Below are positions 1 to 64,000 of a stretch of 64,000 nt of DNA, piece after piece. A program made the position numbers and the translations under genes. Every line of letters starts with the position of its first letter. Within the stretch, counting starts at the first letter, position 1. The DNA comes from Bathymodiolus japonicus methanotrophic gill symbiont (GTDB taxonomy: Bacteria; Pseudomonadota; Gammaproteobacteria; Methylococcales; Methylomonadaceae). Where the stretch lies: assembly GCF_019721995.1 (NCBI RefSeq), contig NZ_BLYC01000001.1, positions 1 through 64,000 of the forward strand, read 5' to 3'. A model generated the notes under the pieces. That model was not told where the DNA came from. It searched no databases and saw nothing but the letters and a program-made list of their open reading frames with translations.

Positions 1-1349
1 GCCTCACGCCCCCATCCTTCATAAAGCTTCCAGTCCTCAAAGAAAACCTCAATCAGCCATCTCAACGTATAGGCTTGAATAATATCTTGTGTGCGCCAAG
101 TCAGGTCTGTCGCCACTAAATAGCGATAGTCGTTTTCACCGTCATATTTTAAGGCAATGACAAAGCGCTTTTTACTGTGAGAACTCACCTTTAATCGTGC
201 ACTGCTGACAGTCACTTTAATCTCTTTGCCGCCACGTACACGTATTATCTGATCAATGCCTTTGTTAATCGAATTAAAGTAGCTCTCGACTGACCTTATT
301 CTACCTCTATATTCAATATTTTGGTTTTTACGTAATTGGCTAATCACCTGCGAGCCTCCAGATTCTTTAGCGGCTTCGTCCATAAAGGCTTTTTCACCAT
401 ACAGCGCATCAGCCAGTACGCCTTTAATTTTAATCAGGCTATGCGCAACTTTAAACTCTTTTAATAAGCCTAATGCAATCTCTGTTTTGGTCGGGTAGGC
501 ACTGTCACGTTCAGGCTTAATAGGCCGATCTTTCGCTGAAAATCATGGAAACGGAGCTTAGCGAAGTGTTGATTTTTAGTCCCTGATAGGCGACAGGGCA
601 ATTTGCTGATTCGACGTGTGCTAGCAGCACGCGAGAGGAGCAAGAATTGCATTCCGAATAGCCGTCTAGCCAGTGAGGTAGTAATGACGAAGCGGCTTTT
701 GTGCGTAGTCGTTGCGGACGCAGGGCGTTCAGGGCATCTCCCATCCGCTGCGTAGGTGAACGAATTATGGCGACAGGAGTCCCGGAATTTCGTGAGGTAG
801 CATGGCGCGCCTGTTTTGCTATACCGCTCTTTTTCAACCGTTTATCTTCTTTATCCCACTGCTTTAAGGCTGTGGATCCGGCATATAAAAGAAAAAACCG
901 ACAGGCACTGTAATGGATGAGGTAACTAGCAGCAATAATACTATCGTTTGTCCATTAACATACCCGCCGGAGCCTTTGTGTTTCTGCTTGTAAACCTTAT
1001 AAATACGTTTTGTAGACTTAGATCGTGCTCGGTCTGATTCATCAAAGGCCAACACACCTTCAGTAATGCCATAACGTTTTAAAATTAAGACCACACTCAC
1101 CCGTAGCAAACAGTCCCAGGGTATACTTGCTTTACGAAATACCCAGGATAATGCGGCTACTTTGCAATCTCCAAGGCTTGCTCGCTCAAACTTAGCCCAG
1201 CAAACAGAGTTCATTAGCAGTATGCCCGTTAAACAAGTGCCCAACCAAGCGGCTTGAATCCGTGTCAAAGCGGCTCCGGGTTTTAGCTGATTGAGCGCAT
1301 CATTTAAATCGTCAATATAGCTTTGGATAAAGGTGGCTGGGGCATTCAT
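1..1349 (-). pseudogene. IS4-type DDE transposase, broken (runs off left edge)
   Basis: Read on the minus strand from an ATG at 1349. The N-terminal part (1349-864) contains a DDE-type acidic motif (AFDESDRARSKS). The second part (533-1) contains GVLADALYGEKAFMDE and the IS4 signature Y-(2)-R-(3)-E-(6)-K in YTLRWLIEVFFEDWK. Two lesions separate the parts: element A1 at 534-813, and a 1-2 nt frameshift near 880 (after MPDP). Deleting A1 exactly joins RLKKSGIAK to KDRPIKPERDSAY in one frame, so the A1 site itself is reversible while the frameshift is not. The C-terminus lies beyond the window. Element B1/C1 sits one base upstream of the start codon. The IS family call rests on the YREK motif only. 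Confidence 0.8.
534..813 (+). mobile_element. A element, copy A1 (280 bp)
   Basis: Starts CGCTGAAAATCATGG and ends GGCGCGCCTG. It lies antisense within the IS4-type transposase. No target duplication is seen; exact removal restores the transposase frame locally. Confidence 0.92.
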
Positions 1350-1350
1350 T

Positions 1351-1502
1351 CGCTGAAAATCAGGGAAACGGAGCCTAAGCGAAGTGATGATTTTTAGTCC
1401 GCGATAGCCGTAGGGCCGTTATTTTGTCGGAGTCTGAGCGTTAGCGAAGGTGGAGACAAAATAAAAGGCCATCCGACACGGCGTCAAGTCATTTGGAGCC
1501 TA
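1351..1502 (+). mobile_element. B element 5' half (B1, partial)
   Basis: First 152 bp of a B element of the sub-type with CAGGGAAACGGAGCCTAAG. It stops after TTGGAGCCTA, where element C1 begins; the 3' half of B (GTTCCGACCC hairpin onward) is absent. Confidence 0.88.
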
Positions 1503-1762
1503 CGCTGTCAGCCCCGGACGGGCTGATAGTCTCCAGAAGGCGCAGGGAAATTTGCCAATCCGAAGTGCGCGATAGCGCGCGAGGGAGGCTAAAATTTTAT
1601 CCCGAATAGCCGTAGAGCCATTTGTGGTAGCCATGACTGAGCTGCTTTGTGCTCAGTCTGTGGCGGACGCAGGGCGGCTGGAGCATCTCCTATTCGCTGC
1701 GTAGGTGAACGAATTACGGCGACAGGAGTCCCGGAATTTCGTGAGGTAGCATGGCGCGCCTG
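1503..1762 (+). mobile_element. C element, copy C1 (260 bp)
   Basis: Starts CGCTGTCAGCCCC and ends GGCGCGCCTG. It directly follows the truncated B1 and forms a B-C composite immediately upstream of the IS4-type transposase start. Confidence 0.9.
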
Positions 1763-1837
1763 TAATATTAGTAATATCTAATATTTCAGAAAAATAAGCA
1801 TTAGCTGATATTCTTATGCTTTAAAAACTAGGAAACT

Positions 1838-3265
1838 TCAGTTATATAAATCCAGGTATTGTTGAGCGCTTTTCCGCCAGGAAAAATCTTTCCGCATGGC
1901 ATTTTTTTGTAATTGCTGCCAGGTTCTTTTGTTTGCATAGAGCAAAATCGCACGTTTAATTGTTTCCAGCATAGTTCCCACAGACGGTTCTTCAAATACA
2001 AAACCGGATGCTATTTTATCTGCGATGGTATGCGGCATGGCGTCTACAACCGTGTCCGCCAGACCTCCTGTTTTTCGGACGATAGGTAGCGTGCCATAGC
2101 GCTGGCTATATAATTGATTGAGTCCACAAGGCTCAAAGCGGGACGGCATCAAAAACATATCCGCTCCGGCTTCAATTAAATGCGCCAGGTCTTCATTATA
2201 GCCTATGGATACCGAGATTTTATCAGGGTATAAGTAACTTAAGTTTTTAAGTCGATGTTCAAAGCCTTTCTCGCCGGAACCTAGTAAGACAAATTGTACA
2301 GGGTAGTTAACCAGATCATCCAGACAGTCAATTACCAGGTCTATGCCTTTTTGGTCAACCAGGCGACCAATCAGACCTATCATCGGGATAGCTGGGTCTT
2401 CAGGAAGTGAAAAATGCTGTTGTAATGCGGTCTTATTGCTCGCTTTTTTAGCCAGACTGTCAATAGTGTAGTTCTGTGCAATTCGCGGGTCTTTTTCAGG
2501 ATTCCATATGTCAGTATCTATGCCATTTATAATACCATTCAGCTCATGGTGACGATGGTGTAATAGTCCCTCTAAGCCATAGCCATATTCTGCAGTCTGT
2601 ATTTCCAACGCATAATTTGGACTGACTGTGGTGATATGATCAGCACAGGCGATACCGCCCTTGATAAAGGAAAGTAGCTCATGAAATTCCAGTGCGCCAG
2701 GATGCCATAATTGCCCCGGTAGATTCAAGTCAAAATAAGTAGCTTCCGGAAATAATCCCTGGTACGCCATATTGTGTATCGTAAACACGGTAGAAGGGCG
2801 ATTCGGCTCTAAAGTTAACAATGCAGGAACCAGTCCACTTTGCCAGTCATTGCAATGCACAATATCGGCTTTCCAGTCCAGATGAGCACGATTTTGGGAA
2901 ATCTCGACGGCAGCACGACAAAACAAGGAAAAACGTGCGGCGCTATTTGCCCAGGCGTTACCAAATTCATCAGTATAAGGATTGCCGGGAATATCAAAAT
3001 ATTCAGGACAATCAATGAGCCATACGATAACATCAGTATCGGGTAATCGAGTTTCCAGAATATTCACGTCACGATTATCGATACGCAGAGTGCAACGATA
3101 TTCTACATCTTCCTTTAGCTTCAGTGCGTGATATTTAGGGATCATGATGCGTACATCCTGATCCAATTCAGCTAAAGCGATAGGCAGACTTCCTGCAACA
3201 TCCGCGAGTCCTCCTGTTTTAATGAGAGGATGTACTTCACTACTTACAAACAGAATCTTTTTCAT
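1838..3265 (-). CDS. glgA: Glycogen synthase (ADP-glucose, GT5)
   Basis: Transfers glucose from ADP-glucose to the growing alpha-1,4-glucan. The 475-residue length is normal for bacterial GlgA. The N-terminal ADP-glucose loop KTGGLADVAGSLP is at about residues 17-29. The C-terminal Rossmann domain has PSRFEPCGLNQLY and a second TGGLADTV motif. It lies 3 bp downstream of glgB on the same strand, so the two are almost certainly co-transcribed, opposite to the divergent glgC-GH57-malQ set. The stop codon is followed by CTGAAGTTTCC, which resembles a D-element end, but no further D sequence is present. Confidence 0.96.
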   Translation of the reverse strand: MKKILFVSSEVHPLIKTGGLADVAGSLPIALAELDQDVRIMIPKYHALKLKEDVEYRCTLRIDNRDVNILETRLPDTDVIVWLIDCPEYFDIPGNPYTDEFGNAWANSAARFSLFCRAAVEISQNRAHLDWKADIVHCNDWQSGLVPALLTLEPNRPSTVFTIHNMAYQGLFPEATYFDLNLPGQLWHPGALEFHELLSFIKGGIACADHITTVSPNYALEIQTAEYGYGLEGLLHHRHHELNGIINGIDTDIWNPEKDPRIAQNYTIDSLAKKASNKTALQQHFSLPEDPAIPMIGLIGRLVDQKGIDLVIDCLDDLVNYPVQFVLLGSGEKGFEHRLKNLSYLYPDKISVSIGYNEDLAHLIEAGADMFLMPSRFEPCGLNQLYSQRYGTLPIVRKTGGLADTVVDAMPHTIADKIASGFVFEEPSVGTMLETIKRAILLYANKRTWQQLQKNAMRKDFSWRKSAQQYLDLYN

Positions 3266-3268
3266 AGC

Positions 3269-5449
3269 TTAAAGTTTAAATACGATGCCAGCTAATGGTG
3301 GAATAGCGACATTAATAGACTGATCTTGGTTCATCCACGGCGTTGGTTCAGAAAAAACCTGTCCGTTTCCCGCATTACTACCGGCATAATATTGTGAATC
3401 AGAATTGAATATTTCTAGATAAGTGCCTGGTGCTGGTACGCCAATACGATAGTTATCTCGCGGAACCGGTGTAAAATTTAAAATAACAATGAGTGTTTCA
3501 TTGTCGGTTTTACGCTGGTAACTAATGATAGATTGTTCAACATCATGGCAGTCGATCCACTCAAAACCCTGATTGTCAAAATCATGCTGAAACAGGGCGG
3601 GGTGCTGCACATACATATGATTCAAGTCCTTGACTAGCGTGTGCATGCCTTTATGGAAAGAATAATCCATAACATACCAGTCCAGTTCCTGATTGAAATT
3701 CCACTCAGTTCCCTGAGCAAACTCACAGCCCATAAACAGAAGTTTTTTCCCCGGATAAGTAAACATAAAGGTATACAGCAAACGCAAATTAGCAAATTTT
3801 TGCCATTCATCGCCAGGCATTTTGGCTAACATAGAGCCTTTTCCGTGTACTACTTCATCGTGGGAGAAGGGCAGTACAAAGTTTTCGGTAAAAGCATACA
3901 GCATACCGAAAGTCAGTTGATCATGGTGATGACGACGATGTACTGGATCCTGTTGCATATAAGAAAGCATATCGTGCATCCAGCCCATATTCCACTTCAT
4001 GGAAAAGCCGAGGCCACCAGTCCAGGTTGGGCGGGTCACTTGTGGCCATGAAGTCGATTCTTCAGCGATTACCACAGTGCCAGGATGCTGCTCATGTGTG
4101 ACTGTATTCAATTCACGTAAAAAGTCGATGGCTTCCAGATTTTCATTGCCACCATACATATTAGGCAGCCAGTCATTTTCTTCACGCGAATAATCCAGAT
4201 AAAGCATAGATGCGACTGCATCAACGCGTAAGCCATCAATATGAAACTCTTCTATCCAGAAATAGGCACTGGATAAGAGGAAGTTTTTTACTTCATTGCG
4301 GCTGTAGTTATAAATCAAAGTACCCCAGTCGCGATGCTCGCCTTTGCGCGGGTCTTCATGCTCATATAGTGAGCTGCCATCAAAACGGGCTAGGGCAAAA
4401 TCATCTTTAGGGAAATGCGCTGGCACCCAATCCAGTAGAACGCCGATATTATGACGATGGCAATAGTCCACAAAATAGCGAAAATCGTCAGCATTACCAT
4501 GGCGACTTGAAGGCGCAAAATAGCCTGTAGTCTGATACCCCCAGGACGCATCTAACGGATGTTCTGTGATTGGGAGTAGCTCAATATGTGTAAAACCCAT
4601 GTCTTGAATATAGTCTACTAACTGGTGAGCCAGTTCTTGATAATTTAAAAAATTACCCTGATTATCCCGACGCCAAGACCCCAGGTGAACCTCATAAATA
4701 GACATGGCTTCACTTAGCCAATCGTGCTTAACACGCTTATCGATCCATTTTTTATCCTGCCAGTCATAAGTTTGTTCATTGACCACGCGTGAGGCTGTTT
4801 GCGGGCGAAATTCAAATTGCTGGCCATAAGGATCAGTCTTAACGCCAATCTGCTGTGTATCACGGTTAAGTATTTCAAACTTATATAAACAGCCTGTAGT
4901 TAACCCTGGGATAAATATTTCCCAGATACCACTGCCGCCCAATATTCGCATCGGATGACAGCGAGCATCCCAGCCATTGTACTCATGAACGACACTAACG
5001 CGGGCTGCATTCGGTGCCCAAACGGTGAATAATACGCCATTAATGCCTTCGACAGTAAGTAAATGAGCGCCTAGTTTCTTATAGATATGCCAGTGCCGAC
5101 CTTCACCAAAAAGGTGTTGGTCGAATTCAGGCAGTTGTGAACCAAAAGCATAGGGATCGTACTGTTCATAATAATGACCAGATTTATCGGTAATTTCAAA
5201 TTTATAATACCTTTCTAGATTTTTTGGTACATTATTGGTTTGAAAAAAATCTGTGCCCGAGATCCTCTCCATCGCAACTTTCTGGCCAGCTATGCTAACT
5301 GTTTCGGCATTCGGTAAATAGGCAGTTATTGTCGTTTTTCCATCATCTGTATGTCGACCCAGCACAGAAAAAGGGTCGTGATGTTTTGCCTCAGCTATTT
5401 GTATTAAATCTGAATTAAGCGGATTTATTTTTTTTGCTGGCTTCTTCAT
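3269..5449 (-). CDS. glgB: 1,4-alpha-glucan branching enzyme (GH13)
   Basis: Introduces alpha-1,6 branches into glycogen. At 726 residues it has the full GlgB layout: N-terminal CBM48-like modules, then a GH13 barrel. The nucleophile region is [15 protein letters not shown], the acid/base region [10 protein letters not shown], and the transition-state aspartate lies in [17 protein letters not shown]-terminal beta domain ends in [10 protein letters not shown]. It is the first gene of the glgB-glgA unit; about 97 bp separates it from the divergent glgC, so the promoters probably share this spacer. Confidence 0.97.
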
Positions 5450-5546
5450 ATTTCAGGGCCTCAGTGTGATAGAATCATTTTCGTAGAAGAATAGTAACAA
5501 AAATAAGACCAAAAGTAATAGCATATTTATTAAATAGAGGATATCA

Positions 5547-6827
5547 ATGTCAAATACAGAGCCACAACATCATGATCGTTTTGTGAGTCATTTAACACGT
5601 AATACTATAGCTTTAATTTTAGCTGGAGGGCGTGGGTCAAGATTAAAAAATATGACTGACTGGCGCGCTAAACCGGCCGTGCCGTTTGGAGGAAAATTTC
5701 GCATTATCGACTTTCCCTTATCCAATTGTATTAACTCAGGTATACGTAAAGTAGGTATTCTGACCCAGTATAAAGCGGATTCTCTGATCCGACATTTACA
5801 GCAAGGCTGGGGGTTTATGCGCGGTGAATTTGGTGAATATGTTGACATCATGCCTGCTCAACAAAGACATGAGGACGCTTCCTGGTACAAAGGCACCGCA
5901 GATGCTATTTTTCAGAATATTGATATTTTACGCAGTCGCTCGCCTGACCATATTCTGGTTCTCGCCGGGGATCATATCTACAAAATGGACTATGGCGCGA
6001 TGTTAGCTGATCATGCAGAAAAAAATGCAGATCTAACCATCGGTTGTCTGGAAGTATCTCTGGACGAAGCGAAAGAATTTGGAGTGATGCATGTCGATGA
6101 AAACAGACGTGTTAAAGCCTTTGTTGAAAAGCCTGAAAACCCGCCGACTATGCCAGGTAAAGATGATAGCGCTCTGGCTTCGATGGGTATTTATATTTTT
6201 AATGCCGATTTTTTATTTGAGCAATTATTAGAAGACGCGGATACGGCAGGATCGACACATGATTTTGGTCACGATATTATTCCATCGGTCATTGACAAGT
6301 ATAACGTCAATGCATATCCATTCCTGGACTTACAAAGTGGCGAGCAAAGCTACTGGCGTGATGTGGGTACAATTGATGCGTACTGGGCAGCGAATATGGA
6401 ATTGATTGGCGTCGAACCTGATCTGAATTTATATGATCAAACCTGGCCCATCTGGACCCATCAGGCGCAAACCCCACCGGCTAAATTTGTCTTTGATGAC
6501 GATGACAGGCGTGGTGAGGCAATTGACTCGATGGTGTCTGGCGGCTGTGTAATATCAGGATCTACTATCAGACACTCATTGGTATTTTCCAATGTGCGTG
6601 TAAATTCCTATAGTACGGTGACGGATAGCTTGCTTTTACCCGAGGTCAATATCGCTAGACATTGTCGTATTAGCAAGGCTATCATTGAAAAAGGCTGTCA
6701 GATTCCTGAAGGCACTGTAATCGGCGAAAATAGAGAAGAAGATGAAAAGCGCTTTCAGGTCAGTCAGGGTGGAGTGGTATTGATCACTCCAGATATGTTA
6801 GGACAAAAAAGGCACTATGTCAGATAA
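5547..6827 (+). CDS. glgC: Glucose-1-phosphate adenylyltransferase
   Basis: Makes ADP-glucose from glucose-1-phosphate and ATP, the committed step of glycogen synthesis. The 426 residues include the nucleotide-binding start [15 protein letters not shown] with downstream [15 protein letters not shown], the substrate region FVEKPENPP, and a C-terminal left-handed beta-helix ([20 protein letters not shown]). A ribosome-binding GAGG lies 6 nt before the ATG. The stop overlaps the start of the GH57 gene by 11 nt, which indicates translational coupling. Confidence 0.97.
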
Positions 6828-8505
6828 GAAAAAAATTAAACTGGTTTTATGCTGGCATATGCACCAGCCAGAATACCGGGATCGGCAAACAGGCGAGTTT
6901 CAATTGCCGTGGACCTATCTTCATGTTATCAAAGACTATGTCGATATGGTGGCGCACCTTGAAAACCAGCCTGATGCCAAAGCAGTGGTCAATTTTGCAC
7001 CTATTCTACTAGAGCAAATTGAAGATTATGCAAAACAGGTTAATTGTTACTTGCATGATCGTGTCGAGATAAAAGACCCATTATTAGCAGCTTTAGTAAT
7101 GCCGACAATTCCAGAAAATGTGGAAGAAAGGTTTGAGCTGATTAGCCAGTGCATACGTGCTAATAGAACGCGACAAATTGACCGCTATCCTGCCTATCGT
7201 AATTTAGCGCAAATGGCTGATTGGTTGCATGCGCATGGAGATTCAGCCAAATATATTAATTCACAGTTTATCGTGGATATGCTGGTCTGGTATCATCTGG
7301 CTTGGATGGGTGAAACGGTTAAATTATCTGATCAAAGAGTACAGCGCTTAATCAACAAGGCGAGTAATTTTACTTTACATGACCGCATTGAAGTCATTGA
7401 AATAATTGGCGAATTATTATCGACAGTGATTCATCGCTATGCTGCGCTGGAAAGAAAAGGGCGGATAGAATTATCAGTAACGCCCTATGCGCATCCGATT
7501 CTACCTTTAATGCTGGATATTCAATCGGCAAAAGAAGCAATGCCCGATGCACCGTTACCTGAATTGGATGTTTATTCTGGTGGTGAAGCAAGAGTTAAGT
7601 GGCATATCGAACAAGGCAATGCTACATTCGAACGTTTTTTTGGATGCCCCCCTAAAGGCTGCTGGCCATCTGAAGGTGCTGTTAGTGATAAAACCTTGAA
7701 AATACTTGGTGAGGCAGGCTATTCCTGGGCTGCAACCGGCGGTCAGGTTCTGCATAATAGTTTGCATATTGCAGGCGCGGATAATCAGCAGAGCATTCAC
7801 CATCCTTTTCAGCTTAAAGATACCAACATCCCGTGTTTTTTTCGCGATGATGGGCTCTCTGATTTAATTGGCTTTAAATATTCCACATGGCATGCAGATG
7901 ATGCAGTGGGGGATATGATTCATCACCTGGAAAATATTGCCGAGCATGAACCTGAAGGGAGCGTGGTCTCCATTATTATGGATGGTGAAAATGCGTGGGA
8001 ATATTTTCCGGAGAATGGCTATCATTTTTTAGCCACTTTTTATAAGCGCTTAGCCGAACATCCGGATATCGAATTAACTACTTTTTCAGAGTGTCTTGCT
8101 GAACAAGTAACCGTCAAGCCGCTAGGTAAAATGATGGCAGGTAGCTGGGTATATGGGACTTTTTCAACCTGGATTGGCGATACCGATAAAAATCGTGGCT
8201 GGGCTATGCTAGGTGATGTGAAAAAGTGCTTTGACAAGGTAGTTACAAGCAACAGTTTGTCAAAAGAACAATTAGCAGAAGCTGAATTTCAGTTGGCTGT
8301 TTGTGAGGGTTCAGACTGGTTTTGGTGGTTTGGTGATTATAATCCTGATCAAGCTGTGAGTAGTTTTGAAAAGCAATTTCGCTTGAATTTAAGTAATTTA
8401 TATCATTTATTGGGCGAACATGCGCCTGCTTATTTATCCTTGTCATTCACACACGGTTCAGGTGATCCCGCTATGGGTGGCACTATGCGCAAAGGAATAG
8501 ATTAA
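6817..8505 (+). CDS. Glycoside hydrolase family 57 (alpha-amylase/glucanotransferase-like)
   Basis: The 562-residue protein opens with the GH57 motif [13 protein letters not shown]. It contains [10 protein letters not shown], which fits the GH57 nucleophile glutamate, and [10 protein letters not shown], which fits the acid/base aspartate. The family acts on alpha-1,4- or alpha-1,6-glucans. Position between glgC and malQ points to glycogen turnover. Whether it hydrolyses, transfers or branches cannot be settled from sequence by eye. No signal peptide is visible, so it is cytoplasmic. Confidence 0.9.
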
Positions 8506-8509
8506 TAGA

Positions 8510-9994
8510 ATGAGGAAGCAGGAAAAAAACTTATTAGCACAGCGACGCGCCGGCGTGTTGTTACATATTACGTCACTGCCGAATGCAAATGGATCAGGAA
8601 ATATGGGGCAGCAAGCCTATAATTTTGTGGATTTTCTGCACAACACCAGCATTAAAGTCTGGCAAACTTTGCCTCTAGGTGTACCGCATGGTGATGGTTC
8701 CCCATACCAATGCCTGTCGGCTCATGCAGGTAATCCAGCGCTAATCTGTATGGAAGAATTAAAGCAGAAAGGTTGGTTACAGGAAGCAGAGCAATGTGAT
8801 TCATCTAAGCAGGACCCTGATTATTATCGTCAATGTCTTATTGCTAAAGTTCAAACGGGGTTTGAAAACCTGGCCAGTGTTGAAGAAAAACAGGCATACC
8901 AGGAGTTTTGTAATGATAAATCCTGTTGGCTAGACGATTATGCCTTATTTGTTGCATTACATAATGAGTTTTCTCAGCAATGCTGGAATCATTGGCCAGA
9001 ACCCTTAAAAGAGCATAAGCCTGCAGCGCTTAAAGCCGCACGCCAGCGTATGGCTGCTGCAATCGAAATCATCAAATTTGAGCAATTCCTTTTTTACAGG
9101 CAGTGGATGGCGCTTAAAGAATATGCCAACAGCCATGATGTTTTGTTATTTGGCGATATTCCGATTTTTGTGTCTTATGATAGTGCTGATGTCTGGGCTA
9201 ACCGTAAGGTGTTTAAACTGGATAAAAAAGGCGGAATGTCAGTTGTTGCGGGGGTGCCACCTGATTATTTCTCAGTCACCGGACAGCGATGGGGAAACCC
9301 GCATTATGACTGGAAATATTTAAAACGAACTAAATTTTCCTGGTGGAATGACCGGCTGCGTAGTCAACTGGAAATGTTCGATATCCTGCGTATTGATCAT
9401 TTCAGAGGTTTTGAAGCGGCATGGGAGATTCCCGCGAGCGAAGATACCGCAATTAATGGTGAATGGGTTAAAGCACCTGGAGATGCTCTGCTGGCTGCAC
9501 TTAAAAAAGAATTTGGAAATATCCCGTTGGTTGCTGAAGACTTGGGGATTATTACTGCAGAAGTTGATAAACTGCGTATGGATTTTAATCTTCCAGGTAT
9601 GAAGATTTTACAGTTCGCCTTTGGTGATACAGAATCAAATCCTTATTTACCACATAATTATGATCATAACTGCGTTGTCTATACCGGCACGCACGATAAT
9701 GATACAACATTAGGCTGGTATAACTCACTGAATGACCATGATAAACATCGTGTGTATAGTTATTTAGGTCACTCGCAGGCATTTATGCCTTATTTATTGA
9801 TTGGAACCGCCTTTTCTTCTGTTGCAAATCTGGCGATTGTACCGATGCAGGATATTTTAGAGCTGGGCAGTGAACATAGGATGAATATTCCCGGTACTAT
9901 AGATGGAAACTGGAAGTGGCAATTTTCCTGGGAACAATTAAGCGATGGGCAAGTGGCTAGATTATCTGCGCTGGTTAGGATGTTTTCCCGCTAG
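8510..9994 (+). CDS. malQ: 4-alpha-glucanotransferase (amylomaltase, GH77)
   Basis: Transfers alpha-1,4-glucan segments between maltodextrins. The 494-residue length suits a plain bacterial amylomaltase. Motifs seen: SPYQCLSAHAGNP near the N-terminus, FGDIPIFVSYDSADVW, the nucleophile region ILRIDHFRGFEAAWEIP, the acid/base region LVAEDLGIIT, and YTGTHDNDTTLGW. It starts 4 bp after the GH57 stop and closes the glgC-GH57-malQ operon. Confidence 0.95.
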   Translation: MRKQEKNLLAQRRAGVLLHITSLPNANGSGNMGQQAYNFVDFLHNTSIKVWQTLPLGVPHGDGSPYQCLSAHAGNPALICMEELKQKGWLQEAEQCDSSKQDPDYYRQCLIAKVQTGFENLASVEEKQAYQEFCNDKSCWLDDYALFVALHNEFSQQCWNHWPEPLKEHKPAALKAARQRMAAAIEIIKFEQFLFYRQWMALKEYANSHDVLLFGDIPIFVSYDSADVWANRKVFKLDKKGGMSVVAGVPPDYFSVTGQRWGNPHYDWKYLKRTKFSWWNDRLRSQLEMFDILRIDHFRGFEAAWEIPASEDTAINGEWVKAPGDALLAALKKEFGNIPLVAEDLGIITAEVDKLRMDFNLPGMKILQFAFGDTESNPYLPHNYDHNCVVYTGTHDNDTTLGWYNSLNDHDKHRVYSYLGHSQAFMPYLLIGTAFSSVANLAIVPMQDILELGSEHRMNIPGTIDGNWKWQFSWEQLSDGQVARLSALVRMFSR

Positions 9995-10010
9995 ATCTCT
10001 ATAGATACCT

Positions 10011-10192
10011 TGTAGAGCGGACTTCAGTCCGCTACTTATAATGGGCTGATATAATATCTGTTTTTAACCATGAAGGATATGAAGAACGTGAAGGGTTAAA
10101 TATTGAAAAGATTGCAATCCTTCAATCCTTCATGGTCAATACTCATATTATTTAATCGCACTTGACCATAGCGGACTGAAGTCCGCCCTACA
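10011..10192. repeat. Nested palindromic intergenic repeat
   Basis: Outer arms TGTAGAGCGGACTTCAGTCC and the matching arm ending GGACTGAAGTCCGCCCTACA are inverted. Inner arms ACCATGAAGGAT and ATCCTTCATGGT are also inverted. It fills the malQ-cysM gap and could fold as a long hairpin acting as terminator or REP-like element. Confidence 0.75.
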
Positions 10193-10203
10193 ACGATTAT
10201 CAA

Positions 10204-11094
10204 ATGAATTATTCCACCATCGAAGCCTTTGTTGGCAATACACCCTTAGTAAAATTGCAGCGTTTGATCAAGCCTGGCTCGAATACCGTTTTAGCAAAAC
10301 TAGAAGGTAATAATCCTGCTGGATCGGTAAAGGATCGTCCTGCAATCAGCATGATTCAGCATGCGGAAGCACGCGGAGAAATAAAGCCGGGGGATCATTT
10401 AATCGAGGCTACTAGTGGTAATACCGGTATTGCATTAGCGATGGCAGCCGCCATTAAAGGTTATCGCTTAACCTTGATTATGCCGGACAATATGAGCGTA
10501 GAGCGGCGGGCATCCATGAAATCCTATGGTGCTGATATTATTTCTACCCCTGCGGAAGGCAGCATGGAAGCCGCGATAGACTTAGCAAGGAAAATGCAAG
10601 CCGAAGGCAAGGGGCGCATTCTTGATCAGTTTGCCAATCCAGATAATCCGCTATCGCATTACGAAGGTACGGGGCCTGAAATATGGCGCGATACGCAGGG
10701 TGAAATTACGCATTTTGTCAGCGCAATGGGAACCACAGGAACCATTATGGGCACTTCAAAATTTCTCAAGGAACAAAAGCCAGAGATTCAAATTGTTGGG
10801 GTACAACCTGAAGATGGTGCAAAAATCCCAGGCATACGCTGCTGGCCACAAGAATACCTGCCTAAAATTTATCAGGCTTCGCGTGTTGATAGACTGATAA
10901 ATGTAGATCAACAGTTGGCAGAACAGACCATGCGTGATTTAGCCAGCAAAGAAGGCATCTTTGCCGGTGTTTCCTCGGGGGGGGCCGTTGCAGCGGCGCT
11001 GAAGCTTGCGCAACAAGTGGAAAATGCAACCATTGTGACTATCATTTGTGATCGCGGCGATAGATATTTATCTACGGGGGTTTACCCAGGGTAG
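10204..11094 (+). CDS. cysM: Cysteine synthase B (O-acetylserine sulfhydrylase)
   Basis: PLP enzyme forming cysteine from O-acetylserine and sulfide or thiosulfate. The 296 residues show GNTPLVKL at the N-terminus, the PLP lysine in AGSVKDRPA (about residue 44), the substrate loop EATSGNTGIALA, and a C-terminal ICDRGDRYLSTGVY. The short length and the RPA after SVKD favour CysM over CysK. cysJ, another sulfur-assimilation gene, lies far away at the window's right end. Confidence 0.93.
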   Translation: MNYSTIEAFVGNTPLVKLQRLIKPGSNTVLAKLEGNNPAGSVKDRPAISMIQHAEARGEIKPGDHLIEATSGNTGIALAMAAAIKGYRLTLIMPDNMSVERRASMKSYGADIISTPAEGSMEAAIDLARKMQAEGKGRILDQFANPDNPLSHYEGTGPEIWRDTQGEITHFVSAMGTTGTIMGTSKFLKEQKPEIQIVGVQPEDGAKIPGIRCWPQEYLPKIYQASRVDRLINVDQQLAEQTMRDLASKEGIFAGVSSGGAVAAALKLAQQVENATIVTIICDRGDRYLSTGVYPG

Positions 11095-11197
11095 TGCAGC
11101 GCCGTGTTTTACGGATGATAGATAATTGTTTTATATTTAAATTCAGTAGTTTATGAAATACCCTACCCATCAAACCAACTCGGTGCTGTACTGATAT

Positions 11198-12238
11198 ATG
11201 ATTGAAACCGATCGCATTATTAGTGCCAGTAGCCAGGTTGATGAAGAGCGCCAAGACCGCGCTATCAGGCCGAAAACCCTTAAAGATTATATCGGTCAGC
11301 AAGCTTTATGTGAGCAGATGGAAGTGTTTATTCAGGCATCGGTCGCGCGTAAAGAAGCGCTGGATCATGTGCTGATTTTTGGCCCGCCTGGGCTGGGTAA
11401 AACCACGCTGGCAAATATTATCGCCAATGAAATGCAGGTTAATCTCCGCCAGACTTCTGGTCCTGTACTGGATAAAGCGGGTGACCTAGCCGCTTTGCTG
11501 ACTAACCTGGAAGCGCATGACGTACTGTTTATCGATGAGATTCATCGCTTAAGCCCTATAGTCGAAGAAATTCTCTATCCAGCGATGGAAGATTATCAAA
11601 TTGATATTATGATTGGTGAAGGGCCAGCCGCAAGGTCGATCAAACTCGACTTGCCTCCTTTTACTTTAGTCGGTGCGACTACCAGAGCTGGATTACTAAC
11701 CTCACCATTGCGCGACCGATTCGGGATTATCCAAAGACTCGAATTTTATTCAGATAGTGAACTAAGTCAAATCGTAACCCGTTCTGCACAAGTACTGGGT
11801 ATTCAGATAGATGCGAGTGGCGCGCAGGAAATAGCCAAGCGTTCGCGCGGCACACCGCGTATAGCTAACCGCTTATTAAGGCGGGTACGTGATTATGCAC
11901 AAGTGAAGGGCGATGGTACGATTAATAAAGTTGCCGCGCAGCAGGCCTTAGCCATGTTAAAAGTGGATCACTGTGGTTTCGATCAACTGGACAGGCGCTT
12001 GCTAAAAATCATTATCGATAACTTCAGTGGCGGACCTGTTGGGCTAGATACTCTGGCTGCTGCCATTAGCGAGGAGCGGGGAACCATAGAAGATGTGCTG
12101 GAACCTTATTTAATTCAGCAAGGCTTTATTATGCGTACCCCCCGAGGCCGTGTAGTCACGGGAAAAACCTATCAACACTTTGGTCTAAAAGCGCCTAAAC
12201 AGATTGCCGATAATCTGGACTTGTTCGCAGAAGAGTAA
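11198..12238 (+). CDS. ruvB: Holliday junction branch-migration helicase RuvB
   Basis: Hexameric AAA+ motor that drives branch migration with RuvA. The 346 residues contain Walker [10 protein letters not shown], Walker [12 protein letters not shown], sensor [18 protein letters not shown], and a C-terminal winged helix ending [17 protein letters not shown]. ruvA and ruvC are not adjacent. It converges with the GDT1 gene. Confidence 0.97.
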
Positions 12239-12261
12239 GCCAGCTTATGCAGAATCAGGTC

Positions 12262-12921
12262 TTAATGTAGCCGGGATAGAAACTGGTTGAATGAATTAAA
12301 CGTAGCATTAAATTCGAGATAGGTGTGATATGCTGCAAAACCAGCTAAAAGAATAAACAGTACACCACTTAAACGGTGTAACAGGCGCAAAGGTATTTTT
12401 TTCAGTAGGGTTCGGCCTGCAATAACACCGAGTATGGATGTACTTGTTAGAGCGAGTGTAGCGCCAATCCAGGTTGCGGCGGGTAGAGCCGTACTACTAA
12501 GTGCAGCCACGGCAAGTTGCGTTTTATCGCCAAATTCAGCCACTGTAATCAGCAAAAAAGTAGTTATAAAAAGATTATGAGCGCTTTTTCCCTGTACCTC
12601 TGTGTCTGCTTCACTTTCGCTAAAAAATAAAGACTGCACACCAAAAACTGCAAACAGTACAGTCACCACTGCGGCAACGATATATCCAGGTACCCAGTTA
12701 GCAATCGCAGCACCAAATAATACCGCCAGCGTATTTAGTAATGCAAACGCCGTAATAGCGCCAAAAATAACAGGTTTTGCCCGGTTTTGTGCTGCCAGCG
12801 TCATGCAGACTAGCTGGCTTTTATCACCCATTTCAGCCACAAAAATCAAGGCATAGCTGGTACTAATAGGTGTCAACCAGGTAAAAAAAACTGTGGGTAA
12901 GTGTAGTGAAGAAAAATCCAT
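12262..12921 (-). CDS. GDT1/TMEM165 (UPF0016) family cation transporter
   Basis: A 219-residue membrane protein with two family signatures in an inverted-repeat layout: EMGDKSQL near residue 30 and EFGDKTQL near residue 129, each within hydrophobic segments. Bacterial members such as MneA are manganese exporters; other members exchange Mn or Ca. The substrate is inferred from the family. It lies 38 bp downstream of the VOC gene on the same strand. Confidence 0.88.
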   Translation of the reverse strand: MDFSSLHLPTVFFTWLTPISTSYALIFVAEMGDKSQLVCMTLAAQNRAKPVIFGAITAFALLNTLAVLFGAAIANWVPGYIVAAVVTVLFAVFGVQSLFFSESEADTEVQGKSAHNLFITTFLLITVAEFGDKTQLAVAALSSTALPAATWIGATLALTSTSILGVIAGRTLLKKIPLRLLHRLSGVLFILLAGFAAYHTYLEFNATFNSFNQFLSRLH

Positions 12922-12959
12922 GAATCAGCTGTTGTTAATATTTAATAACGGTAAAAGAA

Positions 12960-13334
12960 TTATCTCCCGATCACTTCAATTGCATTAGCGTCCAGATCAC
13001 GAAAAAACAGGGCTTTGCGTCCTGATTTACTCATCGTATAGAACACATTATTGTTATCCAGAGATTCGCGGACACATTCAAAATTATCAACCGTTAACGC
13101 AACATGCCGATCACGTCCGCCATGCTCAGGCCGTCCAGAAGTGGGATCTATATTATCGAGTAATAAAATATGTAATTGCTGATCTTCCCCTAGCTGAAAC
13201 CAGGCACCTGGAAACCCAAGATCAGGCCTTTCAATCTGCTGTAAGCCAATGATTTCAGTATAAAATTTTATTGAAGCGTCTAAATCAGAAATCATCAGGC
13301 TGGAGTGATGTAATAAGAAATTTAAATTTGTCAT
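12960..13334 (-). CDS. VOC (glyoxalase/bleomycin-resistance fold) protein
   Basis: The 124 residues form one VOC unit: LLHHSSLMISDLDASIKFY, GAWFQLGEDQQLHILL, HVALTVDNF and a closing RDLDANAIEVIG. Potential metal ligands are the early His, the Gln/His in the centre and the C-terminal Glu. It is too small and divergent to name a substrate. It probably shares a transcript with the downstream transporter. Confidence 0.82.
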   Translation of the reverse strand: MTNLNFLLHHSSLMISDLDASIKFYTEIIGLQQIERPDLGFPGAWFQLGEDQQLHILLLDNIDPTSGRPEHGGRDRHVALTVDNFECVRESLDNNNVFYTMSKSGRKALFFRDLDANAIEVIGR

Positions 13335-13682
13335 TTTAATAGGTTTGTTATATCCAGGGGGTGGTTAAAAGTACATTATTTTGTCTAAGGAACGCGCACG
13401 GATAAGCTGGGTACACCGCTACGCTGGCGCAGAATTTATGTTCGTATTCAATGCGTAGAAGGCGAGCATAAACACAAGTTATTTGTTGAATTTATTTCGT
13501 GCACGTTTGTATGGCAGGTTTGCTTTATTTTCAGGAATGCCATAATAACATCAATTACAGCTATTGAGTTATGCGTTGAATCAGGCGTGAATTAATGGGC
13601 TTATTTCTGTGCTATCCTGCTTATAGTCATATTTATGATTCAGCATTAATTCGACTGAATTCTATATCTAGATATGTACTAA
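13335..13682. other. Intergenic region with an imperfect repeat
   Basis: No gene is seen. Bases about 13386-13510 resemble 26970-27138 (see that entry). The rest is AT-rich with no recognised feature. Confidence 0.6.
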
Positions 13683-14181
13683 CTGAAGTTTCCCAATAAT
13701 TATTTATGGTAAAATTGAAACTATGCTACAACTATATGAAAAAAATAGTCTTTTCATTCGTTTCAAATGCTATTGCCTACGCTGAAAATCCTGGAAACGG
13801 AGCTTTAGCGAAGTGAAGATTTTTAGTCCGCGATAGCCGTAGGGCCGTTGTTTTGTCGGAGTCTGAGCGTTAGCGAAGGTGGAGACAAAATAAAAGGCCA
13901 TCCGACACGGCGTCAAGTCATTTGGAGCCTATGTTCCGACCCCTTGTTGGGTCGGGACGAGGTGACGAGGACGAATCGGGGCCGCCGGAGGCATAAGTGG
14001 TCGCGTTAAGTTTTTGCTGCTTGCTTGGGCTGGGATGCCCAAAACAAGCTTTCGCAAAAATAGCGACTCCCCGAAGGGGAATTAAGTAGGGGTTTGCTAT
14101 AAACATGGCAAAACCACCTAAAATAAACCTCGATACACCAGCATTGTGTATTTCAGCTACTCAATAATTGGGAAACTTCAG
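13683..14181 (+). mobile_element. D element (MITE), copy D1, interrupted by B2
   Basis: Begins CTGAAGTTTCCCAAT and ends ATTGGGAAACTTCAG. It is the 204-bp D sequence split by B2 at 13780-14074. Removing exactly 295 bp of B2 recreates GCCTAAGGGGAATT as found in uninterrupted copies D5 and D6. No convincing target duplication is visible here. Confidence 0.9.
13780..14074 (+). mobile_element. B element, copy B2 (295 bp)
   Basis: Starts CGCTGAAAATCCTGG and ends GACTCCCCGA. It is inserted in MITE D1 with no target duplication. The uninterrupted D copies prove its exact ends up to a one-base ambiguity. Confidence 0.95.
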
Positions 14182-14192
14182 CTAAGTACTAT

Positions 14193-14472
14193 CGCTGAAA
14201 ATCATGGAAACGGAGCTTAGCGAAGTGGTGATTTTTAGTCCCTGAAAGGCGACAGGGCAATTCGCTGATTCGACGTGTGCTAGCAGCACGCGAGAGGAGC
14301 AAGAATTGCATTCCGAATAGCCGTCCAGCCAGTGAGGTAGTAATGACGAAGCGGCTTTTGTGCGTAGTCGTTGCGGACGCAGGGCGTTCAGGGCATCTCC
14401 CATCCGCTGCGTAGGTGAACGAATTATGGCGACAGGAGTCCCGGAATTTCGTGAGGTAGCATGGCGCGCCTG
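14193..14472 (+). mobile_element. A element, copy A2 (280 bp)
   Basis: Full A sequence (CCCTGAAAGG variant of the second hairpin), lying 11 bp after D1 and within the last codons of the DUF4136 gene. Exact removal restores the native stop. Confidence 0.93.
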
Positions 14473-14743
14473 TTCTTAGGTGGGAAATTAGATAAAATTT
14501 TCGCGACATATTTTTGTACCAGCTCGTCACTTTTTTCTCTGTCAGTAGCTTTAGGTAAACGTCCATCCGCTGCACCGCGCCAGATAAGCTGATCTGTTTT
14601 AGGGTTGATAATATCAATAATCAGTGTCCCCTGTTTGTAATGTGTAACCTGCGTTTTTGAACCCGTATTGTACATCACACCCATACCCCGGCCATAATAG
14701 CCATAGCCTGCTCTATAGTTATATCCCGGATAATAGCCACTAT

Positions 14744-15038
14744 CGCTGAAAATCCTGGAAACGGAGCTTTAGCGAAGTGAAGATTTTTAGTCCGCGATAG
14801 CCGTAGGGCCGTTGTTTTTTCGGAGTCTGAGCGTTAGCGAAGGTGGAGACAAAATAAAAGGCCATCCGACACGGCGTCAAGTCATTTGGAGCCTATGTTC
14901 CGACCCCTTGTTGGGTCGGGACGAGGTGACGAGGACGAATCGGGGCCGCCGGAGGCATAAGTGGTCGCGTTAAGTTTTTGCTGCTTGCTTGGGCTGGGAT
15001 GCCCAAAACAAGCTTTCGCAAAAATAGCGACTCCCCAA
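14744..15038 (+). mobile_element. B element, copy B3 (295 bp)
   Basis: CCTGG sub-type, ending CCCCAA instead of CCCCGA. It is antisense in the DUF4136 gene. The frame is restored only if the two bases after CCCC are counted as part of the element, which fixes the 295-bp length. Confidence 0.93.
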
Positions 15039-15628
15039 AATTATTATAGGTATGGATATCGGTTCTATCATCAATAACGATGCTGTAGTTAACGAAGAAA
15101 TCAACGCTACCATCTGACTTTATTGTGAACCCCTTAGCTGCTAATTGTTGGTCTATAGTTGACCGGATGCGCTGATCCAGAATATTATTTAAATATTTCA
15201 AGCTAGCAGAGTTGTGCTCATTTTCAGCATGCCAGCGGAATGTTTTGAAAGTAGAAAAATCTATTGAGTTATCGTAATCAGTGCTCAATGAAAGCGATGA
15301 ACAGCCGCTAATGGATAAGGTAAAGAAGAAAAGCAAAAGGTAGTATTTCATTTTTGGTCCTTGTAACTCGATGTTCAAGTTTTCAGCTATAACTGGGCTA
15401 AGAAAAGTAAATTTTTCCGGCTTTGTTTTATAAGTGATTGATTTACAATGATGTTGATGCTTTCTTTGTCAGTAAAATTATCAATAAAATCAATCAGTTA
15501 AAAAACTTGAACATCGAGTGTAAGTTGAAATAGTGTTGTGATTTTAGAGTTTATCTGCAAGTAAAAAGCCGCCACTAGTTAATAATTTGCTAATATAGAT
15601 ATTATTTATTGCTATAGATAAGACCGGT

Positions 15629-15865
15629 TTATTTTGATGTTAAAATAGCCAGTGCTTTTTGCACGTGCTCAGCTGTTTCGATTCCTAAATCAGTTAAATA
15701 GCCACCATCATCCCGAGTAACTAAATTCTTTTCGTACAGGCGTTGTATAGCTGCAACAGTTTTCGGTGCGGCTGTATGGTGAACTTTAATACCTTCTTGC
15801 GTCGATGTTAATTTATAACGTGCTAAAATATTCAGTTCTTCGGCAATGTCGGATGAAATGGGCAT
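15629..15865 (-). CDS. Small TIGR02647-type protein
   Basis: A 78-residue protein (MPISSDIAEELNILARYKL start) resembling the conserved short family TIGR02647 of gammaproteobacteria. It is soluble, mostly helical in appearance, and has a winged-helix-like pattern VAAIQRLYEKNLVTRDDGG then YLTDLGIETAEH. This may mean DNA binding, but no function is established. It is isolated, between an interrupted lipoprotein gene and MITE D2. Confidence 0.75.
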   Translation of the reverse strand: MPISSDIAEELNILARYKLTSTQEGIKVHHTAAPKTVAAIQRLYEKNLVTRDDGGYLTDLGIETAEHVQKALAILTSK

Positions 15866-15925
15866 GGTTTAATTCCTTAATTATGATAAAAAATGTAGGC
15901 TGGAAATCTTTGTGTTATTTTATAC

Positions 15926-16129
15926 CTGAAGTTTCCCAATTATTGAGTAGCCGAAATACACAATGCTGGTGTATCGAGGTTTATTTTAGGTGGTTTTGCC
16001 ATGTTTATAGCAAGCCCCTACTTAATTCCCCTTAGGCAATAGCATTTGAAACGAATGAAAAGACTATTTTTTTCATATAGTTGTAGCATAGTTTCAATTT
16101 TACCATAAATAATTATTGGGAAACTTCAG
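15926..16129 (-). mobile_element. D element (MITE), copy D2 (204 bp)
   Basis: Uninterrupted copy in reverse orientation relative to D1. It is flanked by TTTATAC on both sides, a 7-bp target duplication. It lies in the ftsH upstream region, 77 bp before the ftsH ATG, so it may alter that promoter. Confidence 0.92.
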
Positions 16130-16206
16130 TTTATACCATTAAGAGGCAGGCAAAATACAGAAAAATCTAAGAATAAATATAACAGGCAAAATAACAGAGA
16201 AATAAA

Positions 16207-18147
16207 ATGATTAAAATTCTTATGAGGGTCGCAATGTTTGTTGTGATCGGTACTATGTTTTTTACCATGATGGGCAGAATGCAGCCTGATTATGCAAAAA
16301 ACTATACGGTTTTATATTCAGATTTTATCGATGATATACGCAATGGATCTGTATCTGAAGTGACTATCAGCGGTGAAACTATTAAAGGTAAGCTGCGTAG
16401 TGGAGAGCGCTTTATTACTTATAATCCTGGTGATGATCATCTAATCGATGACCTGATCAGCTATGGAGTAAAAATCAGAGTAGCAACGCCTGAAAAGCAA
16501 TCTATGCTCATGCAGATTTTTATTTCCTGGGCGCCTATGTTGTTATTAATTGCGGTCTGGGTCTATTTTTTCCGTAAACAGCAAGGGGGCGGAGCAGGTG
16601 GCGGCGGCCAGATGGGTATGGGCAAAAGTCGGGCAAAATTATTAGAAGAAGATGAGGTTAAAGTCGGATTTTCTGATGTTGCTGGCGTGGAAGAAGCTAA
16701 AGAAGATGTGATGGAAATGGTCGATTTCCTTAAAGACCCATCTAAATATGAATTTGTCGGCGGCAAGATACCGCATGGAGTTTTATTAGTCGGTCCGCCA
16801 GGAACTGGTAAAACTCTTTTAGCGCGGGCTATTGCAGGTGAAGCTAGCGTGCCTTTTTTCTCTATTTCAGGCTCTGATTTTGTAGAAATGTTTGTCGGTG
16901 TCGGGGCGTCTCGTGTGCGTGATATGTTTGAACAGGCAAAGAAACGCGCTCCGTGTATTATCTTTATCGATGAAATCGATGCAGTAGGGCGGCAACGTGG
17001 TGGCTCAGGGCCAGGTGGTGGCGGGAATGATGAGCGTGAGCAGACCTTAAACCAGTTACTGGTAGAAATGGATGGCTTCAGTGATAATGAAGGGATTATC
17101 GTTATTGCTGCAACCAACCGCTCTGATGTATTGGACAAGGCTTTATTAAGACCCGGGCGTTTTGATCGAGAAGTGCATGTAGGGTTACCTGATATTAAAG
17201 GTAGAGAGCAAATTTTGAAAGTTCATGGCAAAAAAGTCCCATTGGATAAAGATTCCAATATCAAGGACTTGGCACGTGGTACACCGGGTTTTTCAGGTGC
17301 TGAATTAGCTAACCTGGTCAATGAAGGCGCTTTGCTAGCTGCACGTAATAACAAGCGGGTAGTCACGATGGATGACCTGGATCGTGCGCGCGATAAATTA
17401 CTGATGGGTGCGGAGAAGCGCTCCATGGTTATGCGCAAGGAAGACTTGTTAATGACGGCTTATCACGAGGCAGGACATGCAATCGTAGGGCAGAATGTAC
17501 CTGAGCATGATCCCGTATATAAGGTGAGTATTATGCCGCGTGGTGGTGCTTTAGGTATTACCATGTTCCTGCCTGAGCGCGATCAATATAGTGCCAGTAA
17601 AGATAAACTGGAAAGTCAGATTTCCGGATTATTTGGTGGGCGTATAGCCGAGGCTATTATTTACGGTAAAAACAAAGTGACTACTGGAGCCTCAAATGAT
17701 ATTGAGCGGGCAACCCAGTTAGCAAGAAATATGGTGACTAAATGGGGCTTGTCAGACAAACTGGGGCCTATGGACTATGGTGATAATGAGGGCTATATGG
17801 GCTCGCAGAGTAAGCCTATGTCTGAACAGATGGCTCAAGTTATCGATGATGAAATCCGCATAGTTATCGATAGAAATTATAAGCGTGCTGAAGATATTCT
17901 AAATGATAAAATAGATATCCTGCATAATATGGCGCATGCTCTGATGGAATGGGAAACCATTGATAAGTTCCAGATAGAAAAGTTACTAGCGGGTGAAAAA
18001 ATTGATTCCCCGGTAGATGAGCCTGATGAAGATGAACCAGAAGAGCCGCAGGCAACTGAGCATGAAACTGAGACAGCTGCTGGCACTCAAAGTAATGATG
18101 CTCAATTAAATGCGAATGCGAGTACGCAAGGCCATCAGGAAATGTAA
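16207..18147 (+). CDS. ftsH: ATP-dependent zinc metalloprotease FtsH
   Basis: Membrane-anchored AAA+ protease for quality control and regulated turnover. The 646 residues comprise a TM helix at about 5-23, a periplasmic domain to about 100, a second TM helix ([17 protein letters not shown]), and the AAA domain with GPPGTGKT and [14 protein letters not shown]. The second-region-of-homology motif is [20 protein letters not shown] and the zinc site is HEAGHA. The acidic C-terminal tail ([11 protein letters not shown]) is of the usual variable kind. An intrinsic terminator follows. Confidence 0.97.
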
Positions 18148-18197
18148 CACTTGAGAGAGTGCGCTGCCTTTTAAGTGGCTTATTTGACGTGGGTATT

Positions 18198-18225
18198 AAA
18201 AAAGCGGTTATTAGCCCGCTTTTTT
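18198..18225 (+). terminator. Intrinsic terminator after ftsH
   Basis: Hairpin AAGCGG/CCGCTT with loop TTATTAGC, followed by a T run. Confidence 0.8.
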
Positions 18226-18265
18226 ATGCGCAACATATTGATAATATTAGGAGCTCGGGATTGTA

Positions 18266-19030
18266 ATGAGCAGCATAAATACAAAAAGTACCAGTCAGCT
18301 AAAAATGGAAGCCTCCTGGAAAGAAGTATTGCAGGATGAATTTACCAAGGAATATATGCAGGCTCTAGGTGAATTTTTAAAAGATGCAAAACAACAGGGT
18401 AAAATCATTTATCCCAGAGCCAGTAATTTCTTTGGAGCCTTGAATTTAACGCCGTTTGCTGATGTCAAAGTCGTTATTCTAGGGCAGGATCCCTATCATG
18501 GCCCCGGTCAGGCACATGGCTTGTGTTTTTCAGTTGCCCCTGAAATTCCAGTTCCACCCTCGTTGATTAATATATATAAAGAACTAAGCACTGATTTGTC
18601 GGTAGCTATCCCTGAACATGGTTGCCTGGTTAGTTGGGCGATGCAGGGAGTGCTGTTATTAAACAGTGTGCTGAGTGTAGAGAAAAACCAGGCCGCATCG
18701 CATCAGGGAAAAGGCTGGGAGCAGTTTACTGATAAAATTATTACACAGCTCAATGAACATGCTGAGCAGATAGTTTTTATACTTTGGGGGAGTTACGCGC
18801 AAAAAAAAGGGAACTTTATTAACACCAGTAAGCACCTGGTAATAAACGCTCCGCACCCATCGCCATTATCGGCATATCGAGGTTTTTTCGGACATCAGCC
18901 ATTTTCCCGAAGCAATGAATACCTAGTCAGTAAAGGCATCACTCCCATTACATGGCAATTGCCAGGCAAGCAGGTTGCAACGAGACAGTTTCAGCGGGCT
19001 CAAGCGATTAGTCTGCAACTTGCACAATAG
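18266..19030 (+). CDS. ung: Uracil-DNA glycosylase (family 1)
   Basis: Excises uracil from DNA for base-excision repair. The 254 residues contain the water-activating motif GQDPYHGPGQAHGLCFSV and the C-terminal motif HPSPLSAYRGFFG with the catalytic His and the minor-groove loop. The N-terminus is slightly long; the ATG at 18266 follows GGAGCTCGGGATTGTA, which offers a GGAG site. It is slightly longer than E. coli Ung because of a C-terminal extension after the last core strand. Confidence 0.96.
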   Translation: MSSINTKSTSQLKMEASWKEVLQDEFTKEYMQALGEFLKDAKQQGKIIYPRASNFFGALNLTPFADVKVVILGQDPYHGPGQAHGLCFSVAPEIPVPPSLINIYKELSTDLSVAIPEHGCLVSWAMQGVLLLNSVLSVEKNQAASHQGKGWEQFTDKIITQLNEHAEQIVFILWGSYAQKKGNFINTSKHLVINAPHPSPLSAYRGFFGHQPFSRSNEYLVSKGITPITWQLPGKQVATRQFQRAQAISLQLAQ

Positions 19031-19100
19031 CGACATGTGTAGAATTTGTGGCAGATAAAACATCAGCTAAAAATACTTTTCATGCTAAGGGAATGTATGG

Positions 19101-20993
19101 TTAGCTTTCTTTTGCCTCAAGTTGCTCACTAATTTCCATCCATTCGATCTCGGCCTCTTCCAGAGCTATGTCAACCTGTGACTTTTCTTGAAGTACTTGC
19201 TTTAAGCGCGCTTTATTCGCAGCATCGTATAAACTAGTATCAGCTAACTGACCTTCGAGCTCCTTTTGTTGTTGATGGTACTTTTCAAGCGTTCTATCTG
19301 CTTTTTTTAGTGCATCGTATAAAGGCTTTAATTTTTTTCGTCGCTCGGCATCTAATTTACGTTGTTCTTTCTTATTAATACTGGGTGTATCGTTATTGTC
19401 ACAAGGATTTTCGTTAGCGAGTAATTTTTGCTCATTAAGCCACAGGCGGTAATCATCAAGGTCGCCATCAAAGGGGGAGGCTGTGCCATTGGCAACCAGG
19501 TATAGCTGATCAGTAACCGAGCGGAGCATATGTCTGTCATGCGAAACGATAATAATCGCACCCTGATAATCCTGTAATGCAATACTGAGCGCATGGCGCA
19601 TTTCCAGGTCGAGGTGGTTGGTTGGCTCATCCAGTAATAATAAATTTGGATTCTGGTAAACTAGCATGGCGAGTACCAGGCGTGCTTTCTCGCCTCCTGA
19701 AAATGGAGCGATAGGATCGAAAGTTTTATCATCCTTAAAATTAAAGCCGCCCAGGAAATTCCTTAATTCTTTTTCCGTTGCCTTGGGGTTAATTTTTTGT
19801 AGATGCCATAACGGGCTTTCGTCAAGATGTAATTGTTCTAGCTGATGCTGGGCGAAATAGCCTAATTTTAAAGTATCGGCAAACTGGATCTCTCCGGCGT
19901 TAATGCCAAGTTCGCCGGCCAGGACTTTGATTAATGTTGATTTACCTGCACCGTTAGGCCCTAATAAGCCAATCTGGTCGCCCGGTGAAATAAATAAATC
20001 TATATTATTTAAAATATTGCTATCGCCATATCCTATACTCACGTTTTCCAGTTTAAGCATAGGATTGGGAAGCTTTTCAAGCGCTGGAAAGCTGAAGTGA
20101 AAAGGTGAGTCTACATGCGCCTGGGCAATGAGCTCCATGCGCTGTAATGATTTTATCCTGCTCTGCGCCTGTTTTGCCTTGGTAGCCTGGGCGCGAAAGC
20201 GGGTGATAAAGCTCTGGATATGCGCAATCTCGCGCTGCTGCTTTTCGTATGACGATTGTTGTAATGCAAGTTTTTCGGCACGAATTTTTTCAAAAGCCGT
20301 GTAGTTCCCTGTGTAGATAATCCCTACCTGATTTTCTATATGCACAATATGACCGGTGATAGTGTCCAGAAATTCACGGTCATGAGAAATCAGTAACAAG
20401 GTGCCCGGATATCGACACAGCCACTCCTGTAACCAGATGACCGCATCCAGGTCTAAATGGTTAGTAGGTTCATCGAGCAAGAGTACATCTGAACGGCACA
20501 TCAGTGCCTGGGCAAGGTTTAAGCGCATGCGCCAGCCACCGGAAAATGAACTAACACTCAGTTGTTCCTGTGGCTGTTTAAAGCCAAGGCCATTCATTAA
20601 GCGAGCGGCTCTTGCAGTGGCTGTGTAACCACCGATAATATCCATTTTGCTTAATAAATCAGCCTGTTTGATGCCATCATTATTTTGTTCTGCTGTGTTG
20701 ATTGCTTGTTGTATTTTACGTAATTCCTGATCGCCATCAATAATATATTCAATGGCGGCCTGATCTACAGCCGGTGTTTCCTGTGCAACATGGGCAACTT
20801 CTAGTTGTGGAGGCATGGTAAAATCCCCCGCATCGGGGTGTAGTTCGTTGCGTATCAAAGCAAAAAAACTGGATTTTCCTACGCCATTTGCGCCGGTAAT
20901 GCCGACTTTTTGGCCTTTGTGCAAAGTAAACGAGGTATTGGCAAATAAGACACGAGTGCCACGACGTAAGGAAATATTTTTAAAATTTAGCAT
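19101..20993 (-). CDS. yheS: ABC-F ATPase, YheS type
   Basis: Soluble tandem ATPase that acts on ribosomes; it has no membrane domain. The 630 residues contain two cassettes. The first has GITGANGVGKSS and SSFSGGWRMRLNLAQAL, the second GLLGPNGAGKSTL and PFSGGEKARLVLAML, and each has LLLDEPTNHLDL. An inter-domain linker (about 240-310) and a coiled-coil C-terminal tail (about 530-630) fit the YheS/Uup branch. Length and linker favour YheS; assignment within ABC-F is by family resemblance. Confidence 0.88.
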   Translation of the reverse strand: MLNFKNISLRRGTRVLFANTSFTLHKGQKVGITGANGVGKSSFFALIRNELHPDAGDFTMPPQLEVAHVAQETPAVDQAAIEYIIDGDQELRKIQQAINTAEQNNDGIKQADLLSKMDIIGGYTATARAARLMNGLGFKQPQEQLSVSSFSGGWRMRLNLAQALMCRSDVLLLDEPTNHLDLDAVIWLQEWLCRYPGTLLLISHDREFLDTITGHIVHIENQVGIIYTGNYTAFEKIRAEKLALQQSSYEKQQREIAHIQSFITRFRAQATKAKQAQSRIKSLQRMELIAQAHVDSPFHFSFPALEKLPNPMLKLENVSIGYGDSNILNNIDLFISPGDQIGLLGPNGAGKSTLIKVLAGELGINAGEIQFADTLKLGYFAQHQLEQLHLDESPLWHLQKINPKATEKELRNFLGGFNFKDDKTFDPIAPFSGGEKARLVLAMLVYQNPNLLLLDEPTNHLDLEMRHALSIALQDYQGAIIIVSHDRHMLRSVTDQLYLVANGTASPFDGDLDDYRLWLNEQKLLANENPCDNNDTPSINKKEQRKLDAERRKKLKPLYDALKKADRTLEKYHQQQKELEGQLADTSLYDAANKARLKQVLQEKSQVDIALEEAEIEWMEISEQLEAKES

Positions 20994-21000
20994 AAAAAGT

Positions 21001-21177
21001 ATGGTAAAAATGAAGCAACAACATAATCCCGTGTTTAAGCCACAAGATCGATATTTTGTTAATCAACGAGGCTGGTGGTTTTTTACGATTGAGATGATTA
21101 GTGGGCCATTTAGCAATAAACCAGACTGTGTTGATGCCTGCAGGCATTATATACAAAAGCGTGAGGGACTTTTATAG
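21001..21177 (+). CDS. Small DUF6316-like protein
   Basis: A 58-residue protein starting at ATG 21001 (an alternative ATG is at 21010). The core DRYFVNQRGWWFFTIEM with a following CVDACRHYIQ resembles the short DUF6316 family. It diverges from the yheS start with only 7 bp between them, so its promoter must overlap yheS. Function is unknown. Confidence 0.6.
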   Translation: MVKMKQQHNPVFKPQDRYFVNQRGWWFFTIEMISGPFSNKPDCVDACRHYIQKREGLL

Positions 21178-21278
21178 CAGCACAGTAATAGTTTTCGCCC
21201 AGAGTTTGCAGGTGGGGAGAAAAGTCAGGAGCCAGGTCAAAAAACAGCTAGCTCCTGTAGGAGGTATGGTAGGGGTGT

Positions 21279-21800
21279 TTATCCGTATAGGTCGATCATT
21301 TTTTTCACTTGGCGAGTGAAATCCTTTACATTGCCTGAGGTCACTTTTTCAATAGGAATAACCAGTGCTGCACCGTTATCCAGTACGATATGGATATAAT
21401 CCCGAATATGCTCTATGCGCAAGATGGTGTTCCAGGGCATTTTATTTTTACCACTGGGAGATTTTTCCGCTAAAGCTTTCGGGTCAATTCTTAAAGTATA
21501 ATGCCCGAACATCGCTGCTTTTTCTTTTTTCGTATAGCTCTTTAGTACTTGCTTGCGAAAGCTTAAAATAATGATTTGCGGAATAACCACAGCCCAGCAA
21601 ACAGAGATAGTGACGATATAAATGGCGGTACGATAATCACTATAATAGACCCACAGAAACAGGCCAAAGAGTGCCAGTATTCCAGGAAAAACCAAGCGGT
21701 TTCTTTTTAATTTTTTTTGTAAATTTTCCGATTGATCAATCTGTAACTCATTGTAATGAACTAAATCTCGGTCACCGAATTCATATTCAATTTCAAGCAT
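21279..21800 (-). CDS. YcxB-like membrane protein
   Basis: The 173 residues carry two adjacent hydrophobic segments (LVFPGILALFGLFLWVYY, then IYIVTISVCWAVVIPQIIIL) followed by a soluble part with NKMPWNTILRIEHIRDYIHI. This matches the PH-like YcxB arrangement. Function is unknown. It converges with the DUF6316-like gene. Confidence 0.7.
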   Translation of the reverse strand: MLEIEYEFGDRDLVHYNELQIDQSENLQKKLKRNRLVFPGILALFGLFLWVYYSDYRTAIYIVTISVCWAVVIPQIIILSFRKQVLKSYTKKEKAAMFGHYTLRIDPKALAEKSPSGKNKMPWNTILRIEHIRDYIHIVLDNGAALVIPIEKVTSGNVKDFTRQVKKMIDLYG

Positions 21801-22219
21801 TGCCTGGGCCTTTATGTCTTATGTGCAAAATCTTGCAGTTTATTATTATTTTCAAAGCGGTATTATAACCTCAAGAGCAGATTTTTTTTGAAGTTTTTAA
21901 CTTAGATGCTTAGAGAAAGCAAGTGCGTATTAGTGAACTCTGTTACCTGATTTTATGCTACACAATAATAGGAAAAGGTCACTATCAAGGCGGTGCTGGA
22001 AGTCGATTGAGAATCTAAACGTAGTCTCTGTACTCTATCGCCACTATTACGCCTTTAGGCTGCCACTTGTTTCAATTATTGCTACAGAAATAACCGACTT
22101 CAGGCCAGTTAGTTCGCTGACCTGACTGGGTGTATCCTCGAACTAGGTAGCTACCATGCCAATTGCTATAGCGCCATAAAAACAATCTGAAGAAGCTATT
22201 AAATTAAGATAATCTCAGC
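21801..22219. other. Non-coding stretch with no recognised feature
   Basis: AT-rich and stop-dense in all frames. No tRNA, terminator or repeat end was recognised. It may be decayed sequence next to the IS630 remnant. Confidence 0.5.
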
Positions 22220-22514
22220 CGCTGAAAATCCTGGAAACGGAGCTTTAGCGAAGTGAAGATTTTTAGTCCGCGATAGCCGTAGGGCCGTTGTTTTTTCGGA
22301 GTCTGAGCGTTAGCGAAGGTGGAGACAAAATAAAAGGCCATCCGACACGGCGTCAAGTCATTTGGAGCCTATGTTCCGACCCCTTGTTGGGTCGGGACGA
22401 GGTGACGAGGACGAATCGGGGCCGCCGGAGGCATAAGTGGTCGCGTTAAGTTTTTGCTGCTTGCTTGGGCTGGGATGCCCAAAACAAGCTTTCGCAAAAA
22501 TAGCGACTCCCCAA
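22220..22514 (+). mobile_element. B element, copy B4 (295 bp)
   Basis: CCTGG sub-type ending CCCCAA, located at the 3' border of the IS630 remnant. Its central hairpin region reads GTTTTTTCGGAG where most copies have GTTTTGTCGGAG, a variant shared with B3. Confidence 0.92.
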
Positions 22515-22559
22515 TATAGTTTCTCAGATAAATAATTTCCAAATTTGGAGCGCTTAAAC

Positions 22560-23081
22560 TTAGGCGGTAACAACGAAATCTTCCCGCAATTTTTGCATAA
22601 CACAAATCACTTTACTGGCATCATACATATAAGTGTTAAAAGTTTGCACAACTGAATCATGAAGATCTTCAAAAGTTTTAAAATACTTCATATGAGTCGA
22701 ATCGCGTTTCGTATTTTTCCATAATTTCTCAATCGGATTAAAATCCGGCGAGAACGCAGGGAGACGTTCTACTGTCAAACGATCTACATTAGCTAACTTA
22801 AATTCCTTAATAACACCGCTTCCATGATACGGGGCACCATCTTCAATTAGAATAATCTTGCCTTTATAATAAGCCAGCAATTGTGTTAAAAACTCAACAT
22901 AGCTTTCACCATTAAAACGCCCAGATGTTTCAGCGTGTTGTAATATCATTGGCTTATAACTCTCGATTAAGACGTTGTCGGCAATAGAATATATCGCTTC
23001 CATAAAAAGCTTCTGTGTTGGATATTTCTCATTTTTTAAGCTTTTAAGAATAGCTAAAAATTCTTGAGGCAGCCCAGCTTC
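22560..23081 (-). pseudogene. IS630-type transposase, 5'-truncated
   Basis: The C-terminal part of an IS630/mariner-like DDE transposase. IEDGAPYHGSGV gives the second acidic residue and LPAFSPDFNPIEKLWKNTK the final glutamate. The N-terminal helix-turn-helix and first aspartate are missing: the frame (EAGLPQEFLAILKSLKNEKY upstream of the Met at 23003) stops at element B5, beyond which the sequence is unrelated. B4 sits at its other end. It is non-functional. Confidence 0.82.
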
Positions 23082-23636
23082 CGCTGAAAATCCTGGAAAC
23101 GGAGCTTTAGCGAAGTGAAGATTTTTAGTCCGCGATAGCCGTAGGGCCGTTGTTTTGTCGGAGTCTGAGCGTTAGCGAAGGTGGAGACAAAATAAAAGGC
23201 CATCCGACACGGCGTCAAGTCATTTGGAGCCTATGTTCCGACCCCTTGTTGGGTCGGGACGAGGTGACGAGGACGAATCGGGGCCGCCGGAGGCATAAGT
23301 GGTCGCGTTAAGTTTTTGCTGCTTGCTTGGGCTGAGATGCCCAAAACAAGCTTTCGCAAAAATAGCGACTCCCCCGCTGTCAGCCCCGGACGGGCTGATA
23401 GTCTCCAGAAGGCGCAGGGAAATTTGCCAATCCGAAGTGCGCGATAGCGCGCGAGGGAGGCTAAAATTTTATCCCGAATAGCCGTAGAGCCATTTGTGGT
23501 AGCCATGACTGAGCTGCTTTGTGCTCAGTCTGTGGCGGACGCAGGGCGGCTGGAGCATCTCCTATTCGCTGCGTAGGTGAACGAATTACGGCGACAGGAG
23601 TCCCGGAATTTCGTGAGGTAGCATGGCGCGCCTGTA
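23082..23636 (+). mobile_element. B element, copy B5, carrying C2 near its 3' end
   Basis: Full B up to GACTCCCC, then C2 at 23375-23634, then TA, which would be B's final two bases. The left flank is the IS630 transposase; the right flank is an unrelated coding remnant, so B5 marks a deletion junction. Confidence 0.85.
23375..23634 (+). mobile_element. C element, copy C2 (260 bp)
   Basis: CGCTGTCAGCC to GGCGCGCCTG, placed exactly after the CCCC of B5. Confidence 0.92.
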
Positions 23637-23846
23637 GCGTTTGAATTTTCGAGTGTCAGAGTCAGTGAACAAGTGCAGGCATTTGGCCCTGATCAGCAAG
23701 AGCTAAGCCATAAACTCAAATTGCAGGCATCGACCGAGTTAGCCCTTAAAGGCAGAATGCATACCGCTGCCGTGTGCGACCGGGCGGCTAGGGCATTAGC
23801 CGAAAACTTTAACAATTACTTTAAACGCAATAAAATACATACTTAG
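23637..23846 (+). pseudogene. Unidentified coding remnant (3' part)
   Basis: An open frame of 69 residues from the B5/C2 junction to TAG (FEFSSVRVSEQVQAF ... ALAENFNNYFKRNKIHT). Composition looks protein-coding: amphipathic helices and several Gln/Ala-rich stretches. The 5' end is missing at the repeat junction. The family is not recognised. Confidence 0.4.
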
Positions 23847-23853
23847 TTATAAA

Positions 23854-24337
23854 CTGAAGTTTCCCAATAATTATTTATGGTAAAATTGAAACTATGCTAC
23901 AACTATCGCTGAAAATCATGGAAACGGAGCTTAGCGAAGTGGTGATTTTTAGTCCCTGATAGGCGACAGGGCAATTCGCTGATTCGACGTGTGCTAGCAG
24001 CACGCGAGAGGAGCAAGAATTGCATTCCGAATAGCCGTCCAGCCAGTGAGGTAGTAATGACGAAGCGGCTTTTGTGCGTAGTCGTTGCGGACGCAGGGCG
24101 TTCAGGGCATCTCCCATCCGCTGCGTAGGTGAGCGAATTATGGCGACAGGAGTCCCGGAATTTCGTGAGGTAGCATGGCGCGCCTGATGAAAAAAACAGT
24201 CTTTTCATTCGTTTCAAATGCTATTGCCTAAGGGGAATTAAGTAGGGGTTTGCTATAAACATGGCAAAACCACCTAAAATAAACCTCGATACACCAGCAT
24301 TGTGTATTTCAGCTACTCAATAATTGGGAAACTTCAG
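23854..24337 (+). mobile_element. D element (MITE), copy D3, interrupted by A3
   Basis: 204-bp D sequence split by A3 at 23907-24186, with TTATAAA duplicated on both flanks (23847-23853 and 24338-24344). Deleting 280 bp restores CAACTATATGAAAAAAACAG as in D5 and D6. Confidence 0.93.
23907..24186 (+). mobile_element. A element, copy A3 (280 bp)
   Basis: Inserted in MITE D3 without target duplication. Comparison with intact D copies defines both ends of A to the base. Confidence 0.96.
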
Positions 24338-24338
24338 T

Positions 24339-24479
24339 TATAAAGATATCGCGATTAGTTTCAGCAATGAAGATAAGCAAAGCATCGGGCGCTTTATGTT
24401 TAATCAGGGGTTTTGCGACCCATTGCCTTGCTTAATAAAGCTAGAGCTGGGTGGCGGTAATGTATTGATCGCCCAGTGA
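24339..24479 (+). pseudogene. Unidentified coding remnant
   Basis: Open frame YKDIAISFSNEDKQSIG ... LIKLELGGGNVLIAQ ending at TGA. It begins right at the D3 junction and may be the 3' part of a gene whose 5' part is lost or lies in the other frame before D3. Not recognised. Confidence 0.35.
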
Positions 24480-24558
24480 TAATGTCCCTGATATATTGAG
24501 CGGACTTTTATAGAAAATTCTAATCTGGTAGGGTTAGATCCATGACTTTAAAAACTAT

Positions 24559-25113
24559 CGCTGAAAATCAGGGAAACGGAGCCTAAGCGAAGTGATGATT
24601 TTTAGTCCGCGATAGCCGTAGGGCCGTTATTTTGTCGGAGTCTGAGCGTTAGCGAAGGTGGAGACAAAATAAAAGGCCATCCGACACGGCGTCAAGTCAT
24701 TTGGAGCCTATGTTCCGACCCCTTGTTGGGTCGGGACGAGGTGACGAGGACGAATCGGGGCCGCCGGAGGCATAAGTGGTCGCGTTAAGTTTTTGCTGCT
24801 TGCTTGGGCTGGGATGCCCAAAACAAGCTTTCGCAAAAATAGCGACTCCCCCGCTGTCAGCCCCGGACGGGCTGATAGTCTCCAGAAGGCGCAGGGAAAT
24901 TTGCCAATCCGAAGTGCGCGATAGCGCGCGAGGGAGGCTAAAATTTTATCCCGAATAGCCGTAGAGCCATTTGTGGTAGCCATGACTGAGCTGCTTTGTG
25001 CTCAGTCTGTGGCGGACGCAGGGCGGCTGGAGCATCTCCTATTCGCTGCGTAGGTGAACGAATTACGGCGACAGGAGTCCCGGAATTTCGTGAGGTAGCA
25101 TGGCGCGCCTGGA
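24559..25113 (+). mobile_element. B element, copy B6, carrying C3 near its 3' end
   Basis: CAGGG sub-type. B runs to GACTCCCC, C3 follows (24852-25111), then GA closes B. It is inserted in codon 6 of the DUF4156 gene, same orientation as the gene. Confidence 0.92.
24852..25111 (+). mobile_element. C element, copy C3 (260 bp)
   Basis: Inserted between CCCC and GA of B6. Its last 12 bp (ATGGCGCGCCTG) open the reading frame of the downstream lipoprotein. Confidence 0.93.
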
Positions 25114-25480
25114 TTTTTTAATTCCTGTTTTAAGTGTTTTGATGATCAGCTGTGTGACTCCTTTAAAAAAAGAGGCTGAAATTGTGCAGTTAATTTATAT
25201 AGAGCCTAAAGAAGGTCAGTGCCGATTTATTGGCCAGACTTCAGCATCGGATGGCGGGATGGTATCAGGTGATTTTATGACGGATGCCAAAATCTATAGA
25301 AGTACCGCTAATTTAATGAAAAATAAGGCGTATAAGATGGGTGGTAATGCCGTTTATATTCAGCAGCAGTTTAATAAAAATAAAGACTTAACCAAGGCTA
25401 TGACGAATCAGACCATGCAGGGTTTTGTGTATCAATGTCCGGGGCTGGAACAGGTTCAGCCTATAACTGAACAGCAATAA
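25100..25480 (+). CDS. DUF4156-type lipoprotein with element-supplied start
   Basis: The frame starts at the ATG inside the 3' end of C3, preceded by GTGAGG four bases upstream. It reads MARLDFLIPVLSVLMISCV, so the first residues MARL replace the native MTLKT and the lipobox LMISC stays intact. The total is 126 residues, close to the native length. Signal-peptide rules (a basic n-region, hydrophobic core, cysteine) are still met, so a working lipoprotein could be made if the element or an upstream promoter is transcribed. Expression is inference. Confidence 0.65.
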   Translation: MARLDFLIPVLSVLMISCVTPLKKEAEIVQLIYIEPKEGQCRFIGQTSASDGGMVSGDFMTDAKIYRSTANLMKNKAYKMGGNAVYIQQQFNKNKDLTKAMTNQTMQGFVYQCPGLEQVQPITEQQ

Positions 25481-25615
25481 AGGCTGATGTAAAAAGATCT
25501 CACCATAAAGGACTTGAAGGTATGCTTGTATTTTTAAGATTTTGTTTAAAACAATTTAGTCTTACTCTTCATTATCTTAATGGTGAAAACATCTATAAAC
25601 ATAATACACGATATT

Positions 25616-26902
25616 TTAAATTAACTCAGTAATCAGGGTATTATCAGTAATTTCTCTCGATATAGCCGGGCTAATTGTGTTCTCTAAAATTTCGCTATTA
25701 TCAATAATAGTTGCCACTCGTAGGTAATTAGGGGTGTAGCCAAACACTTTGTGTTTCGTGGCATCGATTTCTTCCTTTTGACCTTCCCATAAAATATCCT
25801 GAGATCCACCCAGGTTTTGTATCAGAAAGTTCTTCTTCATTTGTTCTGCTAGTTGGTGTAACTGCTGACTGCGCTGTTTTTTGATCGTCTGTTGTACTGG
25901 GTCTGGCAAGGTAGCCGCTTTTGTTCCTCTCCGCGTGGAATAGGTAAAAATATGGATATTCCCAAAGCCGATCTGTTTAATAAAGTCAAAACTTTCCTGC
26001 CATTCCTGTGCTGTTTCGCCGGGAAAGCCGACAATAATATCGGTGGTGATATTGATATTTGGTACTTTTGCGCGCGCTTGTTGCACTATCAGTTGGAATT
26101 CTGCTGTTTTACAGCGCCTGGCCATGCGCTTTAAAACGCTGTCAGAACCACTTTGCAGCGGCAGGTGAAGATGCGGCATTAACCGTGGGTTGCTAAATAA
26201 AGCAAAGAAATTTTCAGGCAGATCCCAAGGCTCTAGTGAGCCTAAACGTAAGCGGGGAACAGTGGTTTGATCCAGAATGGCCTGAATTAAATCGGCTAGA
26301 TTATGATCGATATCAGAACCGTAACCACCTAAATGAACCCCAGTTAAGATAACCTCTTTAACCCCTTGTGCAACAAAGTTATTAATATCTCTTACAATCT
26401 GCTCAATAGACGTACTTCTTTCGTCCCCGCGAGCAACAGTAACGATGCAAAAGGTGCATCGGTAGCGGCAGCCATCTTGTATTTTAATAAATGCACGTTG
26501 CCTGCCTCTGCTAAATAATGAAATTTCAGCGGGTTCTGTAGACATTACGGGCATGCTGGGTATATCCAGTTCAGCGATAGCAAGTTCAACTAGACGGCCT
26601 TTATCCTGATTACTGACAATTAAATCGACCCCTAGTAGTTCTGCAGCTTCATCCGCTTCCAGGGTGGCATAACAGCCACTGACAACTATTTTGGCATTGG
26701 GGTTATTTCTATGAATCCGGCGTATAAGCTGACGGGATTTACGCACAGCATCTTGCGTAACGGCACAGGAATTGACAATAATCAGTTGCGCTTTATTTTG
26801 TTCGCGGGTGATTTTATGTCCCGCATTCTGAAATGCTTGAGCCCAGCTTTCCAGTTCGGCTTCGTTGAGACGACAACCTAAAGTCCTAAGATGTACTAAC
26901 AT
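25616..26902 (-). CDS. mtaB: tRNA ms2t6A37 methylthiotransferase MtaB
   Basis: Radical-SAM enzyme converting t6A37 to ms2t6A37 in ANN-decoding tRNAs. The 428 residues show the N-terminal UPF0004 domain with cluster cysteines in RTLGCRLNE, IVNSCAVT and VVSGCYAT. The radical-SAM motif is QDGCRYRCTFCIV, followed by a C-terminal TRAM-like segment. The HLRTLGCRLN start and length favour MtaB over MiaB or RimO. It is a single gene and its promoter faces the 26.9-27.3 kb spacer. Confidence 0.92.
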   Translation of the reverse strand: MLVHLRTLGCRLNEAELESWAQAFQNAGHKITREQNKAQLIIVNSCAVTQDAVRKSRQLIRRIHRNNPNAKIVVSGCYATLEADEAAELLGVDLIVSNQDKGRLVELAIAELDIPSMPVMSTEPAEISLFSRGRQRAFIKIQDGCRYRCTFCIVTVARGDERSTSIEQIVRDINNFVAQGVKEVILTGVHLGGYGSDIDHNLADLIQAILDQTTVPRLRLGSLEPWDLPENFFALFSNPRLMPHLHLPLQSGSDSVLKRMARRCKTAEFQLIVQQARAKVPNINITTDIIVGFPGETAQEWQESFDFIKQIGFGNIHIFTYSTRRGTKAATLPDPVQQTIKKQRSQQLHQLAEQMKKNFLIQNLGGSQDILWEGQKEEIDATKHKVFGYTPNYLRVATIIDNSEILENTISPAISREITDNTLITELI

Positions 26903-27335
26903 GATGCAACAACCAGTAAGTAAACATTACGCTAAGAAAATCCGTAAAACAGGGTATTATCCCATAAGTAAAGAACGCGCACGGAATAAGTTTGGCGCAC
27001 CCGCTATGCTGGCGCAGGATTTATGTTCGTTTTCAAGGTGTGGAAACAGGCGCATAGCTGGTAACGCAACTATTTCTACAACGCAGAAGACGGGCATAAA
27101 GACATGCAGGTTGTTGAAGTTATTCCGTGTACGTTCCTAAGCTATAGACGAGAATTTTAGTCAGATCATCGGACGTTTTCTTATCTACCTTATAGGCATA
27201 TAAGATGCATGTTTTATGGATATTAGGGTATTGTTTCTTTATTGGAAACAATTTGAGAATAAATCGCTATATTGATATTTTCTTATATAGCTGTATAGTA
27301 GCTATTAAATACTTAATGAGACAGGAGTGTAAGCA
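26903..27335. other. Spacer with an imperfect inverted repeat
   Basis: Bases 26970-27138 have inverted ends GAACGCGCACGGAATAA and TTATTCCGTGTACGTTC. They share GAACGCGCACGGA, GCTGGCGCAG and ATTTATGTTCGT blocks with 13386-13510. This is probably a dispersed non-coding repeat. The rest is AT-rich upstream DNA of the small membrane protein. Confidence 0.6.
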
Positions 27336-27494
27336 ATGACTGATTTACAAAAAGATATTTTAGCAGGGCTATTATTTATTACAGGTCTTTTAAGCTTTTT
27401 TTCTGGTGCGTTTATTATATCGGCCACTGTTTTTGCGGCGACTGCTATTCTAAGCAATGTTCACCAGACTGCTCATCTACACTTAAGTAAATAG
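27336..27494 (+). CDS. Small membrane protein, 52 aa, unknown
   Basis: An ATG preceded by AGGAG (8 nt spacing) opens MTDLQKDILAGLLFITGLL. There are two hydrophobic segments (about residues 9-23 and 26-45) and a polar C-terminus SNVHQTAHLHLSK. A strong terminator follows at 27564, so it looks like a free-standing small transcript. Not recognised; the ribosome-binding site and terminator support it as real. Confidence 0.6.
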   Translation: MTDLQKDILAGLLFITGLLSFFSGAFIISATVFAATAILSNVHQTAHLHLSK

Positions 27495-27563
27495 TTTTTC
27501 ATGTAGTAACCCTTAGTAGTACCAATAAACAAGATTTCTCCTCGTGATCTGTTTATTTTTTAT

Positions 27564-27598
27564 AACGCTTGTTACGGTCCGGTAACAGGCGTTTTTTT
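27564..27598 (+). terminator. Intrinsic terminator after the small membrane protein
   Basis: Stem ACGCTTGTTAC/GTAACAGGCGT with one G-T pair and a short loop, then seven T residues. Confidence 0.88.
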
Positions 27599-27802
27599 GC
27601 TTTGTAAGCAGTAAAATCGACTCAACTAGCGCCTTATATTTAGAGATCATCTAGCACTGATTTTGCGCCTAGTATTCATGCGCCCCCTCCCACTAAACAT
27701 TAAACTGGTTGAAGTTGTACCTTGATTAGCATCTTTTATGATCCAGTATTTTTCATTTAAGTCATACTCTCTGTATAGTTTGCCAGAGGTAGCAGGAAAA
27801 TT

Positions 27803-29170
27803 ATGAACAAAAAACAACTAATAATAAGCAGTGCATTCTTAATAGCACTACTAACAGGTTTTGGCCTGAGCCATTTTTTTGCCCAGTCACATGAATTGGC
27901 ATGGACGGCAGCAATTACTTTATTGACAGTTATATTCTGGGTTACAGAGGCGATTCCCATACCTGCAGCCTCGCTGATTCCATTTGCATTATTTCCCTTT
28001 GCAGGAGTATTGACGCACAAAGAGGTTTCATCTGCACTCGGTAGCCATATCGTTTTATTGTTAATGGGCGGCTTTATGTTATCCAGGTCGCTGGAAAAAA
28101 GTGGTGTGCATCGTCGATTGGCGATTTATATGGTCAGGCTTGTAGGCATTAATAGTGGGCGGCGTGTAGTGATCGGGTTTATGTTGGCGGCCGCTTTTTT
28201 AAGTATGTGGATCTCCAATACGGCAGCGACTCTTATTCTGTTACCCATTGCCTTAGCTGTGTTGCAGGGAATTGATGATAAGACAATGGAAATTGCCTTA
28301 TTGCTGGGTATTGCCTATGCCGCGAGTCTGGGCGGAGTAGGTACGCCGATTGGCACTCCGCCAAATATCATCTTTATCAGCATTTATCAGGAAACTACGG
28401 GCAAAGAGATGGATTTTCTTAGCTGGATGCAAACCGGGGTGCCTGTGGTTCTGATTGGTATTCCATTGGTGGCATTTTGGTTAACGCGTAAGGTCTCGGT
28501 AAACCAATGCTTTGTATTGCCTGAAGTAGGCGCATGGCGACCTGCTGAAAAAAGAGTGTTATGTGTTTTTGGCCTGGTTGCATTGGCGTGGGTAACACGA
28601 ATGCTTTGGAGTAAGTGGCTAGGGCTAGAGGGAGTCGGTGATAGCTCCATTGCCATATGCGGAGTGGTATTAATGTTCCTGATTCCCAGCGGCGAAAAAC
28701 AAGGCACTTTGCTAGATTGGCAGACCGCCAGTGATATTCCCTGGGGAATGTTGTTATTATTTGCCGGCGGTATCGCGATTGCGAAATCTTTTATGGCTTC
28801 AGGATTAAGTGACAAAATAGGCGCTATGTTGACTGGTTTGTCGGTACTGCCGGTTTTTGTATTGATTTTATCAGTCTGTCTACTGGTTACTTTTTTAACC
28901 GAGTTTACCAGTAATAGCGCAACAGCGACTTTATTAATGCCTATATTGGCGACTGCGGGAGGGGCAGCTGGTATTGACCCGCAGCTATTGATGATGCCAG
29001 CTGCAATCAGTGCTAGTTGCGCTTTTATGATGCCGGTTGCCACGGCGCCTAATGCAATTGTTTACGGTACTAATAAATTTCAGATCAAAGATATGGCACG
29101 CGAAGGCTTGCTGTTGAATATTATGCTGGCCTTTGTGATTAGCGGTGTTTGTTTCTTTACTTTGAGCTAG
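27803..29170 (+). CDS. SLC13/DASS family anion symporter
   Basis: A 455-residue polytopic membrane protein. It shows the two SNT signatures of divalent anion:sodium symporters, MWISNTAATLILLP (about residue 135) and FTSNSATATLLMPI (about 375), and the conserved TEAIPIPAASLIPF near the N-terminus. The family imports di- or tricarboxylates or sulfate; the substrate cannot be fixed here. It stands alone, with its own promoter region after the terminator at 27.6 kb. Confidence 0.88.
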   Translation: MNKKQLIISSAFLIALLTGFGLSHFFAQSHELAWTAAITLLTVIFWVTEAIPIPAASLIPFALFPFAGVLTHKEVSSALGSHIVLLLMGGFMLSRSLEKSGVHRRLAIYMVRLVGINSGRRVVIGFMLAAAFLSMWISNTAATLILLPIALAVLQGIDDKTMEIALLLGIAYAASLGGVGTPIGTPPNIIFISIYQETTGKEMDFLSWMQTGVPVVLIGIPLVAFWLTRKVSVNQCFVLPEVGAWRPAEKRVLCVFGLVALAWVTRMLWSKWLGLEGVGDSSIAICGVVLMFLIPSGEKQGTLLDWQTASDIPWGMLLLFAGGIAIAKSFMASGLSDKIGAMLTGLSVLPVFVLILSVCLLVTFLTEFTSNSATATLLMPILATAGGAAGIDPQLLMMPAAISASCAFMMPVATAPNAIVYGTNKFQIKDMAREGLLLNIMLAFVISGVCFFTLS

Positions 29171-29223
29171 TTTAGTAATTGGGGACGGAATTTGTAATAC
29201 GAATAGTTTTTTTTGTGTCAATA

Positions 29224-30003
29224 TTAATCAAACATGCTCGCGCTTTTTGTTTTATTATTTTTCAATCCACGCGCACTATCCAGGCCCTGGATTTTATGAA
29301 AATTGGCTCCGGTTAGTGTGGCATTGGTGAAGTTAGAATCAGCTAATTTTGCCGCTGTAAAGTCAACGTGACTGACATTGGCATCGGTGAAATTAGCAGC
29401 GCCCAATTCCGCTGATATTAATATGGCATTGCTTAAATTGGCATCGGTCAGATTTGCAAAGCGCAAGGTGGCACGACCTAAGTCAGCATTTTGTAGATTC
29501 GCATTAGTTAAGTTAACTTTATTCAGGCTAACGCGCATTAGTCCCATAGGCTGGTTTTTCATATCAGCGCCCCAGCGTACATTTGCGAGGTTTGCATTGC
29601 TCATATTTGAATTATCCAGATTGGCAATCACGCGGCTATCACTGAAATTCACATTGCTTAAGTTAGAGCGCATCATGCTGACACCAAAAATACTGACTCT
29701 AGATAGGTCAGCACCGGATAGATTGATTCCGGTCATTACAGTTAAATCCAAGACTAGGTCGGACAGGTTACTCTGGCTTAAATCGGCACCGCGTAAATCT
29801 GCTCCCCATAAATCGGCATTGCGGAAGTCAAGTTTAGACAGGTCTACGCCTTTTAAATCGTTGCGTCTCAAGTTGGCTGGTTTTGCCTTGCTGGCATTTT
29901 TTAGCAGTTGTATGACTTCGCTACGGCTTAAGTCAGCAGCCGAGACTGTATTAGGAATAAGGTTAGATAAAAATAGTGTTAGTATGAATGCGAGATGCTT
30001 CAT
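29224..30003 (-). CDS. Secreted pentapeptide-repeat protein
   Basis: The ATG at 30003 is preferred over 30024 because it opens a clean signal peptide, MKHLAFILTLFLSNLIPN then TVSAAD. The mature region consists of about 35 pentapeptide units of the A(D/N)LXX type (ADLWGADLRGADLSQSNL), which fold as a right-handed quadrilateral beta-helix. Export to the periplasm is inferred from the signal. The repeat fold is known; the role is not. Confidence 0.88.
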   Translation of the reverse strand: MKHLAFILTLFLSNLIPNTVSAADLSRSEVIQLLKNASKAKPANLRRNDLKGVDLSKLDFRNADLWGADLRGADLSQSNLSDLVLDLTVMTGINLSGADLSRVSIFGVSMMRSNLSNVNFSDSRVIANLDNSNMSNANLANVRWGADMKNQPMGLMRVSLNKVNLTNANLQNADLGRATLRFANLTDANLSNAILISAELGAANFTDANVSHVDFTAAKLADSNFTNATLTGANFHKIQGLDSARGLKNNKTKSASMFD

Positions 30004-30073
30004 GGGGGTTCCTGTTATAGGCAAACAAAATCAGAGTTTGTGTTGTATTCCGTATGTGAAATTTCTTTTATCA

Positions 30074-30143
30074 GTAGGGCGTGGCTTTAGCCCGCCATTA
30101 TTCAAACGCTACGTTAAAATCGCGGGCTAAAGCCACGCCCTAC
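30074..30143. repeat. Palindromic repeat (GTAGGGCGTGGCTTTAGCC arms)
   Basis: Inverted arms of 22 bp, GTAGGGCGTGGCTTTAGCCC on the left and its complement on the right, around a 26-bp centre. A second copy starts at 63938. It lies between the pentapeptide gene and sufT and is a REP-like element. Confidence 0.88.
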
Positions 30144-30163
30144 ATTGAGTATTCGGGGGGAGG

Positions 30164-30712
30164 TTAAAAAAGCCCTAATTGCACTTGTGCCACTTCGGAC
30201 ATCATATCGCGCGACCAAGGTGGATCCAGGACGATTTCAACCTCTACTGAGTCAACTCCGGGTAAGGCGCGGATGGCCTTTTCTACATCACTCTGAATTA
30301 CCGGTCCCATACCACAGCCTGGTGCGGTCAGTGTCATCATGACATGCACGCTGTTAAGGTCTTTACTTGTTGATTCGACGTTACAATTATAGACTAAACC
30401 CAGATCTACGATATTCACAGGAATTTCAGGGTCATACACCGTTTTCATCACTTCCCAGCAGTTTTTTTCTACTGCAGTAGCGTCCGTTTCGGAAACTAAT
30501 GTATGTAATTCGTGTGGCTCTTTTCCCAGGGCATCGGCATCGGCACTGGAAATGCGTACCATATGGCCGTGGTCAGTTACTACCGTGTAGTTATTGCCCA
30601 GATCCTGATGTATGGTCACTTCTTTGCCTTTGCTCAGGGTACCGTGGTTTCCATCCGGGATCAGGACTACATTGACATCGCGTGTCAGGGTAATTGTTTC
30701 TCTTTCAGGCAT
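30164..30712 (-). CDS. sufT: Putative Fe-S assembly protein SufT (MIP18 family)
   Basis: The 182 residues comprise an N-terminal extension and a MIP18/DUF59 domain with KTVYDPEIPVNIVDLGLVY and the conserved cysteine in LTAPGCGMGPVI. The ending DPPWSRDMMSEVAQVQLGLF is typical of SufT. It contributes to maturation of iron-sulfur proteins. It lies 11 bp downstream of yciK on the same strand; no other suf genes are in the window. Confidence 0.9.
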   Translation of the reverse strand: MPERETITLTRDVNVVLIPDGNHGTLSKGKEVTIHQDLGNNYTVVTDHGHMVRISSADADALGKEPHELHTLVSETDATAVEKNCWEVMKTVYDPEIPVNIVDLGLVYNCNVESTSKDLNSVHVMMTLTAPGCGMGPVIQSDVEKAIRALPGVDSVEVEIVLDPPWSRDMMSEVAQVQLGLF

Positions 30713-30723
30713 GATTGTATCTA

Positions 30724-31452
30724 CTATAATTTAAAAGTTCGTGCGTCCACGGTCTGGCCAGTTGTGCCTATGCTTTGGCTGCCGAATAAATAAAGGTACG
30801 CCGGGCTTATTTCCTGCATTTCAGGTAGTTTATGCTTGTCTTCGCCAGGAAAAGCCTTTTTTCTAAGTGGGGAATTTACCGGCCCCGGGACTAAAATATT
30901 AACTCGAACTTTTCCTGCTTCACTAAGTTCATCAGCTAGAATTTTCGCATAGCTCTCAACCGCAATTTTAGATACCCCGTAGGCACCTGTATAAGCTCTT
31001 GCTTCACGGACAAAGGAGTCGCTAGTTACTACAATGGAGGCATGTTCTGCTTTTTGCAATAAGGGCAATAGCACCTGGGTTAATAAAAAAACTGCATTCA
31101 GGTTAACATTGATGGTATGACCCCAAGCCATCGTGCCGTGTATGGACATAGGCGTAAAAGCATCCAGCTCTGTTGCAGAATGTAGCAGGCCATCTAAACG
31201 GCCATATTTATTTTCTATGGTCTCTGCAAGTTCATGGTATTGCACTTCTGTCGCGCCGGCTAAGTCAAACGGGTAGATTGCCGGGGTAGGGGCGTCAGCC
31301 TGGATAATTGCATCATAGATTTTTTCTAACTTGGGGATACTTTTATCCAGCAGAATAATAGTTGCACCTTGCTTTGCCAGTGCCAGTGCTGCTGTGCTAC
31401 CTAGGCCTCCGCCTACACCTGTAATGAGAATAATTTGCTTAGTTAAATGCAT
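30724..31452 (-). CDS. yciK: YciK-type short-chain dehydrogenase
   Basis: The 242 residues form one Rossmann domain: nucleotide motif ITGVGGGLGSTAALALA, the catalytic YGVSK (YxxxK), serine in VVTSDSFV, and NILVPGPVNSPLR after it. The position directly after ubiG and gph is characteristic of yciK in gammaproteobacteria. The start overlaps the gph stop by 14 nt. Substrate is unknown. Confidence 0.88.
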   Translation of the reverse strand: MHLTKQIILITGVGGGLGSTAALALAKQGATIILLDKSIPKLEKIYDAIIQADAPTPAIYPFDLAGATEVQYHELAETIENKYGRLDGLLHSATELDAFTPMSIHGTMAWGHTINVNLNAVFLLTQVLLPLLQKAEHASIVVTSDSFVREARAYTGAYGVSKIAVESYAKILADELSEAGKVRVNILVPGPVNSPLRKKAFPGEDKHKLPEMQEISPAYLYLFGSQSIGTTGQTVDARTFKL

Positions 31453-32125
31453 GGCTTTGATTGCTTATCCAGTCTAAAATTTGATTCGGGTGATGGATCC
31501 AGGCATCAGCTCCCCAGTCCTGTGGTTTGTCACCAGGTTTTAAATAACCCCAGGTTGCCGCCAGGGTTTTCATGTTAGCCGCTTTTCCAGCAGTAATATC
31601 GTGCTGCGCATCGCCTATATAAAGACATTCCTCCGGAATAACCTGAATCTGACGGCAAGCCGTGAGCATCGGTTCCGGGTGTGGTTTGCTATATGCAGTG
31701 GTATCACCGCAAATGATACAAGCAGAGCGTCGGGTCAAATCCAGAGCCTGCATTAAGGGGTGAGTCATACGTTCGCGTTTATTGGTAATCACTCCCCAGG
31801 GAATGTTTTCAGCTTCTAGAGTCATTAATAATTCAGGCATACCGTTATACATTTGGGTGAAATCTGCAATATGATTTTCATAATAATCAAGCAACCATAC
31901 GAGAATATCGGCTTTAATGACATCGCTAACATCTTGTTCCAGTGCCCGTTCAATCATCGCCGCTGCGCCATAGGAAATATAAGGCGTAATGCTGTCTGCA
32001 GGCACTTCCGGGTAATTGAAATGCGCCAGTGCCTTATTCAAGGCAGTGGTTAGATCCGTGGCAGTATTAAGTAGTGTGCCGTCTAAATCGAATAGTACAC
32101 AGGATAAGCCAAACGCGCTGTGCAT
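31439..32125 (-). CDS. gph: Phosphoglycolate phosphatase, HAD family
   Basis: The 228 residues contain HAD motif I LFDLDGTLLNTATDL, motif II in GVITNKRE, and motifs III/IV in YSKPHPEP and YIGDAQHDITAGKAA. It removes phosphate from 2-phosphoglycolate; the family also contains MupP, which shares the ubiG neighbourhood in some gammaproteobacteria, so MupP is an alternative name. It begins 4 bp after the ubiG stop. Confidence 0.85.
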   Translation of the reverse strand: MHSAFGLSCVLFDLDGTLLNTATDLTTALNKALAHFNYPEVPADSITPYISYGAAAMIERALEQDVSDVIKADILVWLLDYYENHIADFTQMYNGMPELLMTLEAENIPWGVITNKRERMTHPLMQALDLTRRSACIICGDTTAYSKPHPEPMLTACRQIQVIPEECLYIGDAQHDITAGKAANMKTLAATWGYLKPGDKPQDWGADAWIHHPNQILDWISNQSHAFN

Positions 32126-32129
32126 GATT

Positions 32130-32837
32130 TTATTCGGGGCGCTTGTAAGCCGCTATATAATTGATGTCTATATCATCACTGAGGCTGAAATTTTTAGTTA
32201 AGGGATTGTAGTGAATACCAATGATGCCTTGTAGTTCAAGTCCGGCATTACGTGCAGACTGACTTAGTTCAGAAGGTTTGATAAAGGTTTTGTAATCGTG
32301 TGTTCCGGCAGGCAACATTTTTAAAATATGCTCGGCAGCAACAATAGCGAGTAAATAGGCTTTAGGCTTGCGGTTGAGTGTAGAGAAAAAAACATAGCCG
32401 CCAGGTTTTGCAATTTTTGCACAGGCCGCGATAACTGAACCAGGCTCGGGTACATGTTCCAGCATTTCCATGCAAACTACATGATCAAAGCTTTCGCTCT
32501 CGGCATCGGCTAAAGCTTCTGCGCTGATTTTTTTATACTGCGCCTTAACACCTGATTCCAGTCCGTGTAAGTCGGCGATATCAATCAGCTCTTCACTTAA
32601 GTCAATGCCGAGCATATCCGCGCCTTTTTTTGCAAGTCCTTCAGTCAGGATGCCGCCGCCACAACCCACATCTACAATGCGCTGATCTTGCAGGCTGATA
32701 AATTTCTGGATGAAACTAATACGTAGCGGATTAATGTCATGCAGAGTTTTGAACTCGCCATTTCTATCCCACCAGCGCTCAGCTTGTGCGCCAAATTTAT
32801 TAATTTCGTGTTCGTGTACGTTTTCTGTTGCGGTCAT
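32130..32837 (-). CDS. ubiG: Ubiquinone biosynthesis O-methyltransferase UbiG
   Basis: SAM-dependent methyltransferase carrying out both O-methylations of ubiquinone synthesis. The 235 residues have an N-terminal helix with FGAQAERWWDRNGEFKTLH (diagnostic for UbiG), SAM motif I IVDVGCGGGILTEGLAKKG, and VCMEMLEHVPEP. It is the first gene of a ubiG-gph-yciK-sufT transcription unit. Confidence 0.95.
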   Translation of the reverse strand: MTATENVHEHEINKFGAQAERWWDRNGEFKTLHDINPLRISFIQKFISLQDQRIVDVGCGGGILTEGLAKKGADMLGIDLSEELIDIADLHGLESGVKAQYKKISAEALADAESESFDHVVCMEMLEHVPEPGSVIAACAKIAKPGGYVFFSTLNRKPKAYLLAIVAAEHILKMLPAGTHDYKTFIKPSELSQSARNAGLELQGIIGIHYNPLTKNFSLSDDIDINYIAAYKRPE

Positions 32838-33228
32838 GGTATTAGGCTTGGTTAATTTTGGCTATAGTATACTAGTGCAGCACCTATTTTGGATAGATGA
32901 ATAAATGATTAAAATCATTTATGTAGCAAATAATTCTATCGATCAAATATATTATAGGTGCTGCACTGGAATACTTGGTTATTAAAATATGCTATTAACA
33001 ATAAAGTATCTGGCAAGGCCGTTCGGACGCTGATTCAGTGTATGTCGTGATTGTTTGCCACAAAGGTTTTTGATGCATGATTTTAAGTGATTGCTGTATA
33101 AAAATCTCTTGTTCATTGACTTCATGGTGAAAACAAATATATACACCGTTGAGTTACATGAATGCTCAGTTTATGATTTTTTAACGGTATAATATTTTTT
33201 TTAGTATTTTACAGGTTTTAAATTTATT
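32838..33228. other. Divergent promoter region with a short inverted repeat
   Basis: Lies between ubiG (leftward) and the H4MPT genes (rightward). Apart from the inverted repeat at 32874-32967 it is AT-rich non-coding sequence; no operator was recognised. Confidence 0.6.
32874..32967. repeat. 94-bp inverted-repeat element
   Basis: Perfect terminal arms AGTGCAGCACCTAT and ATAGGTGCTGCACT around an AT-rich centre. It is MITE-like, with no clear target duplication. No second copy was noticed in the window. Confidence 0.7.
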
Positions 33229-34143
33229 GTGGGACGAATAGCAATATTTACTGATGACCCTGGCTGGCATGGTAAGCAATTACGCCTGGCTTTTGCAGCA
33301 CGTGGGTATAGCGCAGACTATGTCTCTTTAACTGAATGTCGCATACAGTTGCAGGGGGGGCTGTTGCCTCTGTATATTCCGGGCTTTACAGGAGCGATGC
33401 CTGATGCGGTGTTTGTCCGTGGTGTGCCGGGCGGCTCGCTGGAAGAAGTGGTCTTGTATCTGGATATACTACATGCGCTGAAGTTAATGGATATCCCTGT
33501 TTATAATGATGGTCATGCCATAGAGCGCAGTGTTGATAAAGGCATGACCAGCTTTTTATTGCATCAACATGCCATTCCCACGCCGCAAACCTGGGTACTA
33601 AGGGATAGGCAGCAGGCTTTAGTAATTGCCGAAGCGCAATTGCAGGCTGGGCAACAGTTAATCAGCAAGCCTTTGTTTGGCTCGCAGGGAGAAGGCATAC
33701 GACGTATAGAAAAGCTGAGCGATTTATTCTGGTTGACTCATAGTCATGGGGCTTATTATTTGCAGCAGTTTGTGCAATCAGCAGGTGAGGGGTATTCTGA
33801 CTGGCGTGTATTTGTTGTGCAGGGAAAGGTGATTGCCGGTATGCGGCGGCGGGGTATTCACTGGTTAAATAATGTTGCTCGAGGCGCGCGGTGTGAAGCG
33901 GTGCAGATTGATCGTAAGATGGCTGATATTGCGGTTAAGGCAACTCGGGCGCTGAATATAAATTATGCCGGTGTCGATATAATTTGCACTCAGGACGGAG
34001 ATTATCAGGTGATTGAGGTGAATAGTATTCCGGCATGGAAGGGGCTGGAAAGTGTTTGTGAGGTGCAGGTGGCTAAAATTCTGGTCGATGATTTATTAAG
34101 CTACTGTTCTGCTACACCGGCAAAAATGGATGCGGTATGTTGA
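33229..34143 (+). CDS. RimK-like ATP-grasp ligase of the H4MPT gene set
   Basis: A 304-residue ATP-grasp protein. A GTG start at 33229 is used because no ATG precedes MGRIAIFTDDPGWHG. Conserved parts are LISKPLFGSQGEGIRRI (ATP lysine and glycine loop), DWRVFVVQGKVIAGM, and the metal site VIEVNSIPAW. Such ligases sit in tetrahydromethanopterin clusters of methylotrophs and are thought to add the side-chain glutamate or a similar group. The gene overlaps the next by 7 nt and fae follows. Confidence 0.85.
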   Translation: MGRIAIFTDDPGWHGKQLRLAFAARGYSADYVSLTECRIQLQGGLLPLYIPGFTGAMPDAVFVRGVPGGSLEEVVLYLDILHALKLMDIPVYNDGHAIERSVDKGMTSFLLHQHAIPTPQTWVLRDRQQALVIAEAQLQAGQQLISKPLFGSQGEGIRRIEKLSDLFWLTHSHGAYYLQQFVQSAGEGYSDWRVFVVQGKVIAGMRRRGIHWLNNVARGARCEAVQIDRKMADIAVKATRALNINYAGVDIICTQDGDYQVIEVNSIPAWKGLESVCEVQVAKILVDDLLSYCSATPAKMDAVC

Positions 34144-34991
34144 CTCAGCAGCAATTAAAATCAGCCTATGAATATGCCTGTGAAATAGAGTTGCGCGCAT
34201 TTAAACCGGGGAATGTCAGTGTTTATGCGGATGGGCATGATATGACGGTTGAGGACTTCTGGCTTAGTGCCAGGCAAAGTTCCGCGCCGATAACAAATAG
34301 TGACTATAGTCTTGGTGAGCGGATTTACTACGCGGTTAAAGCGACTCGGGATGCAGTGGGGTGCAATACTAATTTAGGTATTATTTTATTATCTGCACCT
34401 TTGCTATTAGCTGCACAAAGCGTTACAAGCAGCAATGAACTCAGGGAAAATCTGGCGGATTTGTTAGCTAATACCAGTATTGAAGATGCAGAATGGGTGT
34501 TTCGGGCAATTGCATTGGCTGCACCTGGAGGCCTAGGCAAATCAGATCAGCAGGATGTTGCTGAAAAGCCTGATGTAACTTTGACTCAGGCCATGCAAAT
34601 AGCCAGCGGTAGAGACCGAATAGCATTGCAATTTATAACAAATTATAAAGATGTTTTCGATTTTCTGGTTTTAAGGTATAATGCATTTTTCAATCGGTGG
34701 GGTGATGATGAGTGGTCGGCTGTTGCAGTTTATGCAGCGATGCTGGCTAAATATCCAGATAGTCATATCGAACGAAAATACGGCGATCTTTACACACGGA
34801 AAGTGATGGATAAGATGGCTTTGGTTGACGAAAAGTTATCCAGTGCAGATAGGCCTGAGAAGCTTATGGACTTTTTATTTGAGACAGATATAGAGTTTAA
34901 GTCTGCTGGAATTAATCCGGGGACTGCAGCTGACTTTACAGTCGTCACCGTTCTGGCTGTAAAGCTAGAGCATTTATTCTGTAATAAATAG
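34137..34991 (+). CDS. CitG/MdcB-like protein of the H4MPT gene set
   Basis: A 284-residue protein of the triphosphoribosyl-dephospho-CoA synthase family: LRAFKPGNVSVYADGHDM near the N-terminus, NTNLGIILLSAPLLLAA, and late FKSAGINPGTAADFTVVTVL. In methylotrophs this paralogue is encoded with H4MPT biosynthesis genes and is thought to act there instead of on citrate lyase. No citrate or malonate lyase genes are nearby. It is translationally coupled to the ATP-grasp gene. Confidence 0.85.
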   Translation: MLTQQQLKSAYEYACEIELRAFKPGNVSVYADGHDMTVEDFWLSARQSSAPITNSDYSLGERIYYAVKATRDAVGCNTNLGIILLSAPLLLAAQSVTSSNELRENLADLLANTSIEDAEWVFRAIALAAPGGLGKSDQQDVAEKPDVTLTQAMQIASGRDRIALQFITNYKDVFDFLVLRYNAFFNRWGDDEWSAVAVYAAMLAKYPDSHIERKYGDLYTRKVMDKMALVDEKLSSADRPEKLMDFLFETDIEFKSAGINPGTAADFTVVTVLAVKLEHLFCNK

Positions 34992-35099
34992 GTTGCTCTG
35001 GATGACAATAATGTTTTCCATAAATCGTGGTTTTGAGGTAATTGGCTTAGGTCAATTATAAAATATAGTTTTTTTCTTTTTTCTGAGGATAATAGTAGC

Positions 35100-35615
35100 A
35101 TGGCTAAAATTAACAACTTACGCGTAGGCGAATCTTTAAACGGTGACGGAAACGAAGTTGCACACATTGACTTAATGATTGGGCCTCGTGGTTCAGCTGC
35201 AGAGTCTGCTTTCGCAAACTGCTTAACAAACAACAAAGATGGCTTCTCTAGCCTGTTAGCTGTTGTTGCTCCTAACCTAATGGTTAAGCCTGCAACTGTA
35301 ATGTTCAACAAAGTAACAATCAAAGGTTCTAAGCAAGCAGTTCAAATGTTTGGCCCTGCACAACGTGGTGTTGCAATGGCTGTTGCTGATTGTGTTGAAG
35401 ATGGAACTATCCCGGCTGATGAAGCTGATGATCTATTCATCTCTGTTGGTGTATTTATTCACTGGTTAGCTGAAGATGATACTGCTATTGAGAAAAACAA
35501 CTACGATGCTGTTAAAGCATCTATCAAAAATGCAGTAGCTGGAACACCTACTGCAGTTGAAGTTGTTGCTCAAAAAGCAACTGCAGAGCATCCATTTGCT
35601 GCAAACAAAGTTTAA
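35100..35615 (+). CDS. fae: Formaldehyde-activating enzyme
   Basis: Condenses formaldehyde with tetrahydromethanopterin to methylene-H4MPT, the entry to formaldehyde oxidation in methylotrophs. The 171 residues match Fae throughout: [20 protein letters not shown] (contains the catalytic His and Asp), [20 protein letters not shown] and [13 protein letters not shown]. Codon choice is strongly biased (GCT, GTT, AAC), as expected for a very highly expressed gene, unlike its neighbours. A GAGGATA site precedes the ATG and a strong terminator follows. It may have its own promoter in the 108-bp gap. Confidence 0.97.
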
Positions 35616-35637
35616 TCATTACGATTTTACAATGTTA

Positions 35638-35670
35638 GAAAAAGCCCTGGTTTATCTGGGGCTTTTTTTT
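35638..35670 (+). terminator. Intrinsic terminator after fae
   Basis: Stem AAAGCCC(T)/(T)GGGGCTTT followed by eight T residues. Confidence 0.9.
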
Positions 35671-35830
35671 GCCTGGCGTATAGCGAATGCAACGATTTTA
35701 TGAGTGAGCTTCTGCGTATTTATTTCTCGCTGAAATAAATATCGACATAGTAGCTTAGCGCATTTCCCCCAGCATTATCGGTATCAGTCATAATCGCAAT
35801 GCCATCTATATAAGCAATATCTTCACCAAA

Positions 35831-36639
35831 CATCAGTGTTCCCCTATCAATTGAGGCCGTGAAACTAACTTCGCCACAAGAGAGCTCATAAAGCACTGTA
35901 AAGACATTCCTGTTATTATTGCGTTTTGAACTGCCCGAATGGTATACGAGCTGATACGAGATATTCTTGCCTGGAAAAATAATGGATTCACAAAACGATC
36001 TCGTTTTTGAGCCTGTCGCTGAAAATCATGGAAACGTAGCTTAGCGAAGTGGTGATTTTTAGTCCCTGATAGGCGACAGGGCAATTCGCTGATTCGACGT
36101 GTGCTAGCAGCACGCGAGAGGAGCAAGAATTGCATTCCGAATAGCCGTCCAGCCAGTGAGGTAGTAATGACGAAGCGGCTTTTGTGCGTAGTCGTTGCGG
36201 ACGCAGGGCGTTCAGGGCATCTCCCATCCGCTGCGTAGGTGAACGAATTATGGCGACAGGAGTCCCGGAATTTCGTGAGGTGGCATGGCGCGCCTGTCTG
36301 GGCATGAACGAGCCCACAAAGGATGACGCTCTGCTAACAGGGCACGTTCCATACTTTCATTGCAGTGTTGGTGAATATGTTCAGAGAGTGGTAGGTCTTT
36401 AAGCATGGGTGATATCCGTTTATGAGGTGATTAAAACGGAAATTTTTAGAAAAATTCTTTCGGCAATTGCAAGCTTTATTTGAAATTATTTGTTGTTTTT
36501 TTACGGTGCCTACAGAGTATCTATTTGCTGTTATAAGTGATTAAAATCAAAAAGATGGAAATATTCGAGTGGTGCTACCTTCAGGTAGGTTATAGGCTGC
36601 TTTGTTTAGGTACTTCTTCTTTCAATGGGAACACTGATG
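35831..36639 (-). mobile_element. IS4-family remnant, internally deleted, with A4 at the deletion point
   Basis: Its ends (CATCAGTGTTCCC and GGGAACACTGATG) match those of the full element at 58705-60155, in reverse orientation. About 1 kb of the transposase, corresponding to 59047-60052, is missing and A4 sits exactly at the missing segment. The target duplication TCACCAAA is intact. Confidence 0.9.
36017..36296 (+). mobile_element. A element, copy A4 (280 bp)
   Basis: GGAAACGTAGC variant; the 3' end reads GAGGTGGCATGG instead of GAGGTAGCATGG. It lies within the IS4 remnant at its deletion junction. Confidence 0.93.
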
Positions 36640-37295
36640 TCACCAAAGTAAGTTTTAAAGTCGGCTAGTACATTGCGTTTTTCTGTGTACCACTGTTGTG
36701 TCTGGTCGTTTTTACTGCGCACTGCAATCATCATCACGTTAGCCCCGGCAAAGGGGTTTTCCCAGGCTGAATTGATAGGGCTATGATTGGCCCAGACATA
36801 ATTGATTGCCTTGGTTTGCCAGAAAAACCACTTGCCTTTAAGAATCAGGTAGATTCTTGCAGTAAAATCATCCCCTTGTTTGCTTTGCTCATTACTTATA
36901 GGCAGTTTTTTCTCTATGCGCCAGGACCAGTTCAGATAAGGCGTTTTCAGCAAATCCACATGTACTTCTTTATACAGGCTTGATGCGGTTGCCGTGCTTT
37001 TAGCCTGCAGAACGGGCTGTCCGCTTAGACTAATTAGTTGATATTGTGTGTAATCTTTAAATGATTTTTGCTGCCAGTCATTTAAGGTCGAGTTGGAAAA
37101 ATGACTGATAACAACAATGTCCGCATTGCAAACAGAGTTGTATAGGGAAATAATGATTATGACGTTGCGTAATGACATGGTTTGGTTTTTGCTTAGGTTG
37201 TTTGAGGCCAGACTAGAGAATAACAAATTATCTGGCTATCATGGTACAGTATTTTTTTACTAATTAATCCACTGCTAATTTTACCTTCATAATAT

Positions 37296-37982
37296 ATGAT
37301 ACCAATTAGAGACACGGCACCTTGTTATACTCGGCCTTATGTTACCTGGGCATTAATGTTTATCTGCATTAGCCTATTTTTATTCTTGCAAGCGTCTCCC
37401 GACAAGCTGCATCATTATATTATTTATATTTATGGCATGGTGCCCGCCCGATATACCAATCCCGAATGGGCAGTCGCAATGGGTTACCCTATTGATTATT
37501 ATTTATCTTTTGTGACCAATCTATTTTTGCACGGAGGCTGGTTGCACCTGATTATGAACATGTGGTTTCTGTGGATTTTTGCTGATAATGTCGAAGACCG
37601 GATGGGGCATGGGCGATTTATCATTTTTTATCTGCTCTGTGGTTTTATTGCGACCGCAGTGCAATGGCTACATACACCAGAATTGGTAATGCCTGTTGTG
37701 GGGGCTTCTGGTGCTATTGCTGGCGTATTAGGTGCATATTTTTTTCTCTACCCTTATGCAAGAATTATTCTCTGGATCCCTATTTTGTTGTTGCCGATTT
37801 TTATAGAAGTTCCGGCCATTGCTTTTATCGGTCTTTGGGTTATTTTTCAGATGGCTAAAGCCAGTACTGCAGTCATGTTTTATGAGGGTGTGTCAGATGT
37901 AGCATTATGGGCTCATTTAGGTGGGTTTGTTGCTGGTTTTTTACTATTTCACTTTTTTCTCAGAAAAGATTATCCTGCATAA
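37296..37982 (+). CDS. Rhomboid-family intramembrane serine protease
   Basis: A 228-residue membrane protein with about six hydrophobic helices. The catalytic serine lies in VVGASGAIAGVLGAYF (GxSG motif) and the catalytic histidine in ALWAHLGGFVAGFLL. The oxyanion-supporting region HGGWLHLIMNMWFLWIFADN is typical of the family. It cleaves membrane protein segments; its substrate is unknown. It is not close to a partner gene. Confidence 0.93.
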   Translation: MIPIRDTAPCYTRPYVTWALMFICISLFLFLQASPDKLHHYIIYIYGMVPARYTNPEWAVAMGYPIDYYLSFVTNLFLHGGWLHLIMNMWFLWIFADNVEDRMGHGRFIIFYLLCGFIATAVQWLHTPELVMPVVGASGAIAGVLGAYFFLYPYARIILWIPILLLPIFIEVPAIAFIGLWVIFQMAKASTAVMFYEGVSDVALWAHLGGFVAGFLLFHFFLRKDYPA

Positions 37983-38079
37983 ATGCGTTTAAGGTATAAT
38001 TTACGAATAATTTTAAAACTCTCTTCGTGTGCCCTATTGTAAGTACGCCTGGAGTTATTCTTAGGAAGTTGATGCCCAA

Positions 38080-38403
38080 ATGAAAAAAATTAATATTGCC
38101 TTGATCAGACTTATCCAGTTTGTTGTTTTTGTTGTTTTTACCTTTGTTGTTATTGTTTATTTTTCGGCAATGGTTTTTATCCCTTTAGATGCCTTAGTCA
38201 TGATTAGTAAATTATTAAGCGTAGTGGGCATTAATAGCTTTATCGGTGCATTGATTGGGCTGCCCATTGTTGCTTATATGGGTAAAATGATTTATGAAAC
38301 ACCTGGGCTGGTTAGCATGATTATGGAAACCGGTATGGACCTGGTTAAAACAGGAAAAGAAAAAGTTGAAGCGTTCAACAAAATTGCTGAAGCTGTTAAA
38401 TAG
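38080..38403 (+). CDS. Small membrane protein, 107 aa, unknown
   Basis: Starts MKKINIALIRLIQFVVFVVF with a long N-terminal hydrophobic helix (about 8-35) and a second one (about 45-66). It ends in a charged soluble tail GKEKVEAFNKIAEAVK. A clear terminator follows. No family recognised. Confidence 0.7.
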   Translation: MKKINIALIRLIQFVVFVVFTFVVIVYFSAMVFIPLDALVMISKLLSVVGINSFIGALIGLPIVAYMGKMIYETPGLVSMIMETGMDLVKTGKEKVEAFNKIAEAVK

Positions 38404-38434
38404 CTAAAGGATTGCAGCATTTGCTGTGTTCTTT

Positions 38435-38474
38435 AAAAGGTTCATATCCACCTTGTGGGTATGAGCCTTTTTTT
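38435..38474 (+). terminator. Intrinsic terminator
   Basis: Hairpin AAAGGTTCATA.../...TATGAGCCTTT and a T run, between the 107-aa gene and yaaA. Confidence 0.85.
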
Positions 38475-38519
38475 ATGCCTATTGATTAAACAACATATAA
38501 GGCTTTCAAGGAGTTATTG

Positions 38520-39290
38520 ATGTTGATGCTTATTTCCCCTGCAAAATCACTGGATATGCAGGCAGACTTTCCAGCGCTAAATGTTACTCAGCCCCGACTT
38601 TTAGGTGATAGTCAGCAATTGATTGATCACATGCAAAGCTTGAGTACAGAGGAAATCAAGAAGCTGATGGGCATTAGTGAAAAATTGTCAGAACTGAATT
38701 ACCAGCGCTTTCAGGATTGGGTGGCATCTGGTTCAAAGGCCGAATGCCCCGCTTTATTTGCTTTTAAGGGCGATGTTTATCAAGGCCTGGATGCAAAGTC
38801 CTTAACTGTCGATGACATCACCTTTGCCCAGCAACATTTACGTATCTTATCCGGCTTATATGGCTTACTACGCCCTTTGGATGTCATACAGGCCTATCGC
38901 CTGGAAATGGGAACTAAGCTAGATAATGAGCGGGGGTCGAACTTGTATGCTTTCTGGGGTGATAAAATTTCTGCACTGATTAAAGCAGATATGCCAGGCG
39001 ATGAACCCCGGGAGTTAGTGAACCTTGCTTCCAATGAATACTTTAAGGCAGTTAAACCGCAGTTAATAGATGGCTCCATTATTACGCCCGTTTTTAAGGA
39101 CTTTAAAAACGGGCAATATAAGATTATCAGTTTTTATGCCAAGAAAGCCCGAGGGATGATGGTTAATTATGCCATCAAACATAAAATCACCCGAGCTGAA
39201 CAGCTTAAGAGCTTTAATAGAGCAGGGTATCGATATGCTGAAGAGATGTCTGATGCAAAACAATGGGCGTTTATCCGCGATGAAGTGTAG
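38520..39290 (+). CDS. yaaA: Peroxide-stress protein YaaA (DUF328)
   Basis: A 256-residue protein of the YaaA/UPF0246 family, shown to lower intracellular free iron and oxidative damage in E. coli. Conserved features: LISPAKSLD at the start, LYGLLRPLDVIQAYRLEMG, and NLASNEYFKAV. The ATG at 38520 is chosen because AAGGAG lies 6 nt upstream. Confidence 0.93.
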   Translation: MLMLISPAKSLDMQADFPALNVTQPRLLGDSQQLIDHMQSLSTEEIKKLMGISEKLSELNYQRFQDWVASGSKAECPALFAFKGDVYQGLDAKSLTVDDITFAQQHLRILSGLYGLLRPLDVIQAYRLEMGTKLDNERGSNLYAFWGDKISALIKADMPGDEPRELVNLASNEYFKAVKPQLIDGSIITPVFKDFKNGQYKIISFYAKKARGMMVNYAIKHKITRAEQLKSFNRAGYRYAEEMSDAKQWAFIRDEV

Positions 39291-39401
39291 TACGTAGCCA
39301 GGAATACGCAGCAGCATCAGGCAAGATAGAGCTCGATGTTTTAATATCCCTGAGAAATGACGGAATGCGCTGTGCTTTTCCTACGCTCTGAGTAGAGTTG
39401 G

Positions 39402-40019
39402 TTATAAATGAAAATGAAAGTTACCCGCACCACAAGATTTTTCCAGCGTGACTATGATCTTGTTTGCGTCACTAGTTGATTCATTTGGGCCTTTGATATA
39501 GGACGGCATTTTATCTTTGCCATAGCGATAGCGTGACCAGCAGAACCCCAGTTTTTGCTCGCCAAAAAAGCTCTTTAAACTGTGATAATCCTTATGGCTG
39601 TTAAAGCCCAGGTCTTTGGCGTATTCAACTGCTCCGGTGATCAGCTTTAGCGCACATGCAGGTTTTAATTTGGCAAAGGGATAGTTACCATGTGATTCAA
39701 GAATGCCGGGTTTAAAGACTTTTTCGTATTCAGGTAGAAGCATGGTTTTAAACAGGACTTTTTTAACGCCTAGACAATACACATCAACGATAAACGAGGC
39801 TACAGCCACTTCACCCTTATCCGAGATGCGTGTAACCAGTATATTACCAATGCCCGCTTCGAATAAATTATTAGGCATCAGGCATTCATAAAAAGGGTTT
39901 TCCAGATGCGGGCTGATCTTGTCTAATAATAATTGTGCAGAATTGGATTTGGTCTGTGTACTGCGTTTTTGTTTTTTGTTTTTTGCTTTTTTTTGTTTCT
40001 GCTTCTCTGTCAGTGCCAT
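39402..40019 (-). CDS. Conserved hypothetical protein, 205 aa
   Basis: A highly basic N-terminus (MALTEKQKQKKAKNKKQKRS) precedes a globular domain beginning LLLDKISPHLENPFYECLM. It contains FIVDVYCLGVKKVLF and KDLGFNSHKDYHSLKSFFG. It has no membrane segment or signal. I recognise no family. It diverges from prsK with a 99-bp gap. Confidence 0.65.
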   Translation of the reverse strand: MALTEKQKQKKAKNKKQKRSTQTKSNSAQLLLDKISPHLENPFYECLMPNNLFEAGIGNILVTRISDKGEVAVASFIVDVYCLGVKKVLFKTMLLPEYEKVFKPGILESHGNYPFAKLKPACALKLITGAVEYAKDLGFNSHKDYHSLKSFFGEQKLGFCWSRYRYGKDKMPSYIKGPNESTSDANKIIVTLEKSCGAGNFHFHL

Positions 40020-40945
40020 GATGAATTGTTTGCATTAGTTTATGCGTGAAGTTCATTATAATATACTTCACATAAATACGGTGGTGAAGCAGAGCTGTAT
40101 GAGACTGGGTAGAGGGGTATGGAAGATTTTGCATTTTATAGTTATTTAACGGGACTGATTGCTTTTGTACTGGTCTTGCCTGTTGCTATTAAACGGATCG
40201 ATAGAAATCCATTTGTTACGCAATTTATTTTTGCCATTGTTGTCTCAGTGCTGTGGATGGTTTATGTTGTCTATACTTTAAGCCAGCCCTCGCTTTATCT
40301 TGCTGATACTTTGGCATTAGAAACCCTGCGCAGTGCCGCTTGGTTATTGTTTCTGAATGTGGTTATTTCAAAGCAATTATATGGCGGGAAGTATGCTTTT
40401 TTAAGAAAATCCCGGCCTGCACTCTTGTTATTTGCCTGGCTGGCCTTTATCTTTGTCGCTGAGTTGTCACCTCAGGTGCTAGATTTTAGCAAGCATTACC
40501 TCGGCCAGGATATACGCCTGCTTGCACATTTAAGCTTTGCAGTGATTGGCTTGATGCTAGTAGAGCAATTGTATCGTGGTGTCGATAAAGAGCGGCGCCG
40601 GGCAATAAAGTATATGTGCCTGGGTTTGGCTGCCATGTTTGGTTTCGACTTTATTATTTACAGTAAGTCCTTATTATTTGGTCAACTGGATTTTTTACTC
40701 TGGGATTCACGTGGATTAGTGAATGCGTTATGCGTACCATTATTAGCGATATCATTTAGCCGCCTACAGGATGACGCGAACAAAGTAACGGTTTCCCGAA
40801 CTGTGGTTGTACATACTACCGTACTATTTGGCGCAGGCCTGTATATGGTGCTAATGTCGCTGGCAGGCTTTTATATTAAAAATTTTGGTGGCACCTGGGG
40901 TGGGGTGTTGCAGACGTTTTTTGTGTTTCTTGCCGTTGTTTTTCT

Positions 40946-41121
40946 GTAACTACTCAGCGTAATTTAAACTCATAACAGATTGATTTAAAATAATAATTAA
41001 TGTATCTCTCTGAATTTTAGTCCAATTTTCACCCCTTTTTAAAGGTGAAAATGACTAAAGTCAGGTTAAATCAAAATATATCCATTTGATTTTAAAGTTA
41101 AAAAACACGCTGAGTAGTTAC
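40946..41121 (+). mobile_element. E element (MITE), copy E1 (176 bp)
   Basis: Terminal inverted repeats GTAACTACTCAGCG and CGCTGAGTAGTTAC. The 8-bp duplication GTTTTTCT is on both sides. It sits inside prsK; removal gives VVFLLIIFASG in frame. Confidence 0.95.
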
Positions 41122-41200
41122 GTTTTTCTTTTGATTATCTTTGCATCAGGAAAGATGCGAGCCTATATCAAAGTATATTTCAATAAAAACTTTTTTCAAT

Positions 41201-41480
41201 CGCTGAAAATCATGGAAACGGAGCTTAGCGAAGTGTTGATTTTTAGTCCCTGATAGGCGACAGGGCAATTTGCTGATTCGACGTGTGCTAGCAGCACGCG
41301 AGAGGAGCAAGAATTGCATTCCGAATAGCCGTCCAGCCAGTGAGGTAGTAATGACGAAGCGGCTTTTGTGCGTAGTCGTTGCGGACGCAGGGCGTTCAGG
41401 GCATCTCCCATCCGCTGCGTAGGTGAACGAATTATGGCGACAGGAGTCCCAGAATTTCGTGAGGTAGCATGGCGCGCCTG
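41201..41480 (+). mobile_element. A element, copy A5 (280 bp)
   Basis: Sense orientation in prsK with no target duplication; removal joins NKNFFQ to YNYDYREEW in frame. Confidence 0.95.
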
Positions 41481-42084
41481 ATAACTATGATTACCGCGAA
41501 GAATGGATTAAGTTAAGTTAAGTAAAGAAATTGCTAGCTTGCAGTCGTTAGATGATTTGTCTCAGTTTGTGATTACCACGCCGGGTGATCTAGTCGGTTG
41601 TGCGGGAGGGGGGTTATGGCTGTGTAATGAACAAGGTTACTTTTACCTGGCAGAGGAAAAGTCGCTAGGATTCAGCACTGACATAGGCTTTAGTAAAGAA
41701 GACCAGTTCATCCGTTTTTTAAACGAAAAACAGTGGGTGATCGATAGTTGCGAATTTGAAAGTAACCCTGAAATATATGATGAAGTGGGTCTGACTCAGT
41801 GGATGGAGAATCAACATATCTGGCTAATTATTCCATTGTTGCAGCAAAATTAAGTCATTGCCTTTGTCGTTTTGACTCAGCCTCTGGTCAGGCGACCACT
41901 TAACTATGAAGAGCATGATTTGCTGAAAACGGTGGGGATGCAACTGGCTAATGCGCTAACACTTAGCAAAGTGACCGACGACCTGACGCGCTCACGGCAG
42001 TTTGAGGCCTATAGTCGTTTTTCGGCTTTTCTGGTGCATGATTTTAAAAAAACCTGGTTGCTCAGGTTTCGATGATTCCTGAAT

Positions 42085-43372
42085 TCAAGTCATAAGTACA
42101 TAACCCAATAAATTTTTCATATCTATCCCAGTCAGCTCTTCAAATACCTCATACGCTGAAAATCCTGGAAACGGAGCTTTAGCGAAGTGAAGATTTTTAG
42201 TCCGCGATAGCCGTAGGGCCGTTGTTTTGTCGGAGTCTGAGCGTTAGCGAAGGTGGAGACAAAATAAAAGGCCATCCGACACGGCGTCAAGTCATTTGGA
42301 GCCTATGTTCCGACCCCTTGTTGGGTCGGGACGAGGTGACGAGGACGAATCGGGGCCGCCGGAGGCATAAGTGGTCGCGTTAAGTTTTTGCTGCTTGCTT
42401 GGGCTGGGATGCCCAAAACAAGCTTTCGCAAAAATAGCGACTCCCCGAAGGTGTTTTGTAATTGAGACACTTTTTAGGGCGACTATTTAGCTTATCAACG
42501 GCTATAAAAACCTCTTTTATCGTAACATCAATCAACTCCATTACTTTAGGGAAATACTGTCTTAATAAGCCATTAGCGTTCTCATTTTGCCCTCTTTCCC
42601 AAGAGCTGTAGGGAGTCGCAAAATACGTATCACAGCCTAGTGCTTCTGCTATTTTTTCATGCAGGGTAAACTCTTTCCCGTTATCAAAAGTAATTGTTTT
42701 AACAAAGCTTTTTATAGGATCAAGCATTAAAATAGTTGCGTCTAATACATATTGAGCCTTTTTCCCCGCTAAAGGGAAGGCCAACCGTAATTTAGAGACT
42801 CGCTCATCCAACGTTACAATCGCCCCTTTGTGATTTTTCCCAATGATTGTATCTGCCTCCCAACCACCTATACGCTTACGGTTGTTGACCTCTTCAGGAC
42901 GCTCATCTATATCGACTCTATTAGGGATTCCTGTCCTATTATGGGCTGACCCATACCGCTTGCGATAGGTTTTGTTCTGATGCCGAAGATGCTTGTATAG
43001 TTCACCCCCTGCCTTTTTGTCCGCCAGAATATGCTGGTAGATTGTTTCATGATGAAGACTAATTATACCTTCTTGTTTTAACCGCCCTGCAATCTGCTCA
43101 GGACTCCAGTCATCCTCAATGCGAACATTAACAATGCCTTTTATTTCATCCGTTAATTTAACCTCTTTAGGCTTGTTTTTGTGTCGTTCTTGGGCAAAAT
43201 CTTCTGCTTGTTTATGCCTGTAGCCTCTTTGACCTGTATTGCGTTTAATCTCGCGTGAAATATTGCTTTGGCTTCGTTCTAAGGCTTCTGCTATTTTATT
43301 CTGTGAAGTTCCCTTTTTTAATTCAATTTCTATATAATATCTTTCTTCAGGACATAGGTGTGTATAGCTCAT
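42085..43372 (-). pseudogene. IS30 transposase, C-terminus cut by B7
   Basis: The N-terminal helix-turn-helix (LCPEERYYIEIELKKGTSQN) and the DDE core (GGWEADTIIGK, KTITFDNGKEF, FATPYSSWERGQNENANGLL) are intact. B7 enters after LNYKTP, so the present frame ends in 22 residues encoded by the element antisense strand, at 42380. Removing 295 bp gives LNYKTPYEVFEELTGIDMK and a natural TGA at 42085. Loss of about 25 residues may or may not abolish activity. Confidence 0.9.
42154..42448 (+). mobile_element. B element, copy B7 (295 bp)
   Basis: CCTGG sub-type ending CCCCGA, antisense within the IS30 transposase. Exact removal restores the native C-terminus. Confidence 0.95.
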
Positions 43373-43625
43373 TTGTAGCCTCTGTAAATTGTTTGGTAGC
43401 TGTTTACTTTACACCTATGTCTTGTCTTAATTCAACAGGTGTTAGTCTAGCCAATACTTGCAGAGGGTTATGCACTTATTATACGAATTCAGGATTGTTA
43501 AAAATGCGGAAAATCATAAGCACAACCCGGAATTTATTAATGATGCGATTGATACCCTGGAAAATGTGGTACGAAAAATGGAGCGTATCTTGACCCAGCT
43601 GAAAAAAGGTCAGGATCATGCTAAA

Positions 43626-43829
43626 CTGAAGTTTCCCAATTATTGAGTAGCTGAAATACACAATGCTGGTGTATCGAGGTTTATTTTAGGTGGTTTTGCC
43701 ATGTTTATAGCAAACCCCTACTTAATTCCCCTTAGGCAATAGCATTTGAAACGAATGAAAAGACTATTTTTTTCATATAGTTGTAGCATAGTTTCAATTT
43801 TACCATAAATAATTATTGGGAAACTTCAG
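43626..43829 (-). mobile_element. D element (MITE), copy D4 (204 bp)
   Basis: Intact, reverse orientation, flanked by the 8-bp duplication ATGCTAAA. Removal restores KKGQDHAKNNVVINLLDIL in prsK. Confidence 0.95.
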
Positions 43830-44304
43830 ATGCTAAAAATAATGTAGTAATAAATTTGTTGGATATTTTATCTGATGTAATACTGCAACAAGCGGGCAAC
43901 CAGCCAGCGGTTAAGCTTGATAGTGAATATACAGAGTGTGTTGTGCACGCGGATAAACAAAGACTAACTGCCATAATAGGACATCTGGTGAAAAATGCGC
44001 AAGATGCCACAGCGGATGACGGATCTGTTAAAATTCATTTAAGGTGTGAGCAGAAGTTTGCATATATTCAAATTATAGATACGGGCTGTGGTGTGACAGG
44101 GAAATTTATTGCCGAGCGGTTATTTAAACCTTTTGATACCACGAAAGGCAATGCAGGAATGGGGATTGGTGTTTATGAAGCACGCGAATATATTATTAGC
44201 CAGCGAGGAGAAATTTCAGTGCAGAGTGAAGTAGGTGTTGGAACGGTCTTTAGTATTAAATATCCGTTGCTGACGGCATAGGGTTTTATTATGGAAAAAG
44301 TATT

Positions 44305-44480
44305 GTAACTACTCAGCGTGTTTTTTAACTTTAAAATCAAATGGATATATTTTAATTTAACCTGACTTTAGTCATTTTCACCTTTAAAAAGGGGTGAAAA
44401 TTGGACTAAAATTCAGAGAGATACATTAATTATTATTTTAAATCAATCTGTTATGAGTTTAAATTACGCTGAGTAGTTAC
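44305..44480 (-). mobile_element. E element (MITE), copy E2 (176 bp)
   Basis: Inverse orientation to E1, flanked by the 8-bp duplication AAAGTATT. It is inserted at codon 5 of prsR; removal gives MEKVLLVIEDD. Confidence 0.95.
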
Positions 44481-44990
44481 AAAGTATTATTAGTTATCGA
44501 AGATGATCTCGGTCTGCAGAAGCAGTTTAAATGGAGTTTTGAAGCTTATAACGTCGTTATAGCAGGTGACAGAGCCGAAGAAATTGATGCGGTGCGGCGC
44601 TATAATCCAGCGGTAGTAACACTGGACCTGGGCTTGCCGCCCGATCCCGCAAATGCTAGTGAAGGCTTGGCGACGTTAAAAGAAATTATTGTGCTGGCGC
44701 CTAGGGCTAAAGTGATTGTTGTCACCGGTAATGATGATCGTGAAAATGCCATTAAAACGATTGCTATGGGGGCTTATGATTTTTATCAAAAACCGGTCGA
44801 TATAGATATTCTGAATTTGATTGTATCCAGAGCCTTTCAGCTTGCCGAGCTGGAGCAGGAAAACGCAAAAATTACAGCAAAAGCACGAACCGCTGTCCGG
44901 TATTATTGCTGCCAGTGATGCAATGCAAAAGTTATCCAGAACTATTGAGAGGATTGCCCCCAGCGATATTACCACGCTGTTATTAGGCGA

Positions 44991-45194
44991 CTGAAGTTTC
45001 CCAATAATTATTTATGGTAAAATTGAAACTATGCTACAACTATATGAAAAAAACAGTCTTTTCATTCGTTTCAAATGCTATTGCCTAAGGGGAATTAAGT
45101 AGGGGTTTGCTATAAACATGGCAAAACCACCTAAAATAAACCTCGATACACCAGCATTGTGTATTTCAGCTACTCAATAATTGGGAAACTTCAG
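44991..45194 (+). mobile_element. D element (MITE), copy D5 (204 bp)
   Basis: Intact, flanked by the 8-bp duplication TTAGGCGA. It is inserted in the Walker A codons of prsR; removal restores [11 protein letters not shown]. Confidence 0.96.
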
Positions 45195-45739
45195 TTAGGC
45201 GAGAGTGGTACGGGTAAAGAAGTATTGGCACGGGCGATACATGAGTTAAGCCCGCGAGCCGGCATGCCATTTGTTGCGGTTAATTGTGCTGCGATTCCTG
45301 AAAGTTTGCTAGAGAGCGAGTTATTTGGTTATGAAAAAGGTGCGTTCACCGGGGCAGTTAAACAGACTAAGGGTAAGATTGAATTTGCTGAGGGCGGCAC
45401 CTTTTTTCTGGATGAAATTGGCGATTTACCTTTTGCCCTGCAAGCCAAATTACTGCGTTTTATTCAGGAGCGTGTGGTAGAGCGCCTAGGTGGACGGGGA
45501 GAAATCCCAGTTGATGTACGTATTATTTGTGCAACGCATCAAAACATGCAAACCTTGATTGAGGCCGGTGGGTTTAGAGAGGATTTGTTTTATCGCGTCA
45601 GTGAGATGGTGGTTGATATCCCGCCATTAAGAGAGCGTGGAGATGATGCCATTGTCATCGCTAAGGTGTTGTTATCACGTTATAGTAAACGCGAAAATAA
45701 GTCGATCAAGGGCTTTACCGCCGAGGCTGAGCAAGCGAT

Positions 45740-45999
45740 CGCTGTCAGCCCCGGACGGGCTGATAGTCTCCAGAAGGCGCAGGGAAATTTGCCAATCCGA
45801 AGTGCGCGATAGCGCGCGAGGGAGGCTAAAATTTTATCCCGAATAGCCGTAGAGCCATTTGTGGTAGCCATGACTGAGCTGCTTTGTGCTCAGTCTGTGG
45901 CGGACGCAGGGCGGCTGGAGCATCTCCTATTCGCTGCGTAGGTGAACGAATTACGGCGACAGGAGTCCCGGAATTTCGTGAGGTAGCATGGCGCGCCTG
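45740..45999 (+). mobile_element. C element alone, copy C4 (260 bp)
   Basis: The only C copy not attached to a B sequence, which proves C is a unit of its own. Zero target duplication; removal joins AEAEQAI to ETYHWPGNIRQLE in prsR. Confidence 0.95.
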
Positions 46000-46041
46000 T
46001 GAGACGTATCACTGGCCAGGTAATATTCGTCAGCTGGAAAA

Positions 46042-46336
46042 CGCTGAAAATCCTGGAAACGGAGCTTTAGCGAAGTGAAGATTTTTAGTCCGCGATAGCC
46101 GTAGGGCCGTTGTTTTGTCGGAGTCTGAGCGTTAGCGAAGGTGGAGACAAAATAAAAGGCCATCCGACACGGCGTCAAGTCATTTGGAGCCTATGTTCCG
46201 ACCCCTTGTTGGGTCGGGACAAGGTGACGAGGACGAATCGGGGCCGCCGGAGGCATAAGTGGTCGCGTTAAGTTTTTGCTGCTTGCTTGGGCTGGGATGC
46301 CCAAAACAAGCTTTCGCAAAAATAGCGACTCCCCGA
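46042..46336 (+). mobile_element. B element, copy B8 (295 bp)
   Basis: 42 bp downstream of C4 in prsR. Removal of 295 bp including the final GA gives RQLENKIKRAVVMADED in frame. Confidence 0.95.
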
Positions 46337-46718
46337 TAAAATTAAGCGTGCTGTAGTGATGGCCGATGAAGATTATGTTGGCTTGCATGACTTAGCGATG
46401 CAAGTGGGTATGGGCGAACTAGATGATTCCTTACCATTAAATTTAAAAGAGGTTCGAGAGCAGGCGGAGACGACTGCCATTAAAAGAGCGTTAGTCCATG
46501 CAGATAATAATATTTCACAGGCCGCCAAGTTACTAGGTGTCACAAGACCTACTCTGTACACCTTATTTAGTAAATACGAGATTGAGGGGCATGACGGACA
46601 CTAGCCAGCTAGTAAAGACCGTGTTGCTATGATACATAGAGCGGGCTGGAATGAAATGATTCAGCACTTTACTAATCTTTTTTTCAATAAACAATACTTA
46701 AAATAGAAAAGGAACACC

Positions 46719-48119
46719 ATGATACCAGTCATACTTTCTGGGGGGTCGGGAACGCGTTTATGGCCTTTATCCCGAGGCGTCTATCCAAAGCAGTTTTTGC
46801 CGCTGGTTTCAGCTAAGACCATGGTGCAGGAGACCGTATTACGCCTAGATGGAATAGATAAGCTGCAAGCACCGATTGCTATTTGCAATGAAGAACACCG
46901 GTTTATGATGGCCGAGCAATTATGGGAAATTGATGCTAAGCCGGAAGCGATTATCCTTGAACCGGCAGGAAGAAATACTGCGCCTGCAGTGGCTCTAGCT
47001 GCACTGTCGGAAAAAAATCCGGATGATATCTTGCTGGTACTACCGGCAGACCATGTGATAGACAATATCCCAGCATTTCAACAGGCGGTAGTGAAAGCAG
47101 GGGAGCTGGCAGAACAGGATTATCTGGTTACTTTTGGCATAGTGCCGACAGCTGCGGAAACAGGTTACGGTTATATCAAGCGCTCTGCGGAAAAAATTAG
47201 CGTTGCCTTCAAGGTGGCTGAATTTGTAGAAAAGCCGGATGCAGATGTTGCACAAGCGTATGTTAACAGCGGAGAATATTACTGGAATAGCGGTATGTTT
47301 GCTTTTAAAGCAAGCCGCTACTTGCAGGAACTCGAAAAATTCTCGCCGGAAATGTTAGCAGCCTGTCGGTTATCCTATAGTGGTGCGCAGACAGATGTTG
47401 ATTTTGTACGCCTAAATAAAGATGCATTTATGCAGTGCCCATCGGATTCGATAGATTATGCAGTAATGGAAAAAACGGATAAAGCGGTAGTTATTCCGCT
47501 AGATGCTGACTGGAGTGATGTCGGTTCCTGGTCTGCACTATGGGAAGTGCGCGAAAAAGATGACTTTGGTAATGCTCTGACCGGTGATGTGATCGCTCTG
47601 GATACGCAGAACTCTTTTATACATTCGGGCAACAAGCTAGTCGCCGCAATTGGTGTGCAAAATATGATTATTATCGAAACGGATGATGCGGTTATGATTG
47701 CGCCAAAGGATAGAGTGCAGGATGTTAAGAAAATTGTTGCCAGATTAAAAAGTGAACAGCGTGCAGAAGCGGACTTGCATCGAAAAGTGTATCGTCCCTG
47801 GGGGCATTATGATTCGGTAGATAACGGTGAGCGGCATAAAACCAAGCGTATCGTGGTCAAACCAGGTGCCAAGTTATCGGTGCAAAAACATCATCATCGT
47901 GCCGAGCACTGGGTGGTGGTTAAAGGAACCGCGCTGGTGAGTCGAGGGGAGAAAACCATGCTACTCTCTGAAAATGAGTCGACTTATATTCCGCTGGGAG
48001 TCATCCATAGCCTGGAAAACCCAGGAGTGATTCCACTGGAAATTATTGAGGTACAGTCGGGCAGTTATTTGGGTGAAGACGATATTGTTCGCTATGCAGA
48101 TAAATATGATAGAACATAG
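46719..48119 (+). CDS. manC: Mannose-1-phosphate guanylyltransferase/mannose-6-phosphate isomerase
   Basis: A 466-residue bifunctional enzyme supplying GDP-mannose for exopolysaccharide. It has an N-terminal nucleotidyltransferase (ILSGGSGTRLWPLSRGVYPK, DHVI, FVEKPD) and a C-terminal cupin (RPWGHYDSVDNGERHKTKRI, HHHRAEHWVVVKGTA). It lies 115 bp downstream of the ruined prsR and is intact. Known PrsR targets include such genes, so loss of the regulator may have left it constitutive or silent; this is inference. Confidence 0.95.
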   Translation: MIPVILSGGSGTRLWPLSRGVYPKQFLPLVSAKTMVQETVLRLDGIDKLQAPIAICNEEHRFMMAEQLWEIDAKPEAIILEPAGRNTAPAVALAALSEKNPDDILLVLPADHVIDNIPAFQQAVVKAGELAEQDYLVTFGIVPTAAETGYGYIKRSAEKISVAFKVAEFVEKPDADVAQAYVNSGEYYWNSGMFAFKASRYLQELEKFSPEMLAACRLSYSGAQTDVDFVRLNKDAFMQCPSDSIDYAVMEKTDKAVVIPLDADWSDVGSWSALWEVREKDDFGNALTGDVIALDTQNSFIHSGNKLVAAIGVQNMIIIETDDAVMIAPKDRVQDVKKIVARLKSEQRAEADLHRKVYRPWGHYDSVDNGERHKTKRIVVKPGAKLSVQKHHHRAEHWVVVKGTALVSRGEKTMLLSENESTYIPLGVIHSLENPGVIPLEIIEVQSGSYLGEDDIVRYADKYDRT

Positions 48120-48439
48120 CGCTGGACTAACTTAGGCAACTCGCAATAAATAACCCACCCTTATAACTTGTCTTCTTCGTTGCAACGTCGGTTACATAGC
48201 CTGCTATGCGCTCGACGTTGCGTCTTGAATACCAATAAAAATCCTGCGTAATACGGGAAGCTTATTTATTGCGCGTTACCTAAGAATAAGATTGAACAAT
48301 CAGTCTAAAAATGTTTGAATAAGCTGTTATTGATATTCAGGAATAGATTTGAGAAGGGATTCTTTTCACCTGTTTTTTCCCCGAATTAAGTTCTTGTTTT
48401 TTTGTTTAACGACGTCATAGTACTCAATTATTACCCAAG
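48120..48439. other. Intergenic region with a 154-bp inverted-repeat element
   Basis: Bases 48131-48284 have inverted ends CTTAGGCAACTCGCAATAAA and TTTATTGCGCGTTACCTAAG and an inner palindrome around GCAACGTCGG and CGACGTTGC. It is MITE-like with no duplication noticed. The remainder is ccmA upstream DNA. Confidence 0.7.
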
Positions 48440-49066
48440 ATGTTAGCAGTGAAAAATTTGTTTTGTGAACGAGACGAAAGGGTTTTGTTTGCAAATTTCT
48501 CATTACAAATCAATGCAGCAGAAGTGGTACAAATTATTGGCCAGAATGGCAGTGGCAAGACCACATTATTACGCATTTTATGTGGCTTATCCGATGCCTA
48601 TACTGGAGAGATCTACTGGCAAGGCACGGATCTTGATGAGGTGCGTGAAGAGTATTATCAAGCTATGCTGTATGTCGGGCATTTGGCAGGCGTTAAAGGT
48701 TCTTTAACAGCGGAAGAGAATTTGCGCTGGATGATGCAACTGGATCATAGTTTAAATAAATGTAGCATTGCCGAGGCATTAAAGCAGGTGGGGTTATTTG
48801 GTTTTGAAGATGTGCCTTGCCACAGTTTATCCGCTGGGCAACAGCGGCGAGTCGGCCTGGCGCGCTTGTATCTAAGTAGCGCTCCATTATGGATTTTGGA
48901 TGAGCCGTTTACTGCGCTGGATAAAAAAGGTGTGAAAGAAAAAGAAGCATTGATAGCCAGGCATACTCAAGAGGGGGGGGCTGTGATTTTAACTACGCAT
49001 CATGATCTAACAATTCCGGGGCAGACTATCCGCCCGATAGATCTGGATCAGGTTGCTGTGGCGTGA
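48440..49066 (+). CDS. ccmA: Heme exporter ATP-binding protein CcmA
   Basis: ATPase of the CcmAB complex that releases holo-CcmE. The 208 residues carry Walker A IGQNGSGKTTLLRILCGL, signature SLSAGQQRRVGLARL, and Walker B LWILDEPFTALD. It is the first gene of the ccm operon and overlaps ccmB by 4 nt. Confidence 0.96.
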   Translation: MLAVKNLFCERDERVLFANFSLQINAAEVVQIIGQNGSGKTTLLRILCGLSDAYTGEIYWQGTDLDEVREEYYQAMLYVGHLAGVKGSLTAEENLRWMMQLDHSLNKCSIAEALKQVGLFGFEDVPCHSLSAGQQRRVGLARLYLSSAPLWILDEPFTALDKKGVKEKEALIARHTQEGGAVILTTHHDLTIPGQTIRPIDLDQVAVA

Positions 49067-49734
49067 GTTTTTTCTTTGCAGCGCTGAAGCGTGATTTATT
49101 ACTGGTTTTTCGCCATCGTAACGATATTATTAATCCACTGGCTTTTTTTCTGATGGTGGCTGTGCTGTTTCCCTTAGGTATTAGCCCTGACCCAGAATTT
49201 CTATCAGAAGTAGCGCCAGGCGTTATCTGGGTGGCGGCTCTGTTAGCCTGCTTATTATCGGTCGATGGTATTTTTCGTGGCGATTATGAAGATGGCTCTT
49301 TAGAACAAATGCTGGTTAGTCCAGAGTCCTTACTGGTGTTAGTGCTGGCAAAAGTGCTGAGTCATTGGCTGGTGAGTGGCTTTTGTCTGGCAGTTATCTC
49401 GCCTTTAGTCGCGATGATGTTTTTTCTCCCTGAGCAAGGCTATCCTGCTTTAATAATGAGTTTAATATTAGGCACGCCTACATTAAGCTTAATGGGAGCT
49501 ATCGGAGCAGGTCTGACGGTAGGGCTGCGCAAAGGGGGCGTTTTAATCTCCTTATTGGTACTGCCGCTGTATATTCCGGTGTTGATTTTTGGCGCGGGTA
49601 CAGTACACGCAGGTAGCATGGGCTTGCCTATACAAGGTTATCTTGCTTTATTAGGTGCGATACTCATATTCAGTTTAATGCTGGCACCCTTTGCAATTGC
49701 AGCGACTCTAAAAATTAGCGTGCGCAGTCGCTGA
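49063..49734 (+). CDS. ccmB: Heme exporter membrane protein CcmB
   Basis: A 223-residue membrane subunit with six hydrophobic segments (FFAALKRDLLLVFRHRND start, FLMVAVLFPLGISPDPEFL). The start is GTG at 49063, overlapping ccmA. Element B9 entered directly before the stop codon: the first bases of B, CGCTGA, add Arg and a new stop, while removing B9 gives AGT TAG. So the protein is only one residue longer than native and should work. Confidence 0.93.
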   Translation: MSFFFAALKRDLLLVFRHRNDIINPLAFFLMVAVLFPLGISPDPEFLSEVAPGVIWVAALLACLLSVDGIFRGDYEDGSLEQMLVSPESLLVLVLAKVLSHWLVSGFCLAVISPLVAMMFFLPEQGYPALIMSLILGTPTLSLMGAIGAGLTVGLRKGGVLISLLVLPLYIPVLIFGAGTVHAGSMGLPIQGYLALLGAILIFSLMLAPFAIAATLKISVRSR

Positions 49735-50023
49735 AAATCAGGGAAACGGAGCCTAAGCGAAGTGATGATTTTTAGTCCGCGATAGCCGTAGGGCCGTTAT
49801 TTTGTCGGAGTCTGAGCGTTAGCGAAGGTGGAGACAAAATAAAAGGCCATCCGACACGGCGTCAAGTCATTTGGAGCCTATGTTCCGACCCCTTGTTGGG
49901 TCGGGACGAGGTGACGAGGACGAATCGGGGCCGCCGGAGGCATTAGTGGTCGCGTTAAGTTTTTGCTGCTTGCTTGGGCTGGGATGCCCAAAACAAGCTT
50001 TCGCAAAAATAGCGACTCCCCAA
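49729..50023 (+). mobile_element. B element, copy B9 (295 bp)
   Basis: CAGGG sub-type ending CCCCAA, inserted between the last sense codon and the stop of ccmB. Confidence 0.95.
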
Positions 50024-50131
50024 TAGTGCTAGATTTAGTTGCGCTTATCTTTAAGGAAATGGATTTCAGGATATATTATTTTTTACCATGAAAAGCATGA
50101 AGGACTTGAAAGTTTGATTTTGTTTGTCTTT

Positions 50132-50426
50132 CGCTGAAAATCGGGGAAACGTAGCCTAAGCGAAGTGATGATTTTTAGTCCGCGATAGCCGTAGGGTCGT
50201 TGTTTTGTCGGAGTTTGAGCGTTAGCGAAGGTGGAGACAAAATAAAAGGCCATCCGACACGGCGTCAAGTCATTTGGAGCCTATGTTCCGACCCCTTGTT
50301 GGGTCGGGACGAGGTGACGAGGACGAATCGGGGCCGCCGGAGGCATTAGTGGTCGCGTTAAGTTTTTGCCGCTTGCTTGGGCTGGGATGCCCAAAACAAG
50401 CTTTCGCAAAAATAGCGACTCCCCGA
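50132..50426 (+). mobile_element. B element, copy B10 (295 bp)
   Basis: CGGGG sub-type with GGAAACGTAGCC; in the ccmB-ccmC gap, 108 bp after B9. Confidence 0.95.
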
Positions 50427-50479
50427 TTTCAGTTTCTTCATGGCCTTCATTGTAATAAACACATGCTTTAACCAGCCCC

Positions 50480-50759
50480 CGCTGAAAATCATGGAAACGT
50501 AGCTTAGCGAAGTGTTGATTTTTAGTCCCTGAAAGGCGACAGGGCAATTCGCTGATTCGACGTGTGCTAGCAGCACGCGAGAGGAGCAAGAATTGCATTC
50601 CGAATAGCCGTCCAGCCAGTGAGGTAGTAATGACGAAGCGGCTTTTGTGCGTAGTCGTTGCGGACGCAGGGCGTTCAGGGCATCTCCCATCCGCTGCGTA
50701 GGTGAACGAATTATGGCGACAGGAGTCCCGGAATTTCGTGAGGTAGCATGGCGCGCCTG
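50480..50759 (+). mobile_element. A element, copy A6 (280 bp)
   Basis: In the ccmB-ccmC gap, 53 bp after B10 and 42 bp before the ccmC ATG. Confidence 0.95.
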
Positions 50760-50801
50760 AAAATTTATAATAAACGAATATTTCATATCAGGGTTTCATA
50801 G

Positions 50802-51551
50802 ATGAAAATTAAAATGCCAAGGTGGTTTTATCAAATGGCCTCACCTAAATGGTTTTATGAATTTACCGGTGCATTACTCCCCTGGTTTAGTGCGGCAGCG
50901 ATACTCTTATTAGTCACCGGGACAGTCTGGGGGCTAGTGTTTGCACCGGCAGATTATCAGCAAGGCAATAGCTTCCGCATTATTTATATCCATGTGCCGG
51001 CATCCATTTTGGCGCAGTCCTGTTATATGATGATGGCCGTGGCAGGAGCAATCGGCTTAATCTGGAAGATGAAAATAGCGCATGTGGTCGCAGGAGCCTG
51101 TGCTCCAATTGGCGCTTCCATTGCAGTTATGTCCCTGGCGACTGGTGCGATCTGGGGCAAACCTACCTGGGGTGCCTGGTGGGTCTGGGATGCACGCTTA
51201 ACCTCGATGCTGGTATTATTGTTTCTGTATATCGGGGTGATTGCCTTAAACTCGGCGTTTGAAAATAAAGCCAGTGCAGATAAGGCAACCGCCGTGTTAT
51301 CTCTAGTGGGTCTGGTGAATATTCCGATTATTAAATATTCGGTTGAATGGTGGAATACGCTGCATCAACCTGCGACCTTTACGGTTACTGAAAAACCCGC
51401 AATGCCAGCGGAAATGTGGATGCCATTGCTGGTGATGGTATTTGGCTTTTATTGTTTTTTTGCGGTGGTATTAATGAGCCGGGCACGGGTAGAAGTGTTG
51501 CAGCGTGAAAAACGTAGTGAGTGGGTTAAGCGGGTTATCGTGGAATATTAA
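50802..51551 (+). CDS. ccmC: Heme lyase/transfer protein CcmC
   Basis: Transfers heme to CcmE in the periplasm. A 249-residue polytopic protein with the conserved tryptophan-rich WWD signature WGKPTWGAWWVWDARLTS and heme-ligand histidines in IIYIHVPAS and WWNTLHQPA. It is separated from ccmB by about 1.07 kb of repeats and from ccmD by about 1.9 kb. Confidence 0.96.
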   Translation: MKIKMPRWFYQMASPKWFYEFTGALLPWFSAAAILLLVTGTVWGLVFAPADYQQGNSFRIIYIHVPASILAQSCYMMMAVAGAIGLIWKMKIAHVVAGACAPIGASIAVMSLATGAIWGKPTWGAWWVWDARLTSMLVLLFLYIGVIALNSAFENKASADKATAVLSLVGLVNIPIIKYSVEWWNTLHQPATFTVTEKPAMPAEMWMPLLVMVFGFYCFFAVVLMSRARVEVLQREKRSEWVKRVIVEY

Positions 51552-51654
51552 CAGCTAACAAATATTTAATCGTAGGCTGATGATATGTACTCCTCTCCCA
51601 CCAACAGTGTCATAATGCACCTAAGAGTAATAACGGAGCAAAGAGGAGCCCGAC

Positions 51655-52673
51655 ATGAATAATAGCGTAATTGGATTGGATATAGCAAAAAATATTTTTC
51701 ACATGTATACATTTGATGAAAAAAATCACAACCTGTTAAGAAAAAGCTAAAACGAGCTGAGCTTTTAATATTTTTTGCAAATTATCCAGTGAGCTTAATT
51801 GGAATAGAAGCCTGTGACGGAGCTCATCACTGGGCAAGAGAGTTAACTAAACAAGGGCATGAAGTCATTTTTCTTAATGCCCGTTATGTAAAGGGTTTTG
51901 TGGTGGGGAACAAAAATGACTTTAATGATGCCGCTGCTATATTTGATGCGGTTACCCGTCCAAATAAGCGCACAGTGTCGATAAAAACGATTGAACAGCA
52001 AGACATTCAACTTGTTCATAGAATACGTGAAGGCCTTGTTGGCAAACGTACTGCGCTGGTTAATCAAGTGCGAGGGCTACTCAGTGAAAGAGGCATTGTT
52101 ATTCCTAAAGGTATAAAGAAAGTAAGAGTAGAATTACCGTTGATTTTAGAAGATAGCGACAATGATTTGACTGATTTAAGTCGAGAAATGTTTGCTGAGC
52201 AATATGAAAAACTAGTTGCACTAGATGAAGAGATTAAACAACAGGACAGACGTATTAGCCGGCTATGTAATAGCAATCAGTTAAGCCAGCGTTTTCTTGA
52301 TGTGCCAGGTATTGGGGCAATAACAGCCACCATCATTGCCTCAGACATAGGGGCAGGTAAAAGCTATCAGAGTAGCCGAGATTATGCAGCCAGCTTAGGG
52401 ATTGTTCCGAGACAACATAGCAGTGGTGATAATCAGGTTTATTTAGGAATTAGTAAGCGAGGTAACCGCTATATTCGTACGATGTTAATTCATGGAGCAC
52501 GATCGGTGTTAAAGCACTGTAGTGGTAAAAAAGATAAATTAAGCCTATGGCTACAAGCACTCATTGAGCGGCGTGGATTTAATAAAGCCGCCGTTGCGCT
52601 GGCCAATAAAAATGCCCGAATACTGTGGGCGATGGCGAGTCAGGATAAAGAATATGATGCAGCTCTGACATAG
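51655..52673 (+). pseudogene. IS110-family DEDD transposase, frameshifted
   Basis: The N-terminus MNNSVIGLDIAKNIFHMYTF gives the first DEDD aspartate but ends at a TAA near 51750. The rest continues in another frame with KLKRAELLIFFANYP, GIEACDGAHHWAREL, the NDFNDAAAI aspartates, and the C-terminal serine domain (FLDVPGIGAITATIIASDIG, YAASLGIVPRQHSSG). One frameshift around 51735-51745 explains the break. It is inactive unless the shift is bypassed; a sequencing error is possible. Confidence 0.85.
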
Positions 52674-53033
52674 TTAGAGTGCATAAGCAGGGTTGCCCAC
52701 CCTTTGACCACCGACTGCGAGCTAGGAGGGCTCTTCGTCTGTGGACAAAGCGTGGATAACCCTGAGATAACCGAGTAACCAAGATTGTGGAGGCAAGTTA
52801 ACCAATATTGATGACAACAACAGGTCAGACCGATACTTTTACAGAACCCGTGCAACCCAGAGAGTCCATTGCGAGACCGTTAGGCTGGTAGGGTCAAAAA
52901 GTATGCGAATAGATTCATCAGGAGTCCTGAGGCAAAAAGCCTCTGTTAGAGACCGAATATATGGCTGCAATCTTGTTCACTGTTATTAGCATCAATTATG
53001 TAAAACTTGGCTTGCAATAAACGAGGAGTCCAT
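52674..53033 (+). ncRNA. Candidate guide (bridge/seek) RNA region of the IS110 element
   Basis: 360 bp of conserved-looking non-coding sequence between the transposase stop and the right end. IS1111-group elements encode a target-guiding RNA in this position. Several short inverted repeats are visible (GGGTTGCCCACCC; GAGTCCTGAGGCAAAAAGCCTC). RNA function is inferred from position only. Confidence 0.4.
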
Positions 53034-53312
53034 CGCTGAAAATCATGGAAACGTAGCTTAGCGAAGTGGTGATTTTTAGTCCCTGATAGGCGACAGGGCA
53101 ATTCGCTGATTCGACGTGTGCTAGCAGCACGCGAGAGGAGCAAGAATTGCATTCCGAATAGCCGTCCAGCCAGTGAGGTAGTAATGACGAGGCGGCTTTG
53201 TGCGTAGTCGTTGCGGACGCAGGGCGTTCAGGGCATCTCCCATCCGCTGCGTAGGTGAACGAATTATGGCGACAGGAGTCCCGGAATTTCGTGAGGTAGC
53301 ATGGCGCGCCTG
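53034..53312 (+). mobile_element. A element, copy A7 (279 bp)
   Basis: One base shorter than other A copies (GCGGCTTTGTG instead of GCGGCTTTTGTG) and with GAGGCGG for GAAGCGG. It abuts the right end of the IS110 element. Confidence 0.93.
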
Positions 53313-53347
53313 ATATGGGTTAGCTTTTTTATTGCGCAGCACTGAAA

Positions 53348-53391
53348 AACGTAACCCAGCATTTGCTTAATGTATAAGCTGGGTTACGTTA
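53348..53391. repeat. Short palindrome before ccmD
   Basis: Inverted arms ACGTAACCCAGC and GCTGGGTTACGT; a hairpin in the ccmD upstream region. Confidence 0.7.
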
Positions 53392-53429
53392 CCTGCGCTA
53401 CGCTTAGTTAAGCAAGCCCAGCCTACATT

Positions 53430-53636
53430 TTGATGGTTTATAAAGGAATTATTGTGGGATATTTTTCATCATTTGCTGATTTTTTACAAATGGGTACACA
53501 TGGGCTGTATGTCTGGCTAAGTTATGGCATTGCCTTAATGATATTTATTTATAATATTGTGTCTGTTTATCTACTCAAAAGACAATTTTTTATTAATGCA
53601 AAACGTCGCTTAAGACGTGAACAGGGAACAGTATGA
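53430..53636 (+). CDS. ccmD: Heme exporter accessory protein CcmD
   Basis: A 68-residue small membrane protein that helps release CcmE from Ccm[23 protein letters not shown] precedes one TM helix ([16 protein letters not shown]) and a basic cytoplasmic tail RRLRREQG, the CcmD pattern. The exact start among several Met or Val codons is uncertain; 53454 (GTG, giving VGYFSSF) is an alternative. It overlaps ccmE by 4 nt. Confidence 0.88.
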
Positions 53637-54070
53637 CCCCAAAAAGAAAAAAACGATTAACGATTATTTTAGGCTTGGTATTTGGTACCGCTCTAATCGT
53701 AGGTCTGGTCATGTATGCTCTGAGTGAGAATATTAACCTGTTCTATTCAACCAGTCAGATTGCCAATGGCGAAGCACCCGTGGGCGCAAGAATCCGGGCA
53801 GGGGGAATGGTGGTTGATAATAGTGTTAAAAGGTTTCCGGATTCTCTAAAAGTACAATTTGCAATTACTGACTATGAGCATCAGGTGGTCGTTGAATTTA
53901 CGGGTATTTTGCCTGATTTATTTCGTGAAGGCCAGGGTATCATTGCGCAGGGGAAAATGGATGCGAATGGGATTTTTCAGGCGGATGAAGTGCTGGCGAA
54001 ACATGATGAAAACTATATGCCGCCAGAAATTGCTGAATCGATGAAGAAAAAGCAGGAGGCACAGCAATGA
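53633..54070 (+). CDS. ccmE: Cytochrome c maturation heme chaperone CcmE
   Basis: Periplasmic, membrane-anchored carrier that binds heme covalently. The 145 residues have an N-terminal anchor ([20 protein letters not shown]), an OB fold ([34 protein letters not shown]), and the heme-binding motif [13 protein letters not shown] with its histidine at about residue 125. Confidence 0.96.
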
Positions 54071-56025
54071 ACCCTGAAATAGGTGGATTTGCGCTGATTA
54101 TTGCTTTATTTTTATCCGTGGTTTTAGCGCTGATTCCCATATATGGTGCCTCGACTGCAAATGAAATGTGGATGTCTTATGCCAAACCTTTGGCAGCGGG
54201 GCAATTTCTGTTTGTTTTCATTAGCTTTATTTGCTTAGGCTATGCATTTTCACATGATGATTTCTCTGTAGTGTATGTGGCTCAGCACTCGAATAGCCAG
54301 ATGCCGATACAATTTAAGCTCAGTGCGATCTGGGGTGGGCATGAAGGCTCATTATTATTATGGGCACTGATTCTCACGGGCTGGACGTTTGCCGTCAGCC
54401 GCTTTAGTAAAGCACTACCGCTAGATATGCTAGCGCGGGTTTTATCGGTAATGGGCATCGTGGCTACCGGCTTTATCTCGTTTCTTCTAATCACGTCCAG
54501 TCCGTTTGCTCGCTATTTACCCCGCTATCCAGTTGATGGTGCAGACTTAAACCCGCTATTACAGGACTTTGGCTTAATCGTGCATCCACCAATGCTATAT
54601 ATGGGCTATGTAGGATTTTCAGTCGCTTTTGCCTTTGCCATAGCGGCCTTATTATCCGGCAGAATGGATGCTGCATGGGCACGCTGGGCAAGACCCTGGA
54701 CCAATATTGCCTGGGCATTCCTGGGCATGGGAATTACCTTAGGTAGCTGGTGGGCTTATTATGAACTAGGTTGGGGCGGTTGGTGGTTCTGGGATCCAGT
54801 GGAAAATGCGTCCTTGATGCCGTGGTTAGTGGGTACTGCTTTGGTACACTCTCTTGCTGCGACAGAAAAGCGTGGTGTGTTTAAAAGCTGGACCTTGCTT
54901 TTAGCCATATTTGCTTTTTCTTTAAGCTTACTAGGCACTTTCCTGGTGCGTTCAGGAGTATTAACTTCGGTGCATGCCTTTGCCAGTGATCCAGAGCGTG
55001 GCTTTTTTATCCTGATGTTATTAGCCCTGACCATGGGTGGCTCGCTAACCTTATATGCGCTTAAAGCGCCGAATGTAAAAAGTGAGTCCAGTTTTTCCTG
55101 GCTGTCCAGAGAAGTATTATTACTGATTAATAATGTATTTCTTACGGTGATGGCGGTCACGGTATTACTAGGCACCTTATACCCTTTGTTAATCGATGCT
55201 CTGGGACAAGGAAAAATCTCGGTAGGACCGCCTTATTTTAATGCGGTATTTGTGCCGATTATGTGTGCCATGTCGATTGCTATGGGTGTTTCTGTTGCAG
55301 TGAGATGGCGAGAGTCAACACCTAAAGCAGTACTGGATAAACTCTGGAAACCTGCTGTGTTCAGTATTATCTGTGGTCTGTTGTTTCCAATGATATATGG
55401 TAATGGATTTGAAGCGCGAGTTTTTCTGGGTATCAGTATTAGCCTATGGGTCATGAGTTCAGTGGTCACGGAATTTATTGGAAAATTTCGTAATGCGCAG
55501 TCGATTACTAGCCGGCTCAAGCAACTTCCACTTAGCTATTATGGGATGATGGTTGCTCATATAGGTGTTGGGGTCACAGCAGTGGGTATTACGCTAGTAT
55601 CTAATTATAGCGAAGAGCGTGATATGCGCATGCAAACGGGTGACACTGTTGAGATTGCAGATTATCAGTTTACCTTTCAGGGAACGCATGTAGTTAAAGG
55701 TGCAAATTATATGGCTGATCAGGCAACGATTGTGGTTGCAGAAGATGGTGAAACTATTGTGACCTTAAGGCCTGAGAAGCGTCGCTACAATGTTAAAAAT
55801 GCAATGATGACCGAAGCAGATATAGATGCAAGCTTGTTCAGGGATCTCTATGTCGCATTAGGGGAGCCATTAGAGGATGGTTCCTGGGCAGTCAGAATGC
55901 ATTATAAACCTTATGTGCGTTGGTTATGGCTGGGAGGAATATTAATGGCTTTAGGAGGTTTATTGACCGTTGCTGATAAGCGCTATCGTCAGCGTAGTGC
56001 TAGACAGGAGCCAACAAATGCCTAG
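54067..56025 (+). CDS. ccmF: Cytochrome c heme lyase CcmF
   Basis: A 652-residue polytopic synthetase component attaching heme to apocytochrome c. It carries the WWD domain [20 protein letters not shown], the conserved [16 protein letters not shown], and four histidines around the heme sites. It starts 4 nt inside ccmE and ends 8 nt inside ccmG. Confidence 0.97.
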
Positions 56026-56554
56026 ACTACTGTTATTTATCCCCTTATTACTCTTTTTTGTGCTGGCCTTTTTTTTATGGAAAGGGCTCAGTATAGACCC
56101 CAGGGAATTACCCTCGGCATTGATCGATAAACCTTTTCCTGAATTCACCTTGGCCTCTTTGCAGCAACCCGAGCGGCAGTTAAGCAAACAGGACTTTATT
56201 GGCCAGCCTGTGCTGGTGAATGTCTGGGCGACTTGGTGCCCGTCTTGTCGACAAGAACATGAACAATTGTTAATGACTGCACAGGCAGACGAAATTCCCA
56301 TTATAGGGCTGAATTATAAAGATGAGCGTGATATGGCGCTACAATGGTTACAGCAACTGGGTAATCCCTATCAGTTTAATATCTATGATGAACAGGGCAT
56401 GCTGGGGCTGAACCTTGGCGTTTATGGTGCCCCCGAAACCTACTTGCTGGATGCACAGGGTATTGTGCGTCATCGCCATGTAGGTGTGCTAACAACACAA
56501 GACTGGCAGGAATTAAAACAGATAATCAAAGGGTGGGGCAGTGCTAAAAATTAA
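56018..56554 (+). CDS. ccmG: Thiol:disulfide interchange protein CcmG (DsbE)
   Basis: The 178-residue periplasmic thioredoxin-like reductant keeps apocytochrome cysteines reduced. The ATG at 56018 opens a TM anchor (LLLFIPLLLFFVLAFFLW). The redox site is VWATWCPSCRQEH and the cis-proline lies in GVYGAPETYLLD. Confidence 0.95.
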   Translation: MPRLLLFIPLLLFFVLAFFLWKGLSIDPRELPSALIDKPFPEFTLASLQQPERQLSKQDFIGQPVLVNVWATWCPSCRQEHEQLLMTAQADEIPIIGLNYKDERDMALQWLQQLGNPYQFNIYDEQGMLGLNLGVYGAPETYLLDAQGIVRHRHVGVLTTQDWQELKQIIKGWGSAKN

Positions 56555-57032
56555 CATAATAGCTGGCTTATTGATGTTGCTCAGTAGCTTTATGCTATCT
56601 GCCGCAATTGATGTATACAAGTTTGATGACCCTGAGAAGGAAAAGCGCTTTCACCAGTTAGCTTTTGAATTGCGCTGCCCTAAATGTCAAAACCAGAATA
56701 TCGCTGATTCTAATGCAGAGATTGCACAGGATTTACGCACTAAAATTTTCCAGATGCTTAATGCTGGAAAAAACGATAATGAAATTGTCGACTATATGGT
56801 CGAGCGCTATGGTGATTTTGTACTCTATGAACCACGAGTCAATCCGCAAACCTATTTGCTCTGGTATGGCCCGGCGCTGTTTTTAGTATTAGGACTAGGG
56901 GTCGTCGCGTTAATTATTCGTAGCCGCAATAAACAGTATCAACAGGGTAATGATCATCAACCATCGCTATCTAATAGTGAAGCCAAGGCACTGGATGGTT
57001 TGCTTAAAACAAAATCAGGAAAAAAACAATGA
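56541..57032 (+). CDS. ccmH: Cytochrome c-type biogenesis protein CcmH
   Basis: A 163-residue apocytochrome thiol reductase with the motif LRCPKCQNQNIADSNAEIAQ (CxxC). It has an N-terminal signal or anchor (IIAGLLMLLSSFMLSAA) and a C-terminal TM helix (ALFLVLGLGVVALIIRS). The start is GTG at 56541, overlapping ccmG by 14 nt. Confidence 0.95.
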   Translation: MLKINIIAGLLMLLSSFMLSAAIDVYKFDDPEKEKRFHQLAFELRCPKCQNQNIADSNAEIAQDLRTKIFQMLNAGKNDNEIVDYMVERYGDFVLYEPRVNPQTYLLWYGPALFLVLGLGVVALIIRSRNKQYQQGNDHQPSLSNSEAKALDGLLKTKSGKKQ

Positions 57033-58315
57033 TGACACTATGGATAGTGATTGCTGCGATGTTATTGCTCGCGGTGATTATATTACTGTGGCCACTGGCG
57101 GTTTATAAAGGGGCACAGAGCAATGAACTGGCTATTTCACAGAAAGAGAAAAATATCAGTATCTATGAAGAACGTCTGGCAGAACTAGAAAATGAACAAA
57201 CCCAGGGCACACTTGATGCCCCCACTTTTCAGCAGTTAAAGACCGAGTTGGAAAAGACCTTATTAGGCGATGTGCAATATGCAGAGCAACCGGTTAATAC
57301 TGCCATAGGCACTGCCAGTATTCAGCACTGGTTAGTGATGGCGGTTATCGTTGTGGTATTTGTACTAGGTAGTTTAGCGACCTATAACAGCCTGGGTGCC
57401 AGTGACAAATATCAGCAATATTTAGCTATCGCTGATAATCCGCAAGAGCATCAGCAGGCCGCCGCTAATAATTCTGCTGCGCCTGATTTTGCAGCCGCAT
57501 TAATCGCGCTTAAAGCAAAATTAGCAGAGAATCCTGAAGATATAGAAAAATGGTTTTTGCTGGCCAATACCTATGCAGCGATGGGTGATTTTCAACAGGC
57601 TGGTGAAGTATATAATCGCATCGCAGGCATGTTAGGTGAAGAAAGCCCCGGCTATGCAGCAGCAAAAGCAGCCTACGCGCAAATGATGTATCAAGTTGCG
57701 GGTGAGCGTATGATTCCGGTCGTGCAGATGGCCATTACTGATGCTCTCAGAGTTGATCCAGAAGAGCCTACAGCATTAATTTTACGCGGGCTAGACGAAT
57801 ATCAGCAACAATCTTATGTACAGGCCATAGCCTCATGGGAAAAAGCTAAAATCAAGGCAGGCGAAGTACAGGTCAATAACTTTATTGAGCCCGCAATTGC
57901 TGAAGCGCGTAGACAATTGGGTATAACTGCCCCGATACAACAGGCGAAGCCAGAGCAAGACGCTTTGGCAGGGACTGCGAGTATTACAATTCACCTGGGT
58001 ATTAGCCCGGTTTTGCGCGCTAAAGTGAGTGGACAGGATCGTGTTTTTGTCTTTGCCAAAGCGGGTATGCCTATGCCACTCGCGGCAGAGCGCTTGCAGG
58101 TTAAGGATCTGCCTATCACTATTGTTTTAGATGATACAAAAGCGGCCATGCCAACAGCAAAAATTTCCTCAGCCGAATTTGTTGATATTACTGCACGGGT
58201 TGCATTATCAGGTAGCCCTAGAGCCGCTAAAGGGGATTTATATGTCACAGCAAAGCAGGTCGCGGTACAGAAGGGTGAAGAGCTGACTCTGGTGATCGAT
58301 AAAATTGTAGAATAA
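57029..58315 (+). CDS. ccmI: Cytochrome c biogenesis TPR protein CcmI
   Basis: A 428-residue apocytochrome chaperone. It has two TM helices (residues 2-21 and about 92-112), a leucine-zipper-like loop between them (SQKEKNISIYEERLAELENE), then TPR repeats (LANTYAAMGDFQQAGEVYNR) and a C-terminal periplasmic beta domain. It is the last gene of the ccm operon. Confidence 0.92.
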   Translation: MMTLWIVIAAMLLLAVIILLWPLAVYKGAQSNELAISQKEKNISIYEERLAELENEQTQGTLDAPTFQQLKTELEKTLLGDVQYAEQPVNTAIGTASIQHWLVMAVIVVVFVLGSLATYNSLGASDKYQQYLAIADNPQEHQQAAANNSAAPDFAAALIALKAKLAENPEDIEKWFLLANTYAAMGDFQQAGEVYNRIAGMLGEESPGYAAAKAAYAQMMYQVAGERMIPVVQMAITDALRVDPEEPTALILRGLDEYQQQSYVQAIASWEKAKIKAGEVQVNNFIEPAIAEARRQLGITAPIQQAKPEQDALAGTASITIHLGISPVLRAKVSGQDRVFVFAKAGMPMPLAAERLQVKDLPITIVLDDTKAAMPTAKISSAEFVDITARVALSGSPRAAKGDLYVTAKQVAVQKGEELTLVIDKIVE

Positions 58316-58412
58316 TAAGCTGTTATGGAGGGTAATGCTCTCTATCACACAGCTCTGAACGTTCAGGCTTTATACTCTGCAAGGTAGAAGGATGTGTTGC
58401 GAGAAATCTAAT

Positions 58413-58704
58413 ATGCAGGCCGATCTAAAAAATTACCGACAGCAGCTTAATAAGCATTATCTTGCTGATGAGCAGGAACTGATTAAAAAATTACTGCTTA
58501 ATCTAGCAGACTATCCTGCAACAAAAATTCATCAGCAAGCATCTTCTCTAGTCACAGCGATACGCGAGAATAAAGGCCAGCAGACGCTGGTTGAAGCATT
58601 TTTACACGAATATCAGCTCAATTCCGCAGAAGGTATAGTGTTAATGGAAATTGCCGAAGCCTTATTACGCATTCCAGACTCTCATACCCAGGATCTGTTT
58701 TTAC
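58413..58704 (+). pseudogene. putA: putA, N-terminal stump
   Basis: The first about 97 residues of the bifunctional proline dehydrogenase/P5C dehydrogenase: LKNYRQQLNKHYLADEQELI and FLHEYQLNSAEGIVLMEIAE then ALLRIPD, the PutA N-terminal arm. The IS4 element cuts the gene at 58705. An open frame continues 16 codons into the IS and stops. The rest of putA is not in the window, and the IS here has no matching target duplication, so a deletion removed the remainder. An alternative start at 58392 lies too close to its AGAAGG site. Confidence 0.85.
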
Positions 58705-60155
58705 CATCAGTGTTCCCATTGAAAGAAGAAGTACCTAAACAAAGCAGCCTATAACCTACCTGAATGTAGCACCACTCGAATATTTCCATCTTTTTGATTT
58801 TAATCACTTATAACAGCAAATAGACACTCTGTAGGCACCGTAAAAAAACAACAAATAATTTCAAATAAAGCTTGCATTTGCCGAAAAGATTTTCTAAAAA
58901 TTTCCGTTTTAATCACCTCATAAACGGATATCACCCATGCTTAAAGACCTACCACTCTCTGAACATATTGACCAACACTGCAATGAAAGTATGGAATGTG
59001 CCCTGTTAGCAGAGCGTCATCCTTTGTGGGCTCGTTCATGCCCAGAGTTGAAGGATATCGACTTTATTCGCCTTGGGTTATTACGCTGTATCAGTGTAGT
59101 CGATAGTGGTCGCCATTTCCTCCAAACCAATGAACAGATTCATGGCCAGCTGCTTCCCCACTCAACGTATTTTAAATCACTGAAGTCGCATAGACGAACA
59201 AGTATGCTTGAGGCATTTGAACAGCAGAGCTATCATCTTCACGCTGAAACACTGCTATCGCAAGGCATTGATTATCTTAAAGCATTCCCGGAACTTGACG
59301 AATACACCATAGAAGCAGTGGATGGACATTTTATTGATCATGCCTGCCATACTGAAAAAAACAGCAAGGGGAAAGTTTATGCGGCCGGGGGGATTTACGC
59401 GTTGAATCTCAGAAGTGGGTTGCTCAGATTTCTTTGTCTGGTGACAAACGGAACTCAGAGGCATCAAGAAATACCTGTGTTACGAGATCATATTGAAAAG
59501 CAAAACAAGGGAAATAACAGCTCTCAGAAACATCTCTATGTCTACGATAAAGCCGTCACCGACTTTGTCTGGTGGGATCGGCAGAAACGACATGCTAATT
59601 ACATGATTTCAATGCTAAAAGAAAATTCAATTGCGACTCTGGTTGAGTCTATCCCTTTTGACTCCCGCCATGAGATCAATACAGGGGTTGAAGCATACAG
59701 TGTGTACGAAAACAAGGGCATCAAATTTAACGTGGTGGATTACCGTGATCCAGAAACTGGAAAACTTCACCGGTTTGTGACAACCTTGCCAATGACTATT
59801 AACCCTGGAACCATTGCCATGCTGTATTTCAAGCGATGGACGATTGAAAAGACATTCAATAACACTAAAAGTAATGTCAAGGAAACTAAAGCTTGGTCTT
59901 CCAATACCCGCTCACTTGAAAATCAAATGCGCCTGACTGCAATGAGCTATAATTTAATGCGCGTGTTTGAAGAGATTTCAAAAACACAACAGCCAGAATT
60001 GATTCATCCATCGGATAAAAAATATAGCGAGGCTCTGGAGATTAGGCCGCAACAGGCTCAAAAACGAGATCGTCAGGAATGTCTTTACAGTGCTTTATGA
60101 GCTCTCTTGTGGCGAGGTTAGTTTCACGGCCTCAATTGATAGGGGAACACTGATG
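58705..60155 (+). mobile_element. IS4-family insertion sequence, complete (1451 bp)
   Basis: Inverted ends CATCAGTGTTCCC/GGGAACACTGATG. The flanks (TTTTTAC and TAAATAG) are not direct repeats, in contrast to the remnant at 35831, suggesting adjacent deletion or recombination between copies. Confidence 0.9.
58937..60100 (+). CDS. IS4-family transposase
   Basis: A 387-residue DDE transposase, apparently intact. The acidic residues lie in IEAVDGHFIDHACH and LYVYDKAVTDFVWW, and the YREK signature in YFKRWTIEKTFNNTK. It could mobilise the remnant at 35831, which still has both ends. Confidence 0.9.
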   Translation: MLKDLPLSEHIDQHCNESMECALLAERHPLWARSCPELKDIDFIRLGLLRCISVVDSGRHFLQTNEQIHGQLLPHSTYFKSLKSHRRTSMLEAFEQQSYHLHAETLLSQGIDYLKAFPELDEYTIEAVDGHFIDHACHTEKNSKGKVYAAGGIYALNLRSGLLRFLCLVTNGTQRHQEIPVLRDHIEKQNKGNNSSQKHLYVYDKAVTDFVWWDRQKRHANYMISMLKENSIATLVESIPFDSRHEINTGVEAYSVYENKGIKFNVVDYRDPETGKLHRFVTTLPMTINPGTIAMLYFKRWTIEKTFNNTKSNVKETKAWSSNTRSLENQMRLTAMSYNLMRVFEEISKTQQPELIHPSDKKYSEALEIRPQQAQKRDRQECLYSAL

Positions 60156-60201
60156 TAAATAGTTAAGATAGCCCTTCCCTTTTTATATTAATAATTTGTT
60201 A

Positions 60202-61361
60202 TTATTGCGCCGCAGGCGTTTTGATACTACTCTTTCGCTGAAAATCAGGGAAACGTAGCCTAAGCGAAGTGATGATTTTTAGTCCGCGATAGCCGTAGGG
60301 CCGTTGTTTTGTCGGAGTCTGAGCGTTAGCGAAGGTGGAGACAAAATAAAAGGCCATCCGACACGGCGTCAAGTCATTTGGAGCCTATGTTCCGACCCCT
60401 TGTTGGGTCGGGACGAGGTGACGAGGACGAATCGGGGCCGCCGGAGGCATAAGTGGTCGCGTTAAGTTTTTGCTGCTTGCTTGGGCTGGGATGCCCAAAA
60501 CAAGCTTTCGCAAAAATAGCGACTCCCCGATTTATAATAAACCTCCGCTGGCGTTCGATAGTCCAAGGACTGATGAATTCGCCTGTGATTGTAAAATTCA
60601 AAATAGTCTTTCAGCCCTAAATATGCTTCATTCACTGTCTGAAAGTCATTCAGATAGACCTTTTCATACTTGACTGATCGCCACAATCGTTCAACAAAAA
60701 TATTATCCAATGCGCGGCCTCTGCCATCCATGCTAACACGGATTCCTTTCTCCAATAAGGGCCCTGTAAATCGATTCGTTGTGAATTGACTTCCCTGGTC
60801 CGTATTAAAGATTTCACACTGTGATGAACTTAGTGTTTCATTAAGGGCTGCTATGCAAAAGTCTGCGTCCATTGTCGTACTTAACGCCCAATTAAGTACA
60901 TATCGGCTATGCCAGTCAATAATGGCCATCAGATAGACAAAACCATGCTTCATGCGGATGTAGGTAATATCCGTACTCCAGACCTGATTGCATCGCTCGA
61001 TCTGCAGGTTTCTCAGTAAATAAGGATAGATCTTATGCTCTGAGTTGCCCTGACTTAGTCTTGGCTTTGGATATACCGCTTCCAGCCCCATCTGCCTTAG
61101 TAACCGCCTCCCTCGCTTCGGATTGACCTGGTGCCCTTGAGATCTCAAATGCTCCGTCATTTTCAAGACACCGTAAAAGGGTGTTTCGGTATATTGTTTA
61201 TCCAATTCATGCATCAGCATCAGGGTATAGTCATCTATGCCAACGGGTCGGTAATATAAACTTGACCTGTTGATGCTCAACAAGCAACACTGCTTTCTGA
61301 TACTTAACTCTGAATGACCTGGCTCTATCCACATTTTTCGAGTCGCAAGTGTAAGAGTCAT
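60202..61361 (-). pseudogene. IS3 OrfB transposase, last residues split by B11
   Basis: DDE integrase core: WSTDITYIRMKHGFVYLMAI, IFNTDQGSQFTTNRF, and DNIFVERLWRSVKYEKVYL. B11 enters after EVYYK, so the present frame ends in an element-encoded tail at 60462. Removing 295 bp gives YYKKSSIKTPAAQ and TAA at 60202. Only about nine residues are affected, so it may still be active. It is expressed from orfA by probable -1 slippage on a run of nine A residues near 61370. Confidence 0.88.
60236..60530 (+). mobile_element. B element, copy B11 (295 bp)
   Basis: CAGGG sub-type with GGAAACGTAGCC, antisense in IS3 orfB, ending CCCCGA. No target duplication. Confidence 0.95.
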
Positions 61362-61636
61362 AGATTTTTTTTTAGAAAATCATTCTCTACTTTCAGTTGC
61401 CCTATCTGCTTGTACAGATCGTCAACTAAAGCCTGCTGGTCATTATCCTGTTGTTTACTTTTAGTCGAGAATGCTTCAGGAATAACCTCTAATACAGCTT
61501 TTTTCCAGTTGTTGATTTGTGTTGCATGAATACCATATTTCGCGGTAATTTCAGCTCTTGTCTTTTCCCCTTTTAGTACGTCTAATACCACTTTTACTTT
61601 GGTTTGCGTACTATGCTTCTTCCGATTTATGGTCAT
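61358..61636 (-). CDS. IS3 OrfA
   Basis: A 92-residue helix-turn-helix protein (KVKVVLDVLKGEKTRAEITA, KYGIHATQINNWKK) with a C-terminal leucine-rich coiled coil. It overlaps orfB at an A9 slippery run, the usual IS3 frameshift site. Confidence 0.9.
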   Translation of the reverse strand: MTINRKKHSTQTKVKVVLDVLKGEKTRAEITAKYGIHATQINNWKKAVLEVIPEAFSTKSKQQDNDQQALVDDLYKQIGQLKVENDFLKKNL

Positions 61637-61705
61637 TTCTTAATCCTCAGTTTTGAGGGCAAGATTCTATCTTAAATGCTGGTCTAGTTTTTGGGGATCA
61701 TTATA

Positions 61706-61860
61706 ATTGAACGTAAGGTTGCTGTTTCAACTCAAAATCAAGCGATGAATGCGCTGTTTTTTTATATAAACGGGTTTTAGATAAGCCATTAGAGAAAATA
61801 GTCGATGCTATTCGCTCTACTAAAAATCGTAAGATTCCGGTGGTACTGACTCAAGATGAA
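61706..61860 (+). pseudogene. Integron-type integrase fragment
   Basis: With one T restored in a T tract near 61757, the sequence reads IERKVAVSTQNQAMNALFFL then YKRVLDKPLEKIVDAIRSTK and RKIPVVLTQDE. This closely resembles the core-binding region of integron integrases (the STQNQALNAL and RLPVVL segments). It is cut by IS3 on the left and MITE D6 on the right; the catalytic domain is missing. No attC site was seen. Confidence 0.75.
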
Positions 61861-62064
61861 CTGAAGTTTCCCAATAATTATTTATGGTAAAATTGAAACT
61901 ATGCTACAACTATATGAAAAAAACAGTCTTTTCATTCGTTTCAAATGCTATTGCCTAAGGGGAATTAAGTAGGGGTTTGCTATAAACATGGCAAAACCAC
62001 CTAAAATAAACCTCGATACACCAGCATTGTGTATTTCAGCTACTCAATAATTGGGAAACTTCAG
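61861..62064 (+). mobile_element. D element (MITE), copy D6 (204 bp)
   Basis: An intact copy whose flanks differ (AAGATGAA and TTAATAAA), so one flank has been exchanged or deleted. It ends directly before the cysJ stop codon. Confidence 0.92.
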
Positions 62065-63801
62065 TTAATAAACATCCCTTACATAACGCTTGTCTTTTTT
62101 CATTTGGCTGATATAGTCGGCAGCCTGTTCTTCTGATAGCTTGCCATGTGTGGCAATCACATCATGCAAGGCTTTATCTACGTCTTTGGCCATGCGATAG
62201 GCATCTCCACAAACAAAGAAGTACCCGCCTTGTTCTAGCATTGCAAATAGCTCTGCGCCTTGTTCGCGCATGCGATCCTGAACGTAGATTTTTTCTTGTT
62301 GATCACGAGAGAAGGCCAGGTCTAATTTCGTTAGCACACCACTCTTTTGCATGGCTTCTATTTCATCCTGGTAGATAAAGTCTGTTGCTGCATTACGATC
62401 TCCGAAGAATAACCAGTTAACCCCTTTGGCTTTATGGAATTCGCGCTCTTGCAGGAATGCACGGAAGGGCGCAATACCCGTCCCCGGGCCGACCATGATC
62501 ATCGGTAGATCATCATTTTCAGGCACTCTAAAGACTTTGTTGGGGCTAAAAAAGCAACGTACCGGGGTATTTTCATCTGCTAAATCTGCGAGATAGGTCG
62601 AGCAAACGCCTTTATGTTCACGGTTATGGCTGTTGTAGCGCACACTGCTGATAGTTAAATGCACGGTGTCAGGGTTAGCTTTGCCGCTAGAGGAGATTGA
62701 GTAGGCACGATGCTGCAGTGGTTTGAGTAAGGCTAAAAATTCAGCTGCTGAAAATTGCATTTCCGGGAATTGCAATAATAAGTCCAGCGTATCACGCCCC
62801 CATAAATAACTTGCCAGTTTATCTTTGTCGCCAGCGCGTAATAAATTATTTAGTTCCTGAGCGCCTGAGCGCCTAGCGATTTCCTCGAGCAATTCCTTAC
62901 TCGGTAGCTTGATTTCAAAATGTTCGCTTAATGCCTTTGTCAGTGGCATTAATTCACCGTGTACAGGCTCATCTTCATCACCTGTACAACCTATGGCCTT
63001 TATAATTTCGGCAACGAGTTCTGGGCAATTAACCGGGATGATATTTAATGCATCTCCCGCTTCATAGCTTAATTCATAACCTGCTATGGAGATTTCATAG
63101 TGACGAATTTCTTTTGAGGAGTCAGAGCTACTTAATAAACGGTTAACGGTCAGTTTGCCAGGGAATGGGTTTTTACGCCCATATTTTGGAGCTGATTTGC
63201 TACTGCCAGTATCGACGGTGATTGTTGCGGCACCATCCGCCATCAGCGGAATAGTGTTGCTAATCCAGGCTTCTGCTGCATCGTCAAAATCGACATCACA
63301 ATCAGCGCGGTCATACACGCGCCTGGCACCGAGTTTTTCCAGGCGCTGATCCCAATCTATACCTGCCTGGCAGAATAAGTCATAACTGGTATCACCCAGA
63401 GCGAGTACCGAGTATTTCATTTGCGCTAAGTCAATGCTATCGTCTGAGCTTATAGCATCCCATAATAGCTGCGCATTATCAGGCATTTCACCTTCGCCAT
63501 AGGTGCTGGTGATAATTAATAAATATTCGATTTTACTGAAAGCATCGGCTTCAATCTCATCCATGCCCATAATGTCAGGGTTTAAACCATGTGCCTTTGC
63601 AACTTGTGCGGCATCATGGGCAACCGACTCTGAATTACCGGTTTGTGAGCCATAGATTATGCTAATACTGCGTGCATTCGCGCTATCACCTGAACCTGCA
63701 CTCTGTAAAATATGGCTGTACATGCCTGCAAAAAAACCACCTAGCCAGGCCTGTTGTGCCTCGTTGAAAGGTATGTTTTGAGAATTGTTCGTTGTAGTCA
63801 T
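62065..63801 (-). CDS. cysJ: Sulfite reductase flavoprotein subunit
   Basis: A 578-residue NADPH-dependent electron donor for CysI. It has an N-terminal flavodoxin domain (IIYGSQTGNSESVAHDAAQV, ITSTYGEGEMPDNAQLLW), an FAD-binding domain (RAYSISSSGKANPD, GVCSTYLAD), and an NADPH-binding end (MVGPGTGIAPFRAFLQER, FFGDRN, YVCGDA-like FVCGDAYRMAKDV, DKRYVRDVY). It is complete even though MITE D6 touches its stop. cysI is not in the window. Confidence 0.93.
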   Translation of the reverse strand: MTTTNNSQNIPFNEAQQAWLGGFFAGMYSHILQSAGSGDSANARSISIIYGSQTGNSESVAHDAAQVAKAHGLNPDIMGMDEIEADAFSKIEYLLIITSTYGEGEMPDNAQLLWDAISSDDSIDLAQMKYSVLALGDTSYDLFCQAGIDWDQRLEKLGARRVYDRADCDVDFDDAAEAWISNTIPLMADGAATITVDTGSSKSAPKYGRKNPFPGKLTVNRLLSSSDSSKEIRHYEISIAGYELSYEAGDALNIIPVNCPELVAEIIKAIGCTGDEDEPVHGELMPLTKALSEHFEIKLPSKELLEEIARRSGAQELNNLLRAGDKDKLASYLWGRDTLDLLLQFPEMQFSAAEFLALLKPLQHRAYSISSSGKANPDTVHLTISSVRYNSHNREHKGVCSTYLADLADENTPVRCFFSPNKVFRVPENDDLPMIMVGPGTGIAPFRAFLQEREFHKAKGVNWLFFGDRNAATDFIYQDEIEAMQKSGVLTKLDLAFSRDQQEKIYVQDRMREQGAELFAMLEQGGYFFVCGDAYRMAKDVDKALHDVIATHGKLSEEQAADYISQMKKDKRYVRDVY

Positions 63802-63937
63802 GGGGTTGTTCTTAAAAAGTGTCTCGATAGAAATATGAGAGTTTTGTTAAATTTGGCTTTGCTATCCTGGATAATCTAAACAAAGTTACAATGTAACTGT
63901 TTGTTGGCTCTCTACTTAATTTGAGCTTGAATTCTGA

Positions 63938-64000
63938 TAGGGCGTGGCTTTAGCCCGCCAATAAGCAGAGAGCCTGCTAAAAGCGGGCTAAAGCCACGCC
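63938..64000. repeat. Palindromic repeat, second copy (runs off right edge)
   Basis: Same arms as at 30074-30143 (TAGGGCGTGGCTTTAGCCCG and complement), with a different centre of about 20 bp. It lies upstream of cysJ. Confidence 0.85.

Follow-up and report, generated by a model that had tools for sequence, protein, structure and literature searches.

Folded, gene-less mobile elements of Methylococcales insert behind a CNNN signal and may be moved by topoisomerase I

The first 64,000 nucleotides of contig NZ_BLYC01000001.1 from the Bathymodiolus japonicus methanotrophic gill symbiont (the window) contain many short repeated units, raising the question of what these units are and how they move. 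Working from the sequence alone, an initial annotation had described a family of structured, non-coding units of three types, A, B and C, filling about 9% of the window. We found all 22 units, comprising 7 A (280 bp), 10 full and 1 truncated B (295 bp) and 4 C (260 bp), and including one A copy of 279 bp. Every one of them lies on the + strand. The 21 full units add up to 5,949 bp, or 9.3% of the window; this sum counts a 2-bp overlap for each of the two B copies that a C copy interrupts, and the truncated B contributes 152 bp on top of it.

The A copies lie at 534..813 (280 bp; 5' flank TCTTT, with C at -4; 3' end CCTG; empty site seen), 14193..14472 (flank ACTAT), 23907..24186 (within a ~217-bp repeat; flank ACTAT; empty site seen), 36017..36296 (flank CCTGT, with C at -4), 41201..41480 (flank TCAAT), 50480..50759 (flank GCCCC) and 53034..53312 (the 279-bp copy; flank TCCAT; empty site seen). 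Uninterrupted B copies occupy 13780..14074 (295 bp; within a ~217-bp repeat whose uninterrupted copies provide the empty site), 14744..15038 (flank ACTAT; 3' end CCAA), 22220..22514 (flank TCAGC; 3' end CCAA), 42154..42448 (flank TCATA; empty site seen), 46042..46336 (flank GAAAA, the sole window exception to C at -4), 49729..50023 (flank GCAGT; 3' end CCAA), 50132..50426 (flank TCTTT) and 60236..60530 (flank TCTTT). Elsewhere, one type has landed in another. The B 5' half at 1351..1502 (flank TCATT, with C at -4) is broken off by the C copy at 1503..1762 (260 bp; flank GCCTA, with C at -4). The B copy at 23082..23374 runs to its CCCC, directly followed by the C copy at 23375..23634, which would have displaced the last two bases of B. 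Similarly, the B copy at 24559..24851 runs to CCCC and is followed by the C copy at 24852..25111, 3' of which B's last two bases (GA) probably reappear at 25112-25113. Both of these C copies sit behind CCCC in the B 3' end and so have C at -4. The remaining C copy is at 45740..45999 (flank GCGAT).

In 864 kb of the host genome we counted 216 near-full copies (at least 90% of the length, more than 85% identity), a recurrence that argues against chance and extrapolates to ~1,200 copies genome-wide. The initial count of 22 therefore holds for the window but not as a family size, which is about a thousand per genome by extrapolation. One length dominates each type in the 864-kb sample (57 of 68 A, 84 of 87 B and 60 of 61 C copies), as the constant lengths noted in the window had indicated, and no short derivative was seen amplified there. 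The B 3' end consists of an invariant CCCC plus two variable bases, ending in CCGA in 49, CCAA in 19, CCGC in 11 and other bases in 6 of 85 copies. A paralogous empty site is available for 97 copies, of which 84 are exact insertions with no target duplication, the empty site being simply the joined flanks; from this we conclude that the elements are mobile. They have no terminal inverted repeats, beginning with CGCTG and ending with CCTG or CCCCGA. The earlier reading of the units as neither an ordinary MITE nor an IS, for want of inverted repeats and target duplication, is thus upheld. So is the statement that they belong to no described family, in that none of 4227 Rfam families matched the window at its gathering score; relaxing the search to E<=5 at 23000-24300 gave only one lncRNA match, far under its gathering score.

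The structured character of the elements is borne out by deep compensatory covariation. Compensatory changes support 33 of 65 pairs and 93.1% of cells are paired, a result reached by 0 of 500 shuffles. Pair cells contain 104 G.T but only 26 A.C combinations, identifying the + strand as the strand that folds. In this fold, hairpin P1 lies immediately inside the 5' cut, hairpin P6 lies immediately inside the 3' cut, and a long-range helix, P2, closes a branched core. Folding of single sequences against shuffles gave z = -0.09 for A, -3.05 for B and -3.44 for C; since A folds no better than its shuffles, the case for structure rests on covariation.

Relatives of the elements occur in 73 of the 121 Methylococcales genomes and in 0 of 298 genomes from outside the order, extending the search across genome and order that had been proposed for the window's units. 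The genomes with the family include single-contig ones. Exact insertions and recurrence in independent genomes dispose of the concern, also raised initially, that the units might be assembly artefacts or parts of an annotated element. A name search, whose pattern was built to omit the host genome's own copies, returned 64 loci, 59 of them with a covariance model (CM) match. The others were L238, L246, L264 and two probable chance matches, L275 (Rhizobium) and L280 (Oceaniovalibus). No genes are listed under the matches in three annotated plasmid records, for which the PLSDB gene table is incomplete. A, B and C are lineages of one gene-less mobile element family of Methylococcales. A covarying structure of ~300 nt, present in 26 of 38 genera and lacking an Rfam match, constitutes a new family whatever its mechanism, and the described element families gain a large, structured one that is specific to the order.

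To define where the elements insert, we compiled a junction logo from 203 copies, having removed 13 of the 216 that lacked a clear end motif (A 9, B 2, C 2). At the 5' junction, position -4 is a cytosine in 195 of these 203 copies (A 58/59, B 81/85, C 56/59) and another base in 8, whereas C makes up 20.5% of the 864 kb. The neighbouring positions are biased rather than fixed, with T enriched at -5 (0.43) and -1 (0.51), A or T at -2 (0.72) and G almost never found at -1 (0.03). At the 3' end of the element itself, all 203 copies have C at -4. A, B and C thus insert behind one nearly obligatory C and three free bases (5'-CNNN|), without duplication or loss, and because the 3' end carries the same signal, both junctions read CNNN| after insertion. 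The two cuts are not read identically, as A and C end in CCTG, with a G at -1 that is nearly excluded from that position in targets. Insertion is duplication-free, but its fixed base is C at -4 only, not a conserved tetra- or pentanucleotide.

The same rule holds among relatives, in sets that overlap. C was found at -4 in 52 of 56 candidate 5' ends from named-genome loci (a count that omits L274, whose 5' end is cut off), in 25 of 26 elements of another set (L151 being the exception, and four elements being scored from one base 5' of the printed start), in 19 of 19 relatives with a visible 5' end in a third set, and in 7 of 7 intron-bearing copies. Some classes of relatives start with GAAGGAG rather than CGCTG, so the rule is not tied to one sequence. 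At the 3' end, the signal reads CCTG| or CCGA| in the host and CTTG| or CCAG| in relatives.

Insertions are also oriented. Altogether 178 of 216 copies follow the majority orientation of their contig, with counts of 97/26, 57/9 and 3/24 on three contigs. Transcription was considered as the source of this bias and rejected, as the bias persists beside opposing genes (97/12 vs 81/26), genes here being a crude proxy, the longest open frames of at least 150 aa. GC skew agrees with orientation on contigs C1 (0.061) and C2 (0.053). On C3 it is close to zero (-0.010), although orientation there is 24:3. The 178 of 216 copies thus fit a bias towards the lagging-strand template, with the template assigned from the GC skew of C1 and C2 only.

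The initial annotation suggested looking for a longer relative that shares both ends and encloses a gene. Such relatives exist, but the gene they enclose encodes the reverse transcriptase (RT) of a group II intron and not an element transposase. In G027, G131 and G109, the element's P1 hairpin houses an intron with a 444-aa RT. In G101 (L212), an intron with a 436-aa RT directly precedes the 3' part of a related element, with no 5' end before the intron. Rfam group II matches (domain V) in some relatives fall within the intron, and the window contains no Rfam match to group II catalytic RNA. These introns are parasites inside the element. The intron RT was rejected as the missing partner on the grounds that the intron sits in P1 and that RT is absent from 6 of 41 element-rich genomes (those with at least 3 CM matches). 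We also sought an autonomous copy through orphan 5' and 3' ends in the 864 kb and around the 22 Y1 matches of the host genome, and found none; no tnpA lies between element ends at these 22 loci (Y1 loci of the host genome only). One candidate end pair, at 201545 and 203730 of contig C2, proved to be an A copy interrupted by an insertion sequence.

The insertion signal itself suggests a different kind of enzyme. Topoisomerase I favours a C four nucleotides 5' of its cut, and Arg169 of the E. coli enzyme contributes this cytosine preference, the Arg169Ala variant favouring A at -4 instead (PMC7587558, available text). In vivo, E. coli TopoI sites centre on TCNTTA/T, and the cut falls at TA, 4 nt downstream of a C that is indispensable (PMC9352719, available text). 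Element junctions resemble these sites in having C at -4, in favouring T at both -5 and -1, in AT-richness and, presumably, in a single-stranded substrate (PMC7587558 and PMC9352719). CNNN| is the published topoisomerase I cutting rule, so the elements may move by a housekeeping enzyme rather than a transposase. A type IA topoisomerase domain is present in 41 of 41 element-rich genomes, and the host genome has exactly one such match, TopA. Host TopA keeps Arg169 as R144, while two other residues of the E. coli cytosine pocket are changed (Arg173 to Y148 and Tyr177 to F152). Of the candidate enzymes tested, just two, Y1 domains and type IA topoisomerase, are shared by every one of the 41 element-rich genomes; RT is missing from 6, RAYT-like protein from 12 and TnpB from 33. 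From the signature match and this partial exclusion, we give nearly even chances to the proposal that the host's TopA mobilizes the element in the form of folded single-stranded DNA.

Under this proposal, the mover would be TopA, which cuts single-stranded DNA after CNNN via a 5'-phosphotyrosine and then rejoins it. When the element is single-stranded on the lagging-strand template, its fold would present both end sites; TopA would cut both, join donor flank to donor flank and release the folded strand, which a second CNNN cut elsewhere on a lagging-strand template could take up. Replication of the other strand would preserve the donor copy, allowing copy number to grow. The element body would be required in cis as a scaffold, a need that would explain both the constant lengths and the lack of an amplified short derivative in the 864 kb. 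The branched conserved fold exceeds the strict needs of DNA cut-and-paste, which counts against TopA as the mover, as do the 8 copies without C at -4, the G at -1 of the A and C 3' ends, the two changed pocket residues, the flat GC skew of C3 and the presence of Y1 domains in all the element-rich genomes. Neither a topoisomerase-driven transposon nor a mobile element using E. coli topoisomerase I sites appeared among the papers listed by the literature searches, and we know of no precedent for the former.

The leading alternative is a non-autonomous element of IS200/IS605 or RAYT type, mobilized in trans by a Y1 (HUH) transposase that cuts single-stranded DNA at the base of the terminal hairpins and carries the element via the lagging-strand template. 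Terminal hairpins and a lagging-strand bias are likewise features of IS200/IS605 elements and of derivatives that are non-autonomous; these too lack inverted repeats and duplication, and match a cut signal in the 5' flank with one at the 3' end. Y1 domains occur in 106 of 121 Methylococcales genomes, including the 41 element-rich ones, with 15 of the 80 others having none. The host genome carries one intact RAYT-like gene (222 aa, G000:C5:60392-61057), and the foot of P6 in its B copies carries GTGG, a tag of REP type. However, as far as the available text of PMC6006769 describes them, known Y1 systems (whose anatomy it documents) read a conserved tetranucleotide via a guide beside the hairpin, not one obligatory cytosine. 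The elements also have a long conserved body with no open reading frame, no conserved GTAG stands 5' of P1, and relatives mostly have GCGG in place of the GTGG. The RAYT-like protein is without a match in 12 of 41 element-rich genomes, and in the host genome 20 of 22 Y1 matches are partial domains. The BLAST table for that genome shows no Y1 locus flanked by an element 5' part and 3' part, nor any element within 1.5 kb of the RAYT-like gene. REP, BIME and REPIN sequences with RAYT share high copy number, hairpins, single-stranded DNA and an expected trans enzyme, but REPs are 20-40 bp long with a GTAG or CGTC tag (PMC3733652, available text), compared with ~250-310 bp, a branched fold and no conserved tag here. 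We consider a Y1 transposase unlikely.

Another enzyme of Methylococcales, from a class beyond those searched (IS91-type Y2 or IS110, for example), could instead read CNNN. In its favour, none of the classes searched shows a gene-neighbourhood link to the elements, but this enzyme would have to have converged on the published topoisomerase I rule, and we judge it quite unlikely.

Decidedly unlikely is a retroposon, in which the folded transcript would be copied into single-stranded target DNA by an RT in trans, such as that of the resident group II introns. The branched, conserved + strand fold with its frequent G-U pairs would suit a transcript; RT-bearing introns occupy P1 in three genomes and adjoin the 3' part in G101; and group II introns are likewise biased to the lagging strand. 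Yet six element-rich genomes (G115, G139, G143, G069, G073, G096) have no RVT_1 match, the 216 near-full copies far exceed fragments in number, and target-primed copying offers no evident use for the CNNN at the 3' end of the element itself. The elements resemble mobile group II introns in their structured, RNA-like sequence, and true introns occupy the same sites; they differ in lacking a reading frame and, in the window, any Rfam match to group II RNA, domain V belonging to the intron. An OMEGA nuclease guide RNA (TnpB, IscB or IsrB), moved bare by a transposase in trans, is hardly credible: the structured, RNA-like element, sharp end and IS-rich genomes would fit, but the TnpB zinc-ribbon (PF07282) has no match in the host genome or in 33 of 41 element-rich genomes, the IscB/IsrB domain (PF14239) occurs in 7 of 61 genomes, the host's not among them, and Rfam gives no HEARO match (window, gathering score; 23000-24300, E<=5).

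Bacterial MITEs are, like these elements, short, non-coding and abundant, but the elements lack inverted repeats and duplication and their body is conserved by compensatory change. If topoisomerase I does move them, mobility needs no dedicated gene, a structure and a general DNA enzyme being enough. The elements would then provide a system for studying how wrong partners come to be joined by type IA topoisomerases, and might explain orphan repeats without a dedicated transposase; the transposase for CGTC REPs is a question left open in the available text of PMC3733652. The wider claim, that a class of transposon has no transposase and uses a folded nucleic-acid scaffold to make housekeeping topoisomerase I act as one, at about a thousand copies per genome and across an order, we advance tentatively, at somewhat less than even chances.

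Two sets of apparent minimal forms were set aside. Three A fragments with a common internal start do not represent a short derivative: each comes from an A copy that an insertion sequence, or a derivative of one, has interrupted. Four solo hairpins, candidates for minimal transposons, are perfect palindromes with no spanning empty site and with flanks that match different places, and so look like collapsed inverted copy pairs.

The window, bases 1–64,000 of contig C1, holds 22 units of three lengths (lineage A, 280 bp; B, 295 bp; C, 260 bp), all in a single orientation. The initial annotation described them as a 22-copy family, a count that stands for the window and fails for the family: blastn recovered 216 near-full copies (≥90% of unit length; 68 A, 87 B and 61 C) from 864 kb of the 4.97-Mb draft genome (contigs C1, 1–464 kb; C2, 1–260 kb; C3, 1–140 kb), which extrapolates to ~1,200 copies per genome. 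Fixed length was borne out in this sample, with the modal size found in 57/68 A, 84/87 B and 60/61 C copies. The units contain no gene. One internally deleted A copy of ~100 bp (positions 1–65 joined to 237–281; C1 167260–167359), with C at −4 in its flank, was found only once and so has apparently not been amplified.

Other repeats are abundant in this genome, so uninterrupted paralogues of the target exist for many insertions, and we compared the joined flanks of each copy with such empty sites. Empty-site paralogues were available for 97 of 204 tested copies; judged by the majority of hits, the joined flanks equalled the empty site in length in 84, and the remaining 13 were off by −12 to +20. 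The elements are mobile and their insertion is exact, without the target duplication already noted as missing and without loss. A and C begin with CGCTG and end with CCTG; B also begins with CGCTG but ends two bases past CCCC. One source of empty sites is a second repeat of ~217 bp that looks like a MITE, present in both orientations (window 13672–13786 plus 14071–14193, 15918–16142, 43613–43840, 44989–45197 and 61859–62077) and broken by a B copy at 13780 (+) and an A copy at 23907 (+). Two C copies (window 23375 and 24852, +) are each nested directly 3′ of the CCCC of a B copy. Elsewhere, an insertion sequence or one of its derivatives, with ends ACTCGATGTTCAAGTTTT, interrupts three A copies (C1 253076, C1 406749 and C3 16850), each time at the same base, after A position ~51; this base is a hot spot for insertion within the element. 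We also observed perfect palindromes (C1 71277–71325, C1 303494–303541, C2 205075–205103 and C3 20752–20780), each consisting of a fused pair of 5′ hairpins with a C at −4 to either side; their flanks come from differing contexts, and they are probably collapsed pairs of inverted copies, that is, genomic deletions.

Insertion sites share the target CNNN. After 13 of the 216 copies were excluded for unclear ends, the target logo rests on 203, and 195 of these have C at −4, counted back from the 5′ junction. T is preferred at −5 (0.43) and −1 (0.51), C is avoided at −5 (0.05) and G at −1 (0.03), and −2 is A or T in 0.72. The element's 3′ end likewise has C at −4 (203/203), within CCTG in A and C and within CCGA, CCAA, CCGC or a few others in B. 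At loci in named genomes, retrieved with a pattern designed to omit the host's own copies, C stood at −4 in 52 of 56 candidate 5′ ends (from 61 core matches, three loci offering two candidates and 8 none; L274, one of 62 covariance model (CM) matches, was left out because its 5′ end is cut off). Reading from flanks gave C at −4 in 25 of 26 elements of one set (locus L151 is the exception; four Methylococcus-type elements beginning GAAGGAG were counted from one base upstream of the recorded start), 19 of 19 elements with a visible 5′ end in another set, and 7 of 7 intron-bearing copies; these sets partly overlap. The CNNN rule is independent of any one sequence family.

The elements are spread across the Methylococcales. 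A DNA search found them in 28 of 61 genomes, and a CM of the element core, run with stricter filters that may miss weak matches and with at most 34 candidates scored per genome, matched 73 of 121 Methylococcales genomes and 26 of 38 genera (host genome counted in both searches). The CM confirmed 59 of 64 loci from the pattern search of named genomes, and its one match among 299 sampled genomes from across the phylum, under the same limits, was the host genome. Contigs with CM matches include those of Methylobacter, Methylococcus sp., Crenothrix, Methylovulum, Methyloglobulus and Methylomagnum. Plasmids carry elements in Methylobacter (Methylobacter sp. YRD-M1, at 292206), Methylomonas and Methyloprofundus; a search of 50,697 phage records gave no match. 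We found no description of such elements among the open-licence papers listed by the searches, and looking for Methylococcus in PMC2267715 gave no hit.

Orientation is biased on each contig (+/−: C1 97/26, C2 57/9, C3 3/24; binomial p 8e-11, 1e-9 and 5e-5). It matches positive GC skew outside elements on C1 and C2; net skew on C3 is almost nil. Gene direction does not explain the bias, since it is present beside frames of either strand (majority:minority 81:26 next to open frames of the majority strand, 97:12 next to opposite-strand frames). GC skew is usually read as marking a G-rich leading strand; so read, C1 and C2 would place the element's + strand on the lagging-strand template.

The fold is conserved. 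Compensatory changes occur at 14 of 19 predicted pairs among 26 core sequences. A 65-pair structure, scored on 30 full-length B-type elements of which 29 are distinct, is paired in 93.1% of cells and has 33 pairs changed on both sides; both-side-change cells number 191 versus 61 in shuffles, a value reached by 0 of 500. Further pair types were no higher than in shuffles (120 of 500 reached the observed value). Pairing is weakest in the two P4 helices (78 and 80%), and 11 sequences show a joint exchange of two pairs within the long-range helix P2. The structure breaks down on a one-column shift, a control biased in its favour because it was built from the first sequence plus consensus. Wobble pairs fall on the + strand, with 104 G.T versus 26 A.C cells. 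Single-sequence DNA folding against shuffles gave z = −0.09 for A (no better), −3.05 for B and −3.44 for C. A subtype that joins a distinct first hairpin (CGCTGCCAGCC) to a B-like body occurs at C1 176868, C2 21796 and C2 76231, and first hairpins seem to be swapped between lineages as modules. Bases past the first hairpin (TAGTCCCCGA; alignment A3 columns 57–66) resemble the 3′ terminus (GACTCCCCGA; columns 355–364); each is able to pair with a shared TCGGGG strand, possibly as a switch.

We surveyed enzyme classes that might move these units. Among the 121 genomes, type IA topoisomerase matched in 119, the HUH transposase domain Y1 in 106, the reverse transcriptase domain RVT_1 in 80, the host protein resembling REP-associated tyrosine transposases (RAYT) in 79 and TnpB in 32. 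In the 41 genomes with at least three CM matches, TnpB is absent from 33, the RAYT-like protein from 12, RVT_1 from 6, and Y1 and type IA topoisomerase from none, leaving these two of the classes tested. Topoisomerase I is described as preferring a single cytosine four bases 5′ of its cut (review PMC7587558), and PMC9352719 gives the E. coli enzyme an AT-rich in vivo motif, central TCNTTA/T, with the C strictly required and cutting at TA four nucleotides beyond it. The element target logo is like this published motif at the required C and also at −5, −2 and −1. The single type IA match in the host is TopA (776 aa). Compared with chain 1ecl_A, E. coli topoisomerase I, it keeps Arg169 (R144), which PMC7587558 credits with setting cytosine preference, and has Phe152 for Tyr177 and Tyr148 for Arg173; in reverse gyrases, Phe likely stands in for Tyr177 (PMC7587558). 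We give roughly an even chance to a model in which the intermediate would be the single-stranded element, host TopA the catalyst and the fold a scaffold, with copies gained via replication. We found no topoisomerase-driven transposon among the open-licence papers listed by the searches. A Y1 enzyme acting in trans may instead move the element, Y1 domains occurring in every element-rich genome. The host encodes an intact RAYT-like protein (222 aa; C5:60392–61057, locus L108 1201–1869, − strand), which scores 65 bits versus the NCBIfam cut-off of 80 for REP-associated transposases and has no element copy within 1.5 kb of its gene. An enzyme of a class outside those tested may be responsible, or movement may include an RNA step.

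A longer relative with an internal gene between both ends, which the initial annotation had suggested seeking, was found at locus L207 (2,197 bp, CGCTG to CTTG), with a group II intron inside. This intron (Rfam D1–D4, domain V; 444-aa reverse transcriptase) interrupts element copies in three other Methylococcales genomes at the same position, the loop of hairpin P1 between GGA and AACGG (L207–L211 in G027 and G131, L213 in G109, L214 in G027). The 3′ element part is complete in 5 of the 7 copies; L213 and L214 have pieces only. The simple reading is intron homing into an abundant target. In genome G101, locus L212 carries a different intron, with a 436-aa reverse transcriptase; no recognizable element 5′ end precedes it, and a related element's 3′ part adjoins it immediately downstream.
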